Source: Mucilaginibacter rubeus (GTDB taxonomy: Bacteria > Bacteroidota > Bacteroidia > Sphingobacteriales > Sphingobacteriaceae). Taken from it: DNA of 64,000 nucleotides. This document shows, in pieces, positions 1-64,000 of this stretch. Both the position numbers and the translations under genes were made by a program. Positions within the stretch are counted from its first letter, which is position 1; every line of letters begins with the position of its first letter. Under the pieces are notes generated by a model. It saw only the letters and a program-made list of their open reading frames with translations. It made no database searches and was not told where the DNA came from. The stretch is from contig NZ_BMKD01000002.1 of assembly GCF_014643835.1 (NCBI RefSeq), positions 372,001 to 436,000 of the forward strand, given 5' to 3'.

Positions 1-956
1 TCATAAGTTAAGCTTAGGGGTTTGTGAAGAGATGTAATGGCCGGTTCGGTAATCTCAATAACTGTTTTTATACAGTTACGCAAATGCGTTGAAACCGGGT
101 GAAGGACCAGTTTATCTGCTTCGATTTTTGAAATATCAAGAATATCACTGATGATGTTAATCAATAAATTACTGCTCGATTGTAAAGTTTGAAGCAGTTC
201 CTGTTGCTCGGGCTGTAAATTGGTGCGGGATAGCAATTGAGCGGTACCGATGATACCATTAAGTGGTGTGCGAATTTCGTGGCTCATATTGGCCAGAAAA
301 TTCGATTTGGCAAACGTGGCCGCCTCAGCCTGGTCACGTGAGGCCGAAAGTTCAATTTGAGAAGCTTGTAACTCTTCACTCTTATGAATCAGGTCGCGCT
401 TATCGGTTTCGTGGCTTTTTTTAATAAAACCTACCAGTAGCCCAACAGTCAATATGTTTACTACAGCCGAAGTGATGAGGTCAGATTCTTTTGATGCCGT
501 GCTATCATAAGGCTGTACTAAACCAGGAAAATGTTTTTCAATAAAGTAGCATCCTAAAAATATAGCTATCAGCGCGCCAATAAAAATATAATGATATCGT
601 TTTTTTACAAGCAGGGTTATAAGTACAATAAAAAAGACTCCCGAAAGCGTTGTTGATCCGGAGATACCGCCATTGTAAAACCAGCCCGGAATAATTGCAA
701 ACAGCCCTAAGCAAATGTAAATGACGGTTGCATCCTCTTTATACTTAACAAACCTGCTCCTGTAAAAAGCCCAGCCCGACATCAGGATTACAAAAAGCTC
801 GACAAGCTCAAGCTTATAACTTAAGCCCAAAAACAAATTGCAGATTAGCGAAAAAACGCTGCTGGCACAAATGAATAATGAGAGCGCATTAAACAGCTTA
901 TTCTCCAGCGACAAATCAGGCATCCCGTAGCCAATAATCCGCTTCAGTTTTTCCAT
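1..956 (-). CDS. Membrane sensor histidine kinase, 3' part cut off by window edge
   Basis: I translated this myself from the minus strand. The ATG at 956 is preceded directly by an in-frame TAA, so the start is fixed. The frame stays open for 318 codons to the window edge. Residues about 20-190 contain five or six hydrophobic segments with little between them, so the sensor part is membrane-embedded. A short helical linker follows, then the HisKA H-box ([15 protein letters not shown]) with the phospho-accepting His at about residue 226, and [10 protein letters not shown] shortly after. The ATPase domain and any receiver domain lie outside the window. The H-box style is that of hybrid kinases, but whether this one is hybrid cannot be seen. 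The signal sensed is unknown. Confidence 0.9.
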
Positions 957-1231
957 TTAAAATAAAAAATTAATTAGAGAGAACTCTTTATACTCAAAAA
1001 CAGGGAGTTCGGTTTAGTAAATAAACTATTTTTCAGGAAATATTTAAAACTTTAGTGTTTAAAAAAGTAAAAAACAGGATATTATTGTTTAATAATTAAA
1101 ATTAAAAATCAATGTAATTATTAAGTAATCCAAAGTCAGTGATTGAAATGTTAATCAGGCAACTAAAAACAAACAGCGCAGCTTTCATTTAAAAAGCGCG
1201 CTGTTATATATAGTGAAATATAAATTAATAT
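957..1231. other. AT-rich intergenic stretch
   Basis: About 275 bases between the start of the sensor kinase and the end of the aldo/keto reductase, both on the minus strand. It is strongly AT-rich and must hold the kinase promoter. I saw no ORF, hairpin or repeat in it. Confidence 0.5.
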
Positions 1232-2182
1232 TTAATAAACACTGGCGATATTCAGCATTTCAATAGCTTCATTATCTAATTTCAAAGCGGCTGATTCAAA
1301 AAGATCAGTAAGTTGCTCCAAACTGGTGGCACTAACAATGGGTGCTGTAATACCAGGCCTTGCAATTAACCAGGCCAGTGCAATTGCCGACTGACTGGTT
1401 TGATACTGCCCGGCAAGGTCGTCCAGGACTTTTAATATTCTGTAGCCTCTTGGGTTAAGATATTTTTTGACCATACCGGCGCGGCTGCTTCCCTTCAGGT
1501 CGGCTTCCGAACGGTATTTGCCGCTTAAAAAACCGCTGGCCAACGAAAAATAACTGATCACCCCAAGGTTTTGCTCTTTAATGAAAGGCTCGTAAGTAGT
1601 TTCATATTTTTCCCTGTCGAACAGGTTATATTCGGGCTGAAGCGTTTGATAAGCTACCAGGCCTTTTTCAATACTCGTTTTGAGCGACTCATGCAACCGT
1701 TCGACAGACATATTGGAAGTTCCTATAGCCCTCACCTTACCGTCCTGCATAAGTTGATCATAAGCACGCAGGGTTTCTTCAACCGGGGTTGAGGGGTCAT
1801 CGTAATGGGTTTGATACAAATCAATATAATCGGTTTGCAAGCGCTTTAATGAAGCCTCGGCCGATTTAATAATGTAATCCTTTTTAAGCCCTTTACTGCC
1901 CGAATCCATTTCGGCGCCTACTTTAGTGGCTATAACTACTTTATCGCGTTTGCCGCTTTGCTTAAGCCAGTTACCAATTTCGGTTTCCGATTCGCCGCCT
2001 TTATTGCCCTCAACCCAGCGCGAATAAACATCAGCGGTATCGATAGTGTTAAAACCGGCATCTACAAATGCATCCAATAAAAGGGCTGTATCTTTACCTT
2101 TAACAGTCCACCCAAACACATTTCCGCCAAAAACCAATGGCGCTGTTGATATGCCGGATGCTCCTAATTCACGATTTTTCAT
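1232..2182 (-). CDS. Aldo/keto reductase
   Basis: 316 residues, the usual length for an NADPH-dependent aldo/keto reductase (TIM barrel). The catalytic tetrad pattern is visible: Asp and Tyr in DTADVYSRW (about residues 48-56), Lys in VIATKVG (about 83-89), and His in YQTHYDD (about 123-129). GTSNMSVERL and the late SATSLEQL segment match the cofactor-binding half. The substrate cannot be told from sequence; this branch usually reduces aldehydes or ketones, or acts on sugar-like compounds, in the cytosol. It stands alone between the sensor kinase and the divergent Hsp70 gene. A second, more distant aldo/keto reductase lies at 41847-42833. Confidence 0.9.
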   Translation of the reverse strand: MKNRELGASGISTAPLVFGGNVFGWTVKGKDTALLLDAFVDAGFNTIDTADVYSRWVEGNKGGESETEIGNWLKQSGKRDKVVIATKVGAEMDSGSKGLKKDYIIKSAEASLKRLQTDYIDLYQTHYDDPSTPVEETLRAYDQLMQDGKVRAIGTSNMSVERLHESLKTSIEKGLVAYQTLQPEYNLFDREKYETTYEPFIKEQNLGVISYFSLASGFLSGKYRSEADLKGSSRAGMVKKYLNPRGYRILKVLDDLAGQYQTSQSAIALAWLIARPGITAPIVSATSLEQLTDLFESAALKLDNEAIEMLNIASVY

Positions 2183-2337
2183 AATAATTTATTTAGGGTA
2201 TTACAGGGATAAAGCGGCGTTAAGCGTATTTGTTTGTCAGTATAATGAAATAAAGGCTCAACCTGCGATGATGTTACAAAACGCACAAAACTTAACAAAT
2301 TAGAGATTGAGAAGACATATCCTCAGCCAAAACTAAG

Positions 2338-2345
2338 TACATTTG
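2338..2345 (+). promoter_or_regulatory. Bacteroidota-type -7 box upstream of the Hsp70 gene
   Basis: TACATTTG matches the Bacteroidota primary-sigma -7 consensus TAnnTTTG and lies 20 bases before the Hsp70 ATG at 2366. No convincing -33 element at standard spacing was found, so this is a consensus match only. Confidence 0.4.
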
Positions 2346-2365
2346 CGCTTTGTTAACTTAATATA

Positions 2366-4222
2366 ATGGCTAAAGTTTCTATCAACCTGGCAACAGGCTC
2401 ACTGCAAAAAGAAGAGATCATTGTAGGCATCGATCTGGGTACCACTAACTCGCTGGTAGCATTCATCAACCCTGATAAAAACCCGCAGGTAATTAATGAT
2501 GCAGGCAAAGGTGTATTGGTGCCCTCTGTAGTTCATTTTGGCGATGCAGGCGATGTGCTGGTTGGTAATGAAGCAAAAGAGTTCCTGATAACCGATCCGC
2601 AAAACACCATATTTTCGGTTAAACGCTTGCTTGGCCGCAGTTACCACGATATTGAAAACTACAAAGACTTTTTTAGCTATAAAGTAATTGACGACGATAC
2701 CGAAAGCCTGGTTAAGATCAAAGTAGGCGATAAATTTTACACCCCTATCGAGCTATCGGCCCAGATATTGAAAGAACTTAAGGCACGCGCCGAACATGCT
2801 CTTAAAACCCCGGTTAACCGTGCTGTGATCACTGTTCCGGCATATTTTAATGATTCGCAGCGCCAGGCCACCCGTGATGCCGGTAAACTTGCAGGGCTTG
2901 ATGTGTTGCGGATAGTTAACGAACCTACCGCGGCAAGTTTGGCTTATGGGATAGGCCTAAACCCCGAAGAAACTAAAACTATAGCAGTTTATGACCTTGG
3001 CGGCGGTACGTTTGATGTATCCATACTGCAAATTCAAAACGGCATTTTTGAAGTACTATCTACCAATGGCGATACATTTTTAGGCGGTGACGATTTCGAC
3101 CGTATTATTGTTGATTATTGGATTGAGAAAAACCAGCTTAATAAAGCCGAAGTGCTTGCCAATACCGAACTGGCCCAGCAACTGCGCTTAAAGGCCGAAG
3201 AAGCCAAAAAAGCCTTTGCCTACCAAAGCCTGGTTAATGATAAAATAGGCGAGATCTGGTGTACGCTTGACCGCACTACTTTTGAAGAACTGATATTACC
3301 AAAAGTACAGCAAACCGTCACCAGTTGCCGAAACGCGCTTAAGGATGCAAAACTAACTATCGATCAAATTGATGAAGTGGTTATGGTTGGCGGCTCAACC
3401 CGTACGGCATTGGTTAAACGTATGGTTGCTGAGTTTTTTGGTCGCCCGGTGCATGATGATGTGAACCCTGATGAAGTAGTTGCTTTAGGCGCCGCCATAC
3501 AGGCCGATATTTTAGCAGGCAACCGTAAAGATATTTTACTATTAGATGTTACCCCCTTATCCTTAGGTATTGAAACTATGGGCGGCCTGATGGATGTGAT
3601 CATCCCCCGAAATTCTAAAGTGCCAACCAAAGGCGGCAGGCAATATACGACATCAATAGACGGACAGGTAAACATGAAAATTGCCGTTTACCAGGGTGAG
3701 CGCGATCTGATCAAAGAAAACCGTAAACTCGCCGAGTTTGATTTAAAAGGCATCCCTTCCATGCCTGCAGGTTTCCCTAAAGTTGATATTAACTTTTTAT
3801 TGAATGCCGACGGCATCCTAACCATACAGGCCATCGAACTACGTTCGGGCGTAAAGCAGGAGGTTGAAGTAAAACCAACCTATGGCATTACCGACGAACA
3901 GGTGGAACAAATGCTGATGGACAGCATTACCCACGCCAAAGATGATGTAAATCAGCGGATGCTTATTGAGGCGCGCACTGAAGGCGAACAAATGGTTTAT
4001 ACCGTTGAACGCTTCCTGCAAAAAAATGCTGATTATGTTTCGGTTACAGAGATTGCCGATACTACCAAACTTGTTCAGAAACTGAAAGAGGCCCTCACCA
4101 GCGGCGATAAAGACCTGATTTTAAAAACGATTGATGAGGTTAACGAGTTCACTCGTCCGTTTGCCGAACGCTTAATGGATCAGGCAATAAGTACAGCTAT
4201 GAAGGGCAAAAGTATAGAATAG
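2366..4222 (+). CDS. hscA: Hsp70-family chaperone, HscA-like
   Basis: 618 residues, closer to HscA (about 616) than to DnaK (about 635-640). It has an extra 20-residue N-terminal lead before the phosphate-binding motif GIDLGTTNS (21-29), as HscA does. Further Hsp70 marks are [11 protein letters not shown] (about 185-195), [11 protein letters not shown] (about 208-218), [10 protein letters not shown] (about 338-347) and the linker-side [14 protein letters not shown]. The substrate-binding half is complete but lacks the acidic DnaK tail. HscA helps transfer Fe-S clusters from the IscU scaffold. No iscU, hscB or fdx is nearby, so the HscA assignment rests on length and the N-terminal lead; a specialised DnaK paralogue is the alternative. 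A lipoprotein gene follows after 37 bases. Confidence 0.85.
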
Positions 4223-4259
4223 GCACAGATATTGCTCATTAAGTCAAAAATCTTAAAAT

Positions 4260-5252
4260 TTGAAAAGGACAATTTCTGCTTTAGCCCTGTTTATTTTTAT
4301 TGCCGTTGCTAATACGGCCTGTTCTACAACCCGCAAACATTTCCGCGATACGTCGGCAAGGTCATCCATGCTGGATACTTTAAAGTACGATTCGCTGATG
4401 AAAAAACTGGCCAACGGCGATAAAAGTGGTCGCTGGCCGGTAAAAACCAAAGAATATCCGCTTCCCGGAGCTATTTTACCATTTAACCGCATTGTAGCGT
4501 TTTATGGTAACCTCTATTCAAAAAACATGGGCGTGCTGGGCCAATACCCACGCAAAACCATGCTCAATAAATTAAAGGAAGAGGTAAAGAACTGGGAAAA
4601 GGCTGATACAGCTACTAACGTGGTACCTGCTTTACATTACATCTGCGTAACAGCCCAGGCCGATGCCGGTCGTAACGGTTTGCATAACCTTCGTATGCCA
4701 TTCAGCCAGATAGATACAGTGATCAGTTGGGCAAAAAGTGTAAACGCGCTTGTATTTTTAGATATACAGGTTGGCTTCAGCACCGTACAAACAGAGTTAC
4801 CTTTATTAGAAAAATACATGAAGATGCCAAACGTTCATTTAGGCATCGACCCGGAATTTTCTATGAAAGAAGGTAGCGTACCCGGCAAGCGCATCGGTAC
4901 TTTTGATGCCGATGATATCAATTACGTAACCGGCTATCTGGCCAAACTGGTAAAAAAGAATGACCTCCCACCCAAAATATTTGTGGTACACCGGTTTACC
5001 AAACGCATGGTGACCAATTACAAAGACATTAAACTAAGGCCCGAAATACAGGTAGTGATGGACATGGATGGCTGGGGCGGCCCCGAACTAAAAAAAGGCA
5101 CCTACAAATATTTTATTTCTGAAGAACCTGTGCAGTTCACCGGCTTTAAGCTTTTTTATAAAAACGACTTAAAGAACGAGCCACATAGAATGCTAACTCC
5201 AAAAGAGATATTGAGTCTAAAGCCTGCTCCTATTTATATCCAGTACCAGTAG
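4260..5252 (+). CDS. Conserved lipoprotein of unknown function
   Basis: 330 residues starting from a TTG codon at 4260 (TTG AAA AGG). The start is supported because it gives a complete lipoprotein signal: KR, a hydrophobic core, then the lipobox NTAC with the lipidated Cys at residue 21. The mature part alternates strands and helices in a TIM-barrel-like way (VFLDIQVG, VHLGIDPEFSM, IFVVHRFT, IQVVMDMDGWGG), with conserved-looking acidic residues at strand ends, which would suit an enzyme. I do not recognise the family. It follows the Hsp70 gene by 37 bases and may be read through from it. A strong hairpin follows. Confidence 0.75.
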   Translation: MKRTISALALFIFIAVANTACSTTRKHFRDTSARSSMLDTLKYDSLMKKLANGDKSGRWPVKTKEYPLPGAILPFNRIVAFYGNLYSKNMGVLGQYPRKTMLNKLKEEVKNWEKADTATNVVPALHYICVTAQADAGRNGLHNLRMPFSQIDTVISWAKSVNALVFLDIQVGFSTVQTELPLLEKYMKMPNVHLGIDPEFSMKEGSVPGKRIGTFDADDINYVTGYLAKLVKKNDLPPKIFVVHRFTKRMVTNYKDIKLRPEIQVVMDMDGWGGPELKKGTYKYFISEEPVQFTGFKLFYKNDLKNEPHRMLTPKEILSLKPAPIYIQYQ

Positions 5253-5266
5253 TGATGAACTATAAG

Positions 5267-5295
5267 ACTTACGAAGCTTTAAAAGCTTCGTAAGT
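5267..5295 (+). terminator. Hairpin terminator, ACTTACGAAG repeat copy 1
   Basis: Perfect 14-base inverted repeat: ACTTACGAAGCTTT (5267-5280) against its reverse complement at 5282-5295, directly after the lipoprotein stop. A near-identical hairpin sits after the GH3 gene at 39890-39920, so the hairpin belongs to a small repeated family as well as serving as a likely terminator. Confidence 0.6.
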
Positions 5296-5374
5296 TATAA
5301 GTTATTTAGTAATGGTAAAAGTTAACATTTTGGTTAAACTGGTTTCATATATTTAACCCATCTAAGCTTTATAT

Positions 5375-6074
5375 ATGAAACTTTTATTAAAGTATGTTTC
5401 TCTTTTTTCCTTTGTTATTTTAAGAAACTGTGCCTCGCTCAAAGCGGATTGCCCGCTGTTAACAATACATTTAACAAGCAAAACATGGACTTACAAATGA
5501 GTCAACAGACGCCTCTCGCTATGTGGAACTTTTGGAGTGATAACAACAAGGGTACAACAACCCGGAGTATACTTTCCTGGTAACGATGCGCAACGGCTCT
5601 AAAAAAGAAGTTAAGTCCAGAATTTACGTAGATGCCTATGCACACAAAAGTTATCTGCTGTTTGTTGACCAGTCGCTATCTAAAGCGGATACAAACAGGG
5701 AACAAGTAATATATCCGGAACAAACTATTGAAATAGCCCGAAACCTTACATCTCCATCAGCTGAAAAAAATGCCAATACTTTGCTCCCCCATTATTATGC
5801 AGGTATTGCTAAAGATAGCTGCTGGATGTTTAAATTTATAAGCGGCCCTATTAATGCATACTCGCTTTTAAGTGACCCCGAAGGGAAAATGTTCAATCCA
5901 AAATCCATCGTTGCTATACAGCTCAACAACGGGCCAATTGTTCAATATAACGAAGAAAATCTACGGGTTATGGTTGGTGACGATCTTGACGCAATTGAAA
6001 GCATCCAATGGAAAAATTATCTTCAGGCCATAAAAAGGTATAACCGGAATAGTGGAAAAATCAACAAAAAATAA
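5375..6074 (+). pseudogene. Probable frameshifted secreted-protein gene
   Basis: Three pieces in three frames follow each other. Piece one, ATG at 5375 to TGA at 5498-5500 (41 codons), begins MKLLLKYVSLFSFVIL, a signal-peptide-like start with a Cys shortly after. Piece two is open in frame +1 across about 5497-5580 (SQQTPLAMWNFWSDNN). Piece three, 5544-6074, holds the long segment usually taken as a gene from ATG 5586 (162 codons), but its protein-like sequence (PEYTFLVTMRNGSKK) already begins before that ATG. The simplest reading is one secreted protein of about 230 residues broken by two frameshifts near 5490-5500 and 5540-5560. Alternatives are a sequencing error or a real short gene from 5586. 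Family not recognised. Confidence 0.45.
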
Positions 6075-6100
6075 TAGTGCTTTAGTATTAACACAACTAT

Positions 6101-6137
6101 AAAAAGAAAGGCCCCGGTTTCCCGGGGATTTTCTTTT
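6101..6137. terminator. Bidirectional terminator
   Basis: GCCCCGG-TTT-CCGGGG core flanked by AAAAAGAAA on the left and TTTTCTTTTT on the right, so it reads as a GC hairpin with a T-run on both strands. It lies between convergent genes (broken gene ending 6074, minus-strand gene ending 6142). Confidence 0.8.
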
Positions 6138-6141
6138 TAAC

Positions 6142-6429
6142 TTATTTTCCTAATGCTTCCTGTTCTTTCAGGGCTGCGATATTATTGCTATTGCTGAAGT
6201 TTTCAGTCTGATTAGCAAAATCCTCAAGGATAGCTGCAATAGTATCCAGGTTTTCGGATACGCGCTGGTGCATATCGGGCAGGTCCTTTTCAAGGCGTTT
6301 ATCACCAAGTTCGATATTATCAACTTCTATTTTAGTTAACTTAGCAATAATAGCCTGCTGGCTGTTTTTCAAGTCTTCCAGTTCATGGACAATTTTTTCC
6401 ATCAGTCCAAATTTCTTTAACTTATCCAT
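6142..6429 (-). CDS. Small coiled-coil protein of unknown function
   Basis: 95 residues, no signal peptide, no Cys, very rich in Glu, Lys, Leu and Asn. Residues about 8-85 show heptad-like hydrophobic spacing (MEKIVHELEDLKNSQQAI, then LDTIAAILEDFANQ), consistent with a helical oligomer in the cytosol. It has a good bidirectional terminator downstream and about 110 bases upstream before the divergent TPR gene. The family is not recognised. Coding is supported by the clean amphipathic composition and the terminator, not by homology. Confidence 0.65.
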   Translation of the reverse strand: MDKLKKFGLMEKIVHELEDLKNSQQAIIAKLTKIEVDNIELGDKRLEKDLPDMHQRVSENLDTIAAILEDFANQTENFSNSNNIAALKEQEALGK

Positions 6430-6540
6430 AATGTGTGGTTTTAAGTATCACTTTACATTTTAACCACACCAATAAAAAATTGTTTCAGATTTGGAATTAA
6501 CACCTATAACTAATAACTTAGTTCAACTAAATAATTAGTT

Positions 6541-7683
6541 ATGAAAAATCTATTTATAACCCTATTCCTTATCCTACCAGTATCGCAATTATGCGCTCAG
6601 CAAGCCGCTAATGATTCGCTCCTGCTTGATTATTATCAAAACCAGCGTTTTGCCGACGCAGCAGATTACCTCAAAAAAATATATCCCGAGCCTGTTACCG
6701 ACATAAAAGTATTGGCTAAACTGGCCTACACCTCCAAAATGGCCTCCCGTCTGCCCGATGCTGAAAACTATTATCAACGTATTTACGCTACTGATACCAC
6801 CAGCCTAACTAACTTGTATAACATGAGTGAGATCATTAAAAGGCGCGGTAATAATAAAAAAGCGATCGTGTTTGTAAAGAAGATCCTGTTGAAAGATACC
6901 ACCAACTTTGATGTGTATAAGCAACTGGCAGACCTGTCGCAAAATTTAGGCGATATAGAGGGGAGCATTGTATATCTGCAAAAAGCCAATAAGATCAATC
7001 CGCTTAACCCTGATGTAGCATATGACCTGTCGTCCTTCTTCATCAACCTTAAACTATATGGCAATGCTGAAAATATTATCGACAAAGCGCTTGCTGCCGA
7101 TACTGCCAATTTGCTGCTCCTGAAAGGCAAGGCCCAGGCCTCGTACGCATTAAAAAGGTATCCGGTAACTATTGCTATTACTAAAAAACTGATGGATGCA
7201 GGTGAGCAGGCCGGCAGCATTGTATCCATGCTGGGCACCTCCTATTACATGACTGCCAATTATCCGGATTGCGTCAAAACATTCAAAACACTGGAGGACA
7301 ACCAAACCGGTACCGAAGCTTCATTTTACTACACGGCAATGAGTTTTAAGGCTTTACATTATAACACTAAAGCTATTGTATATTTAGATAAAGCCATTGA
7401 GGAGGCAATATCTACCGGGGTAGGCTCTTACTACAGCGAAAAAGGGGATTCATACGATCGCCTGCATCAGCTTAAAAGCGCGGTTGAAGCATATCAGAAA
7501 AGTTTGTTGTATAAACCGGATCCAATCACTTATTACGCGCTTGCCACTTTGTATGATACCGAACTGAAGAATAAGGCAACAGCTATTAAGTACTATAAAA
7601 AGTACCTGGCAAGCAAGCCAAAAGAGTCACAAAAAACTTATATCGCTTACTCCAAACAGCGCATTAAATCATTAGGGATTTAG
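6541..7683 (+). CDS. Secreted TPR-repeat protein
   Basis: 380 residues. An N-terminal signal peptide (MKNLFITLFLILPVSQLCAQ, cleavage after about residue 20) sends it to the periplasm. The rest is helical repeat: units of about 34 residues with the TPR pattern, for example YKQLADLSQNLGDIEGSIVYLQ, ALKRYPVTIAITKKL and EKGDSYDRLHQLKSAVEAYQ, with about eight or nine units along the chain. No catalytic domain is visible. TPR proteins of this type usually scaffold envelope complexes, but no partner is encoded beside it. Its last four bases overlap the end of the convergent riboflavin synthase gene. Confidence 0.85.
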   Translation: MKNLFITLFLILPVSQLCAQQAANDSLLLDYYQNQRFADAADYLKKIYPEPVTDIKVLAKLAYTSKMASRLPDAENYYQRIYATDTTSLTNLYNMSEIIKRRGNNKKAIVFVKKILLKDTTNFDVYKQLADLSQNLGDIEGSIVYLQKANKINPLNPDVAYDLSSFFINLKLYGNAENIIDKALAADTANLLLLKGKAQASYALKRYPVTIAITKKLMDAGEQAGSIVSMLGTSYYMTANYPDCVKTFKTLEDNQTGTEASFYYTAMSFKALHYNTKAIVYLDKAIEEAISTGVGSYYSEKGDSYDRLHQLKSAVEAYQKSLLYKPDPITYYALATLYDTELKNKATAIKYYKKYLASKPKESQKTYIAYSKQRIKSLGI

Positions 7684-8264
7684 CGTTGCATCAAGCGGGC
7701 AACGTATTTGCCTATGATATCGAACTCAAGGTTAACCTGGCTGCCAACTTGCACATTGTGCAGGTTGGTATGCTCAAATGTATAAGGAATAATTGCTACA
7801 GAAAAGCTGTTGGCGTGCGAATTAACCACGGTTAGGCTGATACCGTTCACACAAATGGATCCTTTCTCTACGGTTACGTTGCCGCTTGCTGCATCATATT
7901 CAAAGGTATATTCCCAACTGCCGTCAAGTTCTTTAAACGCGGTGCAAACAGCCACCTGGTCAACATGGCCCTGAACAATGTGGCCATCGAGCCGGGCATT
8001 CATTTGCATGCAGCGTTCCAGGTTTACCGGGTCGCCAACTTTGAGCTGGGAAAGATTGGTTTTATTTAAGGTTTCCTCAATCGCGGTTACCACGTGCAAG
8101 CCATCGGCTAAAGCCACCACAGTAAGGCATACACCATTGTGCGCTACCGATTGATCGATCTTGAGCTCGTGCGATATAGCCGATTCTACTGTAATATTAA
8201 GGTTGCCTTTTTCCTGCTGCAGATCGGTGATCTTCCCTAAAGTTTCTATAATTCCTGTAAACAT
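7680..8264 (-). CDS. ribE: Riboflavin synthase, alpha chain
   Basis: 194 residues, near the usual 200-215. It begins with the family hallmark MFTGIIE and has two lumazine-binding halves: residues about 1-95 (with SVAHNGVCLTVVA) and about 96-194 (with GSICVNGISLTVVNS). It dismutates two molecules of 6,7-dimethyl-8-ribityllumazine to riboflavin and the pyrimidine precursor, in the cytosol. No other rib gene lies nearby, and I saw no FMN-riboswitch-like leader upstream at 8265-8350. The 3' end overlaps the convergent TPR gene by four bases. Confidence 0.95.
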   Translation of the reverse strand: MFTGIIETLGKITDLQQEKGNLNITVESAISHELKIDQSVAHNGVCLTVVALADGLHVVTAIEETLNKTNLSQLKVGDPVNLERCMQMNARLDGHIVQGHVDQVAVCTAFKELDGSWEYTFEYDAASGNVTVEKGSICVNGISLTVVNSHANSFSVAIIPYTFEHTNLHNVQVGSQVNLEFDIIGKYVARLMQR

Positions 8265-8350
8265 ATGCTTCCCGGCCCGTTGAAAGGGGCTATTTTGATT
8301 GGCTCAAAGCTAAAATATTTTGCACTATGGTTTGTCAGCAGTAAATGAAA

Positions 8351-8848
8351 TTATTTGAAACTTGAGAACAGGTCTTTACGCTTATTGCGAAGATCTTTGC
8401 CACCCTCCAATACCGATTTCAGATTGGCCAGATAAAATGTCCAGCCAAGTTGGCATTGCACATAAAGGTTTTTTTCGGGGTCTGCTTCCTCGGGGATGTT
8501 TTCCTGCACCAGTTCAACAATAACAACGCCCAGTTTAGCAGTGATAGATACACTCACTATACTACCGCCTGTAAAAGTAAATTTTATGAAATCGGCACCG
8601 TTGGCTTCCAGCACCTGCCCGTTTTCGGAAATGGTATCATCAAACCCATGCCAATGCCAGGTATAAGTATCCTCTTTTTTTATAAACTCCTGCGGTTCGC
8701 GCTGGCGGCCTGCTATGGCAAAAAAATCAGCCTTACGCAAAAACCAGGTTTCCAGGCCTTCGGGAGTAGCCCAGGCTTCATACATACTGCGTACGTCCGT
8801 ATCAACATCAGCAGTTACTTTAAATTTGCTCCATCTGTTGTCTGCCAT
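8351..8848 (-). CDS. AHSA1-like SRPBCC-domain protein
   Basis: 165 residues from the ATG at 8848 (MADNRWSKFKV). A longer in-frame start at 8941 exists, but it would overlap the divergent Nudix gene and adds a segment unlike the family, so I chose 8848. The fold signature is the START/SRPBCC group related to the Hsp90 activator Aha1: an early strand, then VRSMYEAWATPEGLETWF (about residues 17-34), a beta-rich core and a long C-terminal helix (LGWTFYLANLKSVLEGG). Such proteins bind hydrophobic ligands or, in a few cases, Hsp90. HtpG is encoded 38 kb away, which by itself says little. The true ligand is unknown. Confidence 0.85.
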   Translation of the reverse strand: MADNRWSKFKVTADVDTDVRSMYEAWATPEGLETWFLRKADFFAIAGRQREPQEFIKKEDTYTWHWHGFDDTISENGQVLEANGADFIKFTFTGGSIVSVSITAKLGVVIVELVQENIPEEADPEKNLYVQCQLGWTFYLANLKSVLEGGKDLRNKRKDLFSSFK

Positions 8849-8934
8849 AATAATTGTATATCGGTTTGGGGCGTTTGTATCAAAAATAACAATTATAATT
8901 AAGCCTTTCATTAACTTGCCTTTAAATCTTAAAC

Positions 8935-9396
8935 ATGCCAAAGCAAAGCGCAGGGATCTTATTATACCGTAAAGCAGCTCATGGTTTGCAGGTATTTCTT
9001 GTACATCCGGGCGGGCCGTTCTTTAAAAACAAAGATGAAGGCTCGTGGTCGGTACCCAAAGGTGAATATCTTCCCGATGAAGATCCCCTCATGGCGGCAA
9101 AGCGTGAATTTCAGGAAGAAACCGGGCATGAAATAACCGGGGATTTTATTGCGTTGAACGCTATCAAACAAAAAGGGGGTAAAACGGTACTGGCCTGGGC
9201 TGTTGAAGGCAGTATTGATCCGGGAAATATCAAAAGCAATACATTTGAAATAGAATGGCCGCCTCGCTCAGGAAAAAAACAAACTTTTGATGAAATTGAT
9301 CGTGCCGAATGGTTTGATATGGCGACAGCAAAAATAAAGATCAACCCTGCTCAGGCAGCTTTGATAGATGAACTGGCCGCGATCAACAATTATTAA
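8935..9396 (+). CDS. Nudix hydrolase
   Basis: 153 residues with one Nudix domain. The Nudix box GX5EX7REUXEEXGU is complete and intact at about residues 43-65 (GEYLPDEDPLMAAKREF then QEETGHEI), giving the metal-binding glutamates. The N-terminal SAGILLYR strand and WSVPKGEY match family members annotated as NUDIX domain proteins acting on dinucleoside polyphosphates or damaged nucleotides. The substrate cannot be told here. It is transcribed away from the AHSA1-like gene across 86 bases, and its last four bases overlap the convergent accC gene. Confidence 0.9.
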   Translation: MPKQSAGILLYRKAAHGLQVFLVHPGGPFFKNKDEGSWSVPKGEYLPDEDPLMAAKREFQEETGHEITGDFIALNAIKQKGGKTVLAWAVEGSIDPGNIKSNTFEIEWPPRSGKKQTFDEIDRAEWFDMATAKIKINPAQAALIDELAAINNY

Positions 9397-10877
9397 ATCT
9401 GCTTCCTGTTCTTGATCCAGTTGCTTGAGTTAGCTACCTCCACCGGGGCTGCAATTGAAACCCTTTTTTTGCTCAAGAGCTGTTCCATTACTATTGCTGC
9501 TACTATAGCTTCATCCTCGCGACTTTCGCGCAGCACCTCGGGCGAAAAATATTTTTTTACAAAATGGGTATCAAAATTACCAGAGGTAAAAGCTTCGTGC
9601 TGCATTACAAAACGGCCGAAACCGAGGGTGGTAGTAATACCGGTGATCTGATATTCATCTATAGCCCTTATCATCCGCTCAATTGCTTCAGCGCGGGTAT
9701 CCGCAAAGGTTATCAGCTTGGCTATCATCGGGTCGTAGTAAATGGGAATCTCCATGCCTTGCTCAAACCCATCGTCAACCCGTACGCCGGGCCCTTTGGG
9801 TGTTATATAAGTTTGCAATGTACCAATATCGGGCAGGAAATTATTAGCCGGATCTTCGGCATAAACACGAAGTTCAATGGCATGACCCTGAATCTTCAGA
9901 TCTTCCTGTTTAAAACAGATAGCCTCCCCCCTTGCTATTTTGATTTGCTCCTTTACCAGGTCAATGCCGGTTATCAGTTCAGTTACGGGGTGCTCAACCT
10001 GTAAACGGGTATTCATTTCCAGGAAGTAAAAATTCAACCCTTCATCCATGATAAATTCAACCGTACCTGCACCTGTATAATTTACAGACCGGGCTACATC
10101 AACCGCACAACGCCCCATCTTTTCCCTGATTTCAGGCGTTAATATTGCCGATGGAGCTTCTTCAACTACTTTTTGATGGCGGCGCTGTACCGAGCAGTCA
10201 CGCTCAAACAGGTGCACGATATTACCATGCGTATCGCCAAGTACCTGGATCTCGATGTGTTTGGGGGATGATACATAGCGCTCAATGAAAACAGAGCCGT
10301 CGCCAAAAGCTGATGTAGCTTCAGATACCGCTAACTGCATCTGCTCTTCAAAGTCTGCCGGGCTTTCAACAATGCGCATCCCTTTACCCCCGCCCCCCGC
10401 AGCCGCTTTGATCAATATTGGAAAACCTACCTCAATAGCCCGCTTCTTAGCTTCGTTAACATCAGTAATGGCTTCCTCCGTTCCGGGGACCATCGGGATA
10501 TTATACCTGAGTGCCGCAGCTTTGGCCGATAACTTGTTACCCATTACTTCCATGGCCTCGGGAGAAGGGCCAATAAGAATAAGTCCCGAATCCTTAACCA
10601 GCCTGGCAAAACCGGCATTTTCGCTCAAAAAACCATATCCCGGGTGGATACCTTCGGCCCCGGTTTGCTTACATGCAGCTATGATCTTTTCTCCAATAAG
10701 ATAGGATTGACTGGATGGAGCTTCCCCGATATTTACAGCCTCATCGGCATAGCGCACGTGCAGGGCGTCCCGATCAGCATGTGAGTAAACCGCAACGGTT
10801 TTAATACCCATTTCGCGCGCCGAGCGCATAATTCGTAAAGCTATTTCACCACGGTTGGCAACCAGTATTTTCTGCAT
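9393..10877 (-). CDS. accC: Biotin carboxylase (acetyl-CoA carboxylase subunit, AccC-type)
   Basis: 494 residues, slightly longer than E. coli AccC (449) through a C-terminal tail of about 45 residues. Order: Rossmann-like N domain (ILVANRGEIALRIMRSA, 4-20), ATP-grasp with glycine loop AAAGGGGKGMRIV (about 158-170), catalytic region FLEMNTRLQVEHPVTE (about 286-301), and the biotin carboxylase C domain. It carboxylates the biotin on AccB using ATP and bicarbonate, the first step of fatty acid synthesis. No biotin carrier gene is adjacent. A role in a propionyl- or other acyl-CoA carboxylase is the alternative, since Bacteroidota often carry more than one such subunit. accD lies at 45873. Confidence 0.9.
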   Translation of the reverse strand: MQKILVANRGEIALRIMRSAREMGIKTVAVYSHADRDALHVRYADEAVNIGEAPSSQSYLIGEKIIAACKQTGAEGIHPGYGFLSENAGFARLVKDSGLILIGPSPEAMEVMGNKLSAKAAALRYNIPMVPGTEEAITDVNEAKKRAIEVGFPILIKAAAGGGGKGMRIVESPADFEEQMQLAVSEATSAFGDGSVFIERYVSSPKHIEIQVLGDTHGNIVHLFERDCSVQRRHQKVVEEAPSAILTPEIREKMGRCAVDVARSVNYTGAGTVEFIMDEGLNFYFLEMNTRLQVEHPVTELITGIDLVKEQIKIARGEAICFKQEDLKIQGHAIELRVYAEDPANNFLPDIGTLQTYITPKGPGVRVDDGFEQGMEIPIYYDPMIAKLITFADTRAEAIERMIRAIDEYQITGITTTLGFGRFVMQHEAFTSGNFDTHFVKKYFSPEVLRESREDEAIVAAIVMEQLLSKKRVSIAAPVEVANSSNWIKNRKQI

Positions 10878-10944
10878 AAAACAAATGTAATTGATTTACA
10901 CAAAAAGATACTACATACCCAATGCTTATAAAACGATTGAAATA

Positions 10945-11148
10945 TTATTTGGGTGCCCACCTGTAGGTTTTACGGGAGCACTTATAACAGATATATTTTT
11001 TAAAGGGTAAACCCAACAATAAAAATTTGGCAAGGCTGCTCCGTTTGATACGGCTCAACCGGCTTTTGCAATTCCGGCAAAATAAATCGCTGGAATTTGT
11101 TGAGACATTAGCTTGCTCCTGTGGCTTAATCCGAAACTCAGCAGTCAT
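10945..11148 (-). CDS. Small zinc-ribbon-like protein
   Basis: 67 residues with two CxxC knuckles, FCRNC (about 23-27) and YICYKC (about 53-58), about 30 residues apart, with a Lys/Arg-rich stretch between. This is a plausible single zinc-binding ribbon. Basic charge suggests nucleic acid or ribosome contact, but that is inference. It lies 67 bases upstream of the accC start, on the same strand. The hydrophobic piece KFLLLGLPFKKYICYKC resembles other short Bacteroidota zinc-ribbon proteins of unknown role. Confidence 0.65.
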   Translation of the reverse strand: MTAEFRIKPQEQANVSTNSSDLFCRNCKSRLSRIKRSSLAKFLLLGLPFKKYICYKCSRKTYRWAPK

Positions 11149-11472
11149 TTATTAATTATGATAATATTAAAGGTTACAATAATCAGTCCCCGGTTTCATA
11201 AATCAACATTGCAAATTTGATCATAAATCAACCAGCAATTCCTAAATAAAACCAACGAATCTTTATCGTGTATAAAGATCGTTACCAAGCATGAATTTTT
11301 CATGAATACAGTTTGAAGCTATCTGTCAAAAAGGATAAATATTCAATAGTTAAATACAAAATCCTTAACCTAATTTTTACTTGCAGGTAAACACAGCTGA
11401 TAATAACCCCTATAAAACAAAAATGCCCCTGGGATCACCAAAGGCATTTAATTATACTAATACGCTTGTTAA
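11149..11472. other. Intergenic stretch with one terminator
   Basis: About 320 AT-rich bases between two minus-strand genes. Apart from the hairpin at 11422-11449, which ends the cytochrome gene, I see no ORF, repeat or RNA-like structure. The promoter of the zinc-ribbon gene must lie here. Confidence 0.5.
11422..11449 (-). terminator. Terminator of the c-type cytochrome gene
   Basis: AAATGCC at 11421-11427 pairs with GGCATTT at 11443-11449, with further TGG/CCA pairing inside. On the minus strand the stem is followed by a T-run (AAAACAAAAA on the plus strand). It lies just after the stop of the minus-strand cytochrome gene. Confidence 0.65.
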
Positions 11473-11967
11473 TTATGGCTTAGTTGGCGCAGGGTTGCCC
11501 GGGGCAGGACCAGCAGGCGGCGGACCAGGCTGACCACCCGGACCTTTTCCGTCAGGTACCATAACCTCAGGATGAGCTGTACCACGGTGACAGGTATTGC
11601 AGTTAACACCACTTTGCATAATCATGCCTAAAGAATCCTTTTTGGCATGAAAATACTTCTGATTAATTTTGTTCATCATTTTATACATATCGCGCGCCAT
11701 TGCTTTTTCAGGCTTGGCATCGCTTGCCCAATCCATCTTTTTAGTTTCTTCATTACGGGCATGGCAAAAGTTGCAATGTACACCTAATGAATGTTCCCAA
11801 TCTTCCATAACCTTGTGCAGGTTCTCGCCCGAAATGTTTTTAGGCAAAACCTTAAGATTTTTAAAACCTTCGTCCTGTGGTTTAATGTTGGTCATGGCGC
11901 CAAACACTACTATGGATAGCAGACCGAGTGTAACTAATAATTTTTTGTTAACAGGCATAATTGTCAT
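11473..11967 (-). CDS. Exported di-heme c-type cytochrome
   Basis: 164 residues. An N-terminal hydrophobic segment (LLVTLGLLSIVVFGAM, about 10-25) acts as signal or membrane anchor. Two heme-attachment motifs are intact, CNFCH at about 66-70 and CNTCH at about 123-127, with Met-rich helices between (MARDMYKMMNKIN) that can supply axial ligands. This pattern matches the photosynthetic-reaction-centre-cytochrome-like family of small c cytochromes found in non-phototrophic Bacteroidota. The last 30 residues are a Pro/Gly-rich tail (GPGGQPGPPPAGPAP), probably unstructured. It would carry electrons in the periplasm. No oxidase or cytochrome maturation gene is beside it, so the partner is unknown. 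Confidence 0.88.
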   Translation of the reverse strand: MTIMPVNKKLLVTLGLLSIVVFGAMTNIKPQDEGFKNLKVLPKNISGENLHKVMEDWEHSLGVHCNFCHARNEETKKMDWASDAKPEKAMARDMYKMMNKINQKYFHAKKDSLGMIMQSGVNCNTCHRGTAHPEVMVPDGKGPGGQPGPPPAGPAPGNPAPTKP

Positions 11968-12379
11968 GTTTAAGTCATCTAAATTAAATCATTGGTTTTA
12001 ATGTTGCAACATTTTTAAGCAAATGATTGAATTATTCACGGTAACTTCATTATTACAGAAGCATGTTTCCCGATAGTTAACCTGGCCGGACTACGCATTG
12101 CTGCCGACATTGTTAAGAAACTAAGTATTTTAGGAATAGCTTAAGGTTCCTCCACGAGTTTAAATTTGCTCACAAAATTGCTTGTCGTTTAAACAGCAAG
12201 TCGTCGTGTTTCGCCCCTCTGGGGGCAAAGGGCATTCTATAACTTTACGAGCTACAAGCCTTTTGCACCTTTGGTGCATCTGTCCTTGGGCAATTAATAC
12301 ATGTTTAATAAATTGTAAAATCCCCCAGAGGGGGAACAGGTTTGTAGAAATTGATTAAAGCAGAGAAGGGAATACTAAA
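11968..12379. repeat. Intergenic stretch with widely spaced inverted repeat
   Basis: About 410 bases without a gene. GCCCCTCTGGGGG at 12213-12225 and CCCCCAGAGGGG at 12322-12333 are inverted copies about 100 bases apart, each also nearly self-complementary. Between them lies a smaller hairpin (TGCACCTTTGGTGCA). This resembles the short palindromic elements elsewhere in the window, but I found no second copy of the same sequence. Confidence 0.5.
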
Positions 12380-13372
12380 TTACTTTTGCATTACCATTAC
12401 ACCATTCATGAGCAGGGTGCTACCGCCATCGGCAACAATGTTATATACTCTTTGTACACCGCCCGCGTGTTCTGTTTTTTGCAGTACGGTGAAAGTTTCA
12501 TATTTGCCGGTTAGCTCGTTCAGGCAAAGTACTTCCTGGCCGGTAGCTACCTCTCCTATTTTTATATTGCCCTGTTTGGTTAACATAGGGTGATTAGGTG
12601 TTGCCTGTAACACTTTACTATTCAGTTTTACCTGCCTGCCTTCGGCCGTGTTTTTTGTTTGGGCCGATACCAGTACCAGTTGCGTTAAAGCGTAGTTTTT
12701 GGCCTCATGTATGGTAAGCTCTTTTACTTTTACAGCTGCACTTTTTTTAGTCAACGGATCAACCGTTATTACCTCATCGCCACTTTTCACAGCTTTCAAC
12801 ATTTTTTTATCGCCATTGGCCATGGTAACCAGTTCTTCGCCAGGAAAACAGATATCATTGCCATAGGTAGCTGCCTCTTCCTTCAGATCCTTACCCGCGT
12901 TAAGTGCCTTATATTGTTGAAAGCTAACTTCCTTTGACAGCACGTACGACAGCTTCAGGATAAAGTTCTGCTCCACTTTGTTGATATTATCAATATCCTG
13001 AAAATACTGCTCCCAAACTTTAGCATCGGCAGTAAAATCGGGCACGAGGGCTTTGTAAAGCTTGCCTTTTTCGTTGGTATAAAACACCATCAGACCTATT
13101 TCCTGCATACCTTCTTTGGCAACCAGTTTATACAGGTCGATACGTTTTTTCAAGCCGTCGGCCCCGGTTATAAAATAAGGCTTACGGTTTTCATAACGGT
13201 CAAGTACGTAGGTATTTTCAAATTTAACGTAGGTGTCATTATCCAAATTAGCAATCGCGAATGATTGCGCCTTTTTATACTCATCCATAGTAAGCGGACG
13301 AGGGTTTACAGTTTGCGCCTGGGCAAAATACAATGAAGAGCTCAGTAATAGTGTTAATGTTAGTTTGTGCAC
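12380..13372 (-). CDS. Secreted protein with C-terminal Hint (hedgehog/intein-type) domain
   Basis: 330 residues. A signal peptide (MHKLTLTLLLSSSLYFAQAQ, cleavage near 20) is followed by a helical N-terminal domain of about 150 residues that I do not recognise. Residues 175-330 look like a Hint self-processing module: block A starts at Cys175 (CFPGEELVTMANG, then SGDEVITVD), block B is ATPNHPMLT with Thr258 and His261, and the final block is VYNIVADGGSTLLMNGVMV. There is no His-Asn and no C-extein, since the chain ends four residues after the last strand (VMVMQK). That is the hedgehog-like arrangement, in which Cys makes a thioester at the module's N-edge. Activity is not proven. Confidence 0.75.
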   Translation of the reverse strand: MHKLTLTLLLSSSLYFAQAQTVNPRPLTMDEYKKAQSFAIANLDNDTYVKFENTYVLDRYENRKPYFITGADGLKKRIDLYKLVAKEGMQEIGLMVFYTNEKGKLYKALVPDFTADAKVWEQYFQDIDNINKVEQNFILKLSYVLSKEVSFQQYKALNAGKDLKEEAATYGNDICFPGEELVTMANGDKKMLKAVKSGDEVITVDPLTKKSAAVKVKELTIHEAKNYALTQLVLVSAQTKNTAEGRQVKLNSKVLQATPNHPMLTKQGNIKIGEVATGQEVLCLNELTGKYETFTVLQKTEHAGGVQRVYNIVADGGSTLLMNGVMVMQK

Positions 13373-13380
13373 TTTGTTTT

Positions 13381-13490
13381 AGAGATTAGAGGTTGGAGAT
13401 TAGTGATTAGGGAATGGTCAGAAATTGAAAGTTAGGGTTATTTGTATAAAACTATTGAAACCTAACCTCCAATCTCTAACCTCCAATCAC
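13381..13490. repeat. Inverted low-complexity repeat (CTCCAATC type)
   Basis: AGAGATTAGAGGTTGGAG near 13381 and its approximate reverse complement CCTCCAATCTCTAACC near 13463-13480 flank about 50 bases, allowing a long imperfect hairpin between two minus-strand genes. A third version of the same wording occurs at 16836-16875, before the blaI-type gene. Confidence 0.5.
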
Positions 13491-14660
13491 TTAAGATAAC
13501 TGTTTAAACGCATCGGCAAAGGCTTCCATTTCGTCCATGCGGCCAATACTTACGCGGCACCAGTCTTTGCCGTTAAATTGCCAGTTACGAATGCCTACGC
13601 CGCGCTTCATCATTTCGCCGACAAATTTTTTGCCGTCCATTTTCAGCGGGAACATGACAAAGTTTGCCGATGAGGGGATGTATTCATATCCTTCTTTTTT
13701 AAGCACCGAGTACAGGTACTCCTTAGAAGCATTTGTTTTTTCCAGGGTTTCTTTCAGAAATGCTTCTTCGCGATAACCCGCTATGGCGGCGGCGAGTGTA
13801 GTTGCGCTAATACTCCAGGCCTGGGTAGTATATTTTTCAAATGTTTTGATGGTATCCGGCTGCGATATAATATACCCGAGCCTTAAGCCGGCAAAGCCAT
13901 AAAGTTTTGAAAAGGTACGTGCAACTATCACATTATTACCCGATTTGACAGAACTTATCATACTTGCAGCCTTCGGATCAGGCAGGTAATCTATATAAGC
14001 CTCATCGACAAAAACGGTTGTTTTTTTTGACACCCGCTCGCAAAAGGCCTTTAACTTTTCGGTATCAACCACAGTAGCGGTTGGGTTATTGGGATTGCAT
14101 ATATAAACTAAACCGGTATTGTCATCAACCTTTGCTTCCATGGCGTCCAGGTCGAGTTTATAATCGACGGTCAGCGGCACTTTTACCCACTTTCCCTCAA
14201 GCGCCTGGGCCCTGCCTGGCAGGTCATCATATGAAGGGTCGCCGGTGATTACGCTTTTACCACCCTTAGTAAAATGCATGGCAGCCGCAAGTAAAAGCGG
14301 GGTTGAGCCTGCATCCATCAGTATATTATTTGAGTTTACGCCTTCGTACGCAGCAATTTTCCCATAAATCTGGGACAGCTGCATAAAAGGGTACTGATAA
14401 CTTTTATCAATAGCATCCTGAATGGCTTTTTTAACAGTAACCGATGGACCAAACGGATTCTCGTTAGCAAGGAGCCTTGCTTTTAATTCAAAGCCTGCAT
14501 TGGTAATAGCTTCCTGGTCGGTTAGGCCGCGGGTTAAGGGTTTAAATACACGGGCCGGCATGGCTGCCAGCTTACCAATTGTTCCTGAAAAAAGGGCCAG
14601 TCCCCCGGCCATAAATGCGCTGGATTTGATCCAGTTTCTGCGGTTAATTGTACTTGACAT
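13491..14660 (-). CDS. Tat-exported PLP-dependent aminotransferase (HisC-like)
   Basis: 389 residues. The N-terminus carries a twin-arginine signal (RRNWIKSSAFMAGGLALFSG, about 7-26), so folded enzyme with cofactor is expected in the periplasm. The rest is an aminotransferase class I/II chain close to histidinol-phosphate aminotransferase: ANENPFGPS near 65-73, YICNPNNPTATV near 190-201, DEAYIDYL near 219-226, and the PLP-binding Lys in ARTFSKLYGFAGLRLGY. Cytosolic HisC makes histidine; an exported copy must do something else, probably transaminating amino acids outside the cytoplasm. The exported FAD amine oxidase gene ends 33 bases upstream, and the two probably form one transcript. Confidence 0.88.
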   Translation of the reverse strand: MSSTINRRNWIKSSAFMAGGLALFSGTIGKLAAMPARVFKPLTRGLTDQEAITNAGFELKARLLANENPFGPSVTVKKAIQDAIDKSYQYPFMQLSQIYGKIAAYEGVNSNNILMDAGSTPLLLAAAMHFTKGGKSVITGDPSYDDLPGRAQALEGKWVKVPLTVDYKLDLDAMEAKVDDNTGLVYICNPNNPTATVVDTEKLKAFCERVSKKTTVFVDEAYIDYLPDPKAASMISSVKSGNNVIVARTFSKLYGFAGLRLGYIISQPDTIKTFEKYTTQAWSISATTLAAAIAGYREEAFLKETLEKTNASKEYLYSVLKKEGYEYIPSSANFVMFPLKMDGKKFVGEMMKRGVGIRNWQFNGKDWCRVSIGRMDEMEAFADAFKQLS

Positions 14661-14693
14661 GGTGGTGGTATTTAATGTTTTTTTAACGTCGTT

Positions 14694-16277
14694 TTATTTT
14701 TGAACCGGGTATTGGGTACGCTGGTTGGTAACCCTTGCATGTACAGCGGCAACCGTGCTCCTGGCCGATTCAAAGGCACCGGCCATCCAGGCATTAAGGT
14801 ATGTCAAATGCTCACCTGCAAAATATACCTGCTTATCGGGCTTTAACAGTACCGGGTATTGTGTTTTGCGGGTTTCTGTGGTATAAACCGCCCATCCGCC
14901 TAAATTATATTTTGTTTTATGCCAGCTTACCGAAAACGAGCTTTCAAACTCCTTGTCATATTGCGGGTGAATCAGCCTGCCTTTTTCCAGCGCGAACTTC
15001 TCCCTTTCGGCGTAGCCTAAAGCGCCGATCTTTTGCGCTTTTTCGTTAAAGTTGTAATATCCAATCAAGATACCCTTTTTTCCTAAATAATCATAGGATG
15101 GATAAAAAATCTGCGTTAAATCATTGTTAGTGTGCGTTATACCCCCGTATATATGTTCATCCTCCTCCCAAAACCTGCGTTTAAACTGCAGGCCAATCTT
15201 CCCGGTTTGGTTATAGCTGATATAATCAATAGCACGACTAACATCACCGCTGAAATTATTGCTGATATTGCTTAGTACCGGCAGCGGAATAGTGCAAATA
15301 CACAGGTCGCCGTTTAAGGTATGCTCCCCTGTAGCGTCTTTATAAGTTATCTTAACACCATCAGGTACATTATTAATGGCAGTAACCTCCGCCCCCGTTT
15401 TTATTGACGGCGCCACTTTCTTTTCCAACGCTTTAGCTATCTGATCCATCCCACCCACGGCCTGAAACATGGTCATCTGCAGTTCGTAGGTATATTCGGC
15501 CACATTATAAAAATCGGGATCCATCAAACCTGAATGCAGCAGATCGGCCAGCTTATGCGGATCAGCAACTTTACCGGGCTTGTCGCCGGCTCCCGGCGTT
15601 TCGACATAACCCCGGCGTGCCGAAGCTTTGTACAGTTTATCAACATCCAATCCACCTTCGGCTTGCAGGTATTCGATGATCTTTTCGCCATCCTCTTTGG
15701 TAAAGCTGCTATCGAGACTACCGTGGTCAATGCTTTTAGCCAGCATTTCGGTCATGTATCCACGGATATCATTATGCACCTCCCTAACCTTTATCTTTTT
15801 GTTGGATAAAGGGCCTTTGCCTTCGGCAAAGTAATAAGCGCCTTCATTTACATTGTTATAAACCTGAATAGGCACCCCCAGCTCTTTACAGTAATGCAGC
15901 GTAAGCTCATGGTTGTGTGGTATGCGCGATGGGCCGGCATTGAAATATTGGCCGGCATCAAAACGGGCTGTAGCCGCAGGCTTATCAATTTCGGTATTGG
16001 TACTGCCGTTACGAATACTAAAGCAGCGACCGCCGGTGCGTTGCCGCGCCTCCAAAATGGTACATTGATAGCCGAGCTTACCAAGCTCATAGGCACAGGT
16101 CATGCCGGCTAACCCGGCCCCTAAAATAATAATGTGTTTGCCTTTGCCGCTGCCCTCAAGATTGAAAGCATGTGCTGGCGATGGTTTCAATAAGCCAAGG
16201 GCAAGCATAGCGGGATAAGCACCGCCAGCCAACATGGCACCTTTACTTAAAAAGTCCCTGCGGGTAATAGTTTTCAA
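14694..16277 (-). CDS. Tat-exported FAD-dependent amine oxidase
   Basis: 527 residues. A twin-arginine signal (TRRDFLSKGAMLAGGAYP, about 5-22, then an AHA-like cleavage site near 37) precedes a GMC-unrelated, monoamine-oxidase-type flavoprotein. The dinucleotide motif is HIIILGAGLAGMTCAYELG (about 49-67) followed by the second FAD motif ARQRTGGRCFSIR (about 76-88). The C-terminal FAD-contact region is QVYFAGEHLTYLNAWMAGA. It should oxidise an amine or L-amino acid with oxygen, giving ammonia and hydrogen peroxide. It heads a two-gene unit with the exported aminotransferase. The substrate is not evident; L-amino acid oxidase is the closest general description. Confidence 0.85.
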   Translation of the reverse strand: MKTITRRDFLSKGAMLAGGAYPAMLALGLLKPSPAHAFNLEGSGKGKHIIILGAGLAGMTCAYELGKLGYQCTILEARQRTGGRCFSIRNGSTNTEIDKPAATARFDAGQYFNAGPSRIPHNHELTLHYCKELGVPIQVYNNVNEGAYYFAEGKGPLSNKKIKVREVHNDIRGYMTEMLAKSIDHGSLDSSFTKEDGEKIIEYLQAEGGLDVDKLYKASARRGYVETPGAGDKPGKVADPHKLADLLHSGLMDPDFYNVAEYTYELQMTMFQAVGGMDQIAKALEKKVAPSIKTGAEVTAINNVPDGVKITYKDATGEHTLNGDLCICTIPLPVLSNISNNFSGDVSRAIDYISYNQTGKIGLQFKRRFWEEDEHIYGGITHTNNDLTQIFYPSYDYLGKKGILIGYYNFNEKAQKIGALGYAEREKFALEKGRLIHPQYDKEFESSFSVSWHKTKYNLGGWAVYTTETRKTQYPVLLKPDKQVYFAGEHLTYLNAWMAGAFESARSTVAAVHARVTNQRTQYPVQK

Positions 16278-16434
16278 TAAGCGCGTATTTATGTTTTACA
16301 ATCAACTCTGGTTTAAATATAGTTTTTTGTTTGCTTTTATGTTAAGCGTAAAACAACTTTTGTTACAGCTTTTATAAAATTAACAACGTTGTTTTGATGA
16401 CCGGGGAATTTATGTTAAGATATGGTTGATGTTT

Positions 16435-16546
16435 TTGTCTGAACTCGAATTTTAGTCTGAATCAGAATTTTCAGAATTAATGAATTAACAAAATAACAGG
16501 CAAATTCAATAAATTATAACAATTGGTCTAACTCGGGTTCAGACAA
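16435..16546. repeat. TIR-bounded short element A (112 bp)
   Basis: Bounded by TTGTCTGAACTCGAAT (16435-16450) and its inverted partner ACTCGGGTTCAGACAA (16531-16546), matching at 14 of 16 positions. The inside includes TCTGAATCAGAATTTTCAG, which recurs in element B. It is non-coding and MITE-like. Confidence 0.65.
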
Positions 16547-16601
16547 TTTCAAAGTAACATCCTGCCAATCCATTAATCCTAAAAATCATGGTTCAGATTA
16601 A

Positions 16602-16685
16602 GGGCGTTGCCTGCGGCCGGGCTTTCCGCTCATACGCCTGCAGGCCTTACGCTCATTGGCTGGTATCCGCTCCTCTCCCTAACGC
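16602..16685. repeat. GC-rich 84-bp insert between the two TIR elements
   Basis: Runs from GGGCGTTGCC to CCCTAACGC. It is much richer in GC than its surroundings and holds CCTGCAGG and several short inverted pieces. The GGGCGTT...CCTAACGC ends resemble a short repeat I know as common in Bacteroidota intergenic DNA; this is from memory, not from a search. Confidence 0.5.
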
Positions 16686-16687
16686 AT

Positions 16688-16835
16688 TTGTCTGAATCAG
16701 AATTTTCAGAATTATAAAATTTTCAGAATTGGTAATTTTCATGGAAGTAGCATTCAGTTAATTCTTAAATCTGTTAATTCTGATTAAGACAAGATTCTGT
16801 AAATTCTAAAATCCTGTTAATTCTGATTCGGACAA
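16688..16835. repeat. TIR-bounded short element B (148 bp)
   Basis: Bounded by TTGTCTGAATCAGAATT (16688-16704) and AATTCTGATTCGGACAA (16819-16835), an inverted pair with one mismatch in 17. Inside are further CTGTTAATTCTGATT and CTGTAAATTC repeats. Related to element A. Confidence 0.7.
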
Positions 16836-16904
16836 CCTCCTAATCACTGATCTCCAATCACTAACCTCTCCTCCCAAACGTTAAATTCTGTTAAAAAGTT
16901 AAAA

Positions 16905-16912
16905 TAAATTTG
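16905..16912 (+). promoter_or_regulatory. -7 box of the blaI/M56 operon
   Basis: TAAATTTG matches the Bacteroidota -7 consensus TAnnTTTG. It sits just upstream of, and next to, the two operator dyads, which fits repression by promoter occlusion. Confidence 0.5.
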
Positions 16913-16917
16913 CATTA

Positions 16918-16954
16918 CTACGAATAGTTCGTAGATTTACGAAACAATCGTAAA
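16918..16954. promoter_or_regulatory. Two BlaI-type operator dyads
   Basis: CTACGAATAGTTCGTAG (16918-16934) is a perfect 7-3-7 palindrome, and TTTACGAAACAATCGTAAA (16936-16954) is a perfect 7-5-7 palindrome; both share TACGA and TCGTA half-sites. They lie between the -7 box and the ATG at 16959 of the BlaI-type repressor. Autorepression by that repressor is the natural inference. Confidence 0.75.
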
Positions 16955-16958
16955 AACA

Positions 16959-17315
16959 ATGGAAAAACTATCGCAACAAGAGGAAGAAGCAATGCAAGCG
17001 GTGTGGCAATCGGGCCCGGGATTTATCAAGGATTTTTTAGATCAGCTGGCCGAACCTAAGCCACCCTACACCACCCTTGCCTCGACCATAAAAAACCTGG
17101 AACGCAAAGGATTTTTGAAAAGCGAAAAATTAGGCAACTCGTTCCGCTACCTGCCCCTGATACAAGAAGAGGAATATAAAAAGCGCTTTATGAGCGGTTT
17201 TGTAAGCGACTATTTTCAAAACTCCTATAAAGACCTGGTGACGTTTTTTGCCAACGAAAAAAAGATCAGCGCTACCGACCTGAAAGAGATCATTAAACTC
17301 ATTGAAAAACAATAA
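16959..17315 (+). CDS. BlaI/MecI/CopY-family transcriptional repressor
   Basis: 118 residues, the family length. The winged helix-turn-helix is at about 5-75: LSQQEEEAMQAVWQSGPGF, then TTLASTIKNLERKGFLKSEK, where the recognition helix is expected. The C-terminal 40 residues are the dimerisation helix that partner proteases cleave in the beta-lactamase systems. The partner M56 gene begins 11 bases downstream, so the two make one operon. Two palindromes with TACGA/TCGTA half-sites sit directly upstream and are its likely operators. In Bacteroidota such pairs are common and often not tied to beta-lactams; no beta-lactamase gene is beside this one. Confidence 0.93.
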   Translation: MEKLSQQEEEAMQAVWQSGPGFIKDFLDQLAEPKPPYTTLASTIKNLERKGFLKSEKLGNSFRYLPLIQEEEYKKRFMSGFVSDYFQNSYKDLVTFFANEKKISATDLKEIIKLIEKQ

Positions 17316-17326
17316 ACCTTACAACC

Positions 17327-19183
17327 ATGCCGGCAACATTTGTTTTTTTACTGAAAGTGAACATAGCCCTGCTATTGTTTTGCGCGGGCTATTACCTGGT
17401 GCTAAGGCCCCTCACCTTTTATACGCTTAACCGGATCTATTTGCTTGCAGCCATCCTGTTTGCCAGTATTTATCCACAGATCAATTTTTCGGCTTTTGTG
17501 CAGCGGCATGAGGAGCTGGCCAAACCTATGGAGCAGATAGCCATTAACTGGCAGTCGCCGGCTCAACTGGTGAACCAGCCGGTTCAAACATTTGATTACT
17601 GGTACTGGCTGAGCATTATTTTCTGGACGGGTGCCGGCTTGCTGCTCATCCGCCTGGCCTTACAGCTTTTTTCCCTTTTACGATTGTATAAAAACTCCAA
17701 ACCTCAATACATAGGCGACCATTTAGTTAGGGTGATGGACAAAGACTCCGCCCCGTTTTCCTTTTGGCGAAGCATTTATGTAAACCCCGCCAAACATGAA
17801 CCCGCCGATCTGAAATCAATCCTGCTGCATGAGCAGGTACACGTAAACCAGTGGCATACTGCCGATATTTTGTTAGCCGAGCTCAGCAGCATTTTCTACT
17901 GGTTTAACCCGGGCATCTGGCTTATTAAGCGGGCGGTAAGGGAAAACATCGAGTTTATTACTGATCGAAAGATCCTCAAAAACGGTATCGACAGTAAAGC
18001 ATACCAATACAGTTTGGTTAATGTAAGCTTTAACAACAACCAACCCGGCATTGTAAACCATTTCAATATTTCAACTATAAAAAAACGGATAATCATGATG
18101 AACGCGAAAAGATCGTCGAAACTTAACCTCACCCGCTACGCTTTTGTAGTGCCGGCCGTTATGGCCCTGTTGCTGGTATTCAGCATTTCAAAAGCTGACT
18201 TTGCCAAACCGGTGAGGATCACCCTTGCCGCCGCGGTACAACCACTGGCCAGGATCATTAACATCAATGCAGACGAAATTCCATCTGCAAAACCGGTAAA
18301 AGCAGGTAAACCAATCCACAAAACACCTGCTGCAAAACCAATGGTTACACCGGCGGCCGTGCCTCAACCCTCACTTACACCATTAATAGCTATCGCGCCA
18401 ATGGCCGCCAAACCGGATACTAATAAAGAGCTAAAGATATCTTTTGCATTCATTAAAAAAGATTCTTTGGTATTTGTGATAAATGGCGTGGTATCTACCA
18501 GTAAAACCCTCGATCCGACAAAAATCGAGAACATGTATATACTTACCGGCGATAACGCCCGGAAGTTTGTAAAAATTGATGATGACAAACCTGTTAAAGT
18601 TGCTTACATAATTACTAAAGACGCTCCTAATAAGGAGGAGCTCGAAAAAGATGTACCCAACGTTACTTTTAAAAAGGTTAACACCAACCTAAGCGGCTAT
18701 ACTGTGCTAAATGACAATGACAATATTAACGTAGTAACTGTTGGTCCGGTTAGTAAAAGTGTTGGTAAAACTTACAGCAATGTAAGAACTTACATTTCAA
18801 AAAACACTGCCAGCTCATCAAGCGGAACTGGCAGTAGCAGCATAACCATAAACGGCGTAAAAGCTAAACCAACGGCCCTTTCATACAGCATAAAATCCGA
18901 TGATGACGCGATAGTGGCAAATGGAGGCGATGTGGTTGTTACCGGCTACGGCAAAAAAGCAAACGTTAAGGCGTTAAACGTAAACGGAATGAGCATTATG
19001 ACTAATGGCGATAAAGACCCATTAATTGTAATAGACGGTAAAACCAGTTCCACAGAAGCCTTTAAAAAACTTAATCCCGACAAAATAGAAAGCATTTCGA
19101 TATTGAAAGGCGATGACAGTACGAAAAAATACGGCGATAAAGCCAAAGACGGTGTAGTAGTGATTACCACCCGTAAAAAGTAA
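17327..19183 (+). CDS. M56 (BlaR1-like) membrane metalloprotease with two TonB-plug-like repeats
   Basis: 618 residues. Membrane segments lie at about 5-25, 35-55 and 92-118; the zinc protease motif HEQVH is at 168-172, followed by the ENIEFITDRK segment typical of M56; another membrane segment is at 271-290. After a Pro/Ala/Lys-rich linker (320-362), the extracytoplasmic tail contains two similar units: 381-430 (VFVINGVVSTSKTLDPTKIE ... VKVAYIITK) and 565-616 (LIVIDGKTSSTEAF ... KDGVVVITTRK). Both read like the plug-domain edge of SusC receptors. The family senses an external signal and destroys the BlaI-type repressor. The penicillin-binding sensor of BlaR1 is absent, so the signal is something else. 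Confidence 0.85.
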   Translation: MPATFVFLLKVNIALLLFCAGYYLVLRPLTFYTLNRIYLLAAILFASIYPQINFSAFVQRHEELAKPMEQIAINWQSPAQLVNQPVQTFDYWYWLSIIFWTGAGLLLIRLALQLFSLLRLYKNSKPQYIGDHLVRVMDKDSAPFSFWRSIYVNPAKHEPADLKSILLHEQVHVNQWHTADILLAELSSIFYWFNPGIWLIKRAVRENIEFITDRKILKNGIDSKAYQYSLVNVSFNNNQPGIVNHFNISTIKKRIIMMNAKRSSKLNLTRYAFVVPAVMALLLVFSISKADFAKPVRITLAAAVQPLARIININADEIPSAKPVKAGKPIHKTPAAKPMVTPAAVPQPSLTPLIAIAPMAAKPDTNKELKISFAFIKKDSLVFVINGVVSTSKTLDPTKIENMYILTGDNARKFVKIDDDKPVKVAYIITKDAPNKEELEKDVPNVTFKKVNTNLSGYTVLNDNDNINVVTVGPVSKSVGKTYSNVRTYISKNTASSSSGTGSSSITINGVKAKPTALSYSIKSDDDAIVANGGDVVVTGYGKKANVKALNVNGMSIMTNGDKDPLIVIDGKTSSTEAFKKLNPDKIESISILKGDDSTKKYGDKAKDGVVVITTRKK

Positions 19184-19299
19184 AGTAATTGGTTGATTAA
19201 GTTGGATTAGGTGAGTAGTTTTATTTCGATAAGATAAGATCAGTTAATATTTAATAGAAATAACCACTCCTCTTAAGCAACTTTAAACATAATCAACCT

Positions 19300-20385
19300 T
19301 CAACTGGCCTCGGCCAGTTTTTCCGTTTCCAGCAGGTTGAGTAAGGCTTTCTCAGCAATATTAAGTTCGGCGGCTTTTACCTCTTCGCGTTCATCAAGCT
19401 GGCTGATATACTTAAAAATGGTGCCTTCTTCATAACTTTTAATAACCGATGGGTGCACGTAGTACTTTTTACAAACAGTACGCGTGTTCCCAAGGTTTAT
19501 AGCAACTTCATCCAAAACGCTCACAATCTTCTTTTTGCATTCGGTTATACTATTAAACTCCCCGGCTTCTTTAAAGGCGTATAGCGCACTCACACTGCCG
19601 GCCCAGGTACGGAAATCCTTGGCTGTAAAATCCTCGCCGGTTATTTCGTGCAGGTAATTATTGATATCGCCTGAACCAACACTGCAACGGGTTCCATCCT
19701 CATTATAGTATTGAAAAAGCTCTTTTCCCGGAATATCCCGGCATTGCTTTACTAAACGGGCCAGCTTACGGCTCTGGAGCGATACTTTGTGAAACACCCC
19801 TTTTTTACCTTTAAACTCAAATCGTAAATTAGAACCTTCAACCTTTACATGCCTGTTTTGCAAAGTTGTTAAACCAAATGATCCATACAACTTTTTGTAC
19901 GACTCATTCCCTACCCTGATACTTGTCAATTCCATTAACCTTACCACAAGTGCCACTACCTTTTCATGACCAAGATCACGTCTTGCCAGATCTTTATCTA
20001 CCTGCTCACGAATTGCCGGTAAGTGCGCGGCGAAAGACTGCATGCGATGATATTTGGATTGATTGCGGATCTGGTTCCAATAGGTGTGGTAACGGTATTG
20101 TTTGCGCCCAGCGGCATCTGTACCGGTAAATTGCAGGTGACCGTTGTCATAAGGCGAGATCCAAACGTTGGTATATGCCGGCGGGATCACCAGTTTATTG
20201 AACCTTGTTATTAACTCTTTGTCTTTTATCAGATTACCATCCGCATCATAATAGCTCCAACCCTTGCCCGATTTTTTGCGGGTATAACCTGGTGATGAAT
20301 CAGAAACATAACGCAGGCCGACTGCCTTTGCAGTGATCTTGGGATCGCGGCCAATTTTTTCGAGCTTTTTGAGGAGACGGTTCAT
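19300..20385 (-). CDS. DNA topoisomerase IB (poxvirus-like)
   Basis: 361 residues. N-terminal beta-rich domain (about 20-110, with SGKGWSYYDADG and the WISPYDNGHLQFTGTD segment), then the catalytic domain. Catalytic residues expected for the family are visible: Arg in MELTSIRVGNESY (about 175-187), Lys/Arg in DFTAKDFRTWAGSVSAL (about 275-291), and the active-site Tyr in NTRTVCKKYYVHPSVI (about 319-334). It relaxes supercoils through a 3'-phosphotyrosyl link, without ATP. It stands alone. Such enzymes are widespread in Bacteroidota and other soil bacteria, often beside DNA repair genes, but not here. Confidence 0.92.
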   Translation of the reverse strand: MNRLLKKLEKIGRDPKITAKAVGLRYVSDSSPGYTRKKSGKGWSYYDADGNLIKDKELITRFNKLVIPPAYTNVWISPYDNGHLQFTGTDAAGRKQYRYHTYWNQIRNQSKYHRMQSFAAHLPAIREQVDKDLARRDLGHEKVVALVVRLMELTSIRVGNESYKKLYGSFGLTTLQNRHVKVEGSNLRFEFKGKKGVFHKVSLQSRKLARLVKQCRDIPGKELFQYYNEDGTRCSVGSGDINNYLHEITGEDFTAKDFRTWAGSVSALYAFKEAGEFNSITECKKKIVSVLDEVAINLGNTRTVCKKYYVHPSVIKSYEEGTIFKYISQLDEREEVKAAELNIAEKALLNLLETEKLAEAS

Positions 20386-20667
20386 GCTGGGATAACATAC
20401 CGAACGGGGATTAAGTTTTAATTAGGAATTTATCATATGGAGATATTTCCGCAAGGTCAAGCGTGCTAACACCGGCCACAAGCTGAATTATTGCAAATCT
20501 TTCGCGTAACCCCTACATCTTATTAAACAATTGACAATCAATAACTTATTTTAATAATTTTCAAATTATGTTAACCCTGTTAACCCCCTCCTGCTGCCTG
20601 TGTTATCATGCTATCGCATAATTTGATAAATCCTGTTTCATTGGAAAAGGTAAGCAGCCTGCTGGTG

Positions 20668-20875
20668 CGGTGATAATACCATAAGTGTTCGGAAGAAATA
20701 ACAGAGCGTGGGACTGTGCGACTCCCTCCTTTGGGAGGGTGCAGGGAGGGGTTTCATTGACGTACTTATTCGTTTGAAATAGCGGATAAACCCCTCCCTG
20801 CCACCGCACATTTCCAACACACCCCTCCCAAGGGGGGAATTTGAAATCTTCCGAACACTCATAGTGATAACACCG
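20668..20875. repeat. Composite TIR-bounded element (208 bp)
   Basis: The arms at 20668-20696 and 20847-20875 are inverted copies matching at 24 of 29 positions, sharing AGTGTTCGGAAGA. Nested inside are CCCTCCTTTGGGAGGG, GCAGGGAGGGGTTT, AAACCCCTCCCTGC and CCCCTCCCAAGGGG, which pair with each other. No coding sequence. MITE-like. Confidence 0.6.
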
Positions 20876-20887
20876 ACCACGCGCAAA

Positions 20888-20925
20888 AATTAAAAAGGGA
20901 TGCCGCCGGGCATCCCTTTTTAATT
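20888..20925. terminator. Strong bidirectional terminator at the end of the glycan operon
   Basis: AATTAAAAAGGGATGCC (20888-20904), loop GCCG, GGCATCCCTTTTTAATT (20909-20925): a perfect 17-bp stem carrying its own T-run on both strands. It lies after the stop of the minus-strand GH92 gene, so it closes the hydrolase operon. Confidence 0.85.
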
Positions 20926-20937
20926 CAATAAACTCAT

Positions 20938-21023
20938 GTCATTGCTGTAAGGTACGAAGCAATTGCATGCTGTACATGGCGGCTCTGCTTCCGTGCGATT
21001 GCCGCGCTACGCTCGCAATGACG
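20938..21023. repeat. GTCATTGC-type palindromic repeat, copy 1
   Basis: Starts GTCATTGCTGTAAGGTACGA and ends GCTCGCAATGACG, so the ends are inverted copies. Related copies are at 39938-40018 and 46799-46897. Confidence 0.65.
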
Positions 21024-21051
21024 TAGCAAGATGATCTACTTCCAAGAGGAT

Positions 21052-23328
21052 CTACTTCAACACCGAGACCGCTTTGTTAGCTTCCCCAACGCCCCAAACA
21101 GTACCGGGCTTATCGCCCATGGTAATTACCAGTTCACCGCCTTGCATCACATCAGTGTGCTTGATATAAGTTTTGGTGTAATTAGCTCCATTAAGCGTCA
21201 TGGCCTGGATATACTTATTTTTAGGGCCATTATTTTTAACTACTACATGGAATTTCTTGTTTCCCTGCAATTGCAGTGTAGCCTCGTTAACCACCGGGCT
21301 GCCAAATACGTACAGGCCGTTAGCCGGGTTAACCGGATAAAAACCAACTGCGGATAACACGTACCAGGCCGACATCTGGCCAACATCTTCGTTACCGATA
21401 ATACCATCTGGTTTATCTGTATAAAAATCATCAAGGATGAACCTTACCTTTTCGGCTGTCTTCCATGGCTTGCCTGAGTAAGCATAATAGTAGCTCATCG
21501 GGTGGCTTGGCTCGTTACCGTGGGCATACTGACCTATCAAACCAGATACATCCGGCGATTTAAATTTACCCATATCGCCTTGCGCAATAAATAATGAATC
21601 GAGCTTGGTATTGAATTTATCAACGCCACCCAGCATATCAATCAAACCTTCCACATCCTGCGGAACAAGGAAGGTATATTGCCAGCCGTTGCCTTCGGTA
21701 AAGTCGCCGGTTTCATGGATAGAAATGAACGGGCTGTAAGGTGTACGCCATGCATCCTGCGATAAACGGCCACGCATGAAGCCTGCTTTGGCGTCATAGT
21801 AGTTTTTGTAATAAGCGCCGCGTTTGCTGAAGTAAGCATAGTCTTCTGTTTTGCCTAATTTTTTGGCTACCTGTGCCAGGCTCCAATCGTCAATGGCATA
21901 TTCAAGACCCATTGAAACTGATTCCCGGCTACTATCTGCCGGGATATAACCATATTTTTTCACATATTTGATACCACGGTCATCGCCCATAGCGGTGGTT
22001 TTCATGGCCTCGTAAGCTAAATTGGCATCAAAGCCTTTATAACCTTTTAAGAGAGCATCGGCTACAACAGGTACTGCGCTGTAGCCCACCATACAATTGG
22101 TTTCATTAGCCATCAAATGCCAAACCGGCAAACTGCCCTGTTGCTGGTAGATAGCCAGCATAGAGTTGATCATATCATTCACATGCTCCGGGTGGATAAT
22201 GGTTGACAACGGGTTGTTGGAGCGATACGTATCCCATAATGAAAAGGTGGTTACATTATTGAAACCTTCGTTTTTGTGCACCTTTTTATCGGTTCCCCAG
22301 TATTCGCCATTTACATCGTTAAAAATAGACGGCGCTATCATAGTGTGATAAAAAGCTGTATAAAACTTCTTCATCTGAGACAATGAATCAGCTTTGATCA
22401 CAATTTTCTGGAATTGCTTATTCCAGGCTGCATCGGCATCTGTAACAACTTTATTGAAATCCCAGCCCGGGATCTCCGCCTTAATATTAAGCATGGCATT
22501 TTCTGCGCTTACCGGCGAGATTCCCACTTTAGCATAAACCACTTCACCTTTGGTGGTAGTAAAACTGATTACGCCTTTTACCTTTTCCCCTTTTAGCTCA
22601 GTACCTTTAACGTTGGCCGTACTGTCATAAACCGCGAAAATTTTAATGGGCTTTGAAAACACGGCAGTAAAGTAAATACGCTGATCATCTGCCCAGCCTT
22701 TGGAAAAGCGGTAGCCGCAAATGGTATTCTTGTCAACCTGTTTAATATAGGTTTCCATTGGCCTGTCCCAGCCGATGCCTTCCTGCAAATCAATAAGGAT
22801 GTGAGCATCTTTTGACGCCGGGAAAGTGTACTTATGCATACCAACACGGGTACTGGCAGTAAGCTCAACGCCGATATCATATTTTTTAAGCTTTACTTTA
22901 TAATATCCGGGTTTTACAACCTCATCCTTGTGGCTGAATAGCGATACATAACCACTTTTTAAATTCTTGTTGCTGCCTTTGTATACGTTGATTGGCCCGG
23001 TTGTTGGCATGAAGGAAATATCGCCTAAATCGCCGATACCGGTACCGCTAAGGTGTGTATGCTGAAAGCCGATAATGGTTGAATCGGAAATGTGATAACC
23101 AGAGCACCAGTCCCAACCTTCAGATATATTGGTTGGGCCTAACTGCACCGCACCAAAGGGAACGCTTGCACCAACAAAAACGTGACCGTGGAAACCGGTA
23201 CCGATATATGGATCGACATATTGCGTTAAACCACTCACCTTTTTCATAGGCTGCGATTGGTGCCTTTGTGCCTGAGAGCTTAAATTAACCAAGGCCAGTA
23301 AACTGGCCAAAACGAGTTGCTTTTTCAT
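21052..23328 (-). CDS. Secreted GH92-family alpha-mannosidase
   Basis: 758 residues with a signal peptide (MKKQLVLASLLALVNLSSQA, cleavage near 20). The whole chain is of GH92 type: YVDPYIGTGFHGHVFVGASV (about 38-57) with PFGAVQLGP just after, GWDWCSGYH, then in the (alpha/alpha)6 part WDTYRSNNPLSTI, YKGFDANLAYEAM, EGNGWQYTFLVPQDVEG and GNEDVGQMSAWYVL near the end, the last carrying the usual acidic pair. GH92 enzymes are calcium-dependent exo-alpha-mannosidases, mostly acting on alpha-1,2 or alpha-1,3 mannose of N-glycans. It is the last of the minus-strand hydrolase genes; a strong terminator follows it. Confidence 0.95.
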   Translation of the reverse strand: MKKQLVLASLLALVNLSSQAQRHQSQPMKKVSGLTQYVDPYIGTGFHGHVFVGASVPFGAVQLGPTNISEGWDWCSGYHISDSTIIGFQHTHLSGTGIGDLGDISFMPTTGPINVYKGSNKNLKSGYVSLFSHKDEVVKPGYYKVKLKKYDIGVELTASTRVGMHKYTFPASKDAHILIDLQEGIGWDRPMETYIKQVDKNTICGYRFSKGWADDQRIYFTAVFSKPIKIFAVYDSTANVKGTELKGEKVKGVISFTTTKGEVVYAKVGISPVSAENAMLNIKAEIPGWDFNKVVTDADAAWNKQFQKIVIKADSLSQMKKFYTAFYHTMIAPSIFNDVNGEYWGTDKKVHKNEGFNNVTTFSLWDTYRSNNPLSTIIHPEHVNDMINSMLAIYQQQGSLPVWHLMANETNCMVGYSAVPVVADALLKGYKGFDANLAYEAMKTTAMGDDRGIKYVKKYGYIPADSSRESVSMGLEYAIDDWSLAQVAKKLGKTEDYAYFSKRGAYYKNYYDAKAGFMRGRLSQDAWRTPYSPFISIHETGDFTEGNGWQYTFLVPQDVEGLIDMLGGVDKFNTKLDSLFIAQGDMGKFKSPDVSGLIGQYAHGNEPSHPMSYYYAYSGKPWKTAEKVRFILDDFYTDKPDGIIGNEDVGQMSAWYVLSAVGFYPVNPANGLYVFGSPVVNEATLQLQGNKKFHVVVKNNGPKNKYIQAMTLNGANYTKTYIKHTDVMQGGELVITMGDKPGTVWGVGEANKAVSVLK

Positions 23329-23395
23329 TCTTTATTTAAATGATGGTATTGAGGCTTATTTTGTTGCCAATTAAACCTCAATACTTGATAGATTA

Positions 23396-25513
23396 TTAAT
23401 AAACGCTTAATTCGGCTACGGTAATACCATTGCCTGCAATTACATGTGCGGCTTCAAATTTTAAATAACGTGCGCTAACCTCCTGCTTTAATGCTACAGG
23501 CTGCTCAATTGGATTCGATTTGATATTTGAGAATTCGCCCGATGCCACCTTTTCCCAGGTTTTGCCATCTTTACTGACATAAAACACATAGCTATCAACA
23601 ATGCCCTCGGCCTGTTTATCCTGCCTTGGCAAATAGCCAAATGCTTTTATCTTTTGCTCTTTACCCAAATCAACGCTGATCTGCTGCGGGAATTGCGCAT
23701 CTTCTTTTTTCAGCGTGCTATAAAGGCTGCCGGTATTTTCATCAAAGGCATTTTCGGCCTTGTTCCATTGGTCATTAGCCGCAGTGGCATCCAGTACTTT
23801 CCAATTGGTTTTAGCAAAGCCGAATGATGCATAAGCGCTTTCACTTTGTTGATTTTTACCTTCAAAGCTCCGGGCTTTTACTACTCCGCCCTCATTAAGC
23901 ACAAACGGCTTAGTATAAACCGGAGAGCTCGATGTTGGCTCATGCCCGTCAAGCGTATAGCGTATAGCGCTTACCGGCGCTTCGGTGGTAATACTAATCT
24001 CTCCTTTTTTATTGCGTGATACTTTTGGTGCTGTTAAATGCACCGGCTCTTTATATATCCCGAAATCACTCAATGCAATTGCCACCGGCGAAGCAGTAAC
24101 CCTCAACCTCAGTTTGCTTGCGGTGATATTTTGGGTTAAGCGGATAAGCCTGTTACCGCCAATGCTGGTAGCTTCGCCTATTTGCTCCCATTTGCCATTT
24201 AAATAAGCATCCACGGCAACGGCTTCAATACGCTGCCCAAGCTTAATATTTTCGCGCAGGCGGATCACGTTAAATGTTTTTGGCGAATGCAGGTCGATAG
24301 TTAAAGTTGGGGTAGTTACTTTATCGTCAGTTGCCCAATAGCTGTAACGGTTGTCATCTACTAAAAACTGCGGACCGAACTTGGCTTTGTTACCGCCACG
24401 CACATTACTTGCAGTAAGCGTAGCGCCTTTTGCCAAATTAACCGCGAAGGTTTGTTTAAGCAGGTTGCCGAACTCGGTTAATGATTTAACATCAATTTCA
24501 TTAATAATACCACGAGGATCGGGAGATAAACCCAAATCAAGCGCTGCACCACGGCCTACGCTTTTATAATAAAGATCAAGCAAGGTATAAGGCGATTTTA
24601 CACCTTCATCCTGCGTTTTATGGTAAAACCATCCGGGGCGTAACGATACGTCGCACTCGGCAGGCATCCAGTATCTGCCGTTGCGGGTACCTTCAGTGCC
24701 TTCGTAGTCTTTCACATAACCATTGGCGGGAACTTTCCCTTCATCAGGTGCATGTGGCGTGTAAGTAGCCCAGCAGGTTTCGCCCGCATGGCCTTCCTCA
24801 TTGCCTACCCAACGCACATCCGGGCCAACATCGCCAAATAAAACAGCATTTGGTTGTAATTTGCGGGTAATGGCCCAGGTAGTATCCCAGCCATAATAAG
24901 TTGAGCGGTCAATTTTTCGTACTTCGCGCTTGCCGCCATAGTAACCATCGCCGCCATTGGCACCATCATGCCATGAAATAAACAGTGGACCGTAATTGGT
25001 ATACAGCTCTTTCAATTGCGCACGATAGGTCTTTACATATTCTGCAGTACCATAATTAGGATTATTCCTGTCCCATGGCGAGCAGTAAACACCCAGTTTC
25101 ATGCCGAGTTTATCGCAAGCTTCGCGATATTCTTTCAGCATATCGCCCTTACCATTTTTATAAGGGCTTTTGGTGATATTGTGCTCCGTAGTTTTAGTTG
25201 GCCAAATACAAAAACCATCGTGGTGTTTGGCAACCACAACTACACCCTTAAAACCGCCGGCTTTTGCGGCTGCCACAATCTGCAGTGCACTAAACTGCGA
25301 TGGGTTAAAAATCTTTGGGTCTTCATCGCCAAAGCCCCACTCCTTGTTGGTATAAGTATCAACGCCGTAATGGATAATGCAATACATCCCGGTTTCCTGC
25401 CAGTTAAGCTGCCCTTGTGTAGGCAATACGCCATAAGGTTTAGGAGCAGTTTGGCCGAAACCGTTTAAACCGGCCGTAAGTAATAATAAGGCAATGCCTG
25501 TAAACTTCTTCAT
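23396..25513 (-). CDS. Secreted GH29 alpha-L-fucosidase with accessory C-terminal domains
   Basis: 705 residues from the ATG at 25513, which gives a clean signal peptide (MKKFTGIALLLLTAGLNGFG). A longer in-frame reading would run into the GH20 gene upstream. The GH29 catalytic barrel covers about 25-345: VVVVAKHHDGFCIWPTKT, KLGVYCSPWDRN, and the expected nucleophile Asp in LFISWHDGANGG. Then come a discoidin-like segment (about 350-485), a chitobiase C-terminal type segment (IRYTLDGHEPTSSSPVY, about 510-570), and a second discoidin-like domain to the end. It removes alpha-fucose, with alpha-1,3/1,4 links the usual target of this branch. It lies 16 bases after the GH20 gene and is probably translated from the same message. 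Confidence 0.92.
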   Translation of the reverse strand: MKKFTGIALLLLTAGLNGFGQTAPKPYGVLPTQGQLNWQETGMYCIIHYGVDTYTNKEWGFGDEDPKIFNPSQFSALQIVAAAKAGGFKGVVVVAKHHDGFCIWPTKTTEHNITKSPYKNGKGDMLKEYREACDKLGMKLGVYCSPWDRNNPNYGTAEYVKTYRAQLKELYTNYGPLFISWHDGANGGDGYYGGKREVRKIDRSTYYGWDTTWAITRKLQPNAVLFGDVGPDVRWVGNEEGHAGETCWATYTPHAPDEGKVPANGYVKDYEGTEGTRNGRYWMPAECDVSLRPGWFYHKTQDEGVKSPYTLLDLYYKSVGRGAALDLGLSPDPRGIINEIDVKSLTEFGNLLKQTFAVNLAKGATLTASNVRGGNKAKFGPQFLVDDNRYSYWATDDKVTTPTLTIDLHSPKTFNVIRLRENIKLGQRIEAVAVDAYLNGKWEQIGEATSIGGNRLIRLTQNITASKLRLRVTASPVAIALSDFGIYKEPVHLTAPKVSRNKKGEISITTEAPVSAIRYTLDGHEPTSSSPVYTKPFVLNEGGVVKARSFEGKNQQSESAYASFGFAKTNWKVLDATAANDQWNKAENAFDENTGSLYSTLKKEDAQFPQQISVDLGKEQKIKAFGYLPRQDKQAEGIVDSYVFYVSKDGKTWEKVASGEFSNIKSNPIEQPVALKQEVSARYLKFEAAHVIAGNGITVAELSVY

Positions 25514-25529
25514 AATTGGTATCAGATAA

Positions 25530-27824
25530 TTAGTTTTTGAACCATGATGACGGCACATCCTGTGGGGCCGAGCCATTAACACTATATTTCAGCAACAGCT
25601 TAAAGCCGCCACCGCCTTCAATAAAATCAAGCTTAAATGGATGCGCACCCATTTTTAGGGCAACCTGTCCGCTGCGTTCCTGCGCCGAGTGATTACCATC
25701 GTTATCTACAACGGTTTTATCACCAATGTACAGTACCCCGCCATCATCGCAGGTTAAATAAAAGCTGTAAATACCGTCAGTTGGCACATCTATATAGCCT
25801 TTGTAAGTGATTCCAAATGACGGAGCTTTAACCGTCGCAGGTACTTCTATTTTATCAGTACTAAACGTGCTGTCAACCTTTGCATTTTGCATTAACGCAG
25901 TCTTTTTAAAGAAAGCCTTATAATAAGTAGCTGTAAGCCCGGGTTTAGGTGGAGCAATTTTTACCGGACCAAGCATTTGCTGTTGTGTGTAGTTCAAATT
26001 ATAAACATCACCACGTGTCCCGGTTGGTGTAAACGCGGCAACCCTTACCAATTCCGACTTTGAAATAGTTAATGGAGATGGCAATACAGGTGATTTAGCA
26101 TCTGGCAAAGTACCATCGGTAGTATAGCGGATAGTCAAGCTTGGTAATGGAGACGCGATGCTTAGCTTGCCTTCATCGGTGAAAACATACTGGTTAAGCA
26201 AATTTGGCAGATCGGGCAAACGATAATTGATCTTCATAGCGTCCATTCTTTTATATTGTTGAGTTAAACGCTGCAGATATGAATCGTATTCACTTTCCTT
26301 ATGCGTCCACAGCATTTCAGACAATGCGGTTAAACGTGGCATATACATATAATCGGCACGTTTTTCTGAAGGAATCATTTCTGACCAGAGATTAGCCTGC
26401 GCACCAATGATTGATTTTGCTTCTTCGGCATTCAGCACTTTAGGCACCGGGTTAAAATGATACACTTTGCTAACAGAATACTGATCGGGCTGATTATCAA
26501 AATAAAGAGGTTCGCCGGGCGTCATGACCACGGTATTACCATTCTTAACAGCTTTAACCGGTGCATCAGGTACCCAGGTACGCCAGTACATGATAATAGC
26601 TGTAGGGCTAATACCACCTTCAATCACCTCATCCCAACCAATCAACTTACGACCTTTGGAATTGAAGAATTTCTCCATACGGTTAATAAAATAACTGTGC
26701 AAGCCGGCCAGGTCTTTAATACCTTCTTTAGCCATCAGGGCTTTACAAGCATCTGATTTGCCCCAATTGGTGCGATCAACCTCATCGCCGCCAATGTGGA
26801 TATATTTTGACGGGAAGATCTGCATGATCTCGGTAAACACATTCTCGGCAAACTCAAAGGTGCTTTCGTTACACGGGCAGATTGGTTTGGTGAACAATTC
26901 GCCCCATTTATTTTCGCCATCGCAGGTTAAAAAGGGATATGAGTTAATGGCAGCCATCATGTGCCCCGGCATGTCAATTTCCGGAACGATATCGATATGT
27001 CTTGCTGTGGCATAAGCTACTACACCTTTCATCTCGTCCTGGGTATAAAAACCACCGTACATGGTTTTACCGTTTTTTTGAACGATGTGCTCTTTATCGA
27101 TCACAAAATCGGGATTATCCTTAGCCTTTTTCATACAGGCCGAGTCCTGGTTATTGAACGTACGCCATGCACCGGCTTCGGTAAGCAGCGGGTATTTTTT
27201 TATTTCGATGCGCCATCCCTGGTCGTCAGTTAAATGGAGGTGCAGCTTGTTCATTTTATACAAAGCCATCCTGTCAATAAACTTTTTCAGGTAGCTAACC
27301 GAAAAAAAGTGCCTCGATACATCCAAATGCATACCGCGCCATTCGTAAACAGGTGCATCCTCTATAGCAACAACCGGCAATGACAATTGCTTTTGCACCA
27401 CTCCCGCTTCAACGCCCACTGGTAATAATTGGCGAATGGTTTCTACCGCATGAAACACACCTGCCGGATCTTTCGCGCGGATAACCACCTGCTCTTTAGT
27501 AACACTCATGCGATAAGCTTCGGGAGTAGTTATGCTTGCATCATAAACAAGATTTATGGCGTGGGCTTTCTTTACCTTGCTCACTTCAATAGGCGTACCT
27601 AAACCTTTGCGCAACAAATCCTTCAAGGCATAAGCTTCGGTATTAAAAGCGCCGGCATTTACAATAGCCGTTTTAGAGGTGATAGTAAATGAGCCCTCTC
27701 CCGCAGTTAATTGGGCAGGATAAGGTATCAACGGAAATTTCGACGCCGTTTCCTGGGCATTAACACCACTTGTACAGGCAAGCAATAATGCTGCAGCCGA
27801 CAAATATTTTGAAATAGTCTTCAT
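25530..27824 (-). CDS. Secreted GH20 beta-N-acetylhexosaminidase with PA14 domain
   Basis: 764 residues with a signal peptide (SAAALLLACTSGVNA, cleavage near 23; the Cys at 17 could also make it a lipoprotein). Order: GH20 N-terminal alpha/beta domain (about 28-155), catalytic barrel (about 157-505) with HLHLTDDQGWRIEIKKYP and the Asp347-Glu348 pair in HIGGDEVDR that drives substrate-assisted cleavage, a chitobiase C-terminal type segment (TIRYTTDGTLPDAKSP), then a PA14-like beta domain (GLTATYYKAFF, DGIYSFYLTCDDGGVLYIGD). It removes terminal beta-GlcNAc or GalNAc. It is 13 bases after the GH2 gene and 16 before the GH29 gene, so the three form a tight unit. Confidence 0.95.
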   Translation of the reverse strand: MKTISKYLSAAALLLACTSGVNAQETASKFPLIPYPAQLTAGEGSFTITSKTAIVNAGAFNTEAYALKDLLRKGLGTPIEVSKVKKAHAINLVYDASITTPEAYRMSVTKEQVVIRAKDPAGVFHAVETIRQLLPVGVEAGVVQKQLSLPVVAIEDAPVYEWRGMHLDVSRHFFSVSYLKKFIDRMALYKMNKLHLHLTDDQGWRIEIKKYPLLTEAGAWRTFNNQDSACMKKAKDNPDFVIDKEHIVQKNGKTMYGGFYTQDEMKGVVAYATARHIDIVPEIDMPGHMMAAINSYPFLTCDGENKWGELFTKPICPCNESTFEFAENVFTEIMQIFPSKYIHIGGDEVDRTNWGKSDACKALMAKEGIKDLAGLHSYFINRMEKFFNSKGRKLIGWDEVIEGGISPTAIIMYWRTWVPDAPVKAVKNGNTVVMTPGEPLYFDNQPDQYSVSKVYHFNPVPKVLNAEEAKSIIGAQANLWSEMIPSEKRADYMYMPRLTALSEMLWTHKESEYDSYLQRLTQQYKRMDAMKINYRLPDLPNLLNQYVFTDEGKLSIASPLPSLTIRYTTDGTLPDAKSPVLPSPLTISKSELVRVAAFTPTGTRGDVYNLNYTQQQMLGPVKIAPPKPGLTATYYKAFFKKTALMQNAKVDSTFSTDKIEVPATVKAPSFGITYKGYIDVPTDGIYSFYLTCDDGGVLYIGDKTVVDNDGNHSAQERSGQVALKMGAHPFKLDFIEGGGGFKLLLKYSVNGSAPQDVPSSWFKN

Positions 27825-27837
27825 TGTCTTCTTTTTG

Positions 27838-30510
27838 TTATTTGCCGATAGATATAGTACGTTCTGTTAGGTTCCAGCCTCCAATAGTTACTGCAAGGTT
27901 TTTATCTGCACCTGGATTATGGTCGATAACAACTTTTTTAGTTTGTCCCGGCAATACCGTTACATAATTATCACTGTAAAAGGCCGGGAGGACGCGTTGT
28001 TTCGTATCAGCATTAACTAAAGACAGGCGGTTGAAAAATGCAAGCGCGCCATTACCTTCGTTGGTCAGCGTTACCTCAACCTTGCCGTTCTTTAAATATT
28101 TAGCTGTTGCACCTAAATTACCTTTAGGCATTTTTTGTAAGCCCGAGAAATCTCCGTTAGCATCAGGTAACCAGTAAATATTCTCGCTAATTACTTCTTT
28201 ATCTGATTTAAGCAATTGCAGGCAAAGGAAAACACCTTTGTCTTTTGCTTCTTTATCAATCTCTTTTTTCAGCGATAAATAGCGCTTAGTAGTAGTTGGT
28301 GTAACATCGGCAAAAACCTTCGTTAGTACTTTCTCCTTGCCATCCATATCATAGGTTTTGGCTACCAGCAGCATGTTGCTATGCGTTTTAAATGTATTGT
28401 TGGCTACCATTACCATACCATCCGTTTGGTTATACATGATGTGTAAAGGCTCGCTGCCGTTATGCAAACCGTAAAGACAACCGTTAGGATCAAGATAATA
28501 ATCATACATCTGGCCGCGCATGGCTGTCCATGGGTTTTGGGTTTTCCAGATGATGGTGCCGGTATACCAATCCCACATATGTGAACTGAAGCCTTCCATT
28601 AGCGCGCGGTACTGATCATAATTTACCAGCTGTGCTTTGGTTGCGAAGTCTTCCACATTTTTGGCTTTCCCGTATTTATCAATAAATCCGTCATAGCCGA
28701 TATATTTATGATACTCCCAAACCGGGTCTGTTTTAGTTTTGCCGGTAGATGCATCAAACTCAGGCACAACCATATTTTCGGCAGGAATAAAGCGTTTTAA
28801 CGATTCATAATCGCTAACCCCAACTGAGCCGACTTCCGAGTTGAACGGATAAGTTTGATGATCCCAGAAAGTTGTGAGGCTTTGGATTCCGTAAGGACCA
28901 TCGCCGTTGCCGGCCTGTACATTGCGCGACATTTCTTCGGAGTTTGAATACGGGATAAACCAACGGGTATTATCGAGCTTAGGCATAATGGTATCACGCA
29001 GGGCCGCAAAAATATCTTCGGGCGGAGTGATCTCATTACCACCACACCAGATAGCAAGCGATGGGAAGTTACGCACCAGTTTAACCTGATCGGCAACCGA
29101 TTTTAAATACAGGTCATGATCATCAGGGTATTTGCGGCGGGTCCATTGGTCATCAGCCTTCATCGGATCTATCCAGCGACCATTACAATCACCGGATCCC
29201 CACATATCCTGAAAAACAAGCATCCCATATTTATCGCAAGCCTCATAAAACTCAGGGCGTTCAATCAGCGCACCGCCCCAAACCCTGATCAGGTTCAGGT
29301 TCATATCACGATGAAAACGAACTTCGGCATCATAACGGGCATCGCTGAAACGAAGCATCTGATCGGAGATAATCCAGTTGCCGCCTTTAATAAAGATCTT
29401 TTGACCGTTTATGTTAACCTGGCGACTTTCCGTTTTATTGTTCCACTCGGTAGTGATCTGGCGTACACCAACTTCGATATTCTTTTGGTCGGATACTTTA
29501 CCACTTGCCACAAACTGCAAATTCAGCTTATACAAATTTTGCGGACCGTAGCCATTAGGCCACCAAAGCTTTGGACTTTTAAGGTTGTAATCGGACAGTT
29601 TAACTTCCTGTTTTGAATTAGCTTTTATTGTAACGGGCTGTGATACCAGCTTGCCATCTAAATTATATTGTAAAGTACCGCTTACTGCAACACCTGTAGC
29701 GTTTTCAACCTCGGCAGATACCTGTATAATAGCAGGCTGCTGTGCACCTTCGGGCTTGCGAACACCCGGTACTAACGTTACCACATGCGGGTCTTTAATA
29801 ACCACCGCGCCAGTATGCTCAATGGTCACTTTATCCCAGATACCTGTATTGCGGTCGCGGATGGGCTGGATCCAGTCCCACCCTGCTGTGTATTGGATAC
29901 CTACGCCGCGAGCAATAGTACCATCACCGCCCTGACCGCCGTTAGGGTTACCAACAACATCAGGAGGGTATACTACAACTGCCAAACGGTTATTGCCATT
30001 TTTACTAAGCCATTTGGTAATGTTATAGCTCTGGCGTAAAAACATGCCTTTATGCAATTTGTTGTTAAGTTTATGCCCGTTCAAGAAAACATCGCAGCTA
30101 TAGTTTACACCACGAAAATTAAGGTAAGTTTGATTGCTGCCGGTTGGCGCGGCCTCTTTAAAATCTTTGGCGAACCAGTAAGTATAATAATCGCGGCCTA
30201 CCTTATAGATATCAGGGATCTTCTCATTATTCATCCCGTAAAATGGATCAGGTACCTGTTTGTTGGCTACCTGGGTTGTAAGCACCGTTCCAGGCACAAC
30301 TGCAGGATTCCATGCAGCCAGATCATAATTGGCTTGAGATATAATAGTGCCATTATCTTTAACACTATTCATTGACGTACATTTCCAGCCGCTATTAAGC
30401 TCGTAGCTGGTTTGCGCCCCTGCGTTTTGATAAACGCCAGAAGCAAGGACGGATAACACTAATGAAAATTTAAACAATGCAGATCTGCCTGCCGAACGGG
30501 TTGTTGTCAT
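27838..30510 (-). CDS. Secreted GH2-family beta-mannosidase/exo-glucosaminidase-type enzyme
   Basis: 890 residues with a signal peptide (FKFSLVLSVLASGVYQNAGA, cleavage near 32). It has the GH2 layout: jelly-roll N domain (VVPGTVLTTQVANKQVPDP, FRGVNYSCDVFLNGHKL), an immunoglobulin-like domain, a TIM barrel (INGQKIFIKGGNWIISDQML; LNLIRVWGGALIERPEFYEAC; SLAIWCGGNEITPPEDI with the acid/base Glu after Asn; VVPEFDAST with the likely nucleophile Glu), and C-terminal beta domains. This subgroup covers mannosylglycoprotein endo-beta-mannosidase and exo-beta-D-glucosaminidase. In this neighbourhood the former, cutting the core Man-beta-1,4-GlcNAc link of N-glycans, fits best, but that choice is inference. 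Confidence 0.9.
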   Translation of the reverse strand: MTTTRSAGRSALFKFSLVLSVLASGVYQNAGAQTSYELNSGWKCTSMNSVKDNGTIISQANYDLAAWNPAVVPGTVLTTQVANKQVPDPFYGMNNEKIPDIYKVGRDYYTYWFAKDFKEAAPTGSNQTYLNFRGVNYSCDVFLNGHKLNNKLHKGMFLRQSYNITKWLSKNGNNRLAVVVYPPDVVGNPNGGQGGDGTIARGVGIQYTAGWDWIQPIRDRNTGIWDKVTIEHTGAVVIKDPHVVTLVPGVRKPEGAQQPAIIQVSAEVENATGVAVSGTLQYNLDGKLVSQPVTIKANSKQEVKLSDYNLKSPKLWWPNGYGPQNLYKLNLQFVASGKVSDQKNIEVGVRQITTEWNNKTESRQVNINGQKIFIKGGNWIISDQMLRFSDARYDAEVRFHRDMNLNLIRVWGGALIERPEFYEACDKYGMLVFQDMWGSGDCNGRWIDPMKADDQWTRRKYPDDHDLYLKSVADQVKLVRNFPSLAIWCGGNEITPPEDIFAALRDTIMPKLDNTRWFIPYSNSEEMSRNVQAGNGDGPYGIQSLTTFWDHQTYPFNSEVGSVGVSDYESLKRFIPAENMVVPEFDASTGKTKTDPVWEYHKYIGYDGFIDKYGKAKNVEDFATKAQLVNYDQYRALMEGFSSHMWDWYTGTIIWKTQNPWTAMRGQMYDYYLDPNGCLYGLHNGSEPLHIMYNQTDGMVMVANNTFKTHSNMLLVAKTYDMDGKEKVLTKVFADVTPTTTKRYLSLKKEIDKEAKDKGVFLCLQLLKSDKEVISENIYWLPDANGDFSGLQKMPKGNLGATAKYLKNGKVEVTLTNEGNGALAFFNRLSLVNADTKQRVLPAFYSDNYVTVLPGQTKKVVIDHNPGADKNLAVTIGGWNLTERTISIGK

Positions 30511-30606
30511 TTATTTGGGTTGGATGGATGATCAAAATTAAAAACTGCAAAATCATTTTAGCTGTAAAAACTTGGCTATATAATATGGGATTTTGTCGGT
30601 ATAATT

Positions 30607-30740
30607 GTCATTTAGACGAGTATACAAGGCGTATGTGGTAGTAATCAGGAGAAATCTTATACGCCCTGTAAAATTTGCCCGTCGTTTGTACAAGATTTCT
30701 CCTCACCTTTTTTAGCCCTACCCTATTCGTCGAAATGACA
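30607..30740. repeat. GTCATTT-type palindromic repeat
   Basis: Outer arms TGTCATTTAGACGAG (30607-30621) and TATTCGTCGAAATGACA (30724-30740), inner arms AGGAGAAATCTTATAC (30648-30663) and GTACAAGATTTCTCCT (30688-30703). It lies between the GH2 start and the end of the second GH29 gene, so transcription of the hydrolase operon may pass through it. Confidence 0.65.
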
Positions 30741-30767
30741 TTGTGGTTATGTGGCTGTTATGAAATA

Positions 30768-32210
30768 TTAATAAACTATTTTAAAACCGGCCGCTTCATT
30801 AAGCCCGCTTGTTTGCTGTAATTTTGCCGGGATACTGATATCGATACCATCGGCCACCTGTTTCCATTTAAGGCTTTGGGTGCTGCCAAGCAAGGTTACT
30901 TTCTTTACCTTCTTTATGTCTTTAAGCTTTACAGATACTGTAGCAGGGAAAACCACTTTTTCCTGATCACTCAAAGCAAAGGCATAAATGGTATTGCTGT
31001 TCTTAGCTTTAGTATAGTATATATTACCTGTTGAATATGGTGCTACCGACTGGCTGGCATAAATACCTTCACCATTGATCTTCATCCATTGGCTGATACC
31101 CTGCAGGCGCTCATAAGCAACCGGGTCCCAGTCCCCATCCGGGCCGGGGCCAATGTTCATGAGCAGGTTGCCCCCGCGCGATACGATTTTTACCAATAGC
31201 TGCACTATTTGCTGTACCGATTTATAATGATCGCCCGGAACATAGCTCCATGAATTACCCATGGTTATGCAGCTTTCCCAGGGATGATCAAGGGGCATTT
31301 CCGGTACTTCCTGCTCAGGAGTGGTGTAGTTTTCATATTTGCCGGCTACGGTACGGTCAACCACTATTAATCCGGGTTGTTTTTGCCTGCCCATTGCGGC
31401 TATCTTTGGCATATCTATATCCTGGTCAAATTTGATTCCGCGCTGCCAGTCTACGGTAGTATCAATACTAGTTTTCGGGCGTACCCATCCTCCATCGAGC
31501 CATAAAATATCAACCTTGCCATAATCGCTCATGAGCTCACTGATCTGGTTATAGGTAAAATCTTTAAACTTCTGCCAGCGATCAGGGTATTTTTTAGGGT
31601 CGTAATTTACATTACGATCTTTTGGCGGGAAGTATGGCCACCAATAATTTTCAGTATGCCAGTCGGGCTTTGAAAAGTAAGCGCCAATCATAAAGTTATC
31701 TTTACGGAAAGCGTTGAAGATCTCCTTAGTTACGTTACTTCTTGGATTGCTTGAAAAAGGCGTTTTACTGCTCGTAATTTTATAATCGGTTTCTTTGGTA
31801 TCAAACATGCAAAAACCATCATGATGCTTGGTCGTGAAGATCACATATTTCATCCCGGCATCTTTGGCCGCCTTTACCCATTTTTCGGGATTGAATTTGG
31901 TTGGGTTAAAAGTTGTTTGGAGATTTTCGTATGCCGCCTTATAACCATTATAGGTAGCGCCGTACGGACCGCGGCGTTGTGTCCAGCCTTCATCCTCGGG
32001 ACAAATGCTCCAGCTTTCAACTACCCCCCACTGGCTGTAGGTACCCCAGTGCATAAACAAACCGAACTTAAGATCCTGCCAATTTGCAATTTTTTGCTCA
32101 ACTGCAGGGTCGCCTGCAGGAACATATTGCTTTGACATATTGTGCTGTTGTCCAAACACTTCAAAGCAGCCGAAAACCAAAAGAAATACTGTAAATAATC
32201 GTTTCATCAA
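30768..32210 (-). CDS. Secreted GH29 alpha-L-fucosidase (second copy)
   Basis: 480 residues with a signal peptide (KRLFTVFLLVFGCFEVFG, cleavage near 20). A compact GH29 enzyme: KFGLFMHWGTYSQWG (48-62), VIFTTKHHDGFCMFDTKET (123-141), and the expected nucleophile Asp239 in VDILWLDGG. A short beta-sandwich follows. It lacks the discoidin domains of the other GH29 and differs throughout, so the two probably take different fucose links. It is the first gene of the minus-strand run and faces the sigma-factor gene across 178 bases. The gap to the GH2 gene (257 bases) holds a palindromic repeat, so a separate transcript is possible. Confidence 0.95.
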   Translation of the reverse strand: MMKRLFTVFLLVFGCFEVFGQQHNMSKQYVPAGDPAVEQKIANWQDLKFGLFMHWGTYSQWGVVESWSICPEDEGWTQRRGPYGATYNGYKAAYENLQTTFNPTKFNPEKWVKAAKDAGMKYVIFTTKHHDGFCMFDTKETDYKITSSKTPFSSNPRSNVTKEIFNAFRKDNFMIGAYFSKPDWHTENYWWPYFPPKDRNVNYDPKKYPDRWQKFKDFTYNQISELMSDYGKVDILWLDGGWVRPKTSIDTTVDWQRGIKFDQDIDMPKIAAMGRQKQPGLIVVDRTVAGKYENYTTPEQEVPEMPLDHPWESCITMGNSWSYVPGDHYKSVQQIVQLLVKIVSRGGNLLMNIGPGPDGDWDPVAYERLQGISQWMKINGEGIYASQSVAPYSTGNIYYTKAKNSNTIYAFALSDQEKVVFPATVSVKLKDIKKVKKVTLLGSTQSLKWKQVADGIDISIPAKLQQTSGLNEAAGFKIVY

Positions 32211-32388
32211 GCTATTATTTTATTAATTACTGACAATTTTATATGGTGTATTGCTTACACACTTTTTAAAATTTTTTAAAAAACATTGCAACTTACATCA
32301 ATTAATTTCATTTTTCGATTTTAATATGTTATTATTGTTACACCATTATTAAGTTTAAATTTAGTTGATTAATTAAAAAATCTTCGGT

Positions 32389-32988
32389 TTGAGAGACAGA
32401 AAAGTTGATACGCTAAAATTATGGAAACTCATTTGCAACAATGATGACGAGAACGCTTTTGAGTTGTTTTTCCATGTCCTTAACAACTCGCTCATTAAAT
32501 TTTGTGTACTCTACGTACATCAACGGGAGATTGCCGAAGAAATAGTTTCGGACGTGTTTGTAAAATGCTGGCTTAACCGTAAAAACCTTACCGAAATTCA
32601 AAACCCTGAAACCTATTTATTTGTAGCGGTAAAAAACCAATCGCTAAACCACATCAAAAAATACTCAACTATTCACGTTGTACAAATTGAAGAAACCAAT
32701 ACGGTAGAATTTGTAAACACCTATAACCCTCAAAAGGAAATTGAAAACAAAGAGCTTATTTTTAGGATGGACCAGGCCATAGCCGGTTTACCCCAACAAT
32801 GCCGAATTGTTTTCAGACTGATAAAAGAGGATGGTATGAAGTATAAGGAAGTGGCCGAAATTCTTAATATTTCGCCCCGCACGGTACAAACGCAACTTTT
32901 CAGAGCGATCAAGAAGCTTAGTGTCGTTTTGACACAATACAATAAACACCACGAAGTTGTGTTAAAACCAATGCAATCAACATTTTAG
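32389..32988 (+). CDS. ECF RNA polymerase sigma factor
   Basis: 199 residues. The start is a TTG at 32389: an in-frame TAA lies at 32374-32376 and no ATG occurs before region 2. Sigma region 2 is visible at about 20-85 (LIKFCVLYVHQREIAEEIVS, then DVFVKCWLNR) and region 4 at about 125-185 (AIAGLPQQCRIVFRLIKEDG, then YKEVAEILNISPRTVQTQLF). It is of the Bacteroidota group normally paired with FecR anti-sigma factors and TonB receptors. The FecR gene and STN-SusC follow in order, so this sigma probably responds to the glycan taken up through that receptor. Whether it controls both arms of the divergent locus is inference. Confidence 0.92.
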   Translation: MRDRKVDTLKLWKLICNNDDENAFELFFHVLNNSLIKFCVLYVHQREIAEEIVSDVFVKCWLNRKNLTEIQNPETYLFVAVKNQSLNHIKKYSTIHVVQIEETNTVEFVNTYNPQKEIENKELIFRMDQAIAGLPQQCRIVFRLIKEDGMKYKEVAEILNISPRTVQTQLFRAIKKLSVVLTQYNKHHEVVLKPMQSTF

Positions 32989-33082
32989 GGAGCACAATTG
33001 TAATTTTCAATTATTTTTTTTAACCTTGTAAGTAATTAACCTAAATAAGTTGTCCTATCATAAATAAGGATGCAATTATACG

Positions 33083-34180
33083 ATGGGCAATGATAAATTT
33101 ATAGAGTTGGTGGGCAAAAAATTGTCGAATGAAATCAGCTCTGATGAAAATAATGAATTTCAGCGTTGCTTAGCTAATGATGCTTCCCTTCGTGAACAAT
33201 ACGAAGCCCTTTCTGCTTACTGGAAACATAGCGATGCCCAATATGCCGACAATGCCCTCGCCTTTCAAAAAATAAAGTCAAAAATTAAAGCACAGGAAGT
33301 TATTGAACCTGCAGCGGCCATTAACCCCGTTAAAAAGGGCACGATGCATTATCTTTGGCGTGCTGCGGCCGCTGTTGTTTTAATAGCAGGTTGCGCGTAC
33401 CTTTTTTATTCAAAAACAGTTACTTTGGGCCACGGAATTGCAAGCACAACATCCGCCGCCTGGCAAAATAAAAATACGTCTGCCCGCGATAAATCAACCA
33501 TTGTATTAACCGACGGTACACGTATCACTCTTAATTCGCAAAGTTCGTTAAGATATCCAACAAACTTCACAGGCAAAACCCGCGAAGTTTATTTAAGCGG
33601 CGAAGCCTTTTTTGATGTACATAAAGATCATGAACACCCGTTCATTATCCATACCGAAAAAATGAACATTAAGGTGCTGGGTACCGCTTTTAACGTTAAA
33701 TCATACCCCGATGATCCGTCAAGTGAAACAACCCTGATCAGGGGCGCCATTGAAGTTACCCTTGACGACCGGCCATCGGACAGGATCATTTTAAAACCAA
33801 GCGAAAAACTGATTGTTAAAAAGGGCTCGTTTACTACTGTACGTAAAAACCAGGCCAAGCTTTCACCAGCTATCGACAGCAGTGCCGGTACGCAATATGT
33901 CTTAACCAGCTTTACCCGCCTTCACCAGGACGACAGTGCCATTTTAGAAACATCCTGGACACAGAATAAACTCATTTTCAGAGACGAAAGCTTTGCCGAC
34001 CTCGCCATGCGCATGGAACGCTGGTATGGTGTTGAGATCAAATTTAAAAATGATGAAATGAAAAAGTACCGTTTCAGCGGCACTTATGAAAAAGAATCCA
34101 TTACCCAGGCTCTTGACGCATTACGCATTACCGAAGATTTTCATTACAAAATTAAAAACGCTGCCATTTATATCTACTAA
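33083..34180 (+). CDS. FecR-type anti-sigma factor
   Basis: 365 residues. A cytoplasmic N-terminal part (about 1-90) should hold the sigma factor; one membrane segment lies at about 91-112 (WRAAAAVVLIAGCAYLFY); the periplasmic FecR domain follows (STIVLTDGTRITLNSQSSLR, EVYLSGEAFFDVHKD, FIIHTEKMNIKVLGTAFNVK, 135-250); and the C-terminal domain is of the DUF4974 type (LIFRDESFADLAMRMERWY to the end), which should meet the receptor's STN domain. It lies 94 bases after the sigma gene and 188 before the receptor gene. This is the standard three-part transenvelope switch. Confidence 0.94.
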   Translation: MGNDKFIELVGKKLSNEISSDENNEFQRCLANDASLREQYEALSAYWKHSDAQYADNALAFQKIKSKIKAQEVIEPAAAINPVKKGTMHYLWRAAAAVVLIAGCAYLFYSKTVTLGHGIASTTSAAWQNKNTSARDKSTIVLTDGTRITLNSQSSLRYPTNFTGKTREVYLSGEAFFDVHKDHEHPFIIHTEKMNIKVLGTAFNVKSYPDDPSSETTLIRGAIEVTLDDRPSDRIILKPSEKLIVKKGSFTTVRKNQAKLSPAIDSSAGTQYVLTSFTRLHQDDSAILETSWTQNKLIFRDESFADLAMRMERWYGVEIKFKNDEMKKYRFSGTYEKESITQALDALRITEDFHYKIKNAAIYIY

Positions 34181-34368
34181 CTAATAATTCTACAGTTAGT
34201 TATCAGTACATTTGTTCCCATCAGTTGGCTTGGCTGTGCTTTACAATATTCGTAATTGTTACCTACCAATTCGGTCATTTTACACTATTACCTGTGCTAA
34301 TTATAAAATTTATGTAAATTTAGGCATCCCCAATGGATGTTGGCGACAGGTTTAGGTTATCAGTATAA

Positions 34369-37300
34369 ATGAAAATACGGTTTAGGTTAATATTATTCTT
34401 CAATTTACTGGCTATATTAACTGTATATTCACAAACCCGCGTCACTATCAATTTAAAATCGGCCGATTTTAAAAAGGTGATCTCAGCCATCGAACGTCAA
34501 AGCATTTATCATTTTGTTTACAGCGAAAGAAAAATCCCCACTTTAAACAAAGTTGACGTAGACGTTGATAATGAAGATGTTAAAAGCATTTTAGATAAAA
34601 TTTTGGCCAATTCGGGCTTCGCTTATACCGAGCTTGCCAATCACCTAATAGTAATTGCCCCAATTGATGAAATAGTTAATGTAGTTAAGGTAACGGGCAT
34701 TGTTGTTGATGAAAATGGCGCACCGCTTGCCGGCGCTACAGTTAGGGTAAGAGGGTCAACCATGGGCTCGCTCACTGACGCGAAGGGCGCGTTTTCGCTT
34801 GAAGTACCCTCTGGGTCAACGTTGATAGTGAGTTTTGTAGGTTACATTACAAAAGAGGTAAAACTTAATAACGTTGCAACATTAACTATTCCGCTTACAG
34901 TAAGTAATGTGCTAAACGAGGTAGTTGTAACGGCGCTTGGCATTAACAAGGAACAAAAAAGGGTGGGTTATTCAGTAACAACTATTAGTGGTGAAGTACT
35001 TGATAAAGCCAAGGAATCAAATGTAGCATACTCATTAGAGGGGCGCGTAGCAGGTTTAAGTATCAATGGCATAAACGGCGGACCAGGATCTTCTGCGCGT
35101 ATTTTACTAAGAGGCGTTACAAGTTTTGGTGCAAGCGCGCCACTCTTTATTATTAATGGTGTGCCCATGGATAATACTCAAAGGGGCTCAGCCAATGAAT
35201 GGGGCGGGGCCGACTTTGGCGATGGCATCAGCAATATAAATCCCGACGATGTTGAAAATATGACCGTATTAAAAGGCCAGGCGGCATCGGCACTTTATGG
35301 AGCACGCGCGGCCAATGGCGTAATTTTAATAACTACCAAAACAGGAAAAAAAAACACTCCATTTGGTGTTGAGTTTAATACCAATTATCAAACTGATAAA
35401 GCAATTAATACCTTTGATTATCAAACGCAATACGGCCAGGGTTTGTATGGGATAAGGCCGACTACCGTAACCAATGCAATATCCTCAGGCAACTATGGCT
35501 GGGGCGAAAAACTGGACGGTAAACCCACAATTCAATTTGATGGCGAATATTACCCCTACTCGGCTGTAACAGATAATATCAGTAAATTTTACCGTCGGGG
35601 TTATACTTTTACCAACACTGCTGCATTTAGCGGCGGTAACGACAATGGTAATTTCCGGTTGTCATTATCAAACCTTAGCAACGGCTCAATAGTACGTAAC
35701 AGTGATCTCAACCGCAAAACGTTCAACTTATCGGCAAGTCAAAATGTTACCAAAAAACTGAATATTAATGTTGCAGCTAATTTTATCAACGAAACTTCTA
35801 ATTTAAAACCCAACTTGAGCGATGGGCCTTTTAATGTAAATAACATTCAATACCTGGCAGCCAACGAAGATCAGGCTATCCTTGCGCCTGGTTATGCCCC
35901 AGATGGCAGTGAAATAAGATGGAATAGTGACACCTTTACAACAAATCCTTATTTTACCGTTAACAGGTTTATTAATGATGTAAACCGTAACCGATTAATA
36001 GCTGCATTATCGGGTAAATACAATTTCAATAATTGGCTGTATGCACAGTTGAGGTTGGGCAACGACATCCTTTACGATAAACGAAAAACGGTTACCCCAA
36101 CCGGAACCGCTTATTACGCCGGCGGAACGGGCGGACTTGATGAACAGTCAAACACCCAACGATCTGAACTAAACAGTGACCTGTTAATAGGTGCCAAACA
36201 TGACATCATTCCTAAGGTGCTGAGTTTTGACATATCTGCCGGGACTAACCTACGCAAAAACACATACGAATACACGAAGCTTTTTGGAGGCCCATTCATT
36301 GTACCATATTTTTATAGCTATAATAATTTGAGCATCAAAAGCAGCAACTACAACTATAAAAGTACCGAAACGCATTCGAGCTATTACGCTGTTGATTTTT
36401 CATTCAGAGACTATTTAACCATAACTACTACCGGCCGCTACGATGCCTACTCCACGTTGCCGAGCGATAACCGGAGTATCTTTACGCCTTCGGTATCGGC
36501 AAGTCTTTTATTTTCCGATCTTGTTCATATTCCCAGCCTTGATTTCGGAAAATTGAGGTTATCGTATGCGCAAACGAGCGGCGAGCCAACTGATGCATAT
36601 GTAACAACCCAATATTACACAACAAATTATTCGATAAACGGTATTGCCATCGGCAGTTTCAGCGACAGCCTGCCCAATTTATTTCTTAAGCCTTACACGC
36701 TTACCGAAATGGAAGCAGGTACCGAGCTTAAATTTTTAAACGGCAGGCTTGGAATTGATATAGCCTATTTTCACCGTAAAACAAAAAATGAGATCATTAA
36801 AGGCGACCTTGATCTGGCAACCGGTTTTGCACGGCGGTTTATCCCTACGGGCTCAACCCAAAACAACGGCATTGAAATTGAGCTAAGCGGCTCTTCTGTT
36901 AAAGCAACCGGTTTTACCTGGTCGCCATCGTTTAATTTTACCTATGTACAAAACAAGATCCTTCAAACAGACGGCACTCCCGAGTCGGCAGACATAAGCT
37001 TCGGTACTTACCGCCCGCTAAATGCTGCTACGGCGCTGGTTAAAGGCTTGCCAGGGCCTCAGATTATGGCCAACGATTACCTTAGAAATGATAAAGGACA
37101 GATCATTTTTGACGGAAATGGTTTACCCATGGCCGGCCCGCGTGTACCTATGGGCAGCGCGGTGCCTAATATATACGGTGGATTAAACAACAATTTTGCA
37201 TTTGGCAAACTAAGCCTCTCATTTTTGATCGATTACCGTTTTGGTAATAAGATATTATCGGCTACAAATTATAATAGCATTTACAGGGGCTTTAACCAGC

Positions 37301-37689
37301 TTACCCTTTCAGGCAGGGAAAACGGCGTTATTGGCAATGGCGTAAACAGCAATGGTGAAAAGAACACGATTGCTGTACCTGCCCAAAACTATTACCAGGC
37401 GCTAGCCCAAAATGTATCTGCATTAAATGTGCTTGACGGCAGGTTTATCAAATTACGGCAAGTTACTTTTGGCTATACTTTTTCAAAGGGCTTTCTTAAT
37501 AAAACACCATTTGAAGGCATAACCTTTTCACTGGTAGGCAGAAACTTGTGGACAATTATGAAGCACTCGGCCAATATCGATCCGGAATCTGGATTTTCGC
37601 CGGATATAAAATATGCCGGAATTGAGGGAGCAAGCCTTCCGCCAACCCATACTTACGGAATAAATATTAACTTTAAACTCAAAAAATAA
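34369..37689 (+). CDS. SusC/RagA-family TonB-dependent receptor with STN sensor domain
   Basis: 1106 residues. A signal peptide (residues 1-22) is followed by an STN domain (about 24-98, INLKSADFKKVISAIERQS), which carries signals to FecR; a carboxypeptidase-like domain (about 110-190, VTGIVVDENGAPLAGATVRV); the plug (about 195-325, PLFIINGVPMDN, NINPDDVENMTVLKGQAASA, YGARAANGVILITTKTG); and a long beta-barrel ending in FKLKK. SusC receptors import glycans across the outer membrane, normally with a SusD lipoprotein lid. No susD follows: the next gene, 11 bases on, is a GH3 hydrolase. The barrel therefore works alone or with a SusD encoded elsewhere. Confidence 0.95.
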   Translation: MKIRFRLILFFNLLAILTVYSQTRVTINLKSADFKKVISAIERQSIYHFVYSERKIPTLNKVDVDVDNEDVKSILDKILANSGFAYTELANHLIVIAPIDEIVNVVKVTGIVVDENGAPLAGATVRVRGSTMGSLTDAKGAFSLEVPSGSTLIVSFVGYITKEVKLNNVATLTIPLTVSNVLNEVVVTALGINKEQKRVGYSVTTISGEVLDKAKESNVAYSLEGRVAGLSINGINGGPGSSARILLRGVTSFGASAPLFIINGVPMDNTQRGSANEWGGADFGDGISNINPDDVENMTVLKGQAASALYGARAANGVILITTKTGKKNTPFGVEFNTNYQTDKAINTFDYQTQYGQGLYGIRPTTVTNAISSGNYGWGEKLDGKPTIQFDGEYYPYSAVTDNISKFYRRGYTFTNTAAFSGGNDNGNFRLSLSNLSNGSIVRNSDLNRKTFNLSASQNVTKKLNINVAANFINETSNLKPNLSDGPFNVNNIQYLAANEDQAILAPGYAPDGSEIRWNSDTFTTNPYFTVNRFINDVNRNRLIAALSGKYNFNNWLYAQLRLGNDILYDKRKTVTPTGTAYYAGGTGGLDEQSNTQRSELNSDLLIGAKHDIIPKVLSFDISAGTNLRKNTYEYTKLFGGPFIVPYFYSYNNLSIKSSNYNYKSTETHSSYYAVDFSFRDYLTITTTGRYDAYSTLPSDNRSIFTPSVSASLLFSDLVHIPSLDFGKLRLSYAQTSGEPTDAYVTTQYYTTNYSINGIAIGSFSDSLPNLFLKPYTLTEMEAGTELKFLNGRLGIDIAYFHRKTKNEIIKGDLDLATGFARRFIPTGSTQNNGIEIELSGSSVKATGFTWSPSFNFTYVQNKILQTDGTPESADISFGTYRPLNAATALVKGLPGPQIMANDYLRNDKGQIIFDGNGLPMAGPRVPMGSAVPNIYGGLNNNFAFGKLSLSFLIDYRFGNKILSATNYNSIYRGFNQLTLSGRENGVIGNGVNSNGEKNTIAVPAQNYYQALAQNVSALNVLDGRFIKLRQVTFGYTFSKGFLNKTPFEGITFSLVGRNLWTIMKHSANIDPESGFSPDIKYAGIEGASLPPTHTYGININFKLKK

Positions 37690-37700
37690 ATCATCTAAAA

Positions 37701-39878
37701 ATGGCTTCCACCATAAAACACAAACTCCTATGTTGTTTGGTAATGCTTACGGCATTACTAAAATTTTCTACCACAAATGCACAAGCTCCTTTTTATAAAG
37801 ACGGTTCGCAATCGATTGATTCACGCGTAAAAGATCTTTTATCGAAATTAACCATCGAAGAAAAAATCTCCTTATTAGGCTACCGCAGCCAGGCCGTGCC
37901 ACGTTTAGGCATCCCTGCCTATAACTGGTGGAACGAGGCTTTGCATGGCGTAGCCCGTGCCGGTGAAGCTACCATATTCCCACAGGCTATCGGGATGTCG
38001 GCTACATTTAATGAAGATCTGTTAAAACAGGTATCAACGGCAATATCAACTGAAGCCCGTGCAAAATATAACCTGGCCATTGCACAAGACAGGCACCTGC
38101 AATACATGGGACTTACCTTTTGGACGCCCAACATCAATATTTTCCGCGATCCGCGCTGGGGACGCGGGCAGGAAACTTATGGCGAAGACCCTTTCCTGAC
38201 CGGCCGTATGGGCTCAGCTTTTGTTAAAGGTTTGCAGGGCGATGATCCTAAATACCTGAAAACATCTGCCACGGCCAAACACTTTGCCGTACACAGCGGC
38301 CCCGAAGCCACCCGCGATAAATTTGACGCTAAGGTTGATGAAAAAGACCTTCGCGAAACCTACCTGTATGCTTTTCACGAACTGGTTAAAAACCACGTTG
38401 AATCGGTAATGAGCGCCTACAACCGTGTTAACGGTGTACCAAACTCTATCAATAAAATGCTACTTACCGACATTCTGCGGAAAGAATGGGGCTTTAACGG
38501 CCATGTAGTAACCGACTGTGGTGCCCTGGATGATGTGTACCTTACTCACAAAACACTACCAACTGCGGTTGAAGTAGCCGCTGCTGCCATCAAGGCTGGC
38601 GTTGACCTGGATTGCTCGTCCATTTTGCAGAACGATGGTATTAAAGCTATTAAACAAGGCCTGCTTACCGAAAAAGATGTTGACCAGGCCCTGAGCGCTA
38701 TCTTACGCACCGAATTTAAACTGGGTTTTTATGACGACCCGGCCGCTAATCCTTATCATGGTTACGGCGCCGACAGTGTTCACAATGAACAACATTTGGC
38801 TTTGGCCCGTAAAGTGGCCCAGCAAAGCATGGTATTGTTAAAGAATAACAACAATGTTTTGCCATTCAAAAAAAGCAGCTACTCCAGCATTATGGTGGTT
38901 GGGCCAAACGCGGCCTCGCTCGATGCCATGATAGCAAATTACCACGGTACCAGCAGCAAAGTGATCAATTTTGTTGAGGGTATTACCGGCGCGGTTGATA
39001 AAGCTACCCGCGTTGAATATGACCTTGGATGTGATTATAAAGATACCACTCATTTTGGCGGCACCTGGGCTGCGGGTAATGCTGATGCTACTATTGCTGT
39101 CATAGGCCTCTCCCCCGTTTTGGAAGGCGAAGCAGGCGATGCTTTCCTGTCTGAAAGTGGCGGCGATAAAAAAAACCTGAGCCTGCCTGCCAGCGAAATT
39201 GCCTTTATGAAAGAACTGCGCAAAAGCGTAAAAAACAAGCCCCTTGTAGCAGTAATAACCGCAGGCAGCGATGTTGACATATCCGCTATTGAGCCTTATG
39301 CCGATGCCATTATATTTGCCTGGTACCCCGGCGAACAGGGGGGTAATGCATTAGCTGATATTATTTTTGGCGATGTTTCGCCTTCGGGCCACCTGCCGCT
39401 TACTTTTTATAAAGACATGAGCAATTTACCCGACTACAGCGATTACAATATGAAAAACCGCACTTACCGTTATTATACCGGTCCGGTGCAATATCCTTTT
39501 GGTTTTGGTTTAAGCTATACGTCGTTTAACTACACCCTGGGCAGTAAATTAAAAACCACCTACAAAAAAACCGATACCCTTGCAGTAACAGTAAACGTTA
39601 AAAACACCGGTAAATTTAATGGTGATGAAGTAGTGCAGGCGTATATTAAATATCCCAACATCGACAGGATGCCTGTTAAAGAATTAAAAAGCTTTAAACG
39701 CATAAGCCTGGAGCAGGATAAAGAAGGTACCGTTACTTTGAAAATCCCTGTTCAGGATTTACAGAAATGGGACCTTGCCACACACAAATGGAAGCTTTAT
39801 CCCGGCAGCTACAAAATAGTACTGGGCAGCAGCTCGGCCGATGAAAAGTTGGTAGCTGATTTCAAGATATCTAATTAA
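37701..39878 (+). CDS. Secreted GH3 glycosidase, beta-xylosidase-like subgroup
   Basis: 725 residues with a signal peptide (residues about 1-28). GH3 (alpha/beta) barrel: YNWWNEALHGVA (74-85) and TIFPQAIGMSATFN (91-104), wording typical of the beta-xylosidase/arabinofuranosidase branch; the nucleophile is Asp272 in HVVTDCGALDD. Second domain about 385-580 (QQSMVLLKNNNNVLPF, YPGEQGGNALADIIFG) and fibronectin-III-like end about 640-720. The start follows the SusC stop by 11 bases, so it is co-transcribed. In plant N-glycans a core beta-1,2-xylose would be a fitting target, but beta-glucosidase or xylan-type activity cannot be excluded from sequence alone. Confidence 0.93.
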   Translation: MASTIKHKLLCCLVMLTALLKFSTTNAQAPFYKDGSQSIDSRVKDLLSKLTIEEKISLLGYRSQAVPRLGIPAYNWWNEALHGVARAGEATIFPQAIGMSATFNEDLLKQVSTAISTEARAKYNLAIAQDRHLQYMGLTFWTPNINIFRDPRWGRGQETYGEDPFLTGRMGSAFVKGLQGDDPKYLKTSATAKHFAVHSGPEATRDKFDAKVDEKDLRETYLYAFHELVKNHVESVMSAYNRVNGVPNSINKMLLTDILRKEWGFNGHVVTDCGALDDVYLTHKTLPTAVEVAAAAIKAGVDLDCSSILQNDGIKAIKQGLLTEKDVDQALSAILRTEFKLGFYDDPAANPYHGYGADSVHNEQHLALARKVAQQSMVLLKNNNNVLPFKKSSYSSIMVVGPNAASLDAMIANYHGTSSKVINFVEGITGAVDKATRVEYDLGCDYKDTTHFGGTWAAGNADATIAVIGLSPVLEGEAGDAFLSESGGDKKNLSLPASEIAFMKELRKSVKNKPLVAVITAGSDVDISAIEPYADAIIFAWYPGEQGGNALADIIFGDVSPSGHLPLTFYKDMSNLPDYSDYNMKNRTYRYYTGPVQYPFGFGLSYTSFNYTLGSKLKTTYKKTDTLAVTVNVKNTGKFNGDEVVQAYIKYPNIDRMPVKELKSFKRISLEQDKEGTVTLKIPVQDLQKWDLATHKWKLYPGSYKIVLGSSSADEKLVADFKISN

Positions 39879-39889
39879 AAACTAATAAA

Positions 39890-39920
39890 GATTTACGAAG
39901 TTTTCAAAACTTCGTAAGTC
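39890..39920 (+). terminator. Hairpin terminator, ACTTACGAAG repeat copy 2
   Basis: GATTTACGAAGTTTT (39890-39904) and AAAACTTCGTAAGTC (39906-39920) form a 15-bp stem with one mismatch, 11 bases after the GH3 stop. Same motif as at 5267-5295. Confidence 0.6.
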
Positions 39921-39937
39921 TGGTAATACTTAAAGGT

Positions 39938-40018
39938 GTCATTGCGTGGAACGAAACAATCCCAAGCTATACAGGGCGAACCTGCTTATCGGGGATTGCT
40001 TCGTTCCTCGCAATGACG
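39938..40018. repeat. GTCATTGC-type palindromic repeat, copy 2
   Basis: Begins GTCATTGCGTGGAACGAAAC and ends GCTTCGTTCCTCGCAATGAC; the ends are inverted copies over about 20 bases. It lies between convergent genes (GH3 and the ECF42-like sigma). Confidence 0.75.
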
Positions 40019-40035
40019 TTTTTTTTATAACTAAC

Positions 40036-41262
40036 TCACAATAAAGCTTTTAAATCCTTCGTAATTCTACTTTTATCGGTAGTGGTCTTAGCCAGTTTCA
40101 GGGCAGTTTGCAAATGCGATACTGCCTTTTTACGATCTACCCCTGTATACAAGTAACCAAGCAGCACATGGTACAAATGATTAGTATCCAATTTTAACTT
40201 TTCGGCCTCAATAATGGCATTCTCCTTCCCTTTTACCTTTGCCAGGGCATAAGCCCGGTTCAACGCAGCCGCGGGCGAATAAGCAGCGATAAGTAACCTA
40301 TTGTAGAGCATTAATATATTTTCCCACTTTTCGGTAGTATCAGTTTTAACGGTATGCCAATAAGCTATAGCAGCTTCAATATGATATTTACCGGCGTCGT
40401 TTCCTTTTTTTGAGGCAAGGTTTAGGTAGTATCGTCCTTTTACTATCAAATCATCATTCCAAAGCATTCTGTCCTGGTCATCATAGCGGATCATTTCGCC
40501 ATGTTCATCTACCCGGGCATCAAACCTTGAAGCATGAAAACACATCAATGATAACAAGGCATTCACCTCGGGCAGGTTGGTTTGCTTGTTTTCTATAAGG
40601 AGATAGTTAAGCCGCATGGCTTCTAAACACAAATCTTTTCGCAATGTAGTGCTCTGGCAGCTGGAGTAATAGCCCTCATTAAACAGCAGGTATAAAGTTT
40701 TCAGTACGATGCCCAGCCGGTTAATAATATCAGCCGGTTCAGGAAAAACGATCTTTACTTTTTGTTCCCGAAGCTTTTCCTTAGCCCTGAACAGACGTTT
40801 GTTAATGGTTTCTTTATTTGATAAGAAAGCCTCCGCAATTTCATCAATTCCGAAACCGCAAAGGATACGTAACGCCAGGCCAATCTGCGCCTCGGCCGGC
40901 AATACCGGGTGACAAATAGCAAACATCATTTGCAGCTGGCTGTCGCTAATATTTTGGTCAGAAAGATCGATCTCTACATCGTAATTATCCTCTGCAACAA
41001 CCCCTTCGGCTATTTTTTGCTTAAACCTGGAGCCACGCCTTACATAATCGGTTGCTTTATTGCGGGCCACAGTATATAACCATGCTTTAGGGTTATCCGG
41101 CAACCCTTTGATCCCCCATGTTTCGGCAGCAGTGAGGAAAGTATCACTGGCAATATCTTCGGCGGCTTCTATATGTTCAAAGCCGAAATAACGGCATAAT
41201 ACCGCGATTATCTTTTGATACTCGGAGCGGAACAAATGTGGTAGAAGCTGATCTTGCTGCAT
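40036..41262 (-). CDS. ECF42-like RNA polymerase sigma factor
   Basis: 408 residues, twice the size of an ordinary ECF factor. Region 2 is at about 10-75 (HIEAAEDIASDTFLTAAETW, AWLYTVARNKATDYVRR) and region 4 at about 105-170 (LRILCGFGIDEIAEAFLSNK, ETINKRLFRAKEKLR). The remaining 230 residues form a helical, TPR-like domain (GYYSSCQSTTLRKDLCLEAM; YNRLLIAAYSPAAALNRAYA). This long C-terminal domain and the neighbouring DGPF/YCII protein mark the ECF42 group, which has no classical anti-sigma factor; the C-terminal domain is thought to control activity. It lies 40 bases downstream of its partner gene. Confidence 0.9.
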   Translation of the reverse strand: MQQDQLLPHLFRSEYQKIIAVLCRYFGFEHIEAAEDIASDTFLTAAETWGIKGLPDNPKAWLYTVARNKATDYVRRGSRFKQKIAEGVVAEDNYDVEIDLSDQNISDSQLQMMFAICHPVLPAEAQIGLALRILCGFGIDEIAEAFLSNKETINKRLFRAKEKLREQKVKIVFPEPADIINRLGIVLKTLYLLFNEGYYSSCQSTTLRKDLCLEAMRLNYLLIENKQTNLPEVNALLSLMCFHASRFDARVDEHGEMIRYDDQDRMLWNDDLIVKGRYYLNLASKKGNDAGKYHIEAAIAYWHTVKTDTTEKWENILMLYNRLLIAAYSPAAALNRAYALAKVKGKENAIIEAEKLKLDTNHLYHVLLGYLYTGVDRKKAVSHLQTALKLAKTTTDKSRITKDLKALL

Positions 41263-41302
41263 AAAACAAGCAGCCTCCCGTATATGGGAGGCCGCAAATC
41301 AA

Positions 41303-41653
41303 TTAAATTTCCATTGGGATGATAGGACGCACCTCAACACTTCCCCCTACCGACAGGATCGGGCAGCCCTTTGATAACTCCGTGGCTTCTTCCAGCGATG
41401 ACGCTTTGATAATACTGTAACCGCCTATGGCTTCCTTAACCTCAACATAAGGTCCGTCTGTTACCACATTGTCAGGTTTTACTACGCTGCCGGCGGTATC
41501 CAACCTGTTGCCTACAGCAACCAGTTTGTTTTGCGCGGCAATCCCGCCAATCCATTCGCGCCAGTAATTCATCATGGTTTGCATTTGCTCGGGCGACCGC
41601 GTTGCTGCAGTGGCTTCTGCGTCTCTTCTGAAGATCAATAAGAACTCGTTCAT
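41303..41653 (-). CDS. DGPF/YCII-domain protein, partner of the ECF42-like sigma
   Basis: 116 residues, single YCII-related ferredoxin-like fold. Landmarks: MNEFLLIFRRD at the start, the helix QMQTMMNYWREWIGGIA, and the family motif DGPYVEVKEAIGGYSIIKAS (about 72-91, here DGPY rather than DGPF), then the strand EVRPI. Proteins of this family are almost always encoded beside ECF42 sigma factors, and here the sigma gene follows after 40 bases. Their biochemical role is not established; they may be sensors or targets of the sigma. I saw no signal or membrane segment, so it should be cytosolic. Confidence 0.9.
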   Translation of the reverse strand: MNEFLLIFRRDAEATAATRSPEQMQTMMNYWREWIGGIAAQNKLVAVGNRLDTAGSVVKPDNVVTDGPYVEVKEAIGGYSIIKASSLEEATELSKGCPILSVGGSVEVRPIIPMEI

Positions 41654-41846
41654 GTTTTTTGAATTTAATGGTTAAAAACCAAAAGACGATCAGGTTTAGC
41701 TGAATTGGACAACCACTCGATTTTTTTTTCAAATTAACCAGAAAAAGTTAATCTGCAATGTATAACCTTACATAATACTTATAAATTGAGGTTGATGTGC
41801 TTTTGTAATTTCACGTACTTTGATAGTACAACAATACTACCACGTT

Positions 41847-42833
41847 ATGAAATACAGAAAATTAGGAAAAACCGAAGTACAACTTTCGGCCATTGGACTG
41901 GGATGTATGGGCATGAACCATGCTTACGGCCAGCCGGATGATGATGAATCAATAGCCACCCTTGAAAAATCAATAGAAATAGGTATTAACTTTTGGGATA
42001 CGGCCGATGTTTATGCCAATGGCCGAAATGAAGAACTGGTATCCAAGGTATTGGTACCCAATCGTGATAAGATCTTCATTGCCACCAAATTTGGTTTCAG
42101 GGCCGGTGCCGATGGCAGGCTGACTGAATTTGACGGCTCGCCGACTTATCTTAAAACCGCGGTTGAGCAGAGCTTAAAACGCTTAAAAACGGATGTGATT
42201 GACTTGTACTACGCCCACCGAATCGACCCAAATGTGCCTGTTGAGGACATGGTTGGCGCCATGGCCGATCTGGTAAAAGAAGGTAAGGTAAAATACCTGG
42301 GCCTGTCTGAAGCTTCGGCAAATTCTGTCCGTCGTGCACATGCGGTGCATCCAATCAGCGCCTTGCAAAGTGAATATTCTTTATTAACCCGCGATGTTGA
42401 GGCTGAGATCTTGCCGGTTTGCAAAGAGCTTGGGATTTCATTTGTGCCATTCAGTCCGCTGGTGCGCGGTTTGGTAACAAACGCGTTGGATGTAACCAAA
42501 CTGGCTGATAATGATTTCAGGAAAAGCCTGCCCCGTTATCAGGATGCCAACGCCGAAAATAATATGGGGCTGGCCCATGAGTTTGCACAAGTTGCCGCTC
42601 AAAAAAATTGCACACCTGCCCAGTTAGCGCTTGCCTGGGTGCTGGCACAAGGCGATAATATTATCCCTATTCCCGGAACAAAGAGGAGAAAATACCTTTT
42701 GGACAATGCAGGTTCGGTTGATGTGGAATTAACAGCCAATGATTTACAGGATATTGAAACCGTTTTAGCTAAATACCCGGATACCGGCGACAGGTATAAC
42801 GAGGCTAATTACAAATTTGTTGATAAGAATTAA
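41847..42833 (+). CDS. Aldo/keto reductase
   Basis: 328 residues from the ATG at 41847 ([20 protein letters not shown]). An earlier TTG in frame at 41820 would add nine residues outside the family pattern. The catalytic tetrad is visible: Asp and Tyr in [14 protein letters not shown], Lys in IFIATKFGF, His in YYAHRIDP. The end [18 protein letters not shown] fits the NADPH-binding loop. This is the AKR13-like branch often described as general aldehyde/ketone reductases, induced by stress or electrophiles in some species. It faces the DGPF/sigma pair across 193 bases, so a regulatory link is possible but unproven. Confidence 0.93.
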
Positions 42834-42917
42834 TTGTAATTTTATTTCACGAAGGCGCTAAGAACCCGGATTTCCGTTGCGTGTCTTGGCGCCTTTGAGT
42901 CAAAAAATATAACCCTT

Positions 42918-43271
42918 ATGGCATATAACGAACAAATGGCTGATCGTATCCGCGAAACATTAATGGACCTTCCGGTAGTGGAAGAAAAGAAAATGTTCCA
43001 GGGAGTTTGTTTTATGGTAGATGATAAGTTATGTGTTTGCGTACGCGATAATAGCATCTTGTGCCGCATTGGAGAGCAACAGGCATCTGTTGAGCTTGAG
43101 AAGGGGAACTGCAATCAAATGGTAAGCGGCGAAAGGGTAATGAAAGGGTATGTTTATGTTGAAGACTTCAACCTGCAAACCAACGACCAGCTGAATTACT
43201 GGATTAATTTGTGCCTTGAATTTAATCCGCTGGCAGAAGCATCTAAAAAGAGGAAATCCAAAAAGAAATAA
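42918..43271 (+). CDS. TfoX/Sxy N-terminal domain protein
   Basis: 117 residues. The single domain matches the N-terminal half of TfoX: MADRIRETLMDLPVVEEKKM, FQGVCFMVDDKLCVCVRDN, and a closing YWINLCLEFNPLAEASKK with a basic tail (KKRKSKKK). Only the N-terminal domain is present; the C-terminal DNA-competence half of gamma-proteobacterial TfoX is absent, as in most Bacteroidota copies, so a role in competence should not be assumed. It lies 84 bases after the aldo/keto reductase on the same strand. Confidence 0.88.
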   Translation: MAYNEQMADRIRETLMDLPVVEEKKMFQGVCFMVDDKLCVCVRDNSILCRIGEQQASVELEKGNCNQMVSGERVMKGYVYVEDFNLQTNDQLNYWINLCLEFNPLAEASKKRKSKKK

Positions 43272-43521
43272 CCCTCATTTATTCGCCGTTGGTTTATCGA
43301 CCATAGTAGTCAGTCTGAGTGATTAAATCCGATGGCCCCTGAAGGTGTAATGACAAACTTTGAACTGTCAAGTCTGAACCGGTCGAAGACTCGCGCGCAG
43401 AGGCCCCGCCCACCATGTTTCGAGAGCCTCAACATGACATCCTTTTTAACTTGTCATGGGCAGGTAGGAAGCAACAACGCTTTCTTTACTTTTAAATAGG
43501 TCGTTGCAAAACGACAACGTT
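43272..43521. repeat. Intergenic stretch with degenerate palindromic repeat
   Basis: About 250 bases between convergent genes. 43308-43450 contains GTCAGTCTGAG, GTCGAAGACTCGCGCGCAGAG and CATGTTTCGAGAGCCTCAAC with inverted pieces (CATGTT...AACATG). It looks like a worn copy of another short repeat family. No ORF. Confidence 0.4.
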
Positions 43522-43947
43522 TTACTTCTTCACCATTCTATAATGTTTGATCCCGGCTTCTTCAAACTCCGGCCCTGATGCTTCAAAACCCAGTTTTTCA
43601 TAAAAAGGTACCGCGTGGGTTTGCGAATTAAGATAAACATAATCCGCATCGGCCGGCAAATCAGTTAACACCGCTTTCAACAGCTCCCCTCCTATACCAA
43701 ACCCTCTGAACGTTTTCAATACGGCAAACCGTTCAAGCTTATAACCATTTTCGGTTTTACGCCAGCGGCAGGCACCGGCCGGTTTCCCATCAGCAGTAGC
43801 TAAAAAATGATGGGATACATCTTCATGTTCATATTCCAGCTCGGGGGGACAATTTTGTTCAATAACAAATACCTCGTGCCTTATGGCATGCACTGTGTCA
43901 AGATCGGCCTGTTCCGTTACTTTTTTTACTCTGATTTTTGCGGGCAT
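43522..43947 (-). CDS. GNAT-family N-acetyltransferase
   Basis: 141 residues from the ATG at 43947 (MPAKIRVKKVTEQADLDTVH). A longer frame to 44163 exists but its extra 72 residues overlap another gene and look unlike protein, so the short start is chosen. GNAT signatures: VHAIRHEVFVIEQNCP, LERFAVLKTFRGFGIGGELL with the acetyl-CoA-binding RGFGIG loop (about 83-90), and YLNSQTHAVPFYEKLGFEAS near the end. The acceptor is unknown; this ElaA-like branch is often annotated only as GNAT. It overlaps the upstream iron-permease-like gene by 50 bases, suggesting translational coupling. Confidence 0.88.
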   Translation of the reverse strand: MPAKIRVKKVTEQADLDTVHAIRHEVFVIEQNCPPELEYEHEDVSHHFLATADGKPAGACRWRKTENGYKLERFAVLKTFRGFGIGGELLKAVLTDLPADADYVYLNSQTHAVPFYEKLGFEASGPEFEEAGIKHYRMVKK

Positions 43948-44422
43948 TGATGTAATGCGGTTTTGTTTTGAAATGATTGAGTTTTGTGGTGTGGTTTTCC
44001 CTCGCGGCATCAATAGAGTGCGTACAGGTGATATCATCTTCCTCTTCGGCAAGGCCGGCCAGTTCCACATAAAATTTATGCAATTGATCGAGCTCCTTTT
44101 CGGTAATATCTTCAATATCAACCATCCGGTTACTTGCCCCCTGGTGCGAGGCAAGCAGCTCATTCAGTTTCAAATGTATAGCCTTCGAATCTTTATTTTG
44201 TGATTTCTGGATCAAAAAAACCATCAGAAAAGTAACCACAGTAGTACCGGTATTGATAACCAGTTGCCAGGTATCTGAATAATGGAATAACGGTCCGGTT
44301 ATTCCCCAAACAATGATAATACCAAAAGCCGTGATAAATGCGCCCGAACTGCCCGTGGCTATAGTGGCCCAATTGGCAAAGCGTTCAAACAAATTCTTTT
44401 TCTTTTTATTAATTTCAACCAT
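43898..44422 (-). CDS. Low-affinity iron permease-family membrane protein
   Basis: 174 residues. It begins MVEINKKKKNLFERFANWAT, followed by two membrane helices (GSSGAFITAFGIIIVWGITG, about 24-43; and LVINTGTTVVTFLMVFLIQK, about 54-73), then QNKDSKAIHLKLNELL. This matches the bacterial proteins placed in the low-affinity iron permease (Fet4-like) family, although the single short two-helix protein probably does not transport by itself. The C-terminal 60 residues are acidic, then basic (KKSNGTGRS), and overlap the GNAT gene. Iron transport is a family label only. Confidence 0.85.
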   Translation of the reverse strand: MVEINKKKKNLFERFANWATIATGSSGAFITAFGIIIVWGITGPLFHYSDTWQLVINTGTTVVTFLMVFLIQKSQNKDSKAIHLKLNELLASHQGASNRMVDIEDITEKELDQLHKFYVELAGLAEEEDDITCTHSIDAARENHTTKLNHFKTKPHYINARKNQSKKSNGTGRS

Positions 44423-44469
44423 ATAGCAGACTTTATCTTTTTTAATGGAATCGCCAGCTGCCTGTAAAC

Positions 44470-44508
44470 AACAAAGCGCCTGTACAACAAATGTACAAGC
44501 GCTTTGTT
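44470..44508 (-). terminator. Terminator of fbaA
   Basis: AACAAAGCGCCTGTAC (44470-44485) pairs with GTACAAGCGCTTTGTT (44493-44508), one mismatch, stem of 16. It follows the minus-strand aldolase stop at 44524. Confidence 0.75.
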
Positions 44509-44523
44509 AATTTCTGATGAATA

Positions 44524-45603
44524 TTATAATTTGCTGTAAACGTCGATACAGTTAAGGTCTTCAAACGCGGCAGAAAGCCTTTTAACAAAATTTTCTTCCC
44601 CTTTGCGTAACCAAACACGTGGGTCATAATATTTTTTGTTGGGAGAATCCTCGCCATCTGGGCTGCCGATCTGGCTTTGCAAATAGCCTTCTTTTGATTG
44701 GTAGTAATCTTTAATGCCCTCCCAGAAAGCCCACTGCATATCGGTATCAATATTCATTTTGATAGCACCATATGAAATAGCTTCACGGATCTCTTCCTGG
44801 CTTGAACCAGAACCACCGTGGAATACAAAGTTGATCGGTTTTTCGGCAGTTAAACCAAATTTTTGTTTAACATACTCCTGTGAGTTATGCAGGATAACCG
44901 GTTGTAACTTAACATTACCTGGTTTGTACACACCATGAACGTTACCAAAAGCAGCAGCTACGGTAAAACGGGGGCTTACTTTTAAAAGGTGCTCATATGA
45001 ATAAGAAACCTCCTCTGGCTGGGTATATAAACGTGAACTGTCAACATCCGAATTGTCAACACCATCTTCTTCACCGCCGGTTACACCCAACTCAATTTCA
45101 AGGGTCATGCCCATTTTAGCCATACGCTCAAGATATTTAGCCGAAATTTCGATATTCTCTTCGATAGGCTCTTCTGAAAGGTCAAGCATGTGCGATGAAA
45201 ATAAAGGCTTGCCTGTTTCGGCAAAAAATTTCTCGCCATGATCTAACAAGCCGTCAATCCACGGTAACAATTTCTTGGCAGCATGGTCTGTATGCAGGAT
45301 AACCGCAACGCCGTAATGCTCAGCCAACAGGTGAACATGCTTTGCAGCAGATACACCACCTAAAATACAGGCCTGAAGTTTTGAATTATCCAATGATTTG
45401 CCGGCGTAAAACTGTGCACCGCCATTTGACAGCTGAATAATAACCGGAGAGTTAACAGCTTTAGCTGTTTCCATAACTGCATTGATAGTATTAGTACCAA
45501 TAACGTTTACTGCCGGTAAAGCAAACTGGTGCTTTTTTGCTGCTTCAAATAGTTCCTGCACCTGATCGCCGTGCAGAACACCTCTATAATTTTTTAAATC
45601 CAT
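44524..45603 (-). CDS. fbaA: Class II fructose-bisphosphate aldolase
   Basis: 359 residues, the E. coli FbaA length. Zinc-dependent class II signatures are present: VAVILHTDHAAKKLLPWIDG (about 101-120, with metal-binding His), SSHMLDLSEEPIEENIE (the loop with the catalytic Asp/Glu region), EIELGVTGGEEDGVDN, FGNVHGVYKPGNVKL, and INFVFHGGSGSSQEEI with the glycine loop that holds substrate phosphate, then GAIKMNIDTDMQWAFWEGI. It splits fructose 1,6-bisphosphate in glycolysis and joins trioses in gluconeogenesis. It is transcribed away from accD across about 270 bases, and a clear terminator follows. Confidence 0.97.
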   Translation of the reverse strand: MDLKNYRGVLHGDQVQELFEAAKKHQFALPAVNVIGTNTINAVMETAKAVNSPVIIQLSNGGAQFYAGKSLDNSKLQACILGGVSAAKHVHLLAEHYGVAVILHTDHAAKKLLPWIDGLLDHGEKFFAETGKPLFSSHMLDLSEEPIEENIEISAKYLERMAKMGMTLEIELGVTGGEEDGVDNSDVDSSRLYTQPEEVSYSYEHLLKVSPRFTVAAAFGNVHGVYKPGNVKLQPVILHNSQEYVKQKFGLTAEKPINFVFHGGSGSSQEEIREAISYGAIKMNIDTDMQWAFWEGIKDYYQSKEGYLQSQIGSPDGEDSPNKKYYDPRVWLRKGEENFVKRLSAAFEDLNCIDVYSKL

Positions 45604-45872
45604 TAGCGTTTATTTGGGGCTCGAAGTTATAAAATTTATTGAATTCGGATAAGCAATCTTAAAAGTATATTAAAACGGTAGTAAAAATAGGGTTAATTTA
45701 AAAATATGATATAATTAATTAACAATCCGATCCTTTTATTACAAAAATAGCATTAAATAAGTAATTAAACTTTCAAGCAAACAATTTGCCCCCTATAACT
45801 TTTTATATACCGGCACCACATGTTTAATATTTTTTGTTTCTTTGTACCCAATTGAAAGAGTTAGACACAGAT

Positions 45873-46718
45873 ATGGCATGGTTTAAACGAGAGTTGAAAG
45901 GGATAATTACGACTACTGAGGAAAAGAAGGAAGCCCCCGATGGCATCTGGAATAAATGCCCTAATTGTAAGAAACCTTTACACTATTCTGAGCAGGTAGA
46001 AAATCAATATGTGTGCCATTACTGTGGCTTCCACCTGCGCATAGGTTCAAAAGAATATTTTTCGGTACTATTTGATAATAACGAGTTTACAGAGCTTTTT
46101 CCTGAGCTTACATCCGGTGATCCGCTTCATTTTGAGGACACCAAAAAATACACCGACCGGCTTAAGGAAACTCAGCACAAAACAGGTTTAAAAGATGCAA
46201 TAAGGGCAGGCGCCGGTAAAATTGACGGTCAGGACCTGGTTATCGCCTGTATGGACTTTAACTTTATTGGGGGCTCAATGGGATCGGTAGTTGGCGAAAA
46301 GATAGCCCGCTCTATTGATTACTGTATCCAACATAAAGTTCCGTTCCTGATGATTTCAAAATCGGGTGGTGCGCGCATGATGGAAGCGGCATTTTCACTG
46401 ATGCAAATGGCTAAAACATCGGCTAAGCTTGCCTTGCTTTCACAGGCAAAAATCCCTTATATATCTTTACTTACCGATCCAACCACTGGTGGCGTAACAG
46501 CATCATACGCCATGCTAGGCGATATCAACATTGCCGAACCGGGCGCGCTGATAGGCTTTGCAGGGCCAAGGGTAATTAAGGAAACTATTAAAAAAGATCT
46601 CCCGAAGGGTTTCCAGACTGCCGAGTTTGTGCAGGAGCATGGTTTCCTTGATTTCATTGTCGACAGAAGAGAAATGAAAGAAAAATTAGCTTCGTTTATT
46701 AAGATGATGGCCAATTAA
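45873..46718 (+). CDS. accD: Acetyl-CoA carboxylase carboxyltransferase subunit beta
   Basis: 281 residues from the ATG at 45873 ([11 protein letters not shown]); an earlier in-frame reading from 45834 adds 13 residues not seen in the family. The N-terminal zinc ribbon is CPNC...CHYC (about 27-48). The crotonase-fold carboxyltransferase follows: [60 protein letters not shown] and [15 protein letters not shown]. AccD transfers carboxyl from carboxybiotin to acetyl-CoA together with AccA, giving malonyl-CoA. AccA and AccB are not in the window; accC is at 9393. It is a single gene with a terminator after it. Confidence 0.96.
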
Positions 46719-46741
46719 CGATATAATCAATCTTTATATGG

Positions 46742-46776
46742 TAAGGGATAAGCTTAAATGTTTATCCCTTATTTTT
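46742..46776 (+). terminator. Terminator of accD
   Basis: TAAGGGATAA and TTATCCCTTA form a 10-bp stem with a short loop, followed by TTTTTT. It lies 24 bases after the accD stop. Confidence 0.75.
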
Positions 46777-46798
46777 TGCTATAAGCTTCTGGAAAATC

Positions 46799-46897
46799 GT
46801 CATTGCGAGGAGGAACGACGAAGCAATCGCGAACTCTGCAGGGGCACTTACATAGCCGTCTGTAAAGTTGGGGATTGCTTGGAACCTCGCAATAACG
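46799..46897. repeat. GTCATTGC-type palindromic repeat, copy 3
   Basis: Begins GTCATTGCGAGGAGGAACGA and ends ATTGCTTGGAACCTCGCAATAACG; the ends are inverted copies. It lies in the 317-base gap between accD and htpG, the rest of which holds no ORF. Confidence 0.75.
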
Positions 46898-47035
46898 GGT
46901 GAATAAGCCTTACCTCCACGACTTATCTGACCAAATTCCCCTGCCCCTGCCATTTTGACAATATAATAACAATTGGAACACACATTGATGTTGCATTGGC
47001 GACAATCATTAAATCAATCCTATTAAAATATAGTT

Positions 47036-48919
47036 ATGCAAGAAAAAGGCAGCATTTCGATCCACACCGAGAACATTTTCCCGATCATTAAGAAGTTCTT
47101 ATACTCTGATAATGAGATATTTTTGCGCGAGCTGGTATCAAACGCGGTAGATGCTACCCAAAAAATTAAACGTTTAGCTTCATTAGGCCAGTACACCGGC
47201 GAACTTGGCGACCTCCGTGTTGAGGTTGCTTTTGATGCAGACAAAAAGACCATCACCATTAGCGATAATGGTATCGGTATGACCGCCGAAGAGATTAAGA
47301 AATATATCAACCAGATCGCTTTCTCAGGCGCCACTGAATTCATGGAGAAATTCAAAGAAGCAAAAGATGCCAACGAGATCATCGGTCGCTTTGGTTTAGG
47401 TTTTTATTCGGCTTTCATGGTAGCTGATAAAGTAGAGATCCAAACCCTATCCTACCAGGAAGGTGCAGAACCTGCTTTCTGGGTATGCGATGGCAGCACC
47501 GAATTTGAAATTGGCGAAGGTATTTTAGAAGAGCGCGGTACTGAGATCACTTTGTATATCAATGATGAATCGGCCGAGTTTTTAAGCCAGTACAGATTAC
47601 AGGAAATCCTTGATAAATACTGCAAATTTTTGCCTGTACCTATCAAATTCGGCACCAAAACCGAATCTGTTGAAGATGGCGTTGATGAAGAAGGCAAACC
47701 AAAATATACTTCAGTGGAGGTTGATAATATCATCAACACTACCAACCCTATCTGGACAAAAGCGCCATCTGAATTAAAAGATGAAGATTATCTTGACTTT
47801 TACAAACAGCTTTATCCTTTCAGCGAAGATCCATTGTTCTGGATCCACCTGAATGTTGATTATCCTTTCAACTTAACAGGTGTACTATATTTCCCTAAGC
47901 TGAAAAATGATTTTGAGTTCCAAAAAAACAAGATCAAATTATTTAGCCGCCAGGTATTTATTACTGATGAAGTAAAAGATATTGTCCCTGAATTTTTAAT
48001 GCTGTTGCATGGTGTTATCGATTCACCAGATATTCCGCTTAACGTATCACGCAGCTTTTTGCAAGCGGACAGCAATGTTAAAAAGATCAACAGTTATATT
48101 ACCAAAAAGGTAGCTGATAAATTGTCAGACCTGTTCAAAGCAGACCGTAAAGCTTACGAAGAAAAATGGACCGACATTGGCCTGTTTGTAAAGTATGGTA
48201 TGGTGAGCGAAGACAAGTTTTATGACAAAGCCAAAGACTTTGTTTTGGTTACCAACACCGAAAAACAAAACTTTACGCTGCCCGAGTATAAAGACAAAGT
48301 TGAAGCTAACCAAACAGATAAAGACGGTCAATTGGTTTACATCTACACCAATGACCCTGCGAAACAGGATTCGTTTATCCAGTCTGCCAATAAAAAAGGC
48401 TATGATGTATTGGTGATGAACTCTCCTATTGACAATCACTTCATCAGCCAGTTGGAGCAAAAATTAGAGAAAACATCATTAAAACGTGTTGATGCTGATG
48501 TTGCTGATAAACTGATTAAAAAGGATGACGCGCTTGAAACGGTACTTACCGAAGAACAAAGCACCCAGGTAAAAAGCATTTTTGATAAAGCCATTAACAG
48601 GCCAGCTTACAACGTTCAAATAGAAAGCCTTAACCCAGACGAGTTACCGGTTACCGTAACTATGGACGAGTTTATGCGCCGCATGAAAGATATGGCAGCT
48701 ATGGGCGGTGGCATGAGTTTTTACGGAAACATGCCTGATAACTACAAAGTAATTGTAAATGGCAACCACAAACTGGTAAGCCGTATTTTGCAGGAAGAAG
48801 ACGAAACTGTACAGGCACAACTTTCAAAACAAGCTTTTGATTTGGCATTGTTATCACAAGGCTTATTAACCGGTGCCGATTTAACCGAGTTTGTTAAACG
48901 CAGTGTTAGCTTGATATAA
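47036..48919 (+). CDS. htpG: Chaperone HtpG (Hsp90)
   Basis: 627 residues, the bacterial length. N-terminal GHKL ATPase: FLRELVSNAVDATQKIKRL (about 30-48), ITISDNGIGMTAEEIKKYI, and GRFGLGFYSAFMVADKVEI. The middle domain (about 225-500) includes the catalytic-loop region LNVSRSFLQADSNVKKI with Arg. The C-terminal dimerisation domain carries a Met-rich stretch (MRRMKDMAAMGGGMSFYGNM, about 548-567). It refolds or matures client proteins in the cytosol using ATP. Monocistronic, with a bidirectional hairpin terminator at 48955-48985. No heat-shock operator is recognisable upstream. Confidence 0.98.
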   Translation: MQEKGSISIHTENIFPIIKKFLYSDNEIFLRELVSNAVDATQKIKRLASLGQYTGELGDLRVEVAFDADKKTITISDNGIGMTAEEIKKYINQIAFSGATEFMEKFKEAKDANEIIGRFGLGFYSAFMVADKVEIQTLSYQEGAEPAFWVCDGSTEFEIGEGILEERGTEITLYINDESAEFLSQYRLQEILDKYCKFLPVPIKFGTKTESVEDGVDEEGKPKYTSVEVDNIINTTNPIWTKAPSELKDEDYLDFYKQLYPFSEDPLFWIHLNVDYPFNLTGVLYFPKLKNDFEFQKNKIKLFSRQVFITDEVKDIVPEFLMLLHGVIDSPDIPLNVSRSFLQADSNVKKINSYITKKVADKLSDLFKADRKAYEEKWTDIGLFVKYGMVSEDKFYDKAKDFVLVTNTEKQNFTLPEYKDKVEANQTDKDGQLVYIYTNDPAKQDSFIQSANKKGYDVLVMNSPIDNHFISQLEQKLEKTSLKRVDADVADKLIKKDDALETVLTEEQSTQVKSIFDKAINRPAYNVQIESLNPDELPVTVTMDEFMRRMKDMAAMGGGMSFYGNMPDNYKVIVNGNHKLVSRILQEEDETVQAQLSKQAFDLALLSQGLLTGADLTEFVKRSVSLI

Positions 48920-48954
48920 TACATTGCTTTAATAAAGCAGCAAATCCTTTACTT

Positions 48955-48985
48955 TAAAGGCCATCTGAAAAACAGGTGGCCTTTT
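48955..48985. terminator. Bidirectional terminator between htpG and a convergent gene
   Basis: TAAAGGCCATCTG and CAGGTGGCCTTTTA form a stem with one G-T pair around AAAAA. It lies between the htpG stop (48919) and the stop of the minus-strand gene ending at 48984. Confidence 0.75.
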
Positions 48986-49628
48986 ACATTGAAAGGATCT
49001 CTGCTAAGTTTTCTTTAAGAAGAATAATTTCAAAAGGATCATGTGTTATTTTGCAGATTTGGCCATTACTTTCAATCCCTATAAAATCACCGTCTTCAAG
49101 ATCTTCTATATGATAAAACACCCGGCCTTTCAGGTTTAGTTTATAAACATTCTCCGGCTTAATCAACTTCAGGTCATCTTTACTTATTATCCTTTTCAGG
49201 CTTTCATAATCCTCATTGTCATCCGCATAAAACTCCTTGACATAAGCATCTGTATCAGCACTAATAACATCAATAATCTGTTTTTTTAAACCGTGTATAG
49301 AATATCCTGTGATAACTCCGTTATGTACGTATATTACATACATAAATGTTTTACTCCCGCCAATATCCCGCACTTTTATATTGGTAATTTTATAGCCATG
49401 CTCGCGCTTGCGTTCAAAAGCACTAATCCCGTCGGCATAAGAAAATGCCACATAATCAGGATAAGAGGCACTATAACCAACAAGAGATGAGGCAAATATA
49501 TCTGCTTCTATCTGGCGTTTCAGATATTCAAACTCCGTTGGCAGTTTTTCAAGCGTTTTATACATCAGCACCAATTCCCAATCCTGTACAGGGCGCTTTG
49601 ACTTTTTTCTATTAAATAGCCGAAACAT
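48984..49628 (-). CDS. Cytosolic protein of unknown function
   Basis: 214 residues, no signal peptide or membrane segment. It begins MFRLFNRKKSKRPVQDWELV, then alternates helices and strands: LEKLPTEFEYLKRQIEAD, YPDYVAFSYADGISAFERKR, a strand pair around TFMYVIYVHNGVITGYSIHG, and a C-terminal beta unit FYHIEDLEDGDFIGIESNGQ with KITHDPFEIILL. That last unit resembles the address-like domains of contact-system immunity or SMI1-type proteins, but I cannot place the family. It converges on htpG with a shared terminator. Confidence 0.7.
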   Translation of the reverse strand: MFRLFNRKKSKRPVQDWELVLMYKTLEKLPTEFEYLKRQIEADIFASSLVGYSASYPDYVAFSYADGISAFERKREHGYKITNIKVRDIGGSKTFMYVIYVHNGVITGYSIHGLKKQIIDVISADTDAYVKEFYADDNEDYESLKRIISKDDLKLIKPENVYKLNLKGRVFYHIEDLEDGDFIGIESNGQICKITHDPFEIILLKENLAEILSM

Positions 49629-49697
49629 AATTTCAATATCTTTTTAGTGCCTAAATCTACTGAATTACCAGTGGGCTTTTTTGTTTAAAAGATTGCT

Positions 49698-49705
49698 TAA
49701 ATTTG
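49698..49705 (+). promoter_or_regulatory. -7 box of the DUF4251 gene
   Basis: TAAATTTG matches TAnnTTTG and lies 55 bases before the ATG at 49761. A consensus match only. Confidence 0.4.
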
Positions 49706-49760
49706 AATGTACTTAAACCTAAATAACTCTTTACTGTCTAACCACTTAAACATTTATATC

Positions 49761-50273
49761 ATGAAAATCTTAAACAAAATAGCCCTTTTGGCTGCTTTCA
49801 TATTTATTGGCGTTAACGTAAGCTTTGCTCAAACCAAGGCTGAAAAAAAGGCAGCCAAACAGGCTGAAATCAAAAAGATGGTAGAGGACCAAAACTTTGT
49901 ATTTAAGGCAAATTATGCTTTACCGATGCGGGGCGGTACCAGGCCGCTTACCTCTGATTATGACATGACGATAAGCAAAGATACCATTGTATCATTTTTA
50001 CCTTACTTTGGCCGGGCCTATGTAGCGCCTCCTCCGGGAACAACAGATGGCGGCATCAAAGTTAATACTACCAAATTCACATATTCGTCAGTAAAAAAGG
50101 GAAGCGGATGGAATATCACGATCAAACCCAAAGAAAAAAACATAGCCGACTGGCGCGATGTACAAACATTTAACCTAAGTATTTCGCAGGATGGATACGG
50201 CTCCCTGCAAGTGATCAGCAGTAACCGCGACCCAATATCATTCAATGGTTATGTGGAAGCGAGGAGGAAGTGA
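49761..50273 (+). CDS. DUF4251-family secreted protein
   Basis: 170 residues from the ATG at 49761, which gives a signal peptide (KILNKIALLAAFIFIGVN then VSFAQ). An earlier reading from 49707 adds 18 residues before the signal and would spoil it. After a Lys/Ala-rich segment (TKAEKKAAKQAEIKKMVED) the beta-rich domain fits DUF4251: FVFKANYALPMRGGTRPLTS, YDMTISKDTIVSFLPYFGRA, and the end SNRDPISFNGYVEARRK. The function is unknown. These periplasmic proteins are common in Bacteroidota. It converges on eutC through a long hairpin. Confidence 0.9.
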   Translation: MKILNKIALLAAFIFIGVNVSFAQTKAEKKAAKQAEIKKMVEDQNFVFKANYALPMRGGTRPLTSDYDMTISKDTIVSFLPYFGRAYVAPPPGTTDGGIKVNTTKFTYSSVKKGSGWNITIKPKEKNIADWRDVQTFNLSISQDGYGSLQVISSNRDPISFNGYVEARRK

Positions 50274-50388
50274 GTCTTAAGTACGAAGTTCTAAGTATTA
50301 AGTCCGAAATTTGCTATATGGAGCTTTCGGACTTTTCTATTATATCGAGCTTTATAACTTATGACTTCCGACTTAGTACTTAAGACTC
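50272..50388. repeat. Long inverted repeat between convergent genes
   Basis: GAGTCTTAAGTAC (50272-50284) pairs with GTACTTAAGACTC (50376-50388), and inside AAGTCCGAAA pairs with TTTCGGACTT. It spans the stop codons of both the DUF4251 gene and eutC, so it may act as a shared terminator. Confidence 0.65.
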
Positions 50389-51135
50389 TATCAACCCCGC
50401 ATTATCCTTCAGCTCCACTCCCGACAGTTTCCGTTTAAACGCTTCATTAATTAAATAAAAAATTTTCTTTGCTGCTTTTTTATAGGTTAAACCTTTGGGG
50501 CGGATATTAGAAACGCAGTTTCGTGATTCGTCTGTCAAACCGGGTTTGGGATTATAGGTAAGATATGCACCAAGACTATCCGCGGCACTTAGACCAGGGC
50601 GTTCACCTATCAGGATCAGCGAAAGTTTAGCCTTCAGGCCATACCCAATATCGTCGCCAATGGCTACCCTCCCCTGTTCAACCAGACTTATTGGCGCAAG
50701 CTTTAAACCATCGGCAACCAACAAAGGAATTAGTGCATCGAGCAAACCAATTGTATTTTCATTTACCGCTGTTGCAGAGAGACCATCAACTATCATAATG
50801 GCCACATCACTTTCAATGCTGTAGCCGTTTAACTCATTCAATGAGGCTTTATTAAGTTTACGCCCAAGATCGGGCCGTTGCAGGTATTGCCGCCGGTCTG
50901 TTACCTGGCTATGCAGGTGCAGGATAGGCTGTTCAAAGTGTTTAAGGGAATTAGTTAGTTTGCCTGAATTTAATTCAGAATATACAGCATCCCGGGCATG
51001 TGCGTGCGCCAGTTTAAACTCAAGCGATTGCTTCAAGGGGATACTCGTTCCCACCCGGCCAATAGCTATCCTTGCAGAAGTAAATTCCTGCAAAGCTTTT
51101 AGTGGCTCAATTTCCTGTGGGATATTTCGTTTCAT
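50380..51135 (-). CDS. eutC: Ethanolamine ammonia-lyase small subunit
   Basis: 251 residues, a little short of the E. coli protein (295), mainly at the N-terminus. EutC signatures are present: SARIAIGRVGTSIPLKQSLE, FKLAHAHARDAVYS, VAIMIVDGLSATAVNENTIG, VEQGRVAIGDDIGYGLKAKL, SLILIGERPGLSAADSLGAY, and the Cys-containing end ESRNCVSNIRPKGLTYKKAA. With EutB and adenosylcobalamin it turns ethanolamine into acetaldehyde and ammonia. It follows eutB by 245 bases, an unusually long gap that holds a palindromic repeat. The start codon is at 51135 and the stop lies within a hairpin. Confidence 0.95.
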   Translation of the reverse strand: MKRNIPQEIEPLKALQEFTSARIAIGRVGTSIPLKQSLEFKLAHAHARDAVYSELNSGKLTNSLKHFEQPILHLHSQVTDRRQYLQRPDLGRKLNKASLNELNGYSIESDVAIMIVDGLSATAVNENTIGLLDALIPLLVADGLKLAPISLVEQGRVAIGDDIGYGLKAKLSLILIGERPGLSAADSLGAYLTYNPKPGLTDESRNCVSNIRPKGLTYKKAAKKIFYLINEAFKRKLSGVELKDNAGLIES

Positions 51136-51172
51136 TTAATGGTTTACTTATGTCCTTGATATAGCGGCAACC

Positions 51173-51313
51173 TGTCACTCTGCCTTCGCTCGGCTCCAGC
51201 TGAATGACCATTATTCATAGGCCTCCGGCCTGTGTGCCATAAGAGCTTACGTCGGCCAGAGGCCGTGAGATAGCTGACACTCGGCTGGAGCCGAGCGACG
51301 GCAGAGGATGACA
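51173..51313. repeat. Palindromic repeat inside the eut operon
   Basis: GTCACTCTGCCTTCGCTCGG (from 51173) through CTCCAGC pairs with GGCTGGAGCCGAGCGACGG through AGAGGATGAC (to 51312); the stem is about 30 bp with small bulges. Inside are GGCCTCCGGCC and GGCCAGAGGCC. It separates eutB from eutC. Confidence 0.75.
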
Positions 51314-51380
51314 CCGTATTTTTTATTTTTCGTCAGTTCAAAAAACCTTTTACCTTTCGCCTTTACCCTTTCGCCTTCAA

Positions 51381-52748
51381 TCAAAAACCTCTCAACAACC
51401 CATGCTCCCTAACAGGTAGCATATAGCCTTTATCATCAACAATCCCCTGCTTTATCAACCACCCCTCAAACTCGGGGGCTGGTTTCAAGCCTAATACTTT
51501 GCGCAGGTAAAGGGCATCATGAAACGATGTTGACTGGTAATTAAGCATAATATCATCCGAGCCCGGAATACCCATCACGAAGTTGCAACCCGCTACACCA
51601 AGCAACGTAAGCAGGTTATCCATATCGTCCTGATCGGCTTCCGCATGATTGGTATAACAAACGTCAACTCCCATGGGCAAGCCAAGCAGTTTTCCGCAAA
51701 AATGATCTTCAAGCGCGGCACGAATAATCTGTTTGCCATCATACAAATATTCGGGGCCAATAAAACCAACGACAGTATTCACCAGCAAAGGATTAAACTT
51801 ACGGGCGACGGCATAGGCCCTCACTTCGCAGGTTTGCTGATCTACCCCGAAATTGGCATTGGCCGATAGGGCGCTACCCTGTCCGGTTTCAAAATACATT
51901 ACATTATTGCCAACAGTACCCCGCTTTAACGATAGTGTGGCCTGGTAAGCTTCCTCAATCAAGCTTAAATTAACCCCGAAGCTGGCATTAGCTTTTTCCG
52001 TGCCTGCAATAGATTGAAAACATAGGTCGACAGGGGCACCTTCGTTAACCAATTGTAATGTGGTAGTTATGTGGCTTAGCACGCAGGTTTGTGTAGGAAT
52101 GTCGAAACGGTGCCGTAAGTCATCCATCAAAGTTAATAAACTGCTTACCGCCGCTGGACTATCAGTTGCCGGGTTGATGCCTATAACAGCATCGCCGCTG
52201 CCAAATAATAAACCGTCGATAATGCTGGCCGCTACTCCCCGCGGATCATCAGTTGGGTGATTGGGCTGTAAACGGGTACTAAAATGTCCCTTTAAGCCTA
52301 TGGTATTACGAAAGCGGGTAACCACCTGGCATTTATTGGCCATAGCAATCAGGTCCTGGTTGCGCATCAGTTTGGATACTGCAGCAACCATTTCGGGTGT
52401 CAAGCCGGGAGCTATAGTTGTTAAAATAGCACAGTCGGTTTCGTCACTTAATAACCAATCACGTAATTCGCCAACGGTTAAATGGCCAATGTGACTAAAG
52501 GCAGCCTTATCATGATCGTCAATAATCAGGCGGGTAATTTCATCGTCCTCATAAGGGATTACCGCTTCATTTAAAAAGTTTTTAAGCGGCACATCGGCCA
52601 GGGTAATTTGTGCAGCCACACGTTCCTCATACCCCACGGCACAAAGCCCGGCCAGTTCATCGCCCGAGCGGTAAGGTGACGCCTTGCCCAGCAATGTTTT
52701 CAGGTTGGGAAACTTATAAACCCGGTGATGTATGTTGTGGCGGTACAT
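51381..52748 (-). CDS. eutB: Ethanolamine ammonia-lyase large subunit
   Basis: 455 residues, equal to E. coli EutB (453). Core segments are recognised: LLGKASPYRSGDELAGLCAV, MANKCQVVTRFRNTIGLKGH, LQPNHPTDDPRGVAASIIDG, LLFGSGDAVIGINPATDSPA, FQSIAGTEKANASFGVNLSL, MYFETGQGSALSANANFGVD, CEVRAYAVARKFNPLLVNTV, and LLGVAGCNFVMGIPGSDDIM. This TIM barrel binds adenosylcobalamin and ethanolamine. The upstream neighbour is the ethanolamine permease, 100 bases away, and eutC follows. No eutA reactivase, aldehyde dehydrogenase or microcompartment shell gene is in the window. Confidence 0.97.
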   Translation of the reverse strand: MYRHNIHHRVYKFPNLKTLLGKASPYRSGDELAGLCAVGYEERVAAQITLADVPLKNFLNEAVIPYEDDEITRLIIDDHDKAAFSHIGHLTVGELRDWLLSDETDCAILTTIAPGLTPEMVAAVSKLMRNQDLIAMANKCQVVTRFRNTIGLKGHFSTRLQPNHPTDDPRGVAASIIDGLLFGSGDAVIGINPATDSPAAVSSLLTLMDDLRHRFDIPTQTCVLSHITTTLQLVNEGAPVDLCFQSIAGTEKANASFGVNLSLIEEAYQATLSLKRGTVGNNVMYFETGQGSALSANANFGVDQQTCEVRAYAVARKFNPLLVNTVVGFIGPEYLYDGKQIIRAALEDHFCGKLLGLPMGVDVCYTNHAEADQDDMDNLLTLLGVAGCNFVMGIPGSDDIMLNYQSTSFHDALYLRKVLGLKPAPEFEGWLIKQGIVDDKGYMLPVREHGLLRGF

Positions 52749-52848
52749 TTCTTTATATCATTATTTCACTGGTCATTGGGTCATTTTTTTCAATCATTAT
52801 GTCATTGGTTCATTATTCAAAAAGCGAACAAGCAAATGATTTAATGAC

Positions 52849-54201
52849 TCAATGATTAATGACCTCCTTATCCATTGGTGCGCTCATCAGGTCTTCTGTT
52901 AATGCCACTTTATGCTTGCCCATCACTATAAAAATCAGCAATACAATTACTAATCCTCCTGCAAAAATGAGGCTCATATCAGGGTTAAAATATATCGTTG
53001 CAAATAAGCATACTACACAAATTACCAAAGCTATTGCCGGGAAAACCGGGAACATTGGAGCCAAAAATGGTCGGCTTAAACGGGGTTCCTTTTTGCGTAG
53101 TATAAAAAGGCTTAGCATGCTCATAATATACATAACCACAGCACCAAGCACCGACAGCATGATGATCTGATCCGTCTTAAACTTATAAATGAAGATGGAG
53201 CTTACTATACCACTTACAACAAGCGCCCAATGTGGTGTTTTAAATCTGTGATTAATGTCCGACAGCATCCGGGGCAAATAACCGCTGCGTGCCATGGCAA
53301 ACACCTGCCGCGAAGAGGCGAGAATAATACCATGCAGCGACGCGATCAGTCCAAATAAACCTATACTCGCAAATATTTTGGTTAAACCGTTTCCTTTGCC
53401 CAATACTATCCCGATAGCCTCGGGCAAGGGGTAGTCTAAATGGCTTAGTTTGCGCCAGTCGGTAAGCCCGCCGGTTATGACCATTACACCCAGCGCTAAC
53501 ACTACCAGCGTTATAATAGCCGATATATAGCCGCGGGGAATATTCCTTTTCGGGTTCTCCACTTCTTCGGCCACCATCGCAACCCCTTCAATGGCCAGGT
53601 AAAACCAAACTGCAAAAGGCAGGGCTGCAAACACACCAGCCCAGCCAAAGGGCATAGGATTGGTGAGGTAGTTTACCATTTTAAAATGCGGTGAAACAAT
53701 GCCCAGATAAAGCAGCAGCTCAATTACGGCAAGTATGGTAATGAACACCGAAAACGTCGCCGATTCCTTTACCCCAAGCATATTTAAAAGGATAAAAAGA
53801 ACATTAAAGCCCATAGCGGCCTCTGCTATTGGGATAGCCGGGTATAAAAAATGCAGGTAGCTTCCTAAAGAAACTGCTACAGCAGGCGTAGCCACCAGGA
53901 AATCAACAAGGGTAGCGTAACCGGCAATTAACCCGCCAAACGGTCCCATAGCCCGATACGCATAAGCAAAAGCGCCTCCCGCATGAGGTATGGAGGCGGT
54001 GAGTTCGGTATAGCTAAAAATAAATGTAATATACATCAAGGTGATAACCAGGGTGGCTATGAGCAAACCTATAGTGCCGGATACAGCCCATCCCAAATTC
54101 CACCCGAAATATTCGCCCGAAATAACCAGACCTACGGCTATGGCCCATAAATGGATAGGTTTCAAAACCCTTTTTAAATGTTCTGTAGATGTTTCTGCCA
54201 T
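52849..54201 (-). CDS. eat: Ethanolamine permease
   Basis: 450 residues with about twelve membrane helices, an APC-family transporter. The N-terminus HLKRVLKPIHLWAIAVGLVI then SGEYFGWNLGW is characteristic of the ethanolamine permease branch rather than of general amino acid permeases. Other APC marks: SIPHAGGAFAYAYRAMGPFG, VEEVENPKRNIPRGYISAII, and SRQVFAMARSGYLPRML. It sits directly upstream of eutB and eutC on the same strand, so the three form a minimal uptake-and-lyase operon in which this protein should bring in ethanolamine from outside. The start at 54201 is the only reasonable one. Confidence 0.93.
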   Translation of the reverse strand: MAETSTEHLKRVLKPIHLWAIAVGLVISGEYFGWNLGWAVSGTIGLLIATLVITLMYITFIFSYTELTASIPHAGGAFAYAYRAMGPFGGLIAGYATLVDFLVATPAVAVSLGSYLHFLYPAIPIAEAAMGFNVLFILLNMLGVKESATFSVFITILAVIELLLYLGIVSPHFKMVNYLTNPMPFGWAGVFAALPFAVWFYLAIEGVAMVAEEVENPKRNIPRGYISAIITLVVLALGVMVITGGLTDWRKLSHLDYPLPEAIGIVLGKGNGLTKIFASIGLFGLIASLHGIILASSRQVFAMARSGYLPRMLSDINHRFKTPHWALVVSGIVSSIFIYKFKTDQIIMLSVLGAVVMYIMSMLSLFILRKKEPRLSRPFLAPMFPVFPAIALVICVVCLFATIYFNPDMSLIFAGGLVIVLLIFIVMGKHKVALTEDLMSAPMDKEVINH

Positions 54202-54391
54202 GCGCCGCCGTTATAAATAATATTTTATCGCCTTAAATTACTCAACAGGCAAGTTAAATCAAAATTACGGTACATTATGGAATTGTTAAGCCATACTTTT
54301 CCGAAAAATACAACAAGTTCCGGCGTCTTCTTTTACAAAAAAAGCTCATAAACTAAAATAAGAGGCAAACAACAATCGTTAGCAAACAAAA

Positions 54392-54419
54392 CAGCCGATA
54401 AAACTTAATTTATCGGCTG
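54392..54419 (-). terminator. Terminator of the isomerase-like gene
   Basis: CAGCCGATAAA (54392-54402) pairs with TTTATCGGCTG (54409-54419), followed on the minus strand by a T-rich run. It lies 54 bases after the stop of the minus-strand gene at 54473. Confidence 0.75.
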
Positions 54420-54472
54420 CAATTCTATTATAAAACAATTAATAGTTAACGATTCGGATATCACTCCCCTAT

Positions 54473-55402
54473 TTACACCATCAGCTTATCCTTCAAATAT
54501 CCCATACTGGCTGTAATACTTGCAAAGGCATCTTTAGGCATATCATGCTCTACAAAAAAGTGTTGCATACCTGCTGATTTAGCCGCTACAAAAATTGGTT
54601 TAAAATCAATAGTGCCACCTCCTACAGGTTGTATATTCTGCCTGCCTGCATCCAAATCTTTCACATGCCAAAGCGGGAAACGACCGGGATGTTCCTTAAA
54701 CATTTCTACCGGATTTTTACCCGCTTTAACAGCCCAGGCCAAATCAAGCTCCATTTTTACATTACCCGCATCTGTTTCGCTTAATAGCATGTCATAAGGC
54801 ACTTTACCATCAACTGCGTGAAACTCCATATCATGGTTATGATAAGCAAACTGGATCCCCGCTTTTTTCGCGGCCTCTCCTGTTTTGTTTAATACCTCAA
54901 TAGTCGATTTTATTTCATCAAGCGTAGCCGTAGGCGAATTGGCGCAAACCAGGTATTGAACGCCGCCGTCAGCAACCTCGTCAATCACCTGCTGCATATT
55001 ATCGCGCAGGTTCAATACAGGAGGCAATACCATCGGCTTACCATCTGCACCTGCAGGCATTTTTGCTCCCGGTGGCAGTTTAAACGGAGCGCCAAGAACA
55101 TGGTGCGAGGTCCAGCTCATGCCCAGGTTATTCACCATGGCTTTAAATTCTTTAGGCTTCATACCATAATAGCCGCCTTTTTTACTAAAGGCCGATTCCA
55201 ATTCCTTGTATCCTATAGCTGCAATTTTGCTCAATGTGCCCTTTACATCTTCGTCAATAACGCCGAAAAAAGTAAACAACTGCAGTCCTACAGGATGATG
55301 CTCCATGTTACTCAAAAAACTTGCTGCTTTACCCGATAAGGCCATGCCGCCAAGCACCAATGCACCGGTGCCTTTAATAAAATTTCTTCTGCTGTAAATC
55401 AT
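54473..55402 (-). CDS. Exported sugar-phosphate isomerase/epimerase-like TIM-barrel protein
   Basis: 309 residues. A twin-arginine signal (SRRNFIKGTGALVLGGMALS, about 4-23) precedes a TIM barrel of the xylose-isomerase-like (AP endonuclease 2) group: HPVGLQLFTFFGVIDEDVKG, IGYKELESAF, WTSHHVLGAPF, FAYHNHDMEFHAVDGKVPYD, VKMELDLAWAVKAGKNPVEM, LWHVKDLDAG, and FVEHDMPKDAFASI. The metal-binding Glu/Asp/His set of the group appears intact. Tat export suggests a bound metal and a periplasmic role, probably on sugars or cyclic polyols. No sugar gene cluster is beside it. Confidence 0.88.
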   Translation of the reverse strand: MIYSRRNFIKGTGALVLGGMALSGKAASFLSNMEHHPVGLQLFTFFGVIDEDVKGTLSKIAAIGYKELESAFSKKGGYYGMKPKEFKAMVNNLGMSWTSHHVLGAPFKLPPGAKMPAGADGKPMVLPPVLNLRDNMQQVIDEVADGGVQYLVCANSPTATLDEIKSTIEVLNKTGEAAKKAGIQFAYHNHDMEFHAVDGKVPYDMLLSETDAGNVKMELDLAWAVKAGKNPVEMFKEHPGRFPLWHVKDLDAGRQNIQPVGGGTIDFKPIFVAAKSAGMQHFFVEHDMPKDAFASITASMGYLKDKLMV

Positions 55403-55624
55403 GCTTGATAATGGTTAATAATTAACTGGTACAGTAAAGCTAATTAATTAATAATAAGCCAGGAAATTTTATTGTGTCTTTTTTACACAATAATTCATAT
55501 CAAGCTAAAAGTATCATACTGAAGGTTAATTGACAGATGGAAGTTTTAATATTTATCTGCAGCAGTCCCACCATGGCACAGTGTTGATTTATAGCACCGT
55601 GCCAGGTTATTATATACATACACC

Positions 55625-58225
55625 CTATTCCAGATACAAACAATTGGCAATCAGTCCTGTCCAGCCGGTTTGATGTGCGGCACCTAAACCAAGACCTGTA
55701 TCGCCATCAAAAAACTCATAAAACAAAATGTGATCTTTAAAATGCGGATCGGTTTGCAGTTTGGGATTTTTACCATACACCGGCCGCTCAGCATTTTCGT
55801 TTTTCATAAACAGTTTGGAAACCCGGGCATATAGCTCGTTCGCTACCTCTTTCAGGTTCATAAAATTTCCCGAACCGGTTGGGCATTCTATTTTAAACTC
55901 GTCGCCATAAAACATATGGAACCGGTGCAAACTATCAATAATCAGGTAATTGATGGGCATCCAGATAGGGCCGCGCCAGTTGCTGTTACCACCAAATAAA
56001 CCGCTGTCACTTTCGCCCGGCACATAGGATATGCCAAATTCAACTCCATTTACCGAAACATGGTAAGGGTGTTTAAGGTGATACTTTGAAAGTGACCGGA
56101 TCCCGTAGTCGCTTAAAAATTCATTTTCATCTAACATGTATTTGAGCAATGACTTCATCCTGTAACCACGCAGCAAACTTATCAGGTGTTTGCCGTTGCT
56201 TCCCTTCTCGTTCCAGCGTGAAACCAGCGATGCAAGATCGGGGCGATTTTCGGCAAACCATTTCATGCGGTCTTTAAACACCGGGCTTTCCGTAATATCT
56301 TTTTCATCCAATACCTCGGTAGCAAACAGTGGAATCAACCCTACGATGCTCCTAACCCGCATTTTAATAGAACCATCATCAGGGAAACGGATCTGATCAT
56401 AAAAAAAGCCGTCGTCATCATCCCAAAGGCCTTCATTGTTTTCGCCCAGGTTTGACATGGCCCCAACAATATAAATGAAATGCTCAAAAAACTTAGAAGC
56501 GATATCAGCGTAGGCTTTGTCGGTTTCGGTAAGCTCGGTGGCAATACGAAGCAGGTTAAGCGAATACATGGCCATCCAACTGGTGCCATCGGCCTGTTCC
56601 AAATGCTGCCCGGATGGTAAATGCATATTACGGTCAAAAACACCGATGTTATCCATCCCCAGGAAACCACCCTCAAAAATATTATTGCCCGATTGGTCCT
56701 TGCGGTTAACCCACCAGGTAAAATTGAGCATCAGTTTGTGAAAAACCCGCTCCAGGAAATAAGTATCCCCTTTTCCATTGTTATTTTCCTTATCGGTTTT
56801 ATATACGTTCCATACAGCCATGGCATGTACCGGAGGGTTTACATCGCCAAAATCCCATTCATAGGCAGGCAACTGGCCGTTAGGGTGCATATACCAATCG
56901 CGGGTAAGCAAAATCAACTGATTTTTGGCAAAGGCCATATCAACGGTTGCCAGCGGCAGGCAGTGAAAAGCAAGGTCCCAGGCGGCAAACCAGGGATATT
57001 CCCACTTATCTGGCATTGAAACAATATCGCGGGTATTAAGATGCGTCCACTTACTGTTTCGGGCTTTTTGCCTTTGTGCAGGCGGGCGGGGCATCCCTTT
57101 ATCACCGCTAAGCCAATGGCGGGTATCTGAATAGTAAAACTGCTTGTTCCATAACATGCCGGCAAAAGCCTGCCGCTGAATAAGGCGGCGATCGGGGTTC
57201 ATGGTAGCGCCATGAATATCGTTATAAAACTGGTCGGCCTCTGTTTGGCGAACAGCAAAAACCTCGTCAAAATCCTCAAAACTATAATTTGCATCTTCAG
57301 ACAGTCGCAAGCGTATGGTTACGCTTCGCCTGGCCGGGATATTCAAATCGTAATTTATAGCTGCCTTGGTGCCCATGTTTTTAGGATTTACCGTATCGGC
57401 AGCATGAATAATGTAATCGTTTATACCATCCTTATAATACTTTCGGCCATCGTCATAATTATAAAGCCTGCGCGAGTTAGTTTCATTATCACAGAACAGG
57501 AGTTGAGCTTGCCCTTCGATGTGCAGCCACATTTGCCCAAGGTCTTTATGAAAAATGCTGATCACTTTATCCGAAGAAGCACAAAGATCTGGTTTGCGCG
57601 AATCATATCCCCAAGCCCAGGTATTGCGGAACCATAAAGTAGGCATTACATTAAGCGGGGCATCCTCTTCACTCCGGTTATGAATAGTTATTTTAATGAG
57701 GATATCTTCCTGCGCGCTTTTGGCATATTCGGTAAAAACATCAAAATATTCGTTACGATCAAAGATCCCCGTGTCCATCAGTTCAAATTCCGGATCCTGG
57801 CGGCCGCGGCGTTTGTTCTCATCAACCAGCCATTTGTACGGAAACTCGTTTTGCGAATATTTATACAACGTTTTCATGTACGAGTGTGTAGGTGTACTAT
57901 CCAGATAGTAGTACATCTCTTTCACATCCTCGCCATGATTACCTTCGGGGTTGCTTAAACCAAAATATCGTTCTTTAATTATAGGGTCTTTCTTATTCCA
58001 CAATGCTATTGCAAAACACAGATATTGCTGCCTATCGCAAATGCCGGCTATACCTTCCTCGCCCCAGCGATAAGCTTTGCTGCGGGCCATATCATGGGTT
58101 ATGTAGTTCCAGGCATCACCATTTGCACTGTAATCCTCCCTCACGGTACCCCACTGCCTATCACTTACGTAAGGCCCCCACTTTTTCCAACCTGTATCCT
58201 TTAACCTTGATTGTTCTGCGTTCAT
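55625..58225 (-). CDS. GH63-like glucosidase (MGH1-type domain)
   Basis: 866 residues with no signal peptide, so it should stay in the cytosol, unlike the glycan-locus enzymes. N-terminal beta domain (about 1-330): GAWGTVREDYSANGDAWNYI-like wording (as WGTVREDYSANGDAWNY), GIAGICDRQQYLCFAIALWN, TLWFRNTWAWGYD. The (alpha/alpha)6 barrel follows: YPWFAAWDLAFHCLPLATVD, YEWDFGDVNPPVHAMAVW, EQADGTSWMAMYSLNLLRIA, and NSNWRGPIWMPINYLIIDSL. This pattern is of the GH63/mannosyl-oligosaccharide-glucosidase-like group widely found in bacteria. The likely substrate is an alpha-glucoside or a compatible-solute glycoside; the exact one is unknown. Confidence 0.9.
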   Translation of the reverse strand: MNAEQSRLKDTGWKKWGPYVSDRQWGTVREDYSANGDAWNYITHDMARSKAYRWGEEGIAGICDRQQYLCFAIALWNKKDPIIKERYFGLSNPEGNHGEDVKEMYYYLDSTPTHSYMKTLYKYSQNEFPYKWLVDENKRRGRQDPEFELMDTGIFDRNEYFDVFTEYAKSAQEDILIKITIHNRSEEDAPLNVMPTLWFRNTWAWGYDSRKPDLCASSDKVISIFHKDLGQMWLHIEGQAQLLFCDNETNSRRLYNYDDGRKYYKDGINDYIIHAADTVNPKNMGTKAAINYDLNIPARRSVTIRLRLSEDANYSFEDFDEVFAVRQTEADQFYNDIHGATMNPDRRLIQRQAFAGMLWNKQFYYSDTRHWLSGDKGMPRPPAQRQKARNSKWTHLNTRDIVSMPDKWEYPWFAAWDLAFHCLPLATVDMAFAKNQLILLTRDWYMHPNGQLPAYEWDFGDVNPPVHAMAVWNVYKTDKENNNGKGDTYFLERVFHKLMLNFTWWVNRKDQSGNNIFEGGFLGMDNIGVFDRNMHLPSGQHLEQADGTSWMAMYSLNLLRIATELTETDKAYADIASKFFEHFIYIVGAMSNLGENNEGLWDDDDGFFYDQIRFPDDGSIKMRVRSIVGLIPLFATEVLDEKDITESPVFKDRMKWFAENRPDLASLVSRWNEKGSNGKHLISLLRGYRMKSLLKYMLDENEFLSDYGIRSLSKYHLKHPYHVSVNGVEFGISYVPGESDSGLFGGNSNWRGPIWMPINYLIIDSLHRFHMFYGDEFKIECPTGSGNFMNLKEVANELYARVSKLFMKNENAERPVYGKNPKLQTDPHFKDHILFYEFFDGDTGLGLGAAHQTGWTGLIANCLYLE

Positions 58226-58405
58226 AGTTTAGATGACAATTTACACTATCCCTAATTTAAGGTAAGTGTTTCGCAAAGTAGATTTAATTAAGGAAAGTTA
58301 CAGATATAAAAGGCAGGTTTTACTGTTTAATGAAGAAATGGAAGGATTTGGGGGTATCTCTTTCGACTAAAACTTATCGACGACTTAACCTTCTGTCTTA
58401 TAAAT

Positions 58406-58906
58406 CTACCATTCGCCCCAAGAATGAAACATTGTCATCCGGTGCTTATTGGCATCTACCAATACATACCCTTTTGCTATCATAGCCTCTCCCTCAGTTA
58501 CATAAGTCCAACCAGAATTAAATTCATACAGGGTACAGTAATCGTTAACGCAACCTGAAAAACTTAAATCAGCTTCGGTATTACCACCATAAACTGCTAA
58601 ATCTGCTTTATCTGGTGTTTTATTGCCTTCGTTTCTGATGGAGATTTTTTTATTTCTAATGGTGTCGATAACCATGGTCTGTAGTAACCTCCAACCGTTG
58701 CCTTCTGCAAATCTGATTACATCCTGGCTATTATAATTACGTAACCGATTTTTCCAGGCAATCGTGCGTGTTCCGCCCCATGGTCCCTGATCGCTGGCAG
58801 ATTTTATGATATGATCGCTGTCAAACCCTTTCCAAAACCCTGCCGGGCTCAATTTATTACAGCTAACCAATATCACAGCAAAAGCCATTATTGAAATCCG
58901 CTTCAT
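58406..58906 (-). CDS. Small lipoprotein of unknown function
   Basis: 166 residues from the ATG at 58906 (MKRISIMAFAVILVSCNKLS). A TTG nine bases upstream in frame is less likely. The lipobox is LVSC with the lipidated Cys at about residue 16. The mature part is rich in Asn, Gly and aromatic residues: GPWGGTRTIAWKNRLRNYNS, EGNGWRLLQTMVIDTIRN, a Cys pair in SGCVNDYCTLYEF, and the end HRMTMFHSWGEW. I do not recognise the family. It should be anchored to the inner or outer membrane. Neighbours (GH63-like and dipeptidase genes) are on the same strand but well separated, so they say little. Confidence 0.75.
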   Translation of the reverse strand: MKRISIMAFAVILVSCNKLSPAGFWKGFDSDHIIKSASDQGPWGGTRTIAWKNRLRNYNSQDVIRFAEGNGWRLLQTMVIDTIRNKKISIRNEGNKTPDKADLAVYGGNTEADLSFSGCVNDYCTLYEFNSGWTYVTEGEAMIAKGYVLVDANKHRMTMFHSWGEW

Positions 58907-58967
58907 CGATATCAAAGTAGATTAACATGCTGCACAGCCCACTGCAAACTAAAAACTGCCAACTGAT

Positions 58968-60038
58968 TTACGCCCATGCATTCCTTAAAAACCTGAGCCA
59001 GTTGCCGTGCATCATATTTTGAATATCCTCATCAGTATAACCGCGTCTCTTTAACAGATCGGGCACTTTTTGCAGATCGGCAATGGTTTCAAGGTCATAA
59101 GGGCATTGCTCACGTCCGAAAGCGCCATCCAAATCAGTACCCATACCTACGTGCAGGGCATTACCGGCAATCTGGCAAATATGATCGATATGATCAACCA
59201 TAACTTCCATATTACAGTTCATTCCTTTTGGGGTAGATACACCCCTTACCCATCCGGGCACCATCATCCAGGCATCAAGGGCGGCGCCGATCACTGCGCC
59301 GCGGTCGATAAGGGCTTTGATCATCTCATCGCTGTACTGGCGGTTATGATTTACCAGTGCCCGGCAATTGTTATGACTTGCCCAAACGTGCCCGTTAAAA
59401 TGATCAAGTGCTTCCCAAAAACTGTCATCGCAGAGATGGGTAGCATCTAAAATGATATTCAGCCGCTCCATTTCTTTAAGCAACTCATGACCTTTAGGCC
59501 CCATATAGCCGGTAGCATCAGTACCCTGAGCATACCTGCCGGGGCCATAATGCGCCGGACCAACAGCCCGCAAGCCATAATTATAAGCCCGTTCCAAATG
59601 CTGAACCGTCACTATCGAATCGGCACCTTCCAAACTTAAAATATACCCCACCGGCTTTTTTTCTGCCGGGGTACCATCATTCCAAAGTTCCAGGTGTTTT
59701 TCAAGCGACGGCAGATCATTCACCTGCACCATTTCGCCTGCATCTTCCATAGCCCTGTACCAGGCTACTTGTCCCTGGGTTTGTGCCCAGGCCTGCTCGG
59801 GCGAATGCCAGCCGGGCAACGGATTATCCGGCGCTACATAACGCCCTATCTGGGTAGCTACTACCAGGCCAATATTCCCTTTACGCAATTCGGGCAAGGT
59901 AACAACAGCGTTGGCACGATCTGGCTTATCGGTTAAGCCTTCTTCGCGTTGGTTTACTTCAGCAAGCGGGCGCGTAAGGTCGCGGTTCCACTCCAGGGCG
60001 TTCATGCTTAAATCTAAATGGGCATCTATAACAAACAT
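58968..60038 (-). CDS. Membrane dipeptidase family (M19) enzyme
   Basis: 356 residues, no signal peptide. Peptidase M19 (renal dipeptidase) TIM barrel: FVIDAHLDLSMNALEWNRDL (zinc HxD near 6-8), ILSLEGADSIVTVQHLERAY with the bridging Glu, VGPAHYGPGRYAQGTDATGY, ILDATHLCDDSFWEALDHFN, HVWASHNNCRALVNHNRQYS, and VGMGTDLDGAFGREQCPYDL. It cuts dipeptides, with many bacterial members preferring those with D-residues at the C-side. It lies 14 bases after a D-threonine aldolase-like gene, so the two are surely co-transcribed. Together they suggest breakdown of D-amino-acid-containing peptides. Confidence 0.93.
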   Translation of the reverse strand: MFVIDAHLDLSMNALEWNRDLTRPLAEVNQREEGLTDKPDRANAVVTLPELRKGNIGLVVATQIGRYVAPDNPLPGWHSPEQAWAQTQGQVAWYRAMEDAGEMVQVNDLPSLEKHLELWNDGTPAEKKPVGYILSLEGADSIVTVQHLERAYNYGLRAVGPAHYGPGRYAQGTDATGYMGPKGHELLKEMERLNIILDATHLCDDSFWEALDHFNGHVWASHNNCRALVNHNRQYSDEMIKALIDRGAVIGAALDAWMMVPGWVRGVSTPKGMNCNMEVMVDHIDHICQIAGNALHVGMGTDLDGAFGREQCPYDLETIADLQKVPDLLKRRGYTDEDIQNMMHGNWLRFLRNAWA

Positions 60039-60052
60039 GGTATCAGGGGTAT

Positions 60053-61165
60053 TTAGATGGTAATTTTGCGGTCGCGGGCCTTGTTAAGCCACTCACCGGT
60101 AACATTTTCGTTTTCGATAGTATAAACGCGCTCATACAACGCAACCGTAGGGCAAACATGGTGCGGAATGCCGTAAAGCACATCGCCTATTTGATATTGA
60201 TGATTATCGCCTGCCTCAACCACCAAATGTTCTTCGCTTTGGCTCACCGGGTAAAGCTCCTGCGCATTTAAAAAATAAATACGTTTGCTTAATTCGTTTT
60301 CAGCCGATATCGACTTATGCCCCACATCCAGACAAAGCTTTGTTGGGCCGGGCAGGGAAATCACCCGGGTAACAATCAATGCTGCAGGTAAAAAGTCCTG
60401 CTCAGGCATTCCCACCTGGTAACCTTTATCCCAGTAAACAAACGTACCCGGGCTGCATTCAACATAATTACGTTTGGCATGGATAGGAAAAGTTGGTGAG
60501 CCTCCTGCTACGATAACCGGTTCGGGGTAACCTTTACTTTTTATAGTTTGCTGCAATTTAAGCACAGGATCAAACGCAAAATTACAGCGTTCGGCCCGTT
60601 TCTGCAGGTCTACATCATGGATGTGGCCATCATAGGCATGCAAACCCACGGGGTTAATGCCCGGCAGTACGCCGCAGTCCATATAAAGCTGAAGGGCTTC
60701 AAAACCAGGCGTTATACCGGTGCGGTTCATGCCTACGTTCAAATCCAGGTATACGTCGATATTGGCATTAAATCTTACCGCTTCGTCAGAAATCTCCTTT
60801 GCCGATGTGGAGTTATCAACCAAACACGAAAAACGCGTGTGCGGATAAGCATGGATCAGCCTGATGAAACGGTGCAGTTTAGGCCCCAGGGGTTGGTAAG
60901 CCAGCAAAACATCGGGGGCCTTGTTTATGGCCAGCAGTTCGGCCTCGGCGATGGTGGCGCATTTGAACTTACGGATGCCGGCTTCCAGCAGCAAACCAGT
61001 AACCTCAGCATTTTTATAGGTTTTAACATGTGGGCGCAAACGGGCAACATCACCGATCATGTCGGTGAGCCTAATAATGTTTGTTTTAACCCTGTCGGGA
61101 TAAACAACCATTGCCGGGGTATCCAGCTTATCAACATCCTGTATATTATACCAGTTGGGCGTCAT
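60053..61165 (-). CDS. D-threonine aldolase-like PLP enzyme
   Basis: 370 residues. Alanine-racemase-like fold with N-terminal PLP barrel: DTPAMVVYPDRVKTNIIRLT, the PLP Lys in RLRPHVKTYKNAEVTGLLL (about residue 48-51), VDVYLDLNVGMNRTGI-like wording, GLHAYDGHIHDVDLQKRAER, and VIVAGGSPTFPIHAKRN. The C-terminal DSD1 domain ends with the metal pair in YGIPHHVCPTVALYERVY (His and Cys). Family members cleave D-threonine or related D-beta-hydroxy amino acids to glycine and an aldehyde, or dehydrate D-serine. The M19 dipeptidase gene starts 14 bases downstream and a RidA gene lies upstream, which fits amino acid deamination. Confidence 0.92.
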   Translation of the reverse strand: MTPNWYNIQDVDKLDTPAMVVYPDRVKTNIIRLTDMIGDVARLRPHVKTYKNAEVTGLLLEAGIRKFKCATIAEAELLAINKAPDVLLAYQPLGPKLHRFIRLIHAYPHTRFSCLVDNSTSAKEISDEAVRFNANIDVYLDLNVGMNRTGITPGFEALQLYMDCGVLPGINPVGLHAYDGHIHDVDLQKRAERCNFAFDPVLKLQQTIKSKGYPEPVIVAGGSPTFPIHAKRNYVECSPGTFVYWDKGYQVGMPEQDFLPAALIVTRVISLPGPTKLCLDVGHKSISAENELSKRIYFLNAQELYPVSQSEEHLVVEAGDNHQYQIGDVLYGIPHHVCPTVALYERVYTIENENVTGEWLNKARDRKITI

Positions 61166-61188
61166 GGGTTTAATATTTTTTCATGTAA

Positions 61189-61266
61189 AGACGCATAATT
61201 GCGTCTTCGAACATCCAGAGCCGCCCTTATGGTGCCTCTGCAAGCGGGAGACGCAATTATGCGTCT
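61189..61266. repeat. Inverted pair of an 18-bp repeat
   Basis: AGACGCATAATTGCGTCT at 61189-61206 and its exact reverse complement AGACGCAATTATGCGTCT at 61249-61266. Each copy is itself almost palindromic. They lie between the RidA gene and the D-threonine aldolase-like gene. Confidence 0.75.
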
Positions 61267-61289
61267 CTCCAGAATGGAAATTGTAGATT

Positions 61290-61754
61290 TTATTCTAATT
61301 CAAACAGCGCTTCAATTTCAACGGGGATATTATCAGGTAATGAGCCCATACCCACCGCGCTGCGTACGCCTATGCCGTTCTCCTCGCCCCAAATTTTGGC
61401 AAAAAGTTCGCTTGCGCCATTTATGATGAATGGGTGCTTTTCAAATTCGGGTGTACAGTTAACCATACCCAGCACTTTTATAACACGTTTAATTTTATTA
61501 AAACTGCCGATGTTGGCTTTAATGGTAGCGAGCATAGTTAAACCAACCTGTTGTGCAGCAAGCTTGCCATCTTCCTGGCTTACTGTTTCACCAATGCGGC
61601 CAATAATCAGCGAAGCATCATCCTGTACCGGACCATGGCCCGACAGGTATAAATATTTACCATCAACTAAACATGGTTTATAAACGCCAAGCGGCTTTGG
61701 TGCAGGCGGCAGATTTAAACCCAGCGCTGCAAAGTTTTCTTCGGGAGTGTTCAT
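61290..61754 (-). CDS. RidA/YjgF-family enamine deaminase-like protein
   Basis: 154 residues from the ATG at 61754 (MNTPEENFAALGLNLPPAPK). An earlier start at 61793 adds 13 residues unlike the family. The chorismate-mutase-like RidA fold is clear: GVYKPCLVDGKYLYLSGHGP, AAQQVGLTMLATIKANIGSF, KIKRVIKVLGMVNCTPEFEK, and the end RSAVGMGSLPDNIPVEIEAL with the conserved Arg and Glu pattern. RidA proteins destroy reactive enamine/imine by-products of PLP dehydratases. The PLP enzyme downstream makes that role sensible. The 124-base gap to it contains a palindromic repeat. Confidence 0.93.
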   Translation of the reverse strand: MNTPEENFAALGLNLPPAPKPLGVYKPCLVDGKYLYLSGHGPVQDDASLIIGRIGETVSQEDGKLAAQQVGLTMLATIKANIGSFNKIKRVIKVLGMVNCTPEFEKHPFIINGASELFAKIWGEENGIGVRSAVGMGSLPDNIPVEIEALFELE

Positions 61755-61863
61755 GAACGTAAAACTATTGTTTTTAAGTAAAAAAGTATCCATAAAAAAT
61801 AATTTTACACGAATGCTGTCTGCCGAAGAGAATTTAATTCGGAAAAATTAGTTTTAAATAAAA

Positions 61864-61888
61864 AAGCCGGGGATCTCACTCCCGGCTT
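61864..61888 (-). terminator. Terminator of the outer-membrane protein gene
   Basis: AAGCCGGG (61864-61871) and CCCGGCTT (61881-61888) form the stem; on the minus strand it is followed by a T-run (AAAAAA on the plus strand). It lies 30 bases after the stop of the gene at 61919-62995. Confidence 0.75.
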
Positions 61889-61918
61889 CACCAAATCAAC
61901 TAAGTAGTATATATAATC

Positions 61919-62995
61919 TCAAAATTTAAACGACACACCAAAATTGATAGCATAATCGGCAAATGCCGCGTCGCCGATAACGTATTTACCGGTGGCTATC
62001 GAGTTTTCTTTATCAGTAACACTTTGTGTGCGGTCGCGTTTCAGGGCGATGGGCACGCTGGCAAAGATATTTACCCTTTTAAATGCATAGCTCAGGGCAG
62101 GCTCTGCAGAAATGATATAACCCGGACGGCGGAAAGCATCGCTTTTACCTATCAGGTCATGAACAGGGATCCCTTCAATACGGCCACCTGCAGATATGGT
62201 AAACACATGCGCTATGGTATAATTAACACCTAAACGAGCCAGATACTGATCGGGCACACTTGAAATAGCTTCGTTGGCCAGTGATGAGCTCAAAGTTTCA
62301 CGATAAGTGCGGGTGCCGTTGGTATTGCGCGGATTACTCATATAGTACAAGTTAGTATACCCGCTAAAGCCGCTGCCAAAACCCAGGTAACCGTTTGCTT
62401 CGGCAATGATGCCCAGGCCACCATCGCCTAACTGGATGGATTGATCAACAGGGCGCTCGGAAGGGATGACATTGTAAAAATGTGATTTATAATTAAAATC
62501 GCCGGTAGGCAACTTGATACCTAAACCAACCTGGATATTTCCCCTGGTTTTACGGCTATCAAACAACCACCTGTTAACAACGATGCGGGCATCGCCAATA
62601 CCCTGCGAGTATGAATTATGGCGCTCTTTACCGCCGTGCTCATATAATGAAGAGCGGGTATTAACAAGATAAGGTACACCAACAGATACTGACCAATACT
62701 GGTTAAAATTACGGGTAAGATTTAGATCAAAAGTATGCTGATGGTTGATCACCTCGTTACCTATCACCAGGCGCTGCTTCTGCTCGTCGCTGCCCTTAAA
62801 GTGGCGAAACGATTTAAAATAGCGCCATGAAGCGGTGAGCTCCCAACCTTTGTATGAAGTGTCCTGCGTAGTATGTTCCATGTTACTGAACGGGCCATCT
62901 CCTTTAATGGCAACGCAGCCTTGCGCGTGTACACCGGTATAGGTAAGCAGCAGGCACGTCGCCGTGCAAAAAAGAAATTGTAAAGTATGTTTCAT
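61919..62995 (-). CDS. Outer-membrane porin-like protein (paralogue 1)
   Basis: 358 residues with a signal peptide (FLFCTATCLLLTYTGVHAQG, cleavage near 24). The mature chain is beta-barrel-like with alternating polar and hydrophobic strands ending in YAINFGVSFKF, whose last residue is Phe as in outer-membrane barrels. Landmarks shared with the next gene: SSLYEHGGKERHNSYSQGIG, NIQVGLGIKLPTGDFNY, VDQSIQLGDGGLGI, and RRPGYIISAEPALSYAF. It resembles the broad transporter/phenol-degradation outer-membrane family, but no substrate can be named. It is one of two tandem paralogues with a terminator after each. Confidence 0.85.
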   Translation of the reverse strand: MKHTLQFLFCTATCLLLTYTGVHAQGCVAIKGDGPFSNMEHTTQDTSYKGWELTASWRYFKSFRHFKGSDEQKQRLVIGNEVINHQHTFDLNLTRNFNQYWSVSVGVPYLVNTRSSLYEHGGKERHNSYSQGIGDARIVVNRWLFDSRKTRGNIQVGLGIKLPTGDFNYKSHFYNVIPSERPVDQSIQLGDGGLGIIAEANGYLGFGSGFSGYTNLYYMSNPRNTNGTRTYRETLSSSLANEAISSVPDQYLARLGVNYTIAHVFTISAGGRIEGIPVHDLIGKSDAFRRPGYIISAEPALSYAFKRVNIFASVPIALKRDRTQSVTDKENSIATGKYVIGDAAFADYAINFGVSFKF

Positions 62996-63039
62996 AATAT
63001 GTTGTTTAAATGTAATTGCACCTTAAGCAGTGGTTAAAT

Positions 63040-63065
63040 AAAGTCGGGGTCTCAATCCCGACTTT
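63040..63065 (-). terminator. Terminator of the second outer-membrane protein gene
   Basis: AAAGTCGGG (63040-63048) and CCCGACTTT (63057-63065) form a 9-bp stem. It lies 22 bases after the stop of the minus-strand gene at 63087 and has T-rich sequence beyond on that strand. Confidence 0.7.
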
Positions 63066-63086
63066 AAAATCAACAAAACCAATTTT

Positions 63087-64000
63087 CTATTTAATTCTAA
63101 AAGTTACCCCCACGTTAATGGCATAATCTGCAAATGCAGCATCACCCTGGGCATAAGTTCCTGTTAAGCGGGTTGTAATTTTATCCGGTACGCTTTGCGT
63201 ACGGTCGCGTTTTAAGGCTACAGGTACAAAAGCATAAATTGAAAATGATTTAACACGATAGGTAACGCCAGGCTCGGCAGAGATGATATATCCAGGCCTG
63301 CGGAAGCCATTACTGCCCCCTACCAGGTCATGCACCGGCAGGCATTCGTAACGTATACCGGCTGAAAAATCAAACTTGCTGACGCCGTAGCTTGCACCGC
63401 CGCGGATCATTACCTGGTCGGGCACGCTCATAACATCGCTGCCGTTAGCAACCGCTTTGGCACTTGGTGTACCGCCACGGGCCGATGATACACCATTTTG
63501 CTCCCTTGGACTAATCAGGTAGTAAAAGCCGCCATACAGACCAAAGCTGTGTGTAAAATTGTAATAGGTATTGATCTCGGTGGTGATACCGGTTCCGCCG
63601 TCACCCAACTGAATGGATTGATCAACCGGTCCAAGCGTTTTGCCATCGTTGGCAGCTGTATGATAAAAATAATCCTGATAGTTGTAGTTTCCGGTTGGCA
63701 GTTTTAAACCCAAACCAACCTGGATATTTCCGCGGCGGGCTTTTGCTGGGTTTAGCAACCAGGCGTAAGCGGTTAAACGTACATCGCCCAAACCAAAGGA
63801 ATGTGTTTCCAAACGCTCCTTACCTCCATGCTCATATAATGATGAGCGGCTGTTATCAACTATAGGTAAATCAACAGCAAACGACCAACGGTTATTAAAT
63901 ATGCGGGTTAAAGTAAGATCTTGTGTATATGAATGATTAATTACATTAGTTCCTTGTTGAATTCGTTGTTTTTGCTCCTTGGTACCAACAAAGTGTTTAT
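63087..64000 (-). CDS. Outer-membrane porin-like protein (paralogue 2), N-terminal part outside window
   Basis: The frame is open from 63087 to the window edge at 64000, over 300 codons, so the gene begins beyond it. A TTG at 63812 is not the real start, because the sequence before it keeps matching paralogue 1 (QDLTLTRIFNNRWSFAVD and SSLYEHGGKERLE). The C-terminus ends YAINVGVTFRIK. Shared landmarks: NIQVGLGLKLPTGNYNY, GPVDQSIQLGDGGTGI and RRPGYIISAEPGVTYRV. The two genes are tandem duplicates, differing throughout, so the duplication is not recent. Confidence 0.88.
   Translation of the reverse strand, partial: KHFVGTKEQKQRIQQGTNVINHSYTQDLTLTRIFNNRWSFAVDLPIVDNSRSSLYEHGGKERLETHSFGLGDVRLTAYAWLLNPAKARRGNIQVGLGLKLPTGNYNYQDYFYHTAANDGKTLGPVDQSIQLGDGGTGITTEINTYYNFTHSFGLYGGFYYLISPREQNGVSSARGGTPSAKAVANGSDVMSVPDQVMIRGGASYGVSKFDFSAGIRYECLPVHDLVGGSNGFRRPGYIISAEPGVTYRVKSFSIYAFVPVALKRDRTQSVPDKITTRLTGTYAQGDAAFADYAINVGVTFRIK

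Follow-up and report, generated by a model that had tools for sequence, protein, structure and literature searches.

A divergent glycan locus of Mucilaginibacter rubeus as the probable source of regulators and exo-hydrolases for a dispersed regulon of N-glycan foraging

A divergent gene cluster in Mucilaginibacter rubeus probably supplies the regulators and exo-hydrolases at the centre of an N-glycan foraging regulon whose other parts are dispersed. It lies in a 64,000-nucleotide stretch of contig NZ_BMKD01000002.1, analysed as a whole and called the window hereafter. A sequence-only reading had described nine genes here; their coordinates are correct and Pfam confirms the families (Table 1). 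The listed starts are probably too early for GH29-B, with an ATG near 25513, and for GH29-A, with an ATG at 32207. All five minus-strand hydrolases look secreted, judging by eye from signal-like N-termini. Nine of 80 homologous loci (L001–L005, L007, L011, L019 and L069) show this same gene order throughout, so the arrangement is not a product of chance. The gap between the ECF sigma gene and the hydrolase operon is 176–179 bases in these nine same-order relatives and 202–460 in seven others. With six GH genes beside their own ECF/FecR regulator, the locus has the clustered CAZymes of a PUL; the adjacent SusC–SusD pair of a PUL is absent, the SusC stop (37689) being followed 11 bases on by the GH3 start (37701) with no SusD between, a point missing from the sequence-only reading.

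Table 1 Features of the locus in window coordinates.
Feature	Position	Strand	Basis or remark
GH92 alpha-mannosidase	21052..23328	-	Pfam, 592 bits
GH29-B alpha-1,3/4-fucosidase with discoidin (F5/8C) domain	23396..25582	-	Pfam
GH20 beta-N-acetylhexosaminidase	25530..27824	-	Pfam, 382 bits
GH2, predicted GH2_17-type	27838..30510	-	Pfam; residue signature
GH29-A alpha-L-fucosidase, first gene of the operon	30768..32210	-	Pfam, 327 bits
Divergent intergenic region, 178 bases	32211..32388
Perfect TGTARGCAA-N14-TTGTC copy	32232..32259	-	First base 49 bases before the listed GH29-A start
ECF sigma factor	32389..32988	+	Pfam; NCBIfam TIGR02985
One-mismatch motif copy	33027..33054	+	Ahead of FecR-SusC-GH3
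FecR anti-sigma factor	33083..34180	+	Pfam FecR, FecR_C
STN-SusC TonB-dependent receptor	34369..37689	+	Pfam STN, Plug, barrel; NCBIfam OMP_RagA_SusC, 583 bits
GH3, beta-xylosidase-like	37701..39878	+	NCBIfam Xyl3A; closest solved structure 7zb3, a beta-xylosidase

The locus carries a two-block motif, TGTARGCAA-N14-TTGTC, which in related genomes also precedes genes elsewhere. In 34 related genomes the perfect motif gives 48 matches, compared with 7 for a reversed control, and 45 of the 48 can be placed ahead of one of five kinds of unit, namely the hydrolase operon, FecR-SusC, a SusC-SusD operon apart from these, the gene for an Endo H-type lipoprotein and that for a ROK regulator. An orthologue of the ECF sigma factor (at least 63% identity) is encoded in 20 of these genomes, of which 19 carry the motif, compared with 2 of the 14 ECF-negative genomes (Fisher p = 2e-6), where both matches lie inside open reading frames. 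An exception that counts against the association is G027, an ECF-positive genome without a perfect motif. Because its two blocks keep a constant spacing of 14 bases and precede transcription units, the motif reads as a promoter. We regard the ECF sigma factor as its candidate reader, and the copy ahead of GH29-A as the promoter from which that factor may transcribe the hydrolase operon.

A one-mismatch scan of nine genomes returned 99 matches (25 perfect) compared with 38 for the reversed motif; about half of the one-mismatch matches may be chance, and they were used only where they recur before the same gene. The FecR-side copy is found in the same place with one mismatch in L001–L005 and L069, and with two in L007, L011 and L019. 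Upstream of the ROK regulator gene, zero or one mismatch is seen in all eight window-type relatives that were fetched. A loose match (N8-22) at window positions 18608-18584 on the minus strand has a spacing of 11 and was ignored as off-spacing. A scan for sigma-70 promoters and terminators gave counts at shuffle level and was uninformative.

The motif might instead be the site of another regulator, for instance the ROK protein, which belongs to a family that frequently binds DNA in sugar regulons and whose own gene carries the motif; the ECF sigma factor would then control only its own operon. We consider this improbable, given the promoter-like two-block spacing and the way in which motif presence tracks the ECF orthologue. 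Moreover, in six of the 34 genomes (L017, L018, L030, L053, L066 and L074) the GH2 cluster itself contains a ROK gene; four of them lack the motif and the other two have one match each, inside an open reading frame.

The receptor offers a second line of evidence. SusD has no match anywhere in the window, and the SusD-less STN-SusC proteins form one clade of ten with 100/100 support. The sequence-only reading had proposed a search for a second sus-like locus; run in the nine same-order relatives, it found a separate SusC-SusD operon in each. These nine SusD-less genomes, besides that of the window, each have one close SusD in that other operon, which carries the motif and is unlinked to the cluster in some genomes only. 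The combination of a SusD-less STN-SusC with a separate SusC-SusD pair suggests that sensing and transport have split. ECF sigma factor, FecR and STN-bearing TonB-dependent receptor stand together as in a FecI/FecR/FecA gene run, and STN-SusC is a candidate glycan sensor. Yet we lean only slightly away from the alternative that STN-SusC still transports, with a SusD borrowed from the other operon or with none, and is not a dedicated sensor: it retains barrel and plug domains, shares 57–63% identity with the SusD-paired SusC of four sisters (L142, L143, L144 and L147), and has a precedent in Escherichia coli FecA, which both transports and signals (PMC11658791). Against continued transport stand the confinement of SusD absence to a single clade and the retention of the second SusC-SusD pair under the same motif.

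A release enzyme, held to be lacking, is indeed missing from the window, where Endo H and PNGase F queries gave zero matches, but 7 of the 9 same-order relatives encode an Endo H-type GH18 lipoprotein away from the cluster (closest solved relatives at 330 bits), as the suggested search beyond the cluster revealed when run in related genomes. Zero or one motif mismatch is found upstream of this gene in all seven same-order relatives that have it and in every one of the 8 ECF-positive genomes examined in which the gene is intact; in ECF-negative genomes the upstream region has four or five mismatches (6 of 6). Two observations count against this pattern: an ECF-positive genome (G021) has a broken Endo H-like gene with no motif in its flank, and G005 and G006, both among the six closest genomes, lack the gene. 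Endo H is known for acting on high-mannose and hybrid glycans. That range would fit poorly with xylosylated, core-fucosylated complex glycans, a further point against the regulon. As other release enzymes, PNGase F (PF09113; 4 of 40 genomes, 0 of 9 window-type), PNGase A (PF12222; 0 of 40) and GH85 (PF03644; 2 of 40, weak and inside GH18 genes) were rejected. Other GH18 genes occur in all 12 genomes searched, and follow-up was limited to the Endo H type.

N-glycan breakdown, the proposed function, remains the best-supported substrate class, on the strength of the families, the GH2 signature and the additions seen in homologous clusters, with the individual linkages being predictions. As families only, the cluster covers antennary GlcNAc (GH20), alpha-mannose (GH92) and Man-beta-1,4-GlcNAc (GH2). 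The description of the exo-acting set as complete does not hold, since neither a beta-galactosidase nor a sialidase nor an alpha-1,6-mannosidase is found in the cluster. GH92 is probably of the alpha-1,3 type, with BT3130 and BT3965 as closest solved relatives (618 and 607 bits) compared with 374 bits for the alpha-1,2 group structure 2wvx; its clade is among those described in PMC5930347. GH29-B matches the Akkermansia fucosidase 8AYR, active on Lewis a/x (PMC10067855), over its full length (655 bits), and the best solved match of GH20 is 6q63 (389 bits). GH29-A, which in 33 of 80 loci lies no more than 10 kb from GH2, possibly acts on core fucose; neither its closest solved entries nor the literature searched pointed to a particular linkage. 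GH3, left out of the earlier bond list, is beta-xylosidase-like: it scores 786 bits with NCBIfam Xyl3A (under the cut-off of 1250) compared with 359 for BglX.

The GH2 enzyme is predicted to be GH2_17-type and to cut the Man-beta-1,4-GlcNAc bond of the N-glycan core. Its closest solved relative is CsxA (250 bits), and N492-E493 and W411 are conserved in 80 of 80 sequences. An NE motif together with a Trp replacing the His of other groups is a beta-mannosidase signature common to GH2_17, the group of N-glycan endo-beta-mannosidases, and GH2_13 (PMC12243196); the enzyme thus has the residues of GH2_17, which are also those of GH2_13. According to that source, the characterised GH2_17 members are plant enzymes only, with no bacterial one. 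Assignment as a GH2_16 exo-beta-D-glucosaminidase was rejected, since the SD motif/active-site Glu pattern is missing and NE and Trp occupy the aligned positions. An AlphaFold model (mean pLDDT 68, and below 50 around N492-E493 and E559) is too poor for judging the pocket.

Further genes in homologous clusters encode GH125, a glucosamine-6-P deaminase-like protein, an MFS transporter and ROK proteins. GH125 is encoded in 39 of 40 related genomes, in sisters outside the cluster; there it is not near any listed motif match, which counts against the regulon. So do the GH3 neighbourhoods: relatives at 46–50% identity lie elsewhere, in surroundings that lack all the other hydrolases of this locus (8 of 8), so that N-glycan specificity by family is not supported for GH3, and a 71–78% identical GH3 lies apart from the GH2 cluster in two Mucilaginibacter genomes (G154 and G271). 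The enzymes could serve another Man-, GlcNAc-, Fuc- and Xyl-bearing glycan, such as a plant, fungal or bacterial heteropolysaccharide, their N-glycan likeness being accidental; GH29 and GH92 are broad families, and GH3 relatives outside the genus occupy other neighbourhoods. This seems unlikely to us, because the Endo H-type GH18, which its closest solved relatives mark as N-glycan-specific, carries the same motif, and GH125 and GlcNAc catabolic genes join the homologous clusters. If N-glycans are the substrate, the xylosidase-like GH3 would point to plant-type glycans. The GH29, GH20, GH92 and GH2 steps are common to animal and plant N-glycans, but animal (mammalian-type) complex N-glycans are a very improbable target given the xylosidase-like GH3, the cluster's lack of a sialidase or beta-galactosidase, and the names of several relatives, which indicate plant association.

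In the regulon that we propose, an N-glycan or glycopeptide would bind STN-SusC in the outer membrane, the STN domain would signal via FecR to free the ECF sigma factor, and the latter would transcribe operons bearing the motif. Its targets here would be (i) GH29-GH2-GH20-GH29-GH92 and (ii) FecR-SusC-GH3; those in sister genomes would be (iii) a separate SusC-SusD-FG-GAP-PAP2 operon for glycan import, (iv) the Endo H-type lipoprotein for glycan release and (v) the ROK regulator, the last two encoded elsewhere. Judging from these sisters, the window's own genome presumably also has units (iii)–(v). Division of labour in the periplasm would give antennary fucose to GH29-B, GlcNAc to GH20, alpha-1,3-mannose to GH92, beta-1,2-xylose to GH3, core fucose to GH29-A and the Man-beta-1,4-GlcNAc bond to GH2. 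Tentatively, and with somewhat less than even confidence, we suggest further that an uptake SusC parted from its SusD to become a dedicated sensor, that one ECF sigma factor, through a single promoter code, runs an N-glycan regulon spread over the chromosome, from sensor and exo-hydrolases to importer, surface release enzyme and second regulator, and that a bacterial GH2_17 cuts the core.

The regulon would explain an N-glycan cluster without release enzyme or SusD, and it provides both a promoter code, open to testing, by which an ECF/FecR system could respond to glycans and a genomic case for bacterial GH2_17 function. The motif could also uncover scattered regulon members missed by cluster-based annotation. 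In a literature search judged on listings and abstract openings, with subscription papers mostly outside it, neither the motif, nor a Mucilaginibacter N-glycan locus, nor a SusD-less STN-SusC glycan sensor was described.

Several known systems share elements with this locus. The nix/nag system of Xanthomonas campestris likewise combines a TonB-dependent receptor and N-glycan hydrolases with GlcNAc uptake and use, but is proteobacterial and has receptor and hydrolases in the single nix cluster (PMC5700972); here, ECF/FecR and the motif would tie together operons that lie apart, with the candidate release enzyme encoded elsewhere. The plant N-glycan pathway of Bacteroides (Phocaeicola) massiliensis similarly employs GH92, a GH3 beta-1,2-xylosidase, a GH29 core fucosidase and GH20 from several loci, with release by PNGase and a GH2 that is a beta-galactosidase (PMC9522356), whereas the GH2 here is mannosidase-like and no window-type genome (0 of 9) has PNGase F. 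PUL72 and PUL16 of B. thetaiotaomicron, for high-mannose N-glycans, have ECF sigma/anti-sigma factors, SusC/SusD and a surface GH18 ENGase, with ENGase and SusC/D within each PUL (PMC11180146), whereas in the relatives studied here these lie outside the cluster under the same motif. Finally, the STN-bearing receptor, FecR and ECF sigma factor resemble FecA-FecR-FecI (PMC11658791, PMC7782687), with a putative glycan signal in place of ferric citrate and an STN-SusC that stands without SusD.

The window's hydrolase operon (GH29-A, GH2, GH20, GH29-B, GH92) faces a run of ECF sigma, FecR, STN-SusC and GH3 genes, and the sequence-only reading had placed all nine genes and the 178-base gap between them correctly. 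Using the window GH2 protein as query, we kept 80 of 389 confirmed loci (L numbers; their genomes, G numbers), with Mucilaginibacter giving the top matches. DNA identity over the locus is 91.6% with M. gossypii (L002), across an alignment of 21.9 kb, and 80–85% with L001, L003, L004, L005 and L069, so the organism is probably a sister species. The full order, GH92-GH29-GH20-GH2-GH29 against ECF-FecR-SusC-GH3, recurs in 9/80 loci, hereafter window-type, which have gaps of 176–179 bases; the gap measures 202–460 bases in seven other relatives. Partial gene sets are widespread within 10 kb of GH2 (tblastn, E 1e-15): SusC in 40 of the 80 loci, GH29-A in 33, GH92 in 31, GH20 in 27, FecR in 22, GH3 in 21, GH29-B in 19 and ECF in 18, counts in which contig ends truncate some loci and some matches are distant paralogues. 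In L006, L008 and L009 the hydrolases are opposed by an inverted GH3, ECF, FecR and SusC of the window kind are absent, and the genomes carry no perfect copy of the motif described below. Nine Dyadobacter loci (L058, L060, L062, L064, L065, L067, L070, L078, L080) share the GH2 and lack the other hydrolases; their GH2 neighbours form one gene family, whose representative (L067) belongs to the GlcNAc-2-epimerase family.

Alignment of the divergent gap from 17 sequences (the window and 16 loci) revealed two conserved blocks, TGTARGCAA and TTGTC, spaced by 14 bases, a candidate promoter motif of the ECF sigma factor. We scanned 34 related genomes, taken from the 80 loci to span ECF-bearing and ECF-less clusters, and found 48 perfect matches in 21 genomes; a reversed-pattern control gave 7. 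By coordinates, the matches belong to the GH29-A operon (16), a SusC–SusD operon (13), FecR (5), GH2 (4), an Endo H-type GH18 (4) and a ROK regulator (3), and three fall within open reading frames (G006:C9, G032, G039); for G013 and G015, the SusC assignment comes from placement next to the ECF gene plus a G014-like spacer, not from gene sequence. When a script checked 46 distinct sites across the fetched loci, it gave GH29-A 15, SusC 10, FecR 6, GH2 5, EndoH 4, ROK 3 and 3 without assignment; because these loci were partly fetched for having the motif, the 34-genome scan is the unbiased count. An ECF orthologue (at least 63% identity) occurs in 20 of the 34 genomes. The perfect motif is present in 19 of these 20 (the exception is G027) and in 2 of the 14 without an orthologue, both times within open reading frames (Fisher p = 2e-6, which is not a true probability since the genomes are akin).

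Motif copies and other features in the window and two fetched loci
Feature	Location	Strand	Remark
Perfect motif copy	32259-32232	minus	begins 49 bases upstream of listed GH29-A start
One-mismatch motif copy	33027-33054	plus	between ECF and FecR
Partial match to photosynthetic reaction-centre cytochrome C family	11473-11967	minus
330-aa protein	12380-13372	minus	Hint-module match sub-threshold (27.1 bits against 29.7)
M56 peptidase, BlaR1-type	17327-19183	plus	TonB plug-like domain at C-terminus
EutC and EutB (ethanolamine ammonia-lyase subunits), amino acid permease	50380-54201	minus
MGH1-like and GH63 C-terminal glycoside hydrolase domains	55625-58225	minus	not in the described operons
M19 dipeptidase and D-serine-dehydratase-like gene	57602-63998		right end of window
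311-aa protein, L233	6536-7590		behind one-mismatch motif; then weakly PAP2-like protein
311-aa protein, L234	6123-7190		as in L233

In relatives, this shared fixed-spacing motif links the cluster, at the level of sequence, to three kinds of gene lying elsewhere: those for a release enzyme, for an importer and for a second regulator. The link is the new element of our analysis; a literature search, judged from titles and abstract openings, found no description of this motif. With one mismatch allowed, the nine window-type relatives contain 99 matches, against 38 for the reversed control. The second regulator, the ROK gene, has a perfect motif in G008, G012 and G018 and a one-mismatch motif in G001, G002, G004, G005 and G006; the genome scan also lists a comparable sequence for G003. 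The 311-aa protein of L233 and L234 is a possible further regulon member; a Pfam search with the L233 protein gave no match.

The sequence-only reading held that the locus lacks its release enzyme. This stands for the window, where tblastn (E 1e-5) with Endo H, PNGase F, SusD, GH125 and ROK queries returned zero matches, but probably not beyond it: 7/9 window-type genomes (G005 and G006 lack it) carry a motif-bearing Endo H-type gene elsewhere, on a contig separate from the GH2 cluster in all seven. This lipoprotein-like GH18 scores 330 bits to Endo H, and its C-terminus matches beta-gamma-crystallins. Among 40 genomes (E 0.001), 23 have an Endo H-type protein, some as fragments or tail domains only; PNGase F occurs in 4 and in none of the nine window-type genomes, PNGase A in none, and GH85 gives two weak matches, both inside GH18 genes. 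The search that the reading had proposed, for GH18, GH85, PNGase and a second sus-like locus, turned up, in relatives, an Endo H-type GH18 and a SusC–SusD pair, with PNGase and GH85 rare or absent.

We compared 18 Endo H upstream regions, leaving out G027, G029, G036 and G038. All eight intact genes in ECF-positive genomes (G001–G004, G008, G012, G018, G020) have the motif with 0–1 mismatch, 196–300 bases upstream; all six in genomes without an ECF orthologue (G007, G009, G010, G016, G017, G035) show 4–5 mismatches. The proteins of G007 and G009 have similarities of 80–82%, on a par with the 77–82% of G008, G012, G018 and G020. There are 5 mismatches each in G033, with only a 53% ECF match, and in G026 and G028, which stand outside the ECF comparison, and 4 in the ECF-positive G021, where the Endo H gene is broken. 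In G018, G008 and G012 (L124, L121, L122), one motif copy precedes tandem Endo H-like and other GH18-like genes.

An STN domain is present in the window SusC, which lacks a SusD partner. In a tree of 30 SusC proteins (29 from loci plus the window; the partial L172 was removed beforehand), 10 have STN without SusD, 7 STN with SusD, and 13 SusD without an STN region; the STN-without-SusD group occupies one side of a branch with support of 100/100. Each of the other nine genomes in this group encodes one close SusD in another operon, 63–73% identical to the L053 query (next-best matches at most 41%). Complete reading of four regions (L142, L143, L144, L147) puts this SusD in a SusC-SusD-FG-GAP-PAP2 operon whose perfect motif is 265–282 bases upstream of the SusC start. 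The motif was also placed upstream of a SusC by script in G001 (L178), G003 (L200), G012 (L224) and G018 (L220), and by coordinates in G004. Pfam detects the STN domain in the window, L002 and L022 SusCs and not in those of L143 and L147. SusCs of ECF-controlled PULs are described as carrying STN domains that serve anti-sigma signalling (PMC7782687). In the simplest reading, sensing and transport would be split between two SusC proteins, with one sigma factor over both.

The SusC–SusD motif lies 22 kb from the GH29-A promoter motif in G008, G012 and G018, 35–43 kb in G001, G003 and G004, and 1.7 Mb in G005; the two are on separate contigs in G002 and G006. In G008 and G018, the flank of the SusC–SusD operon runs collinear with the window's right end (57.6–64.0 kb), and the operon motif lies about 11–13 kb past the base matching the window's end, so the organism's own copy could lie just beyond the window. 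The collinearity is reversed in G006, and none was seen in G001 or G002.

The closest solved protein to GH2 is the exo-glucosaminidase CsxA (250 bits). By eye on the alignment, Asn-Glu replaces its Ser-Asp and Trp411 its Glu; all 80 sequences (the window and 79 loci) keep N492, E493, W411 and the nucleophile, E559. GH2_16 is described as SD/Glu and the mannosidase subfamilies GH2_13 and GH2_17 as NE/Trp, the characterised GH2_17 members given there being plant enzymes only (PMC12243196). CsxA-like sequence combined with NE/Trp residues points, by elimination, to GH2_17. GH92 scores 618 bits to BT3130 and 607 to BT3965, against 374 for the alpha-1,2 enzyme group (2wvx); the BT3130/BT3965 clade is described as alpha-1,3-specific or mixed, except BT3965 (PMC5930347). 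GH29-B matches Akkermansia 8AYR over its full length (655 bits); Lewis-epitope activity is reported for an enzyme structurally described as AmGH29D, and the data statement there ties 8AYR to AmGH29A (PMC10067855). The top NCBIfam model for GH3 is a beta-xylosidase (786 bits, twice the BglX score and below the model cut-off of 1250), and a GH3 in B. massiliensis is reported to cleave beta-1,2-xylose from plant N-glycans (PMC9522356).

The cluster had also been called complete, which fails: beta-galactosidase, sialidase and alpha-1,6-mannosidase are all absent from its genes. GH125 is present in 39/40 genomes and, in sister genomes, adjoins none of the listed motif matches; if GH2 were endo-acting like the plant GH2_17 enzymes, the lack of GH125 in the cluster would be a smaller gap. 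Endo H acts on high-mannose and hybrid glycans, a specificity mismatched to xylosylated complex glycans, and the regulon may therefore target mixed plant, fungal or insect N-glycans. The proposed N-glycan substrate class is probably right, given the enzyme families, the GH2 residues and the GH125 and GlcNAc genes of related clusters. Homologous clusters contain GH125 (L027, L030, L053), with a score of 586 bits between the L030 protein and solved BT3781; they also include a glucosamine-6-phosphate deaminase-like/PIG-L protein (8/80 loci), an MFS transporter (13/80) and a ROK protein (13/80). These added genes are the needs of an N-glycan diet, mannose and GlcNAc, and the gene content of these clusters resembles the nix plus nag arrangement described for Xanthomonas (PMC5700972).
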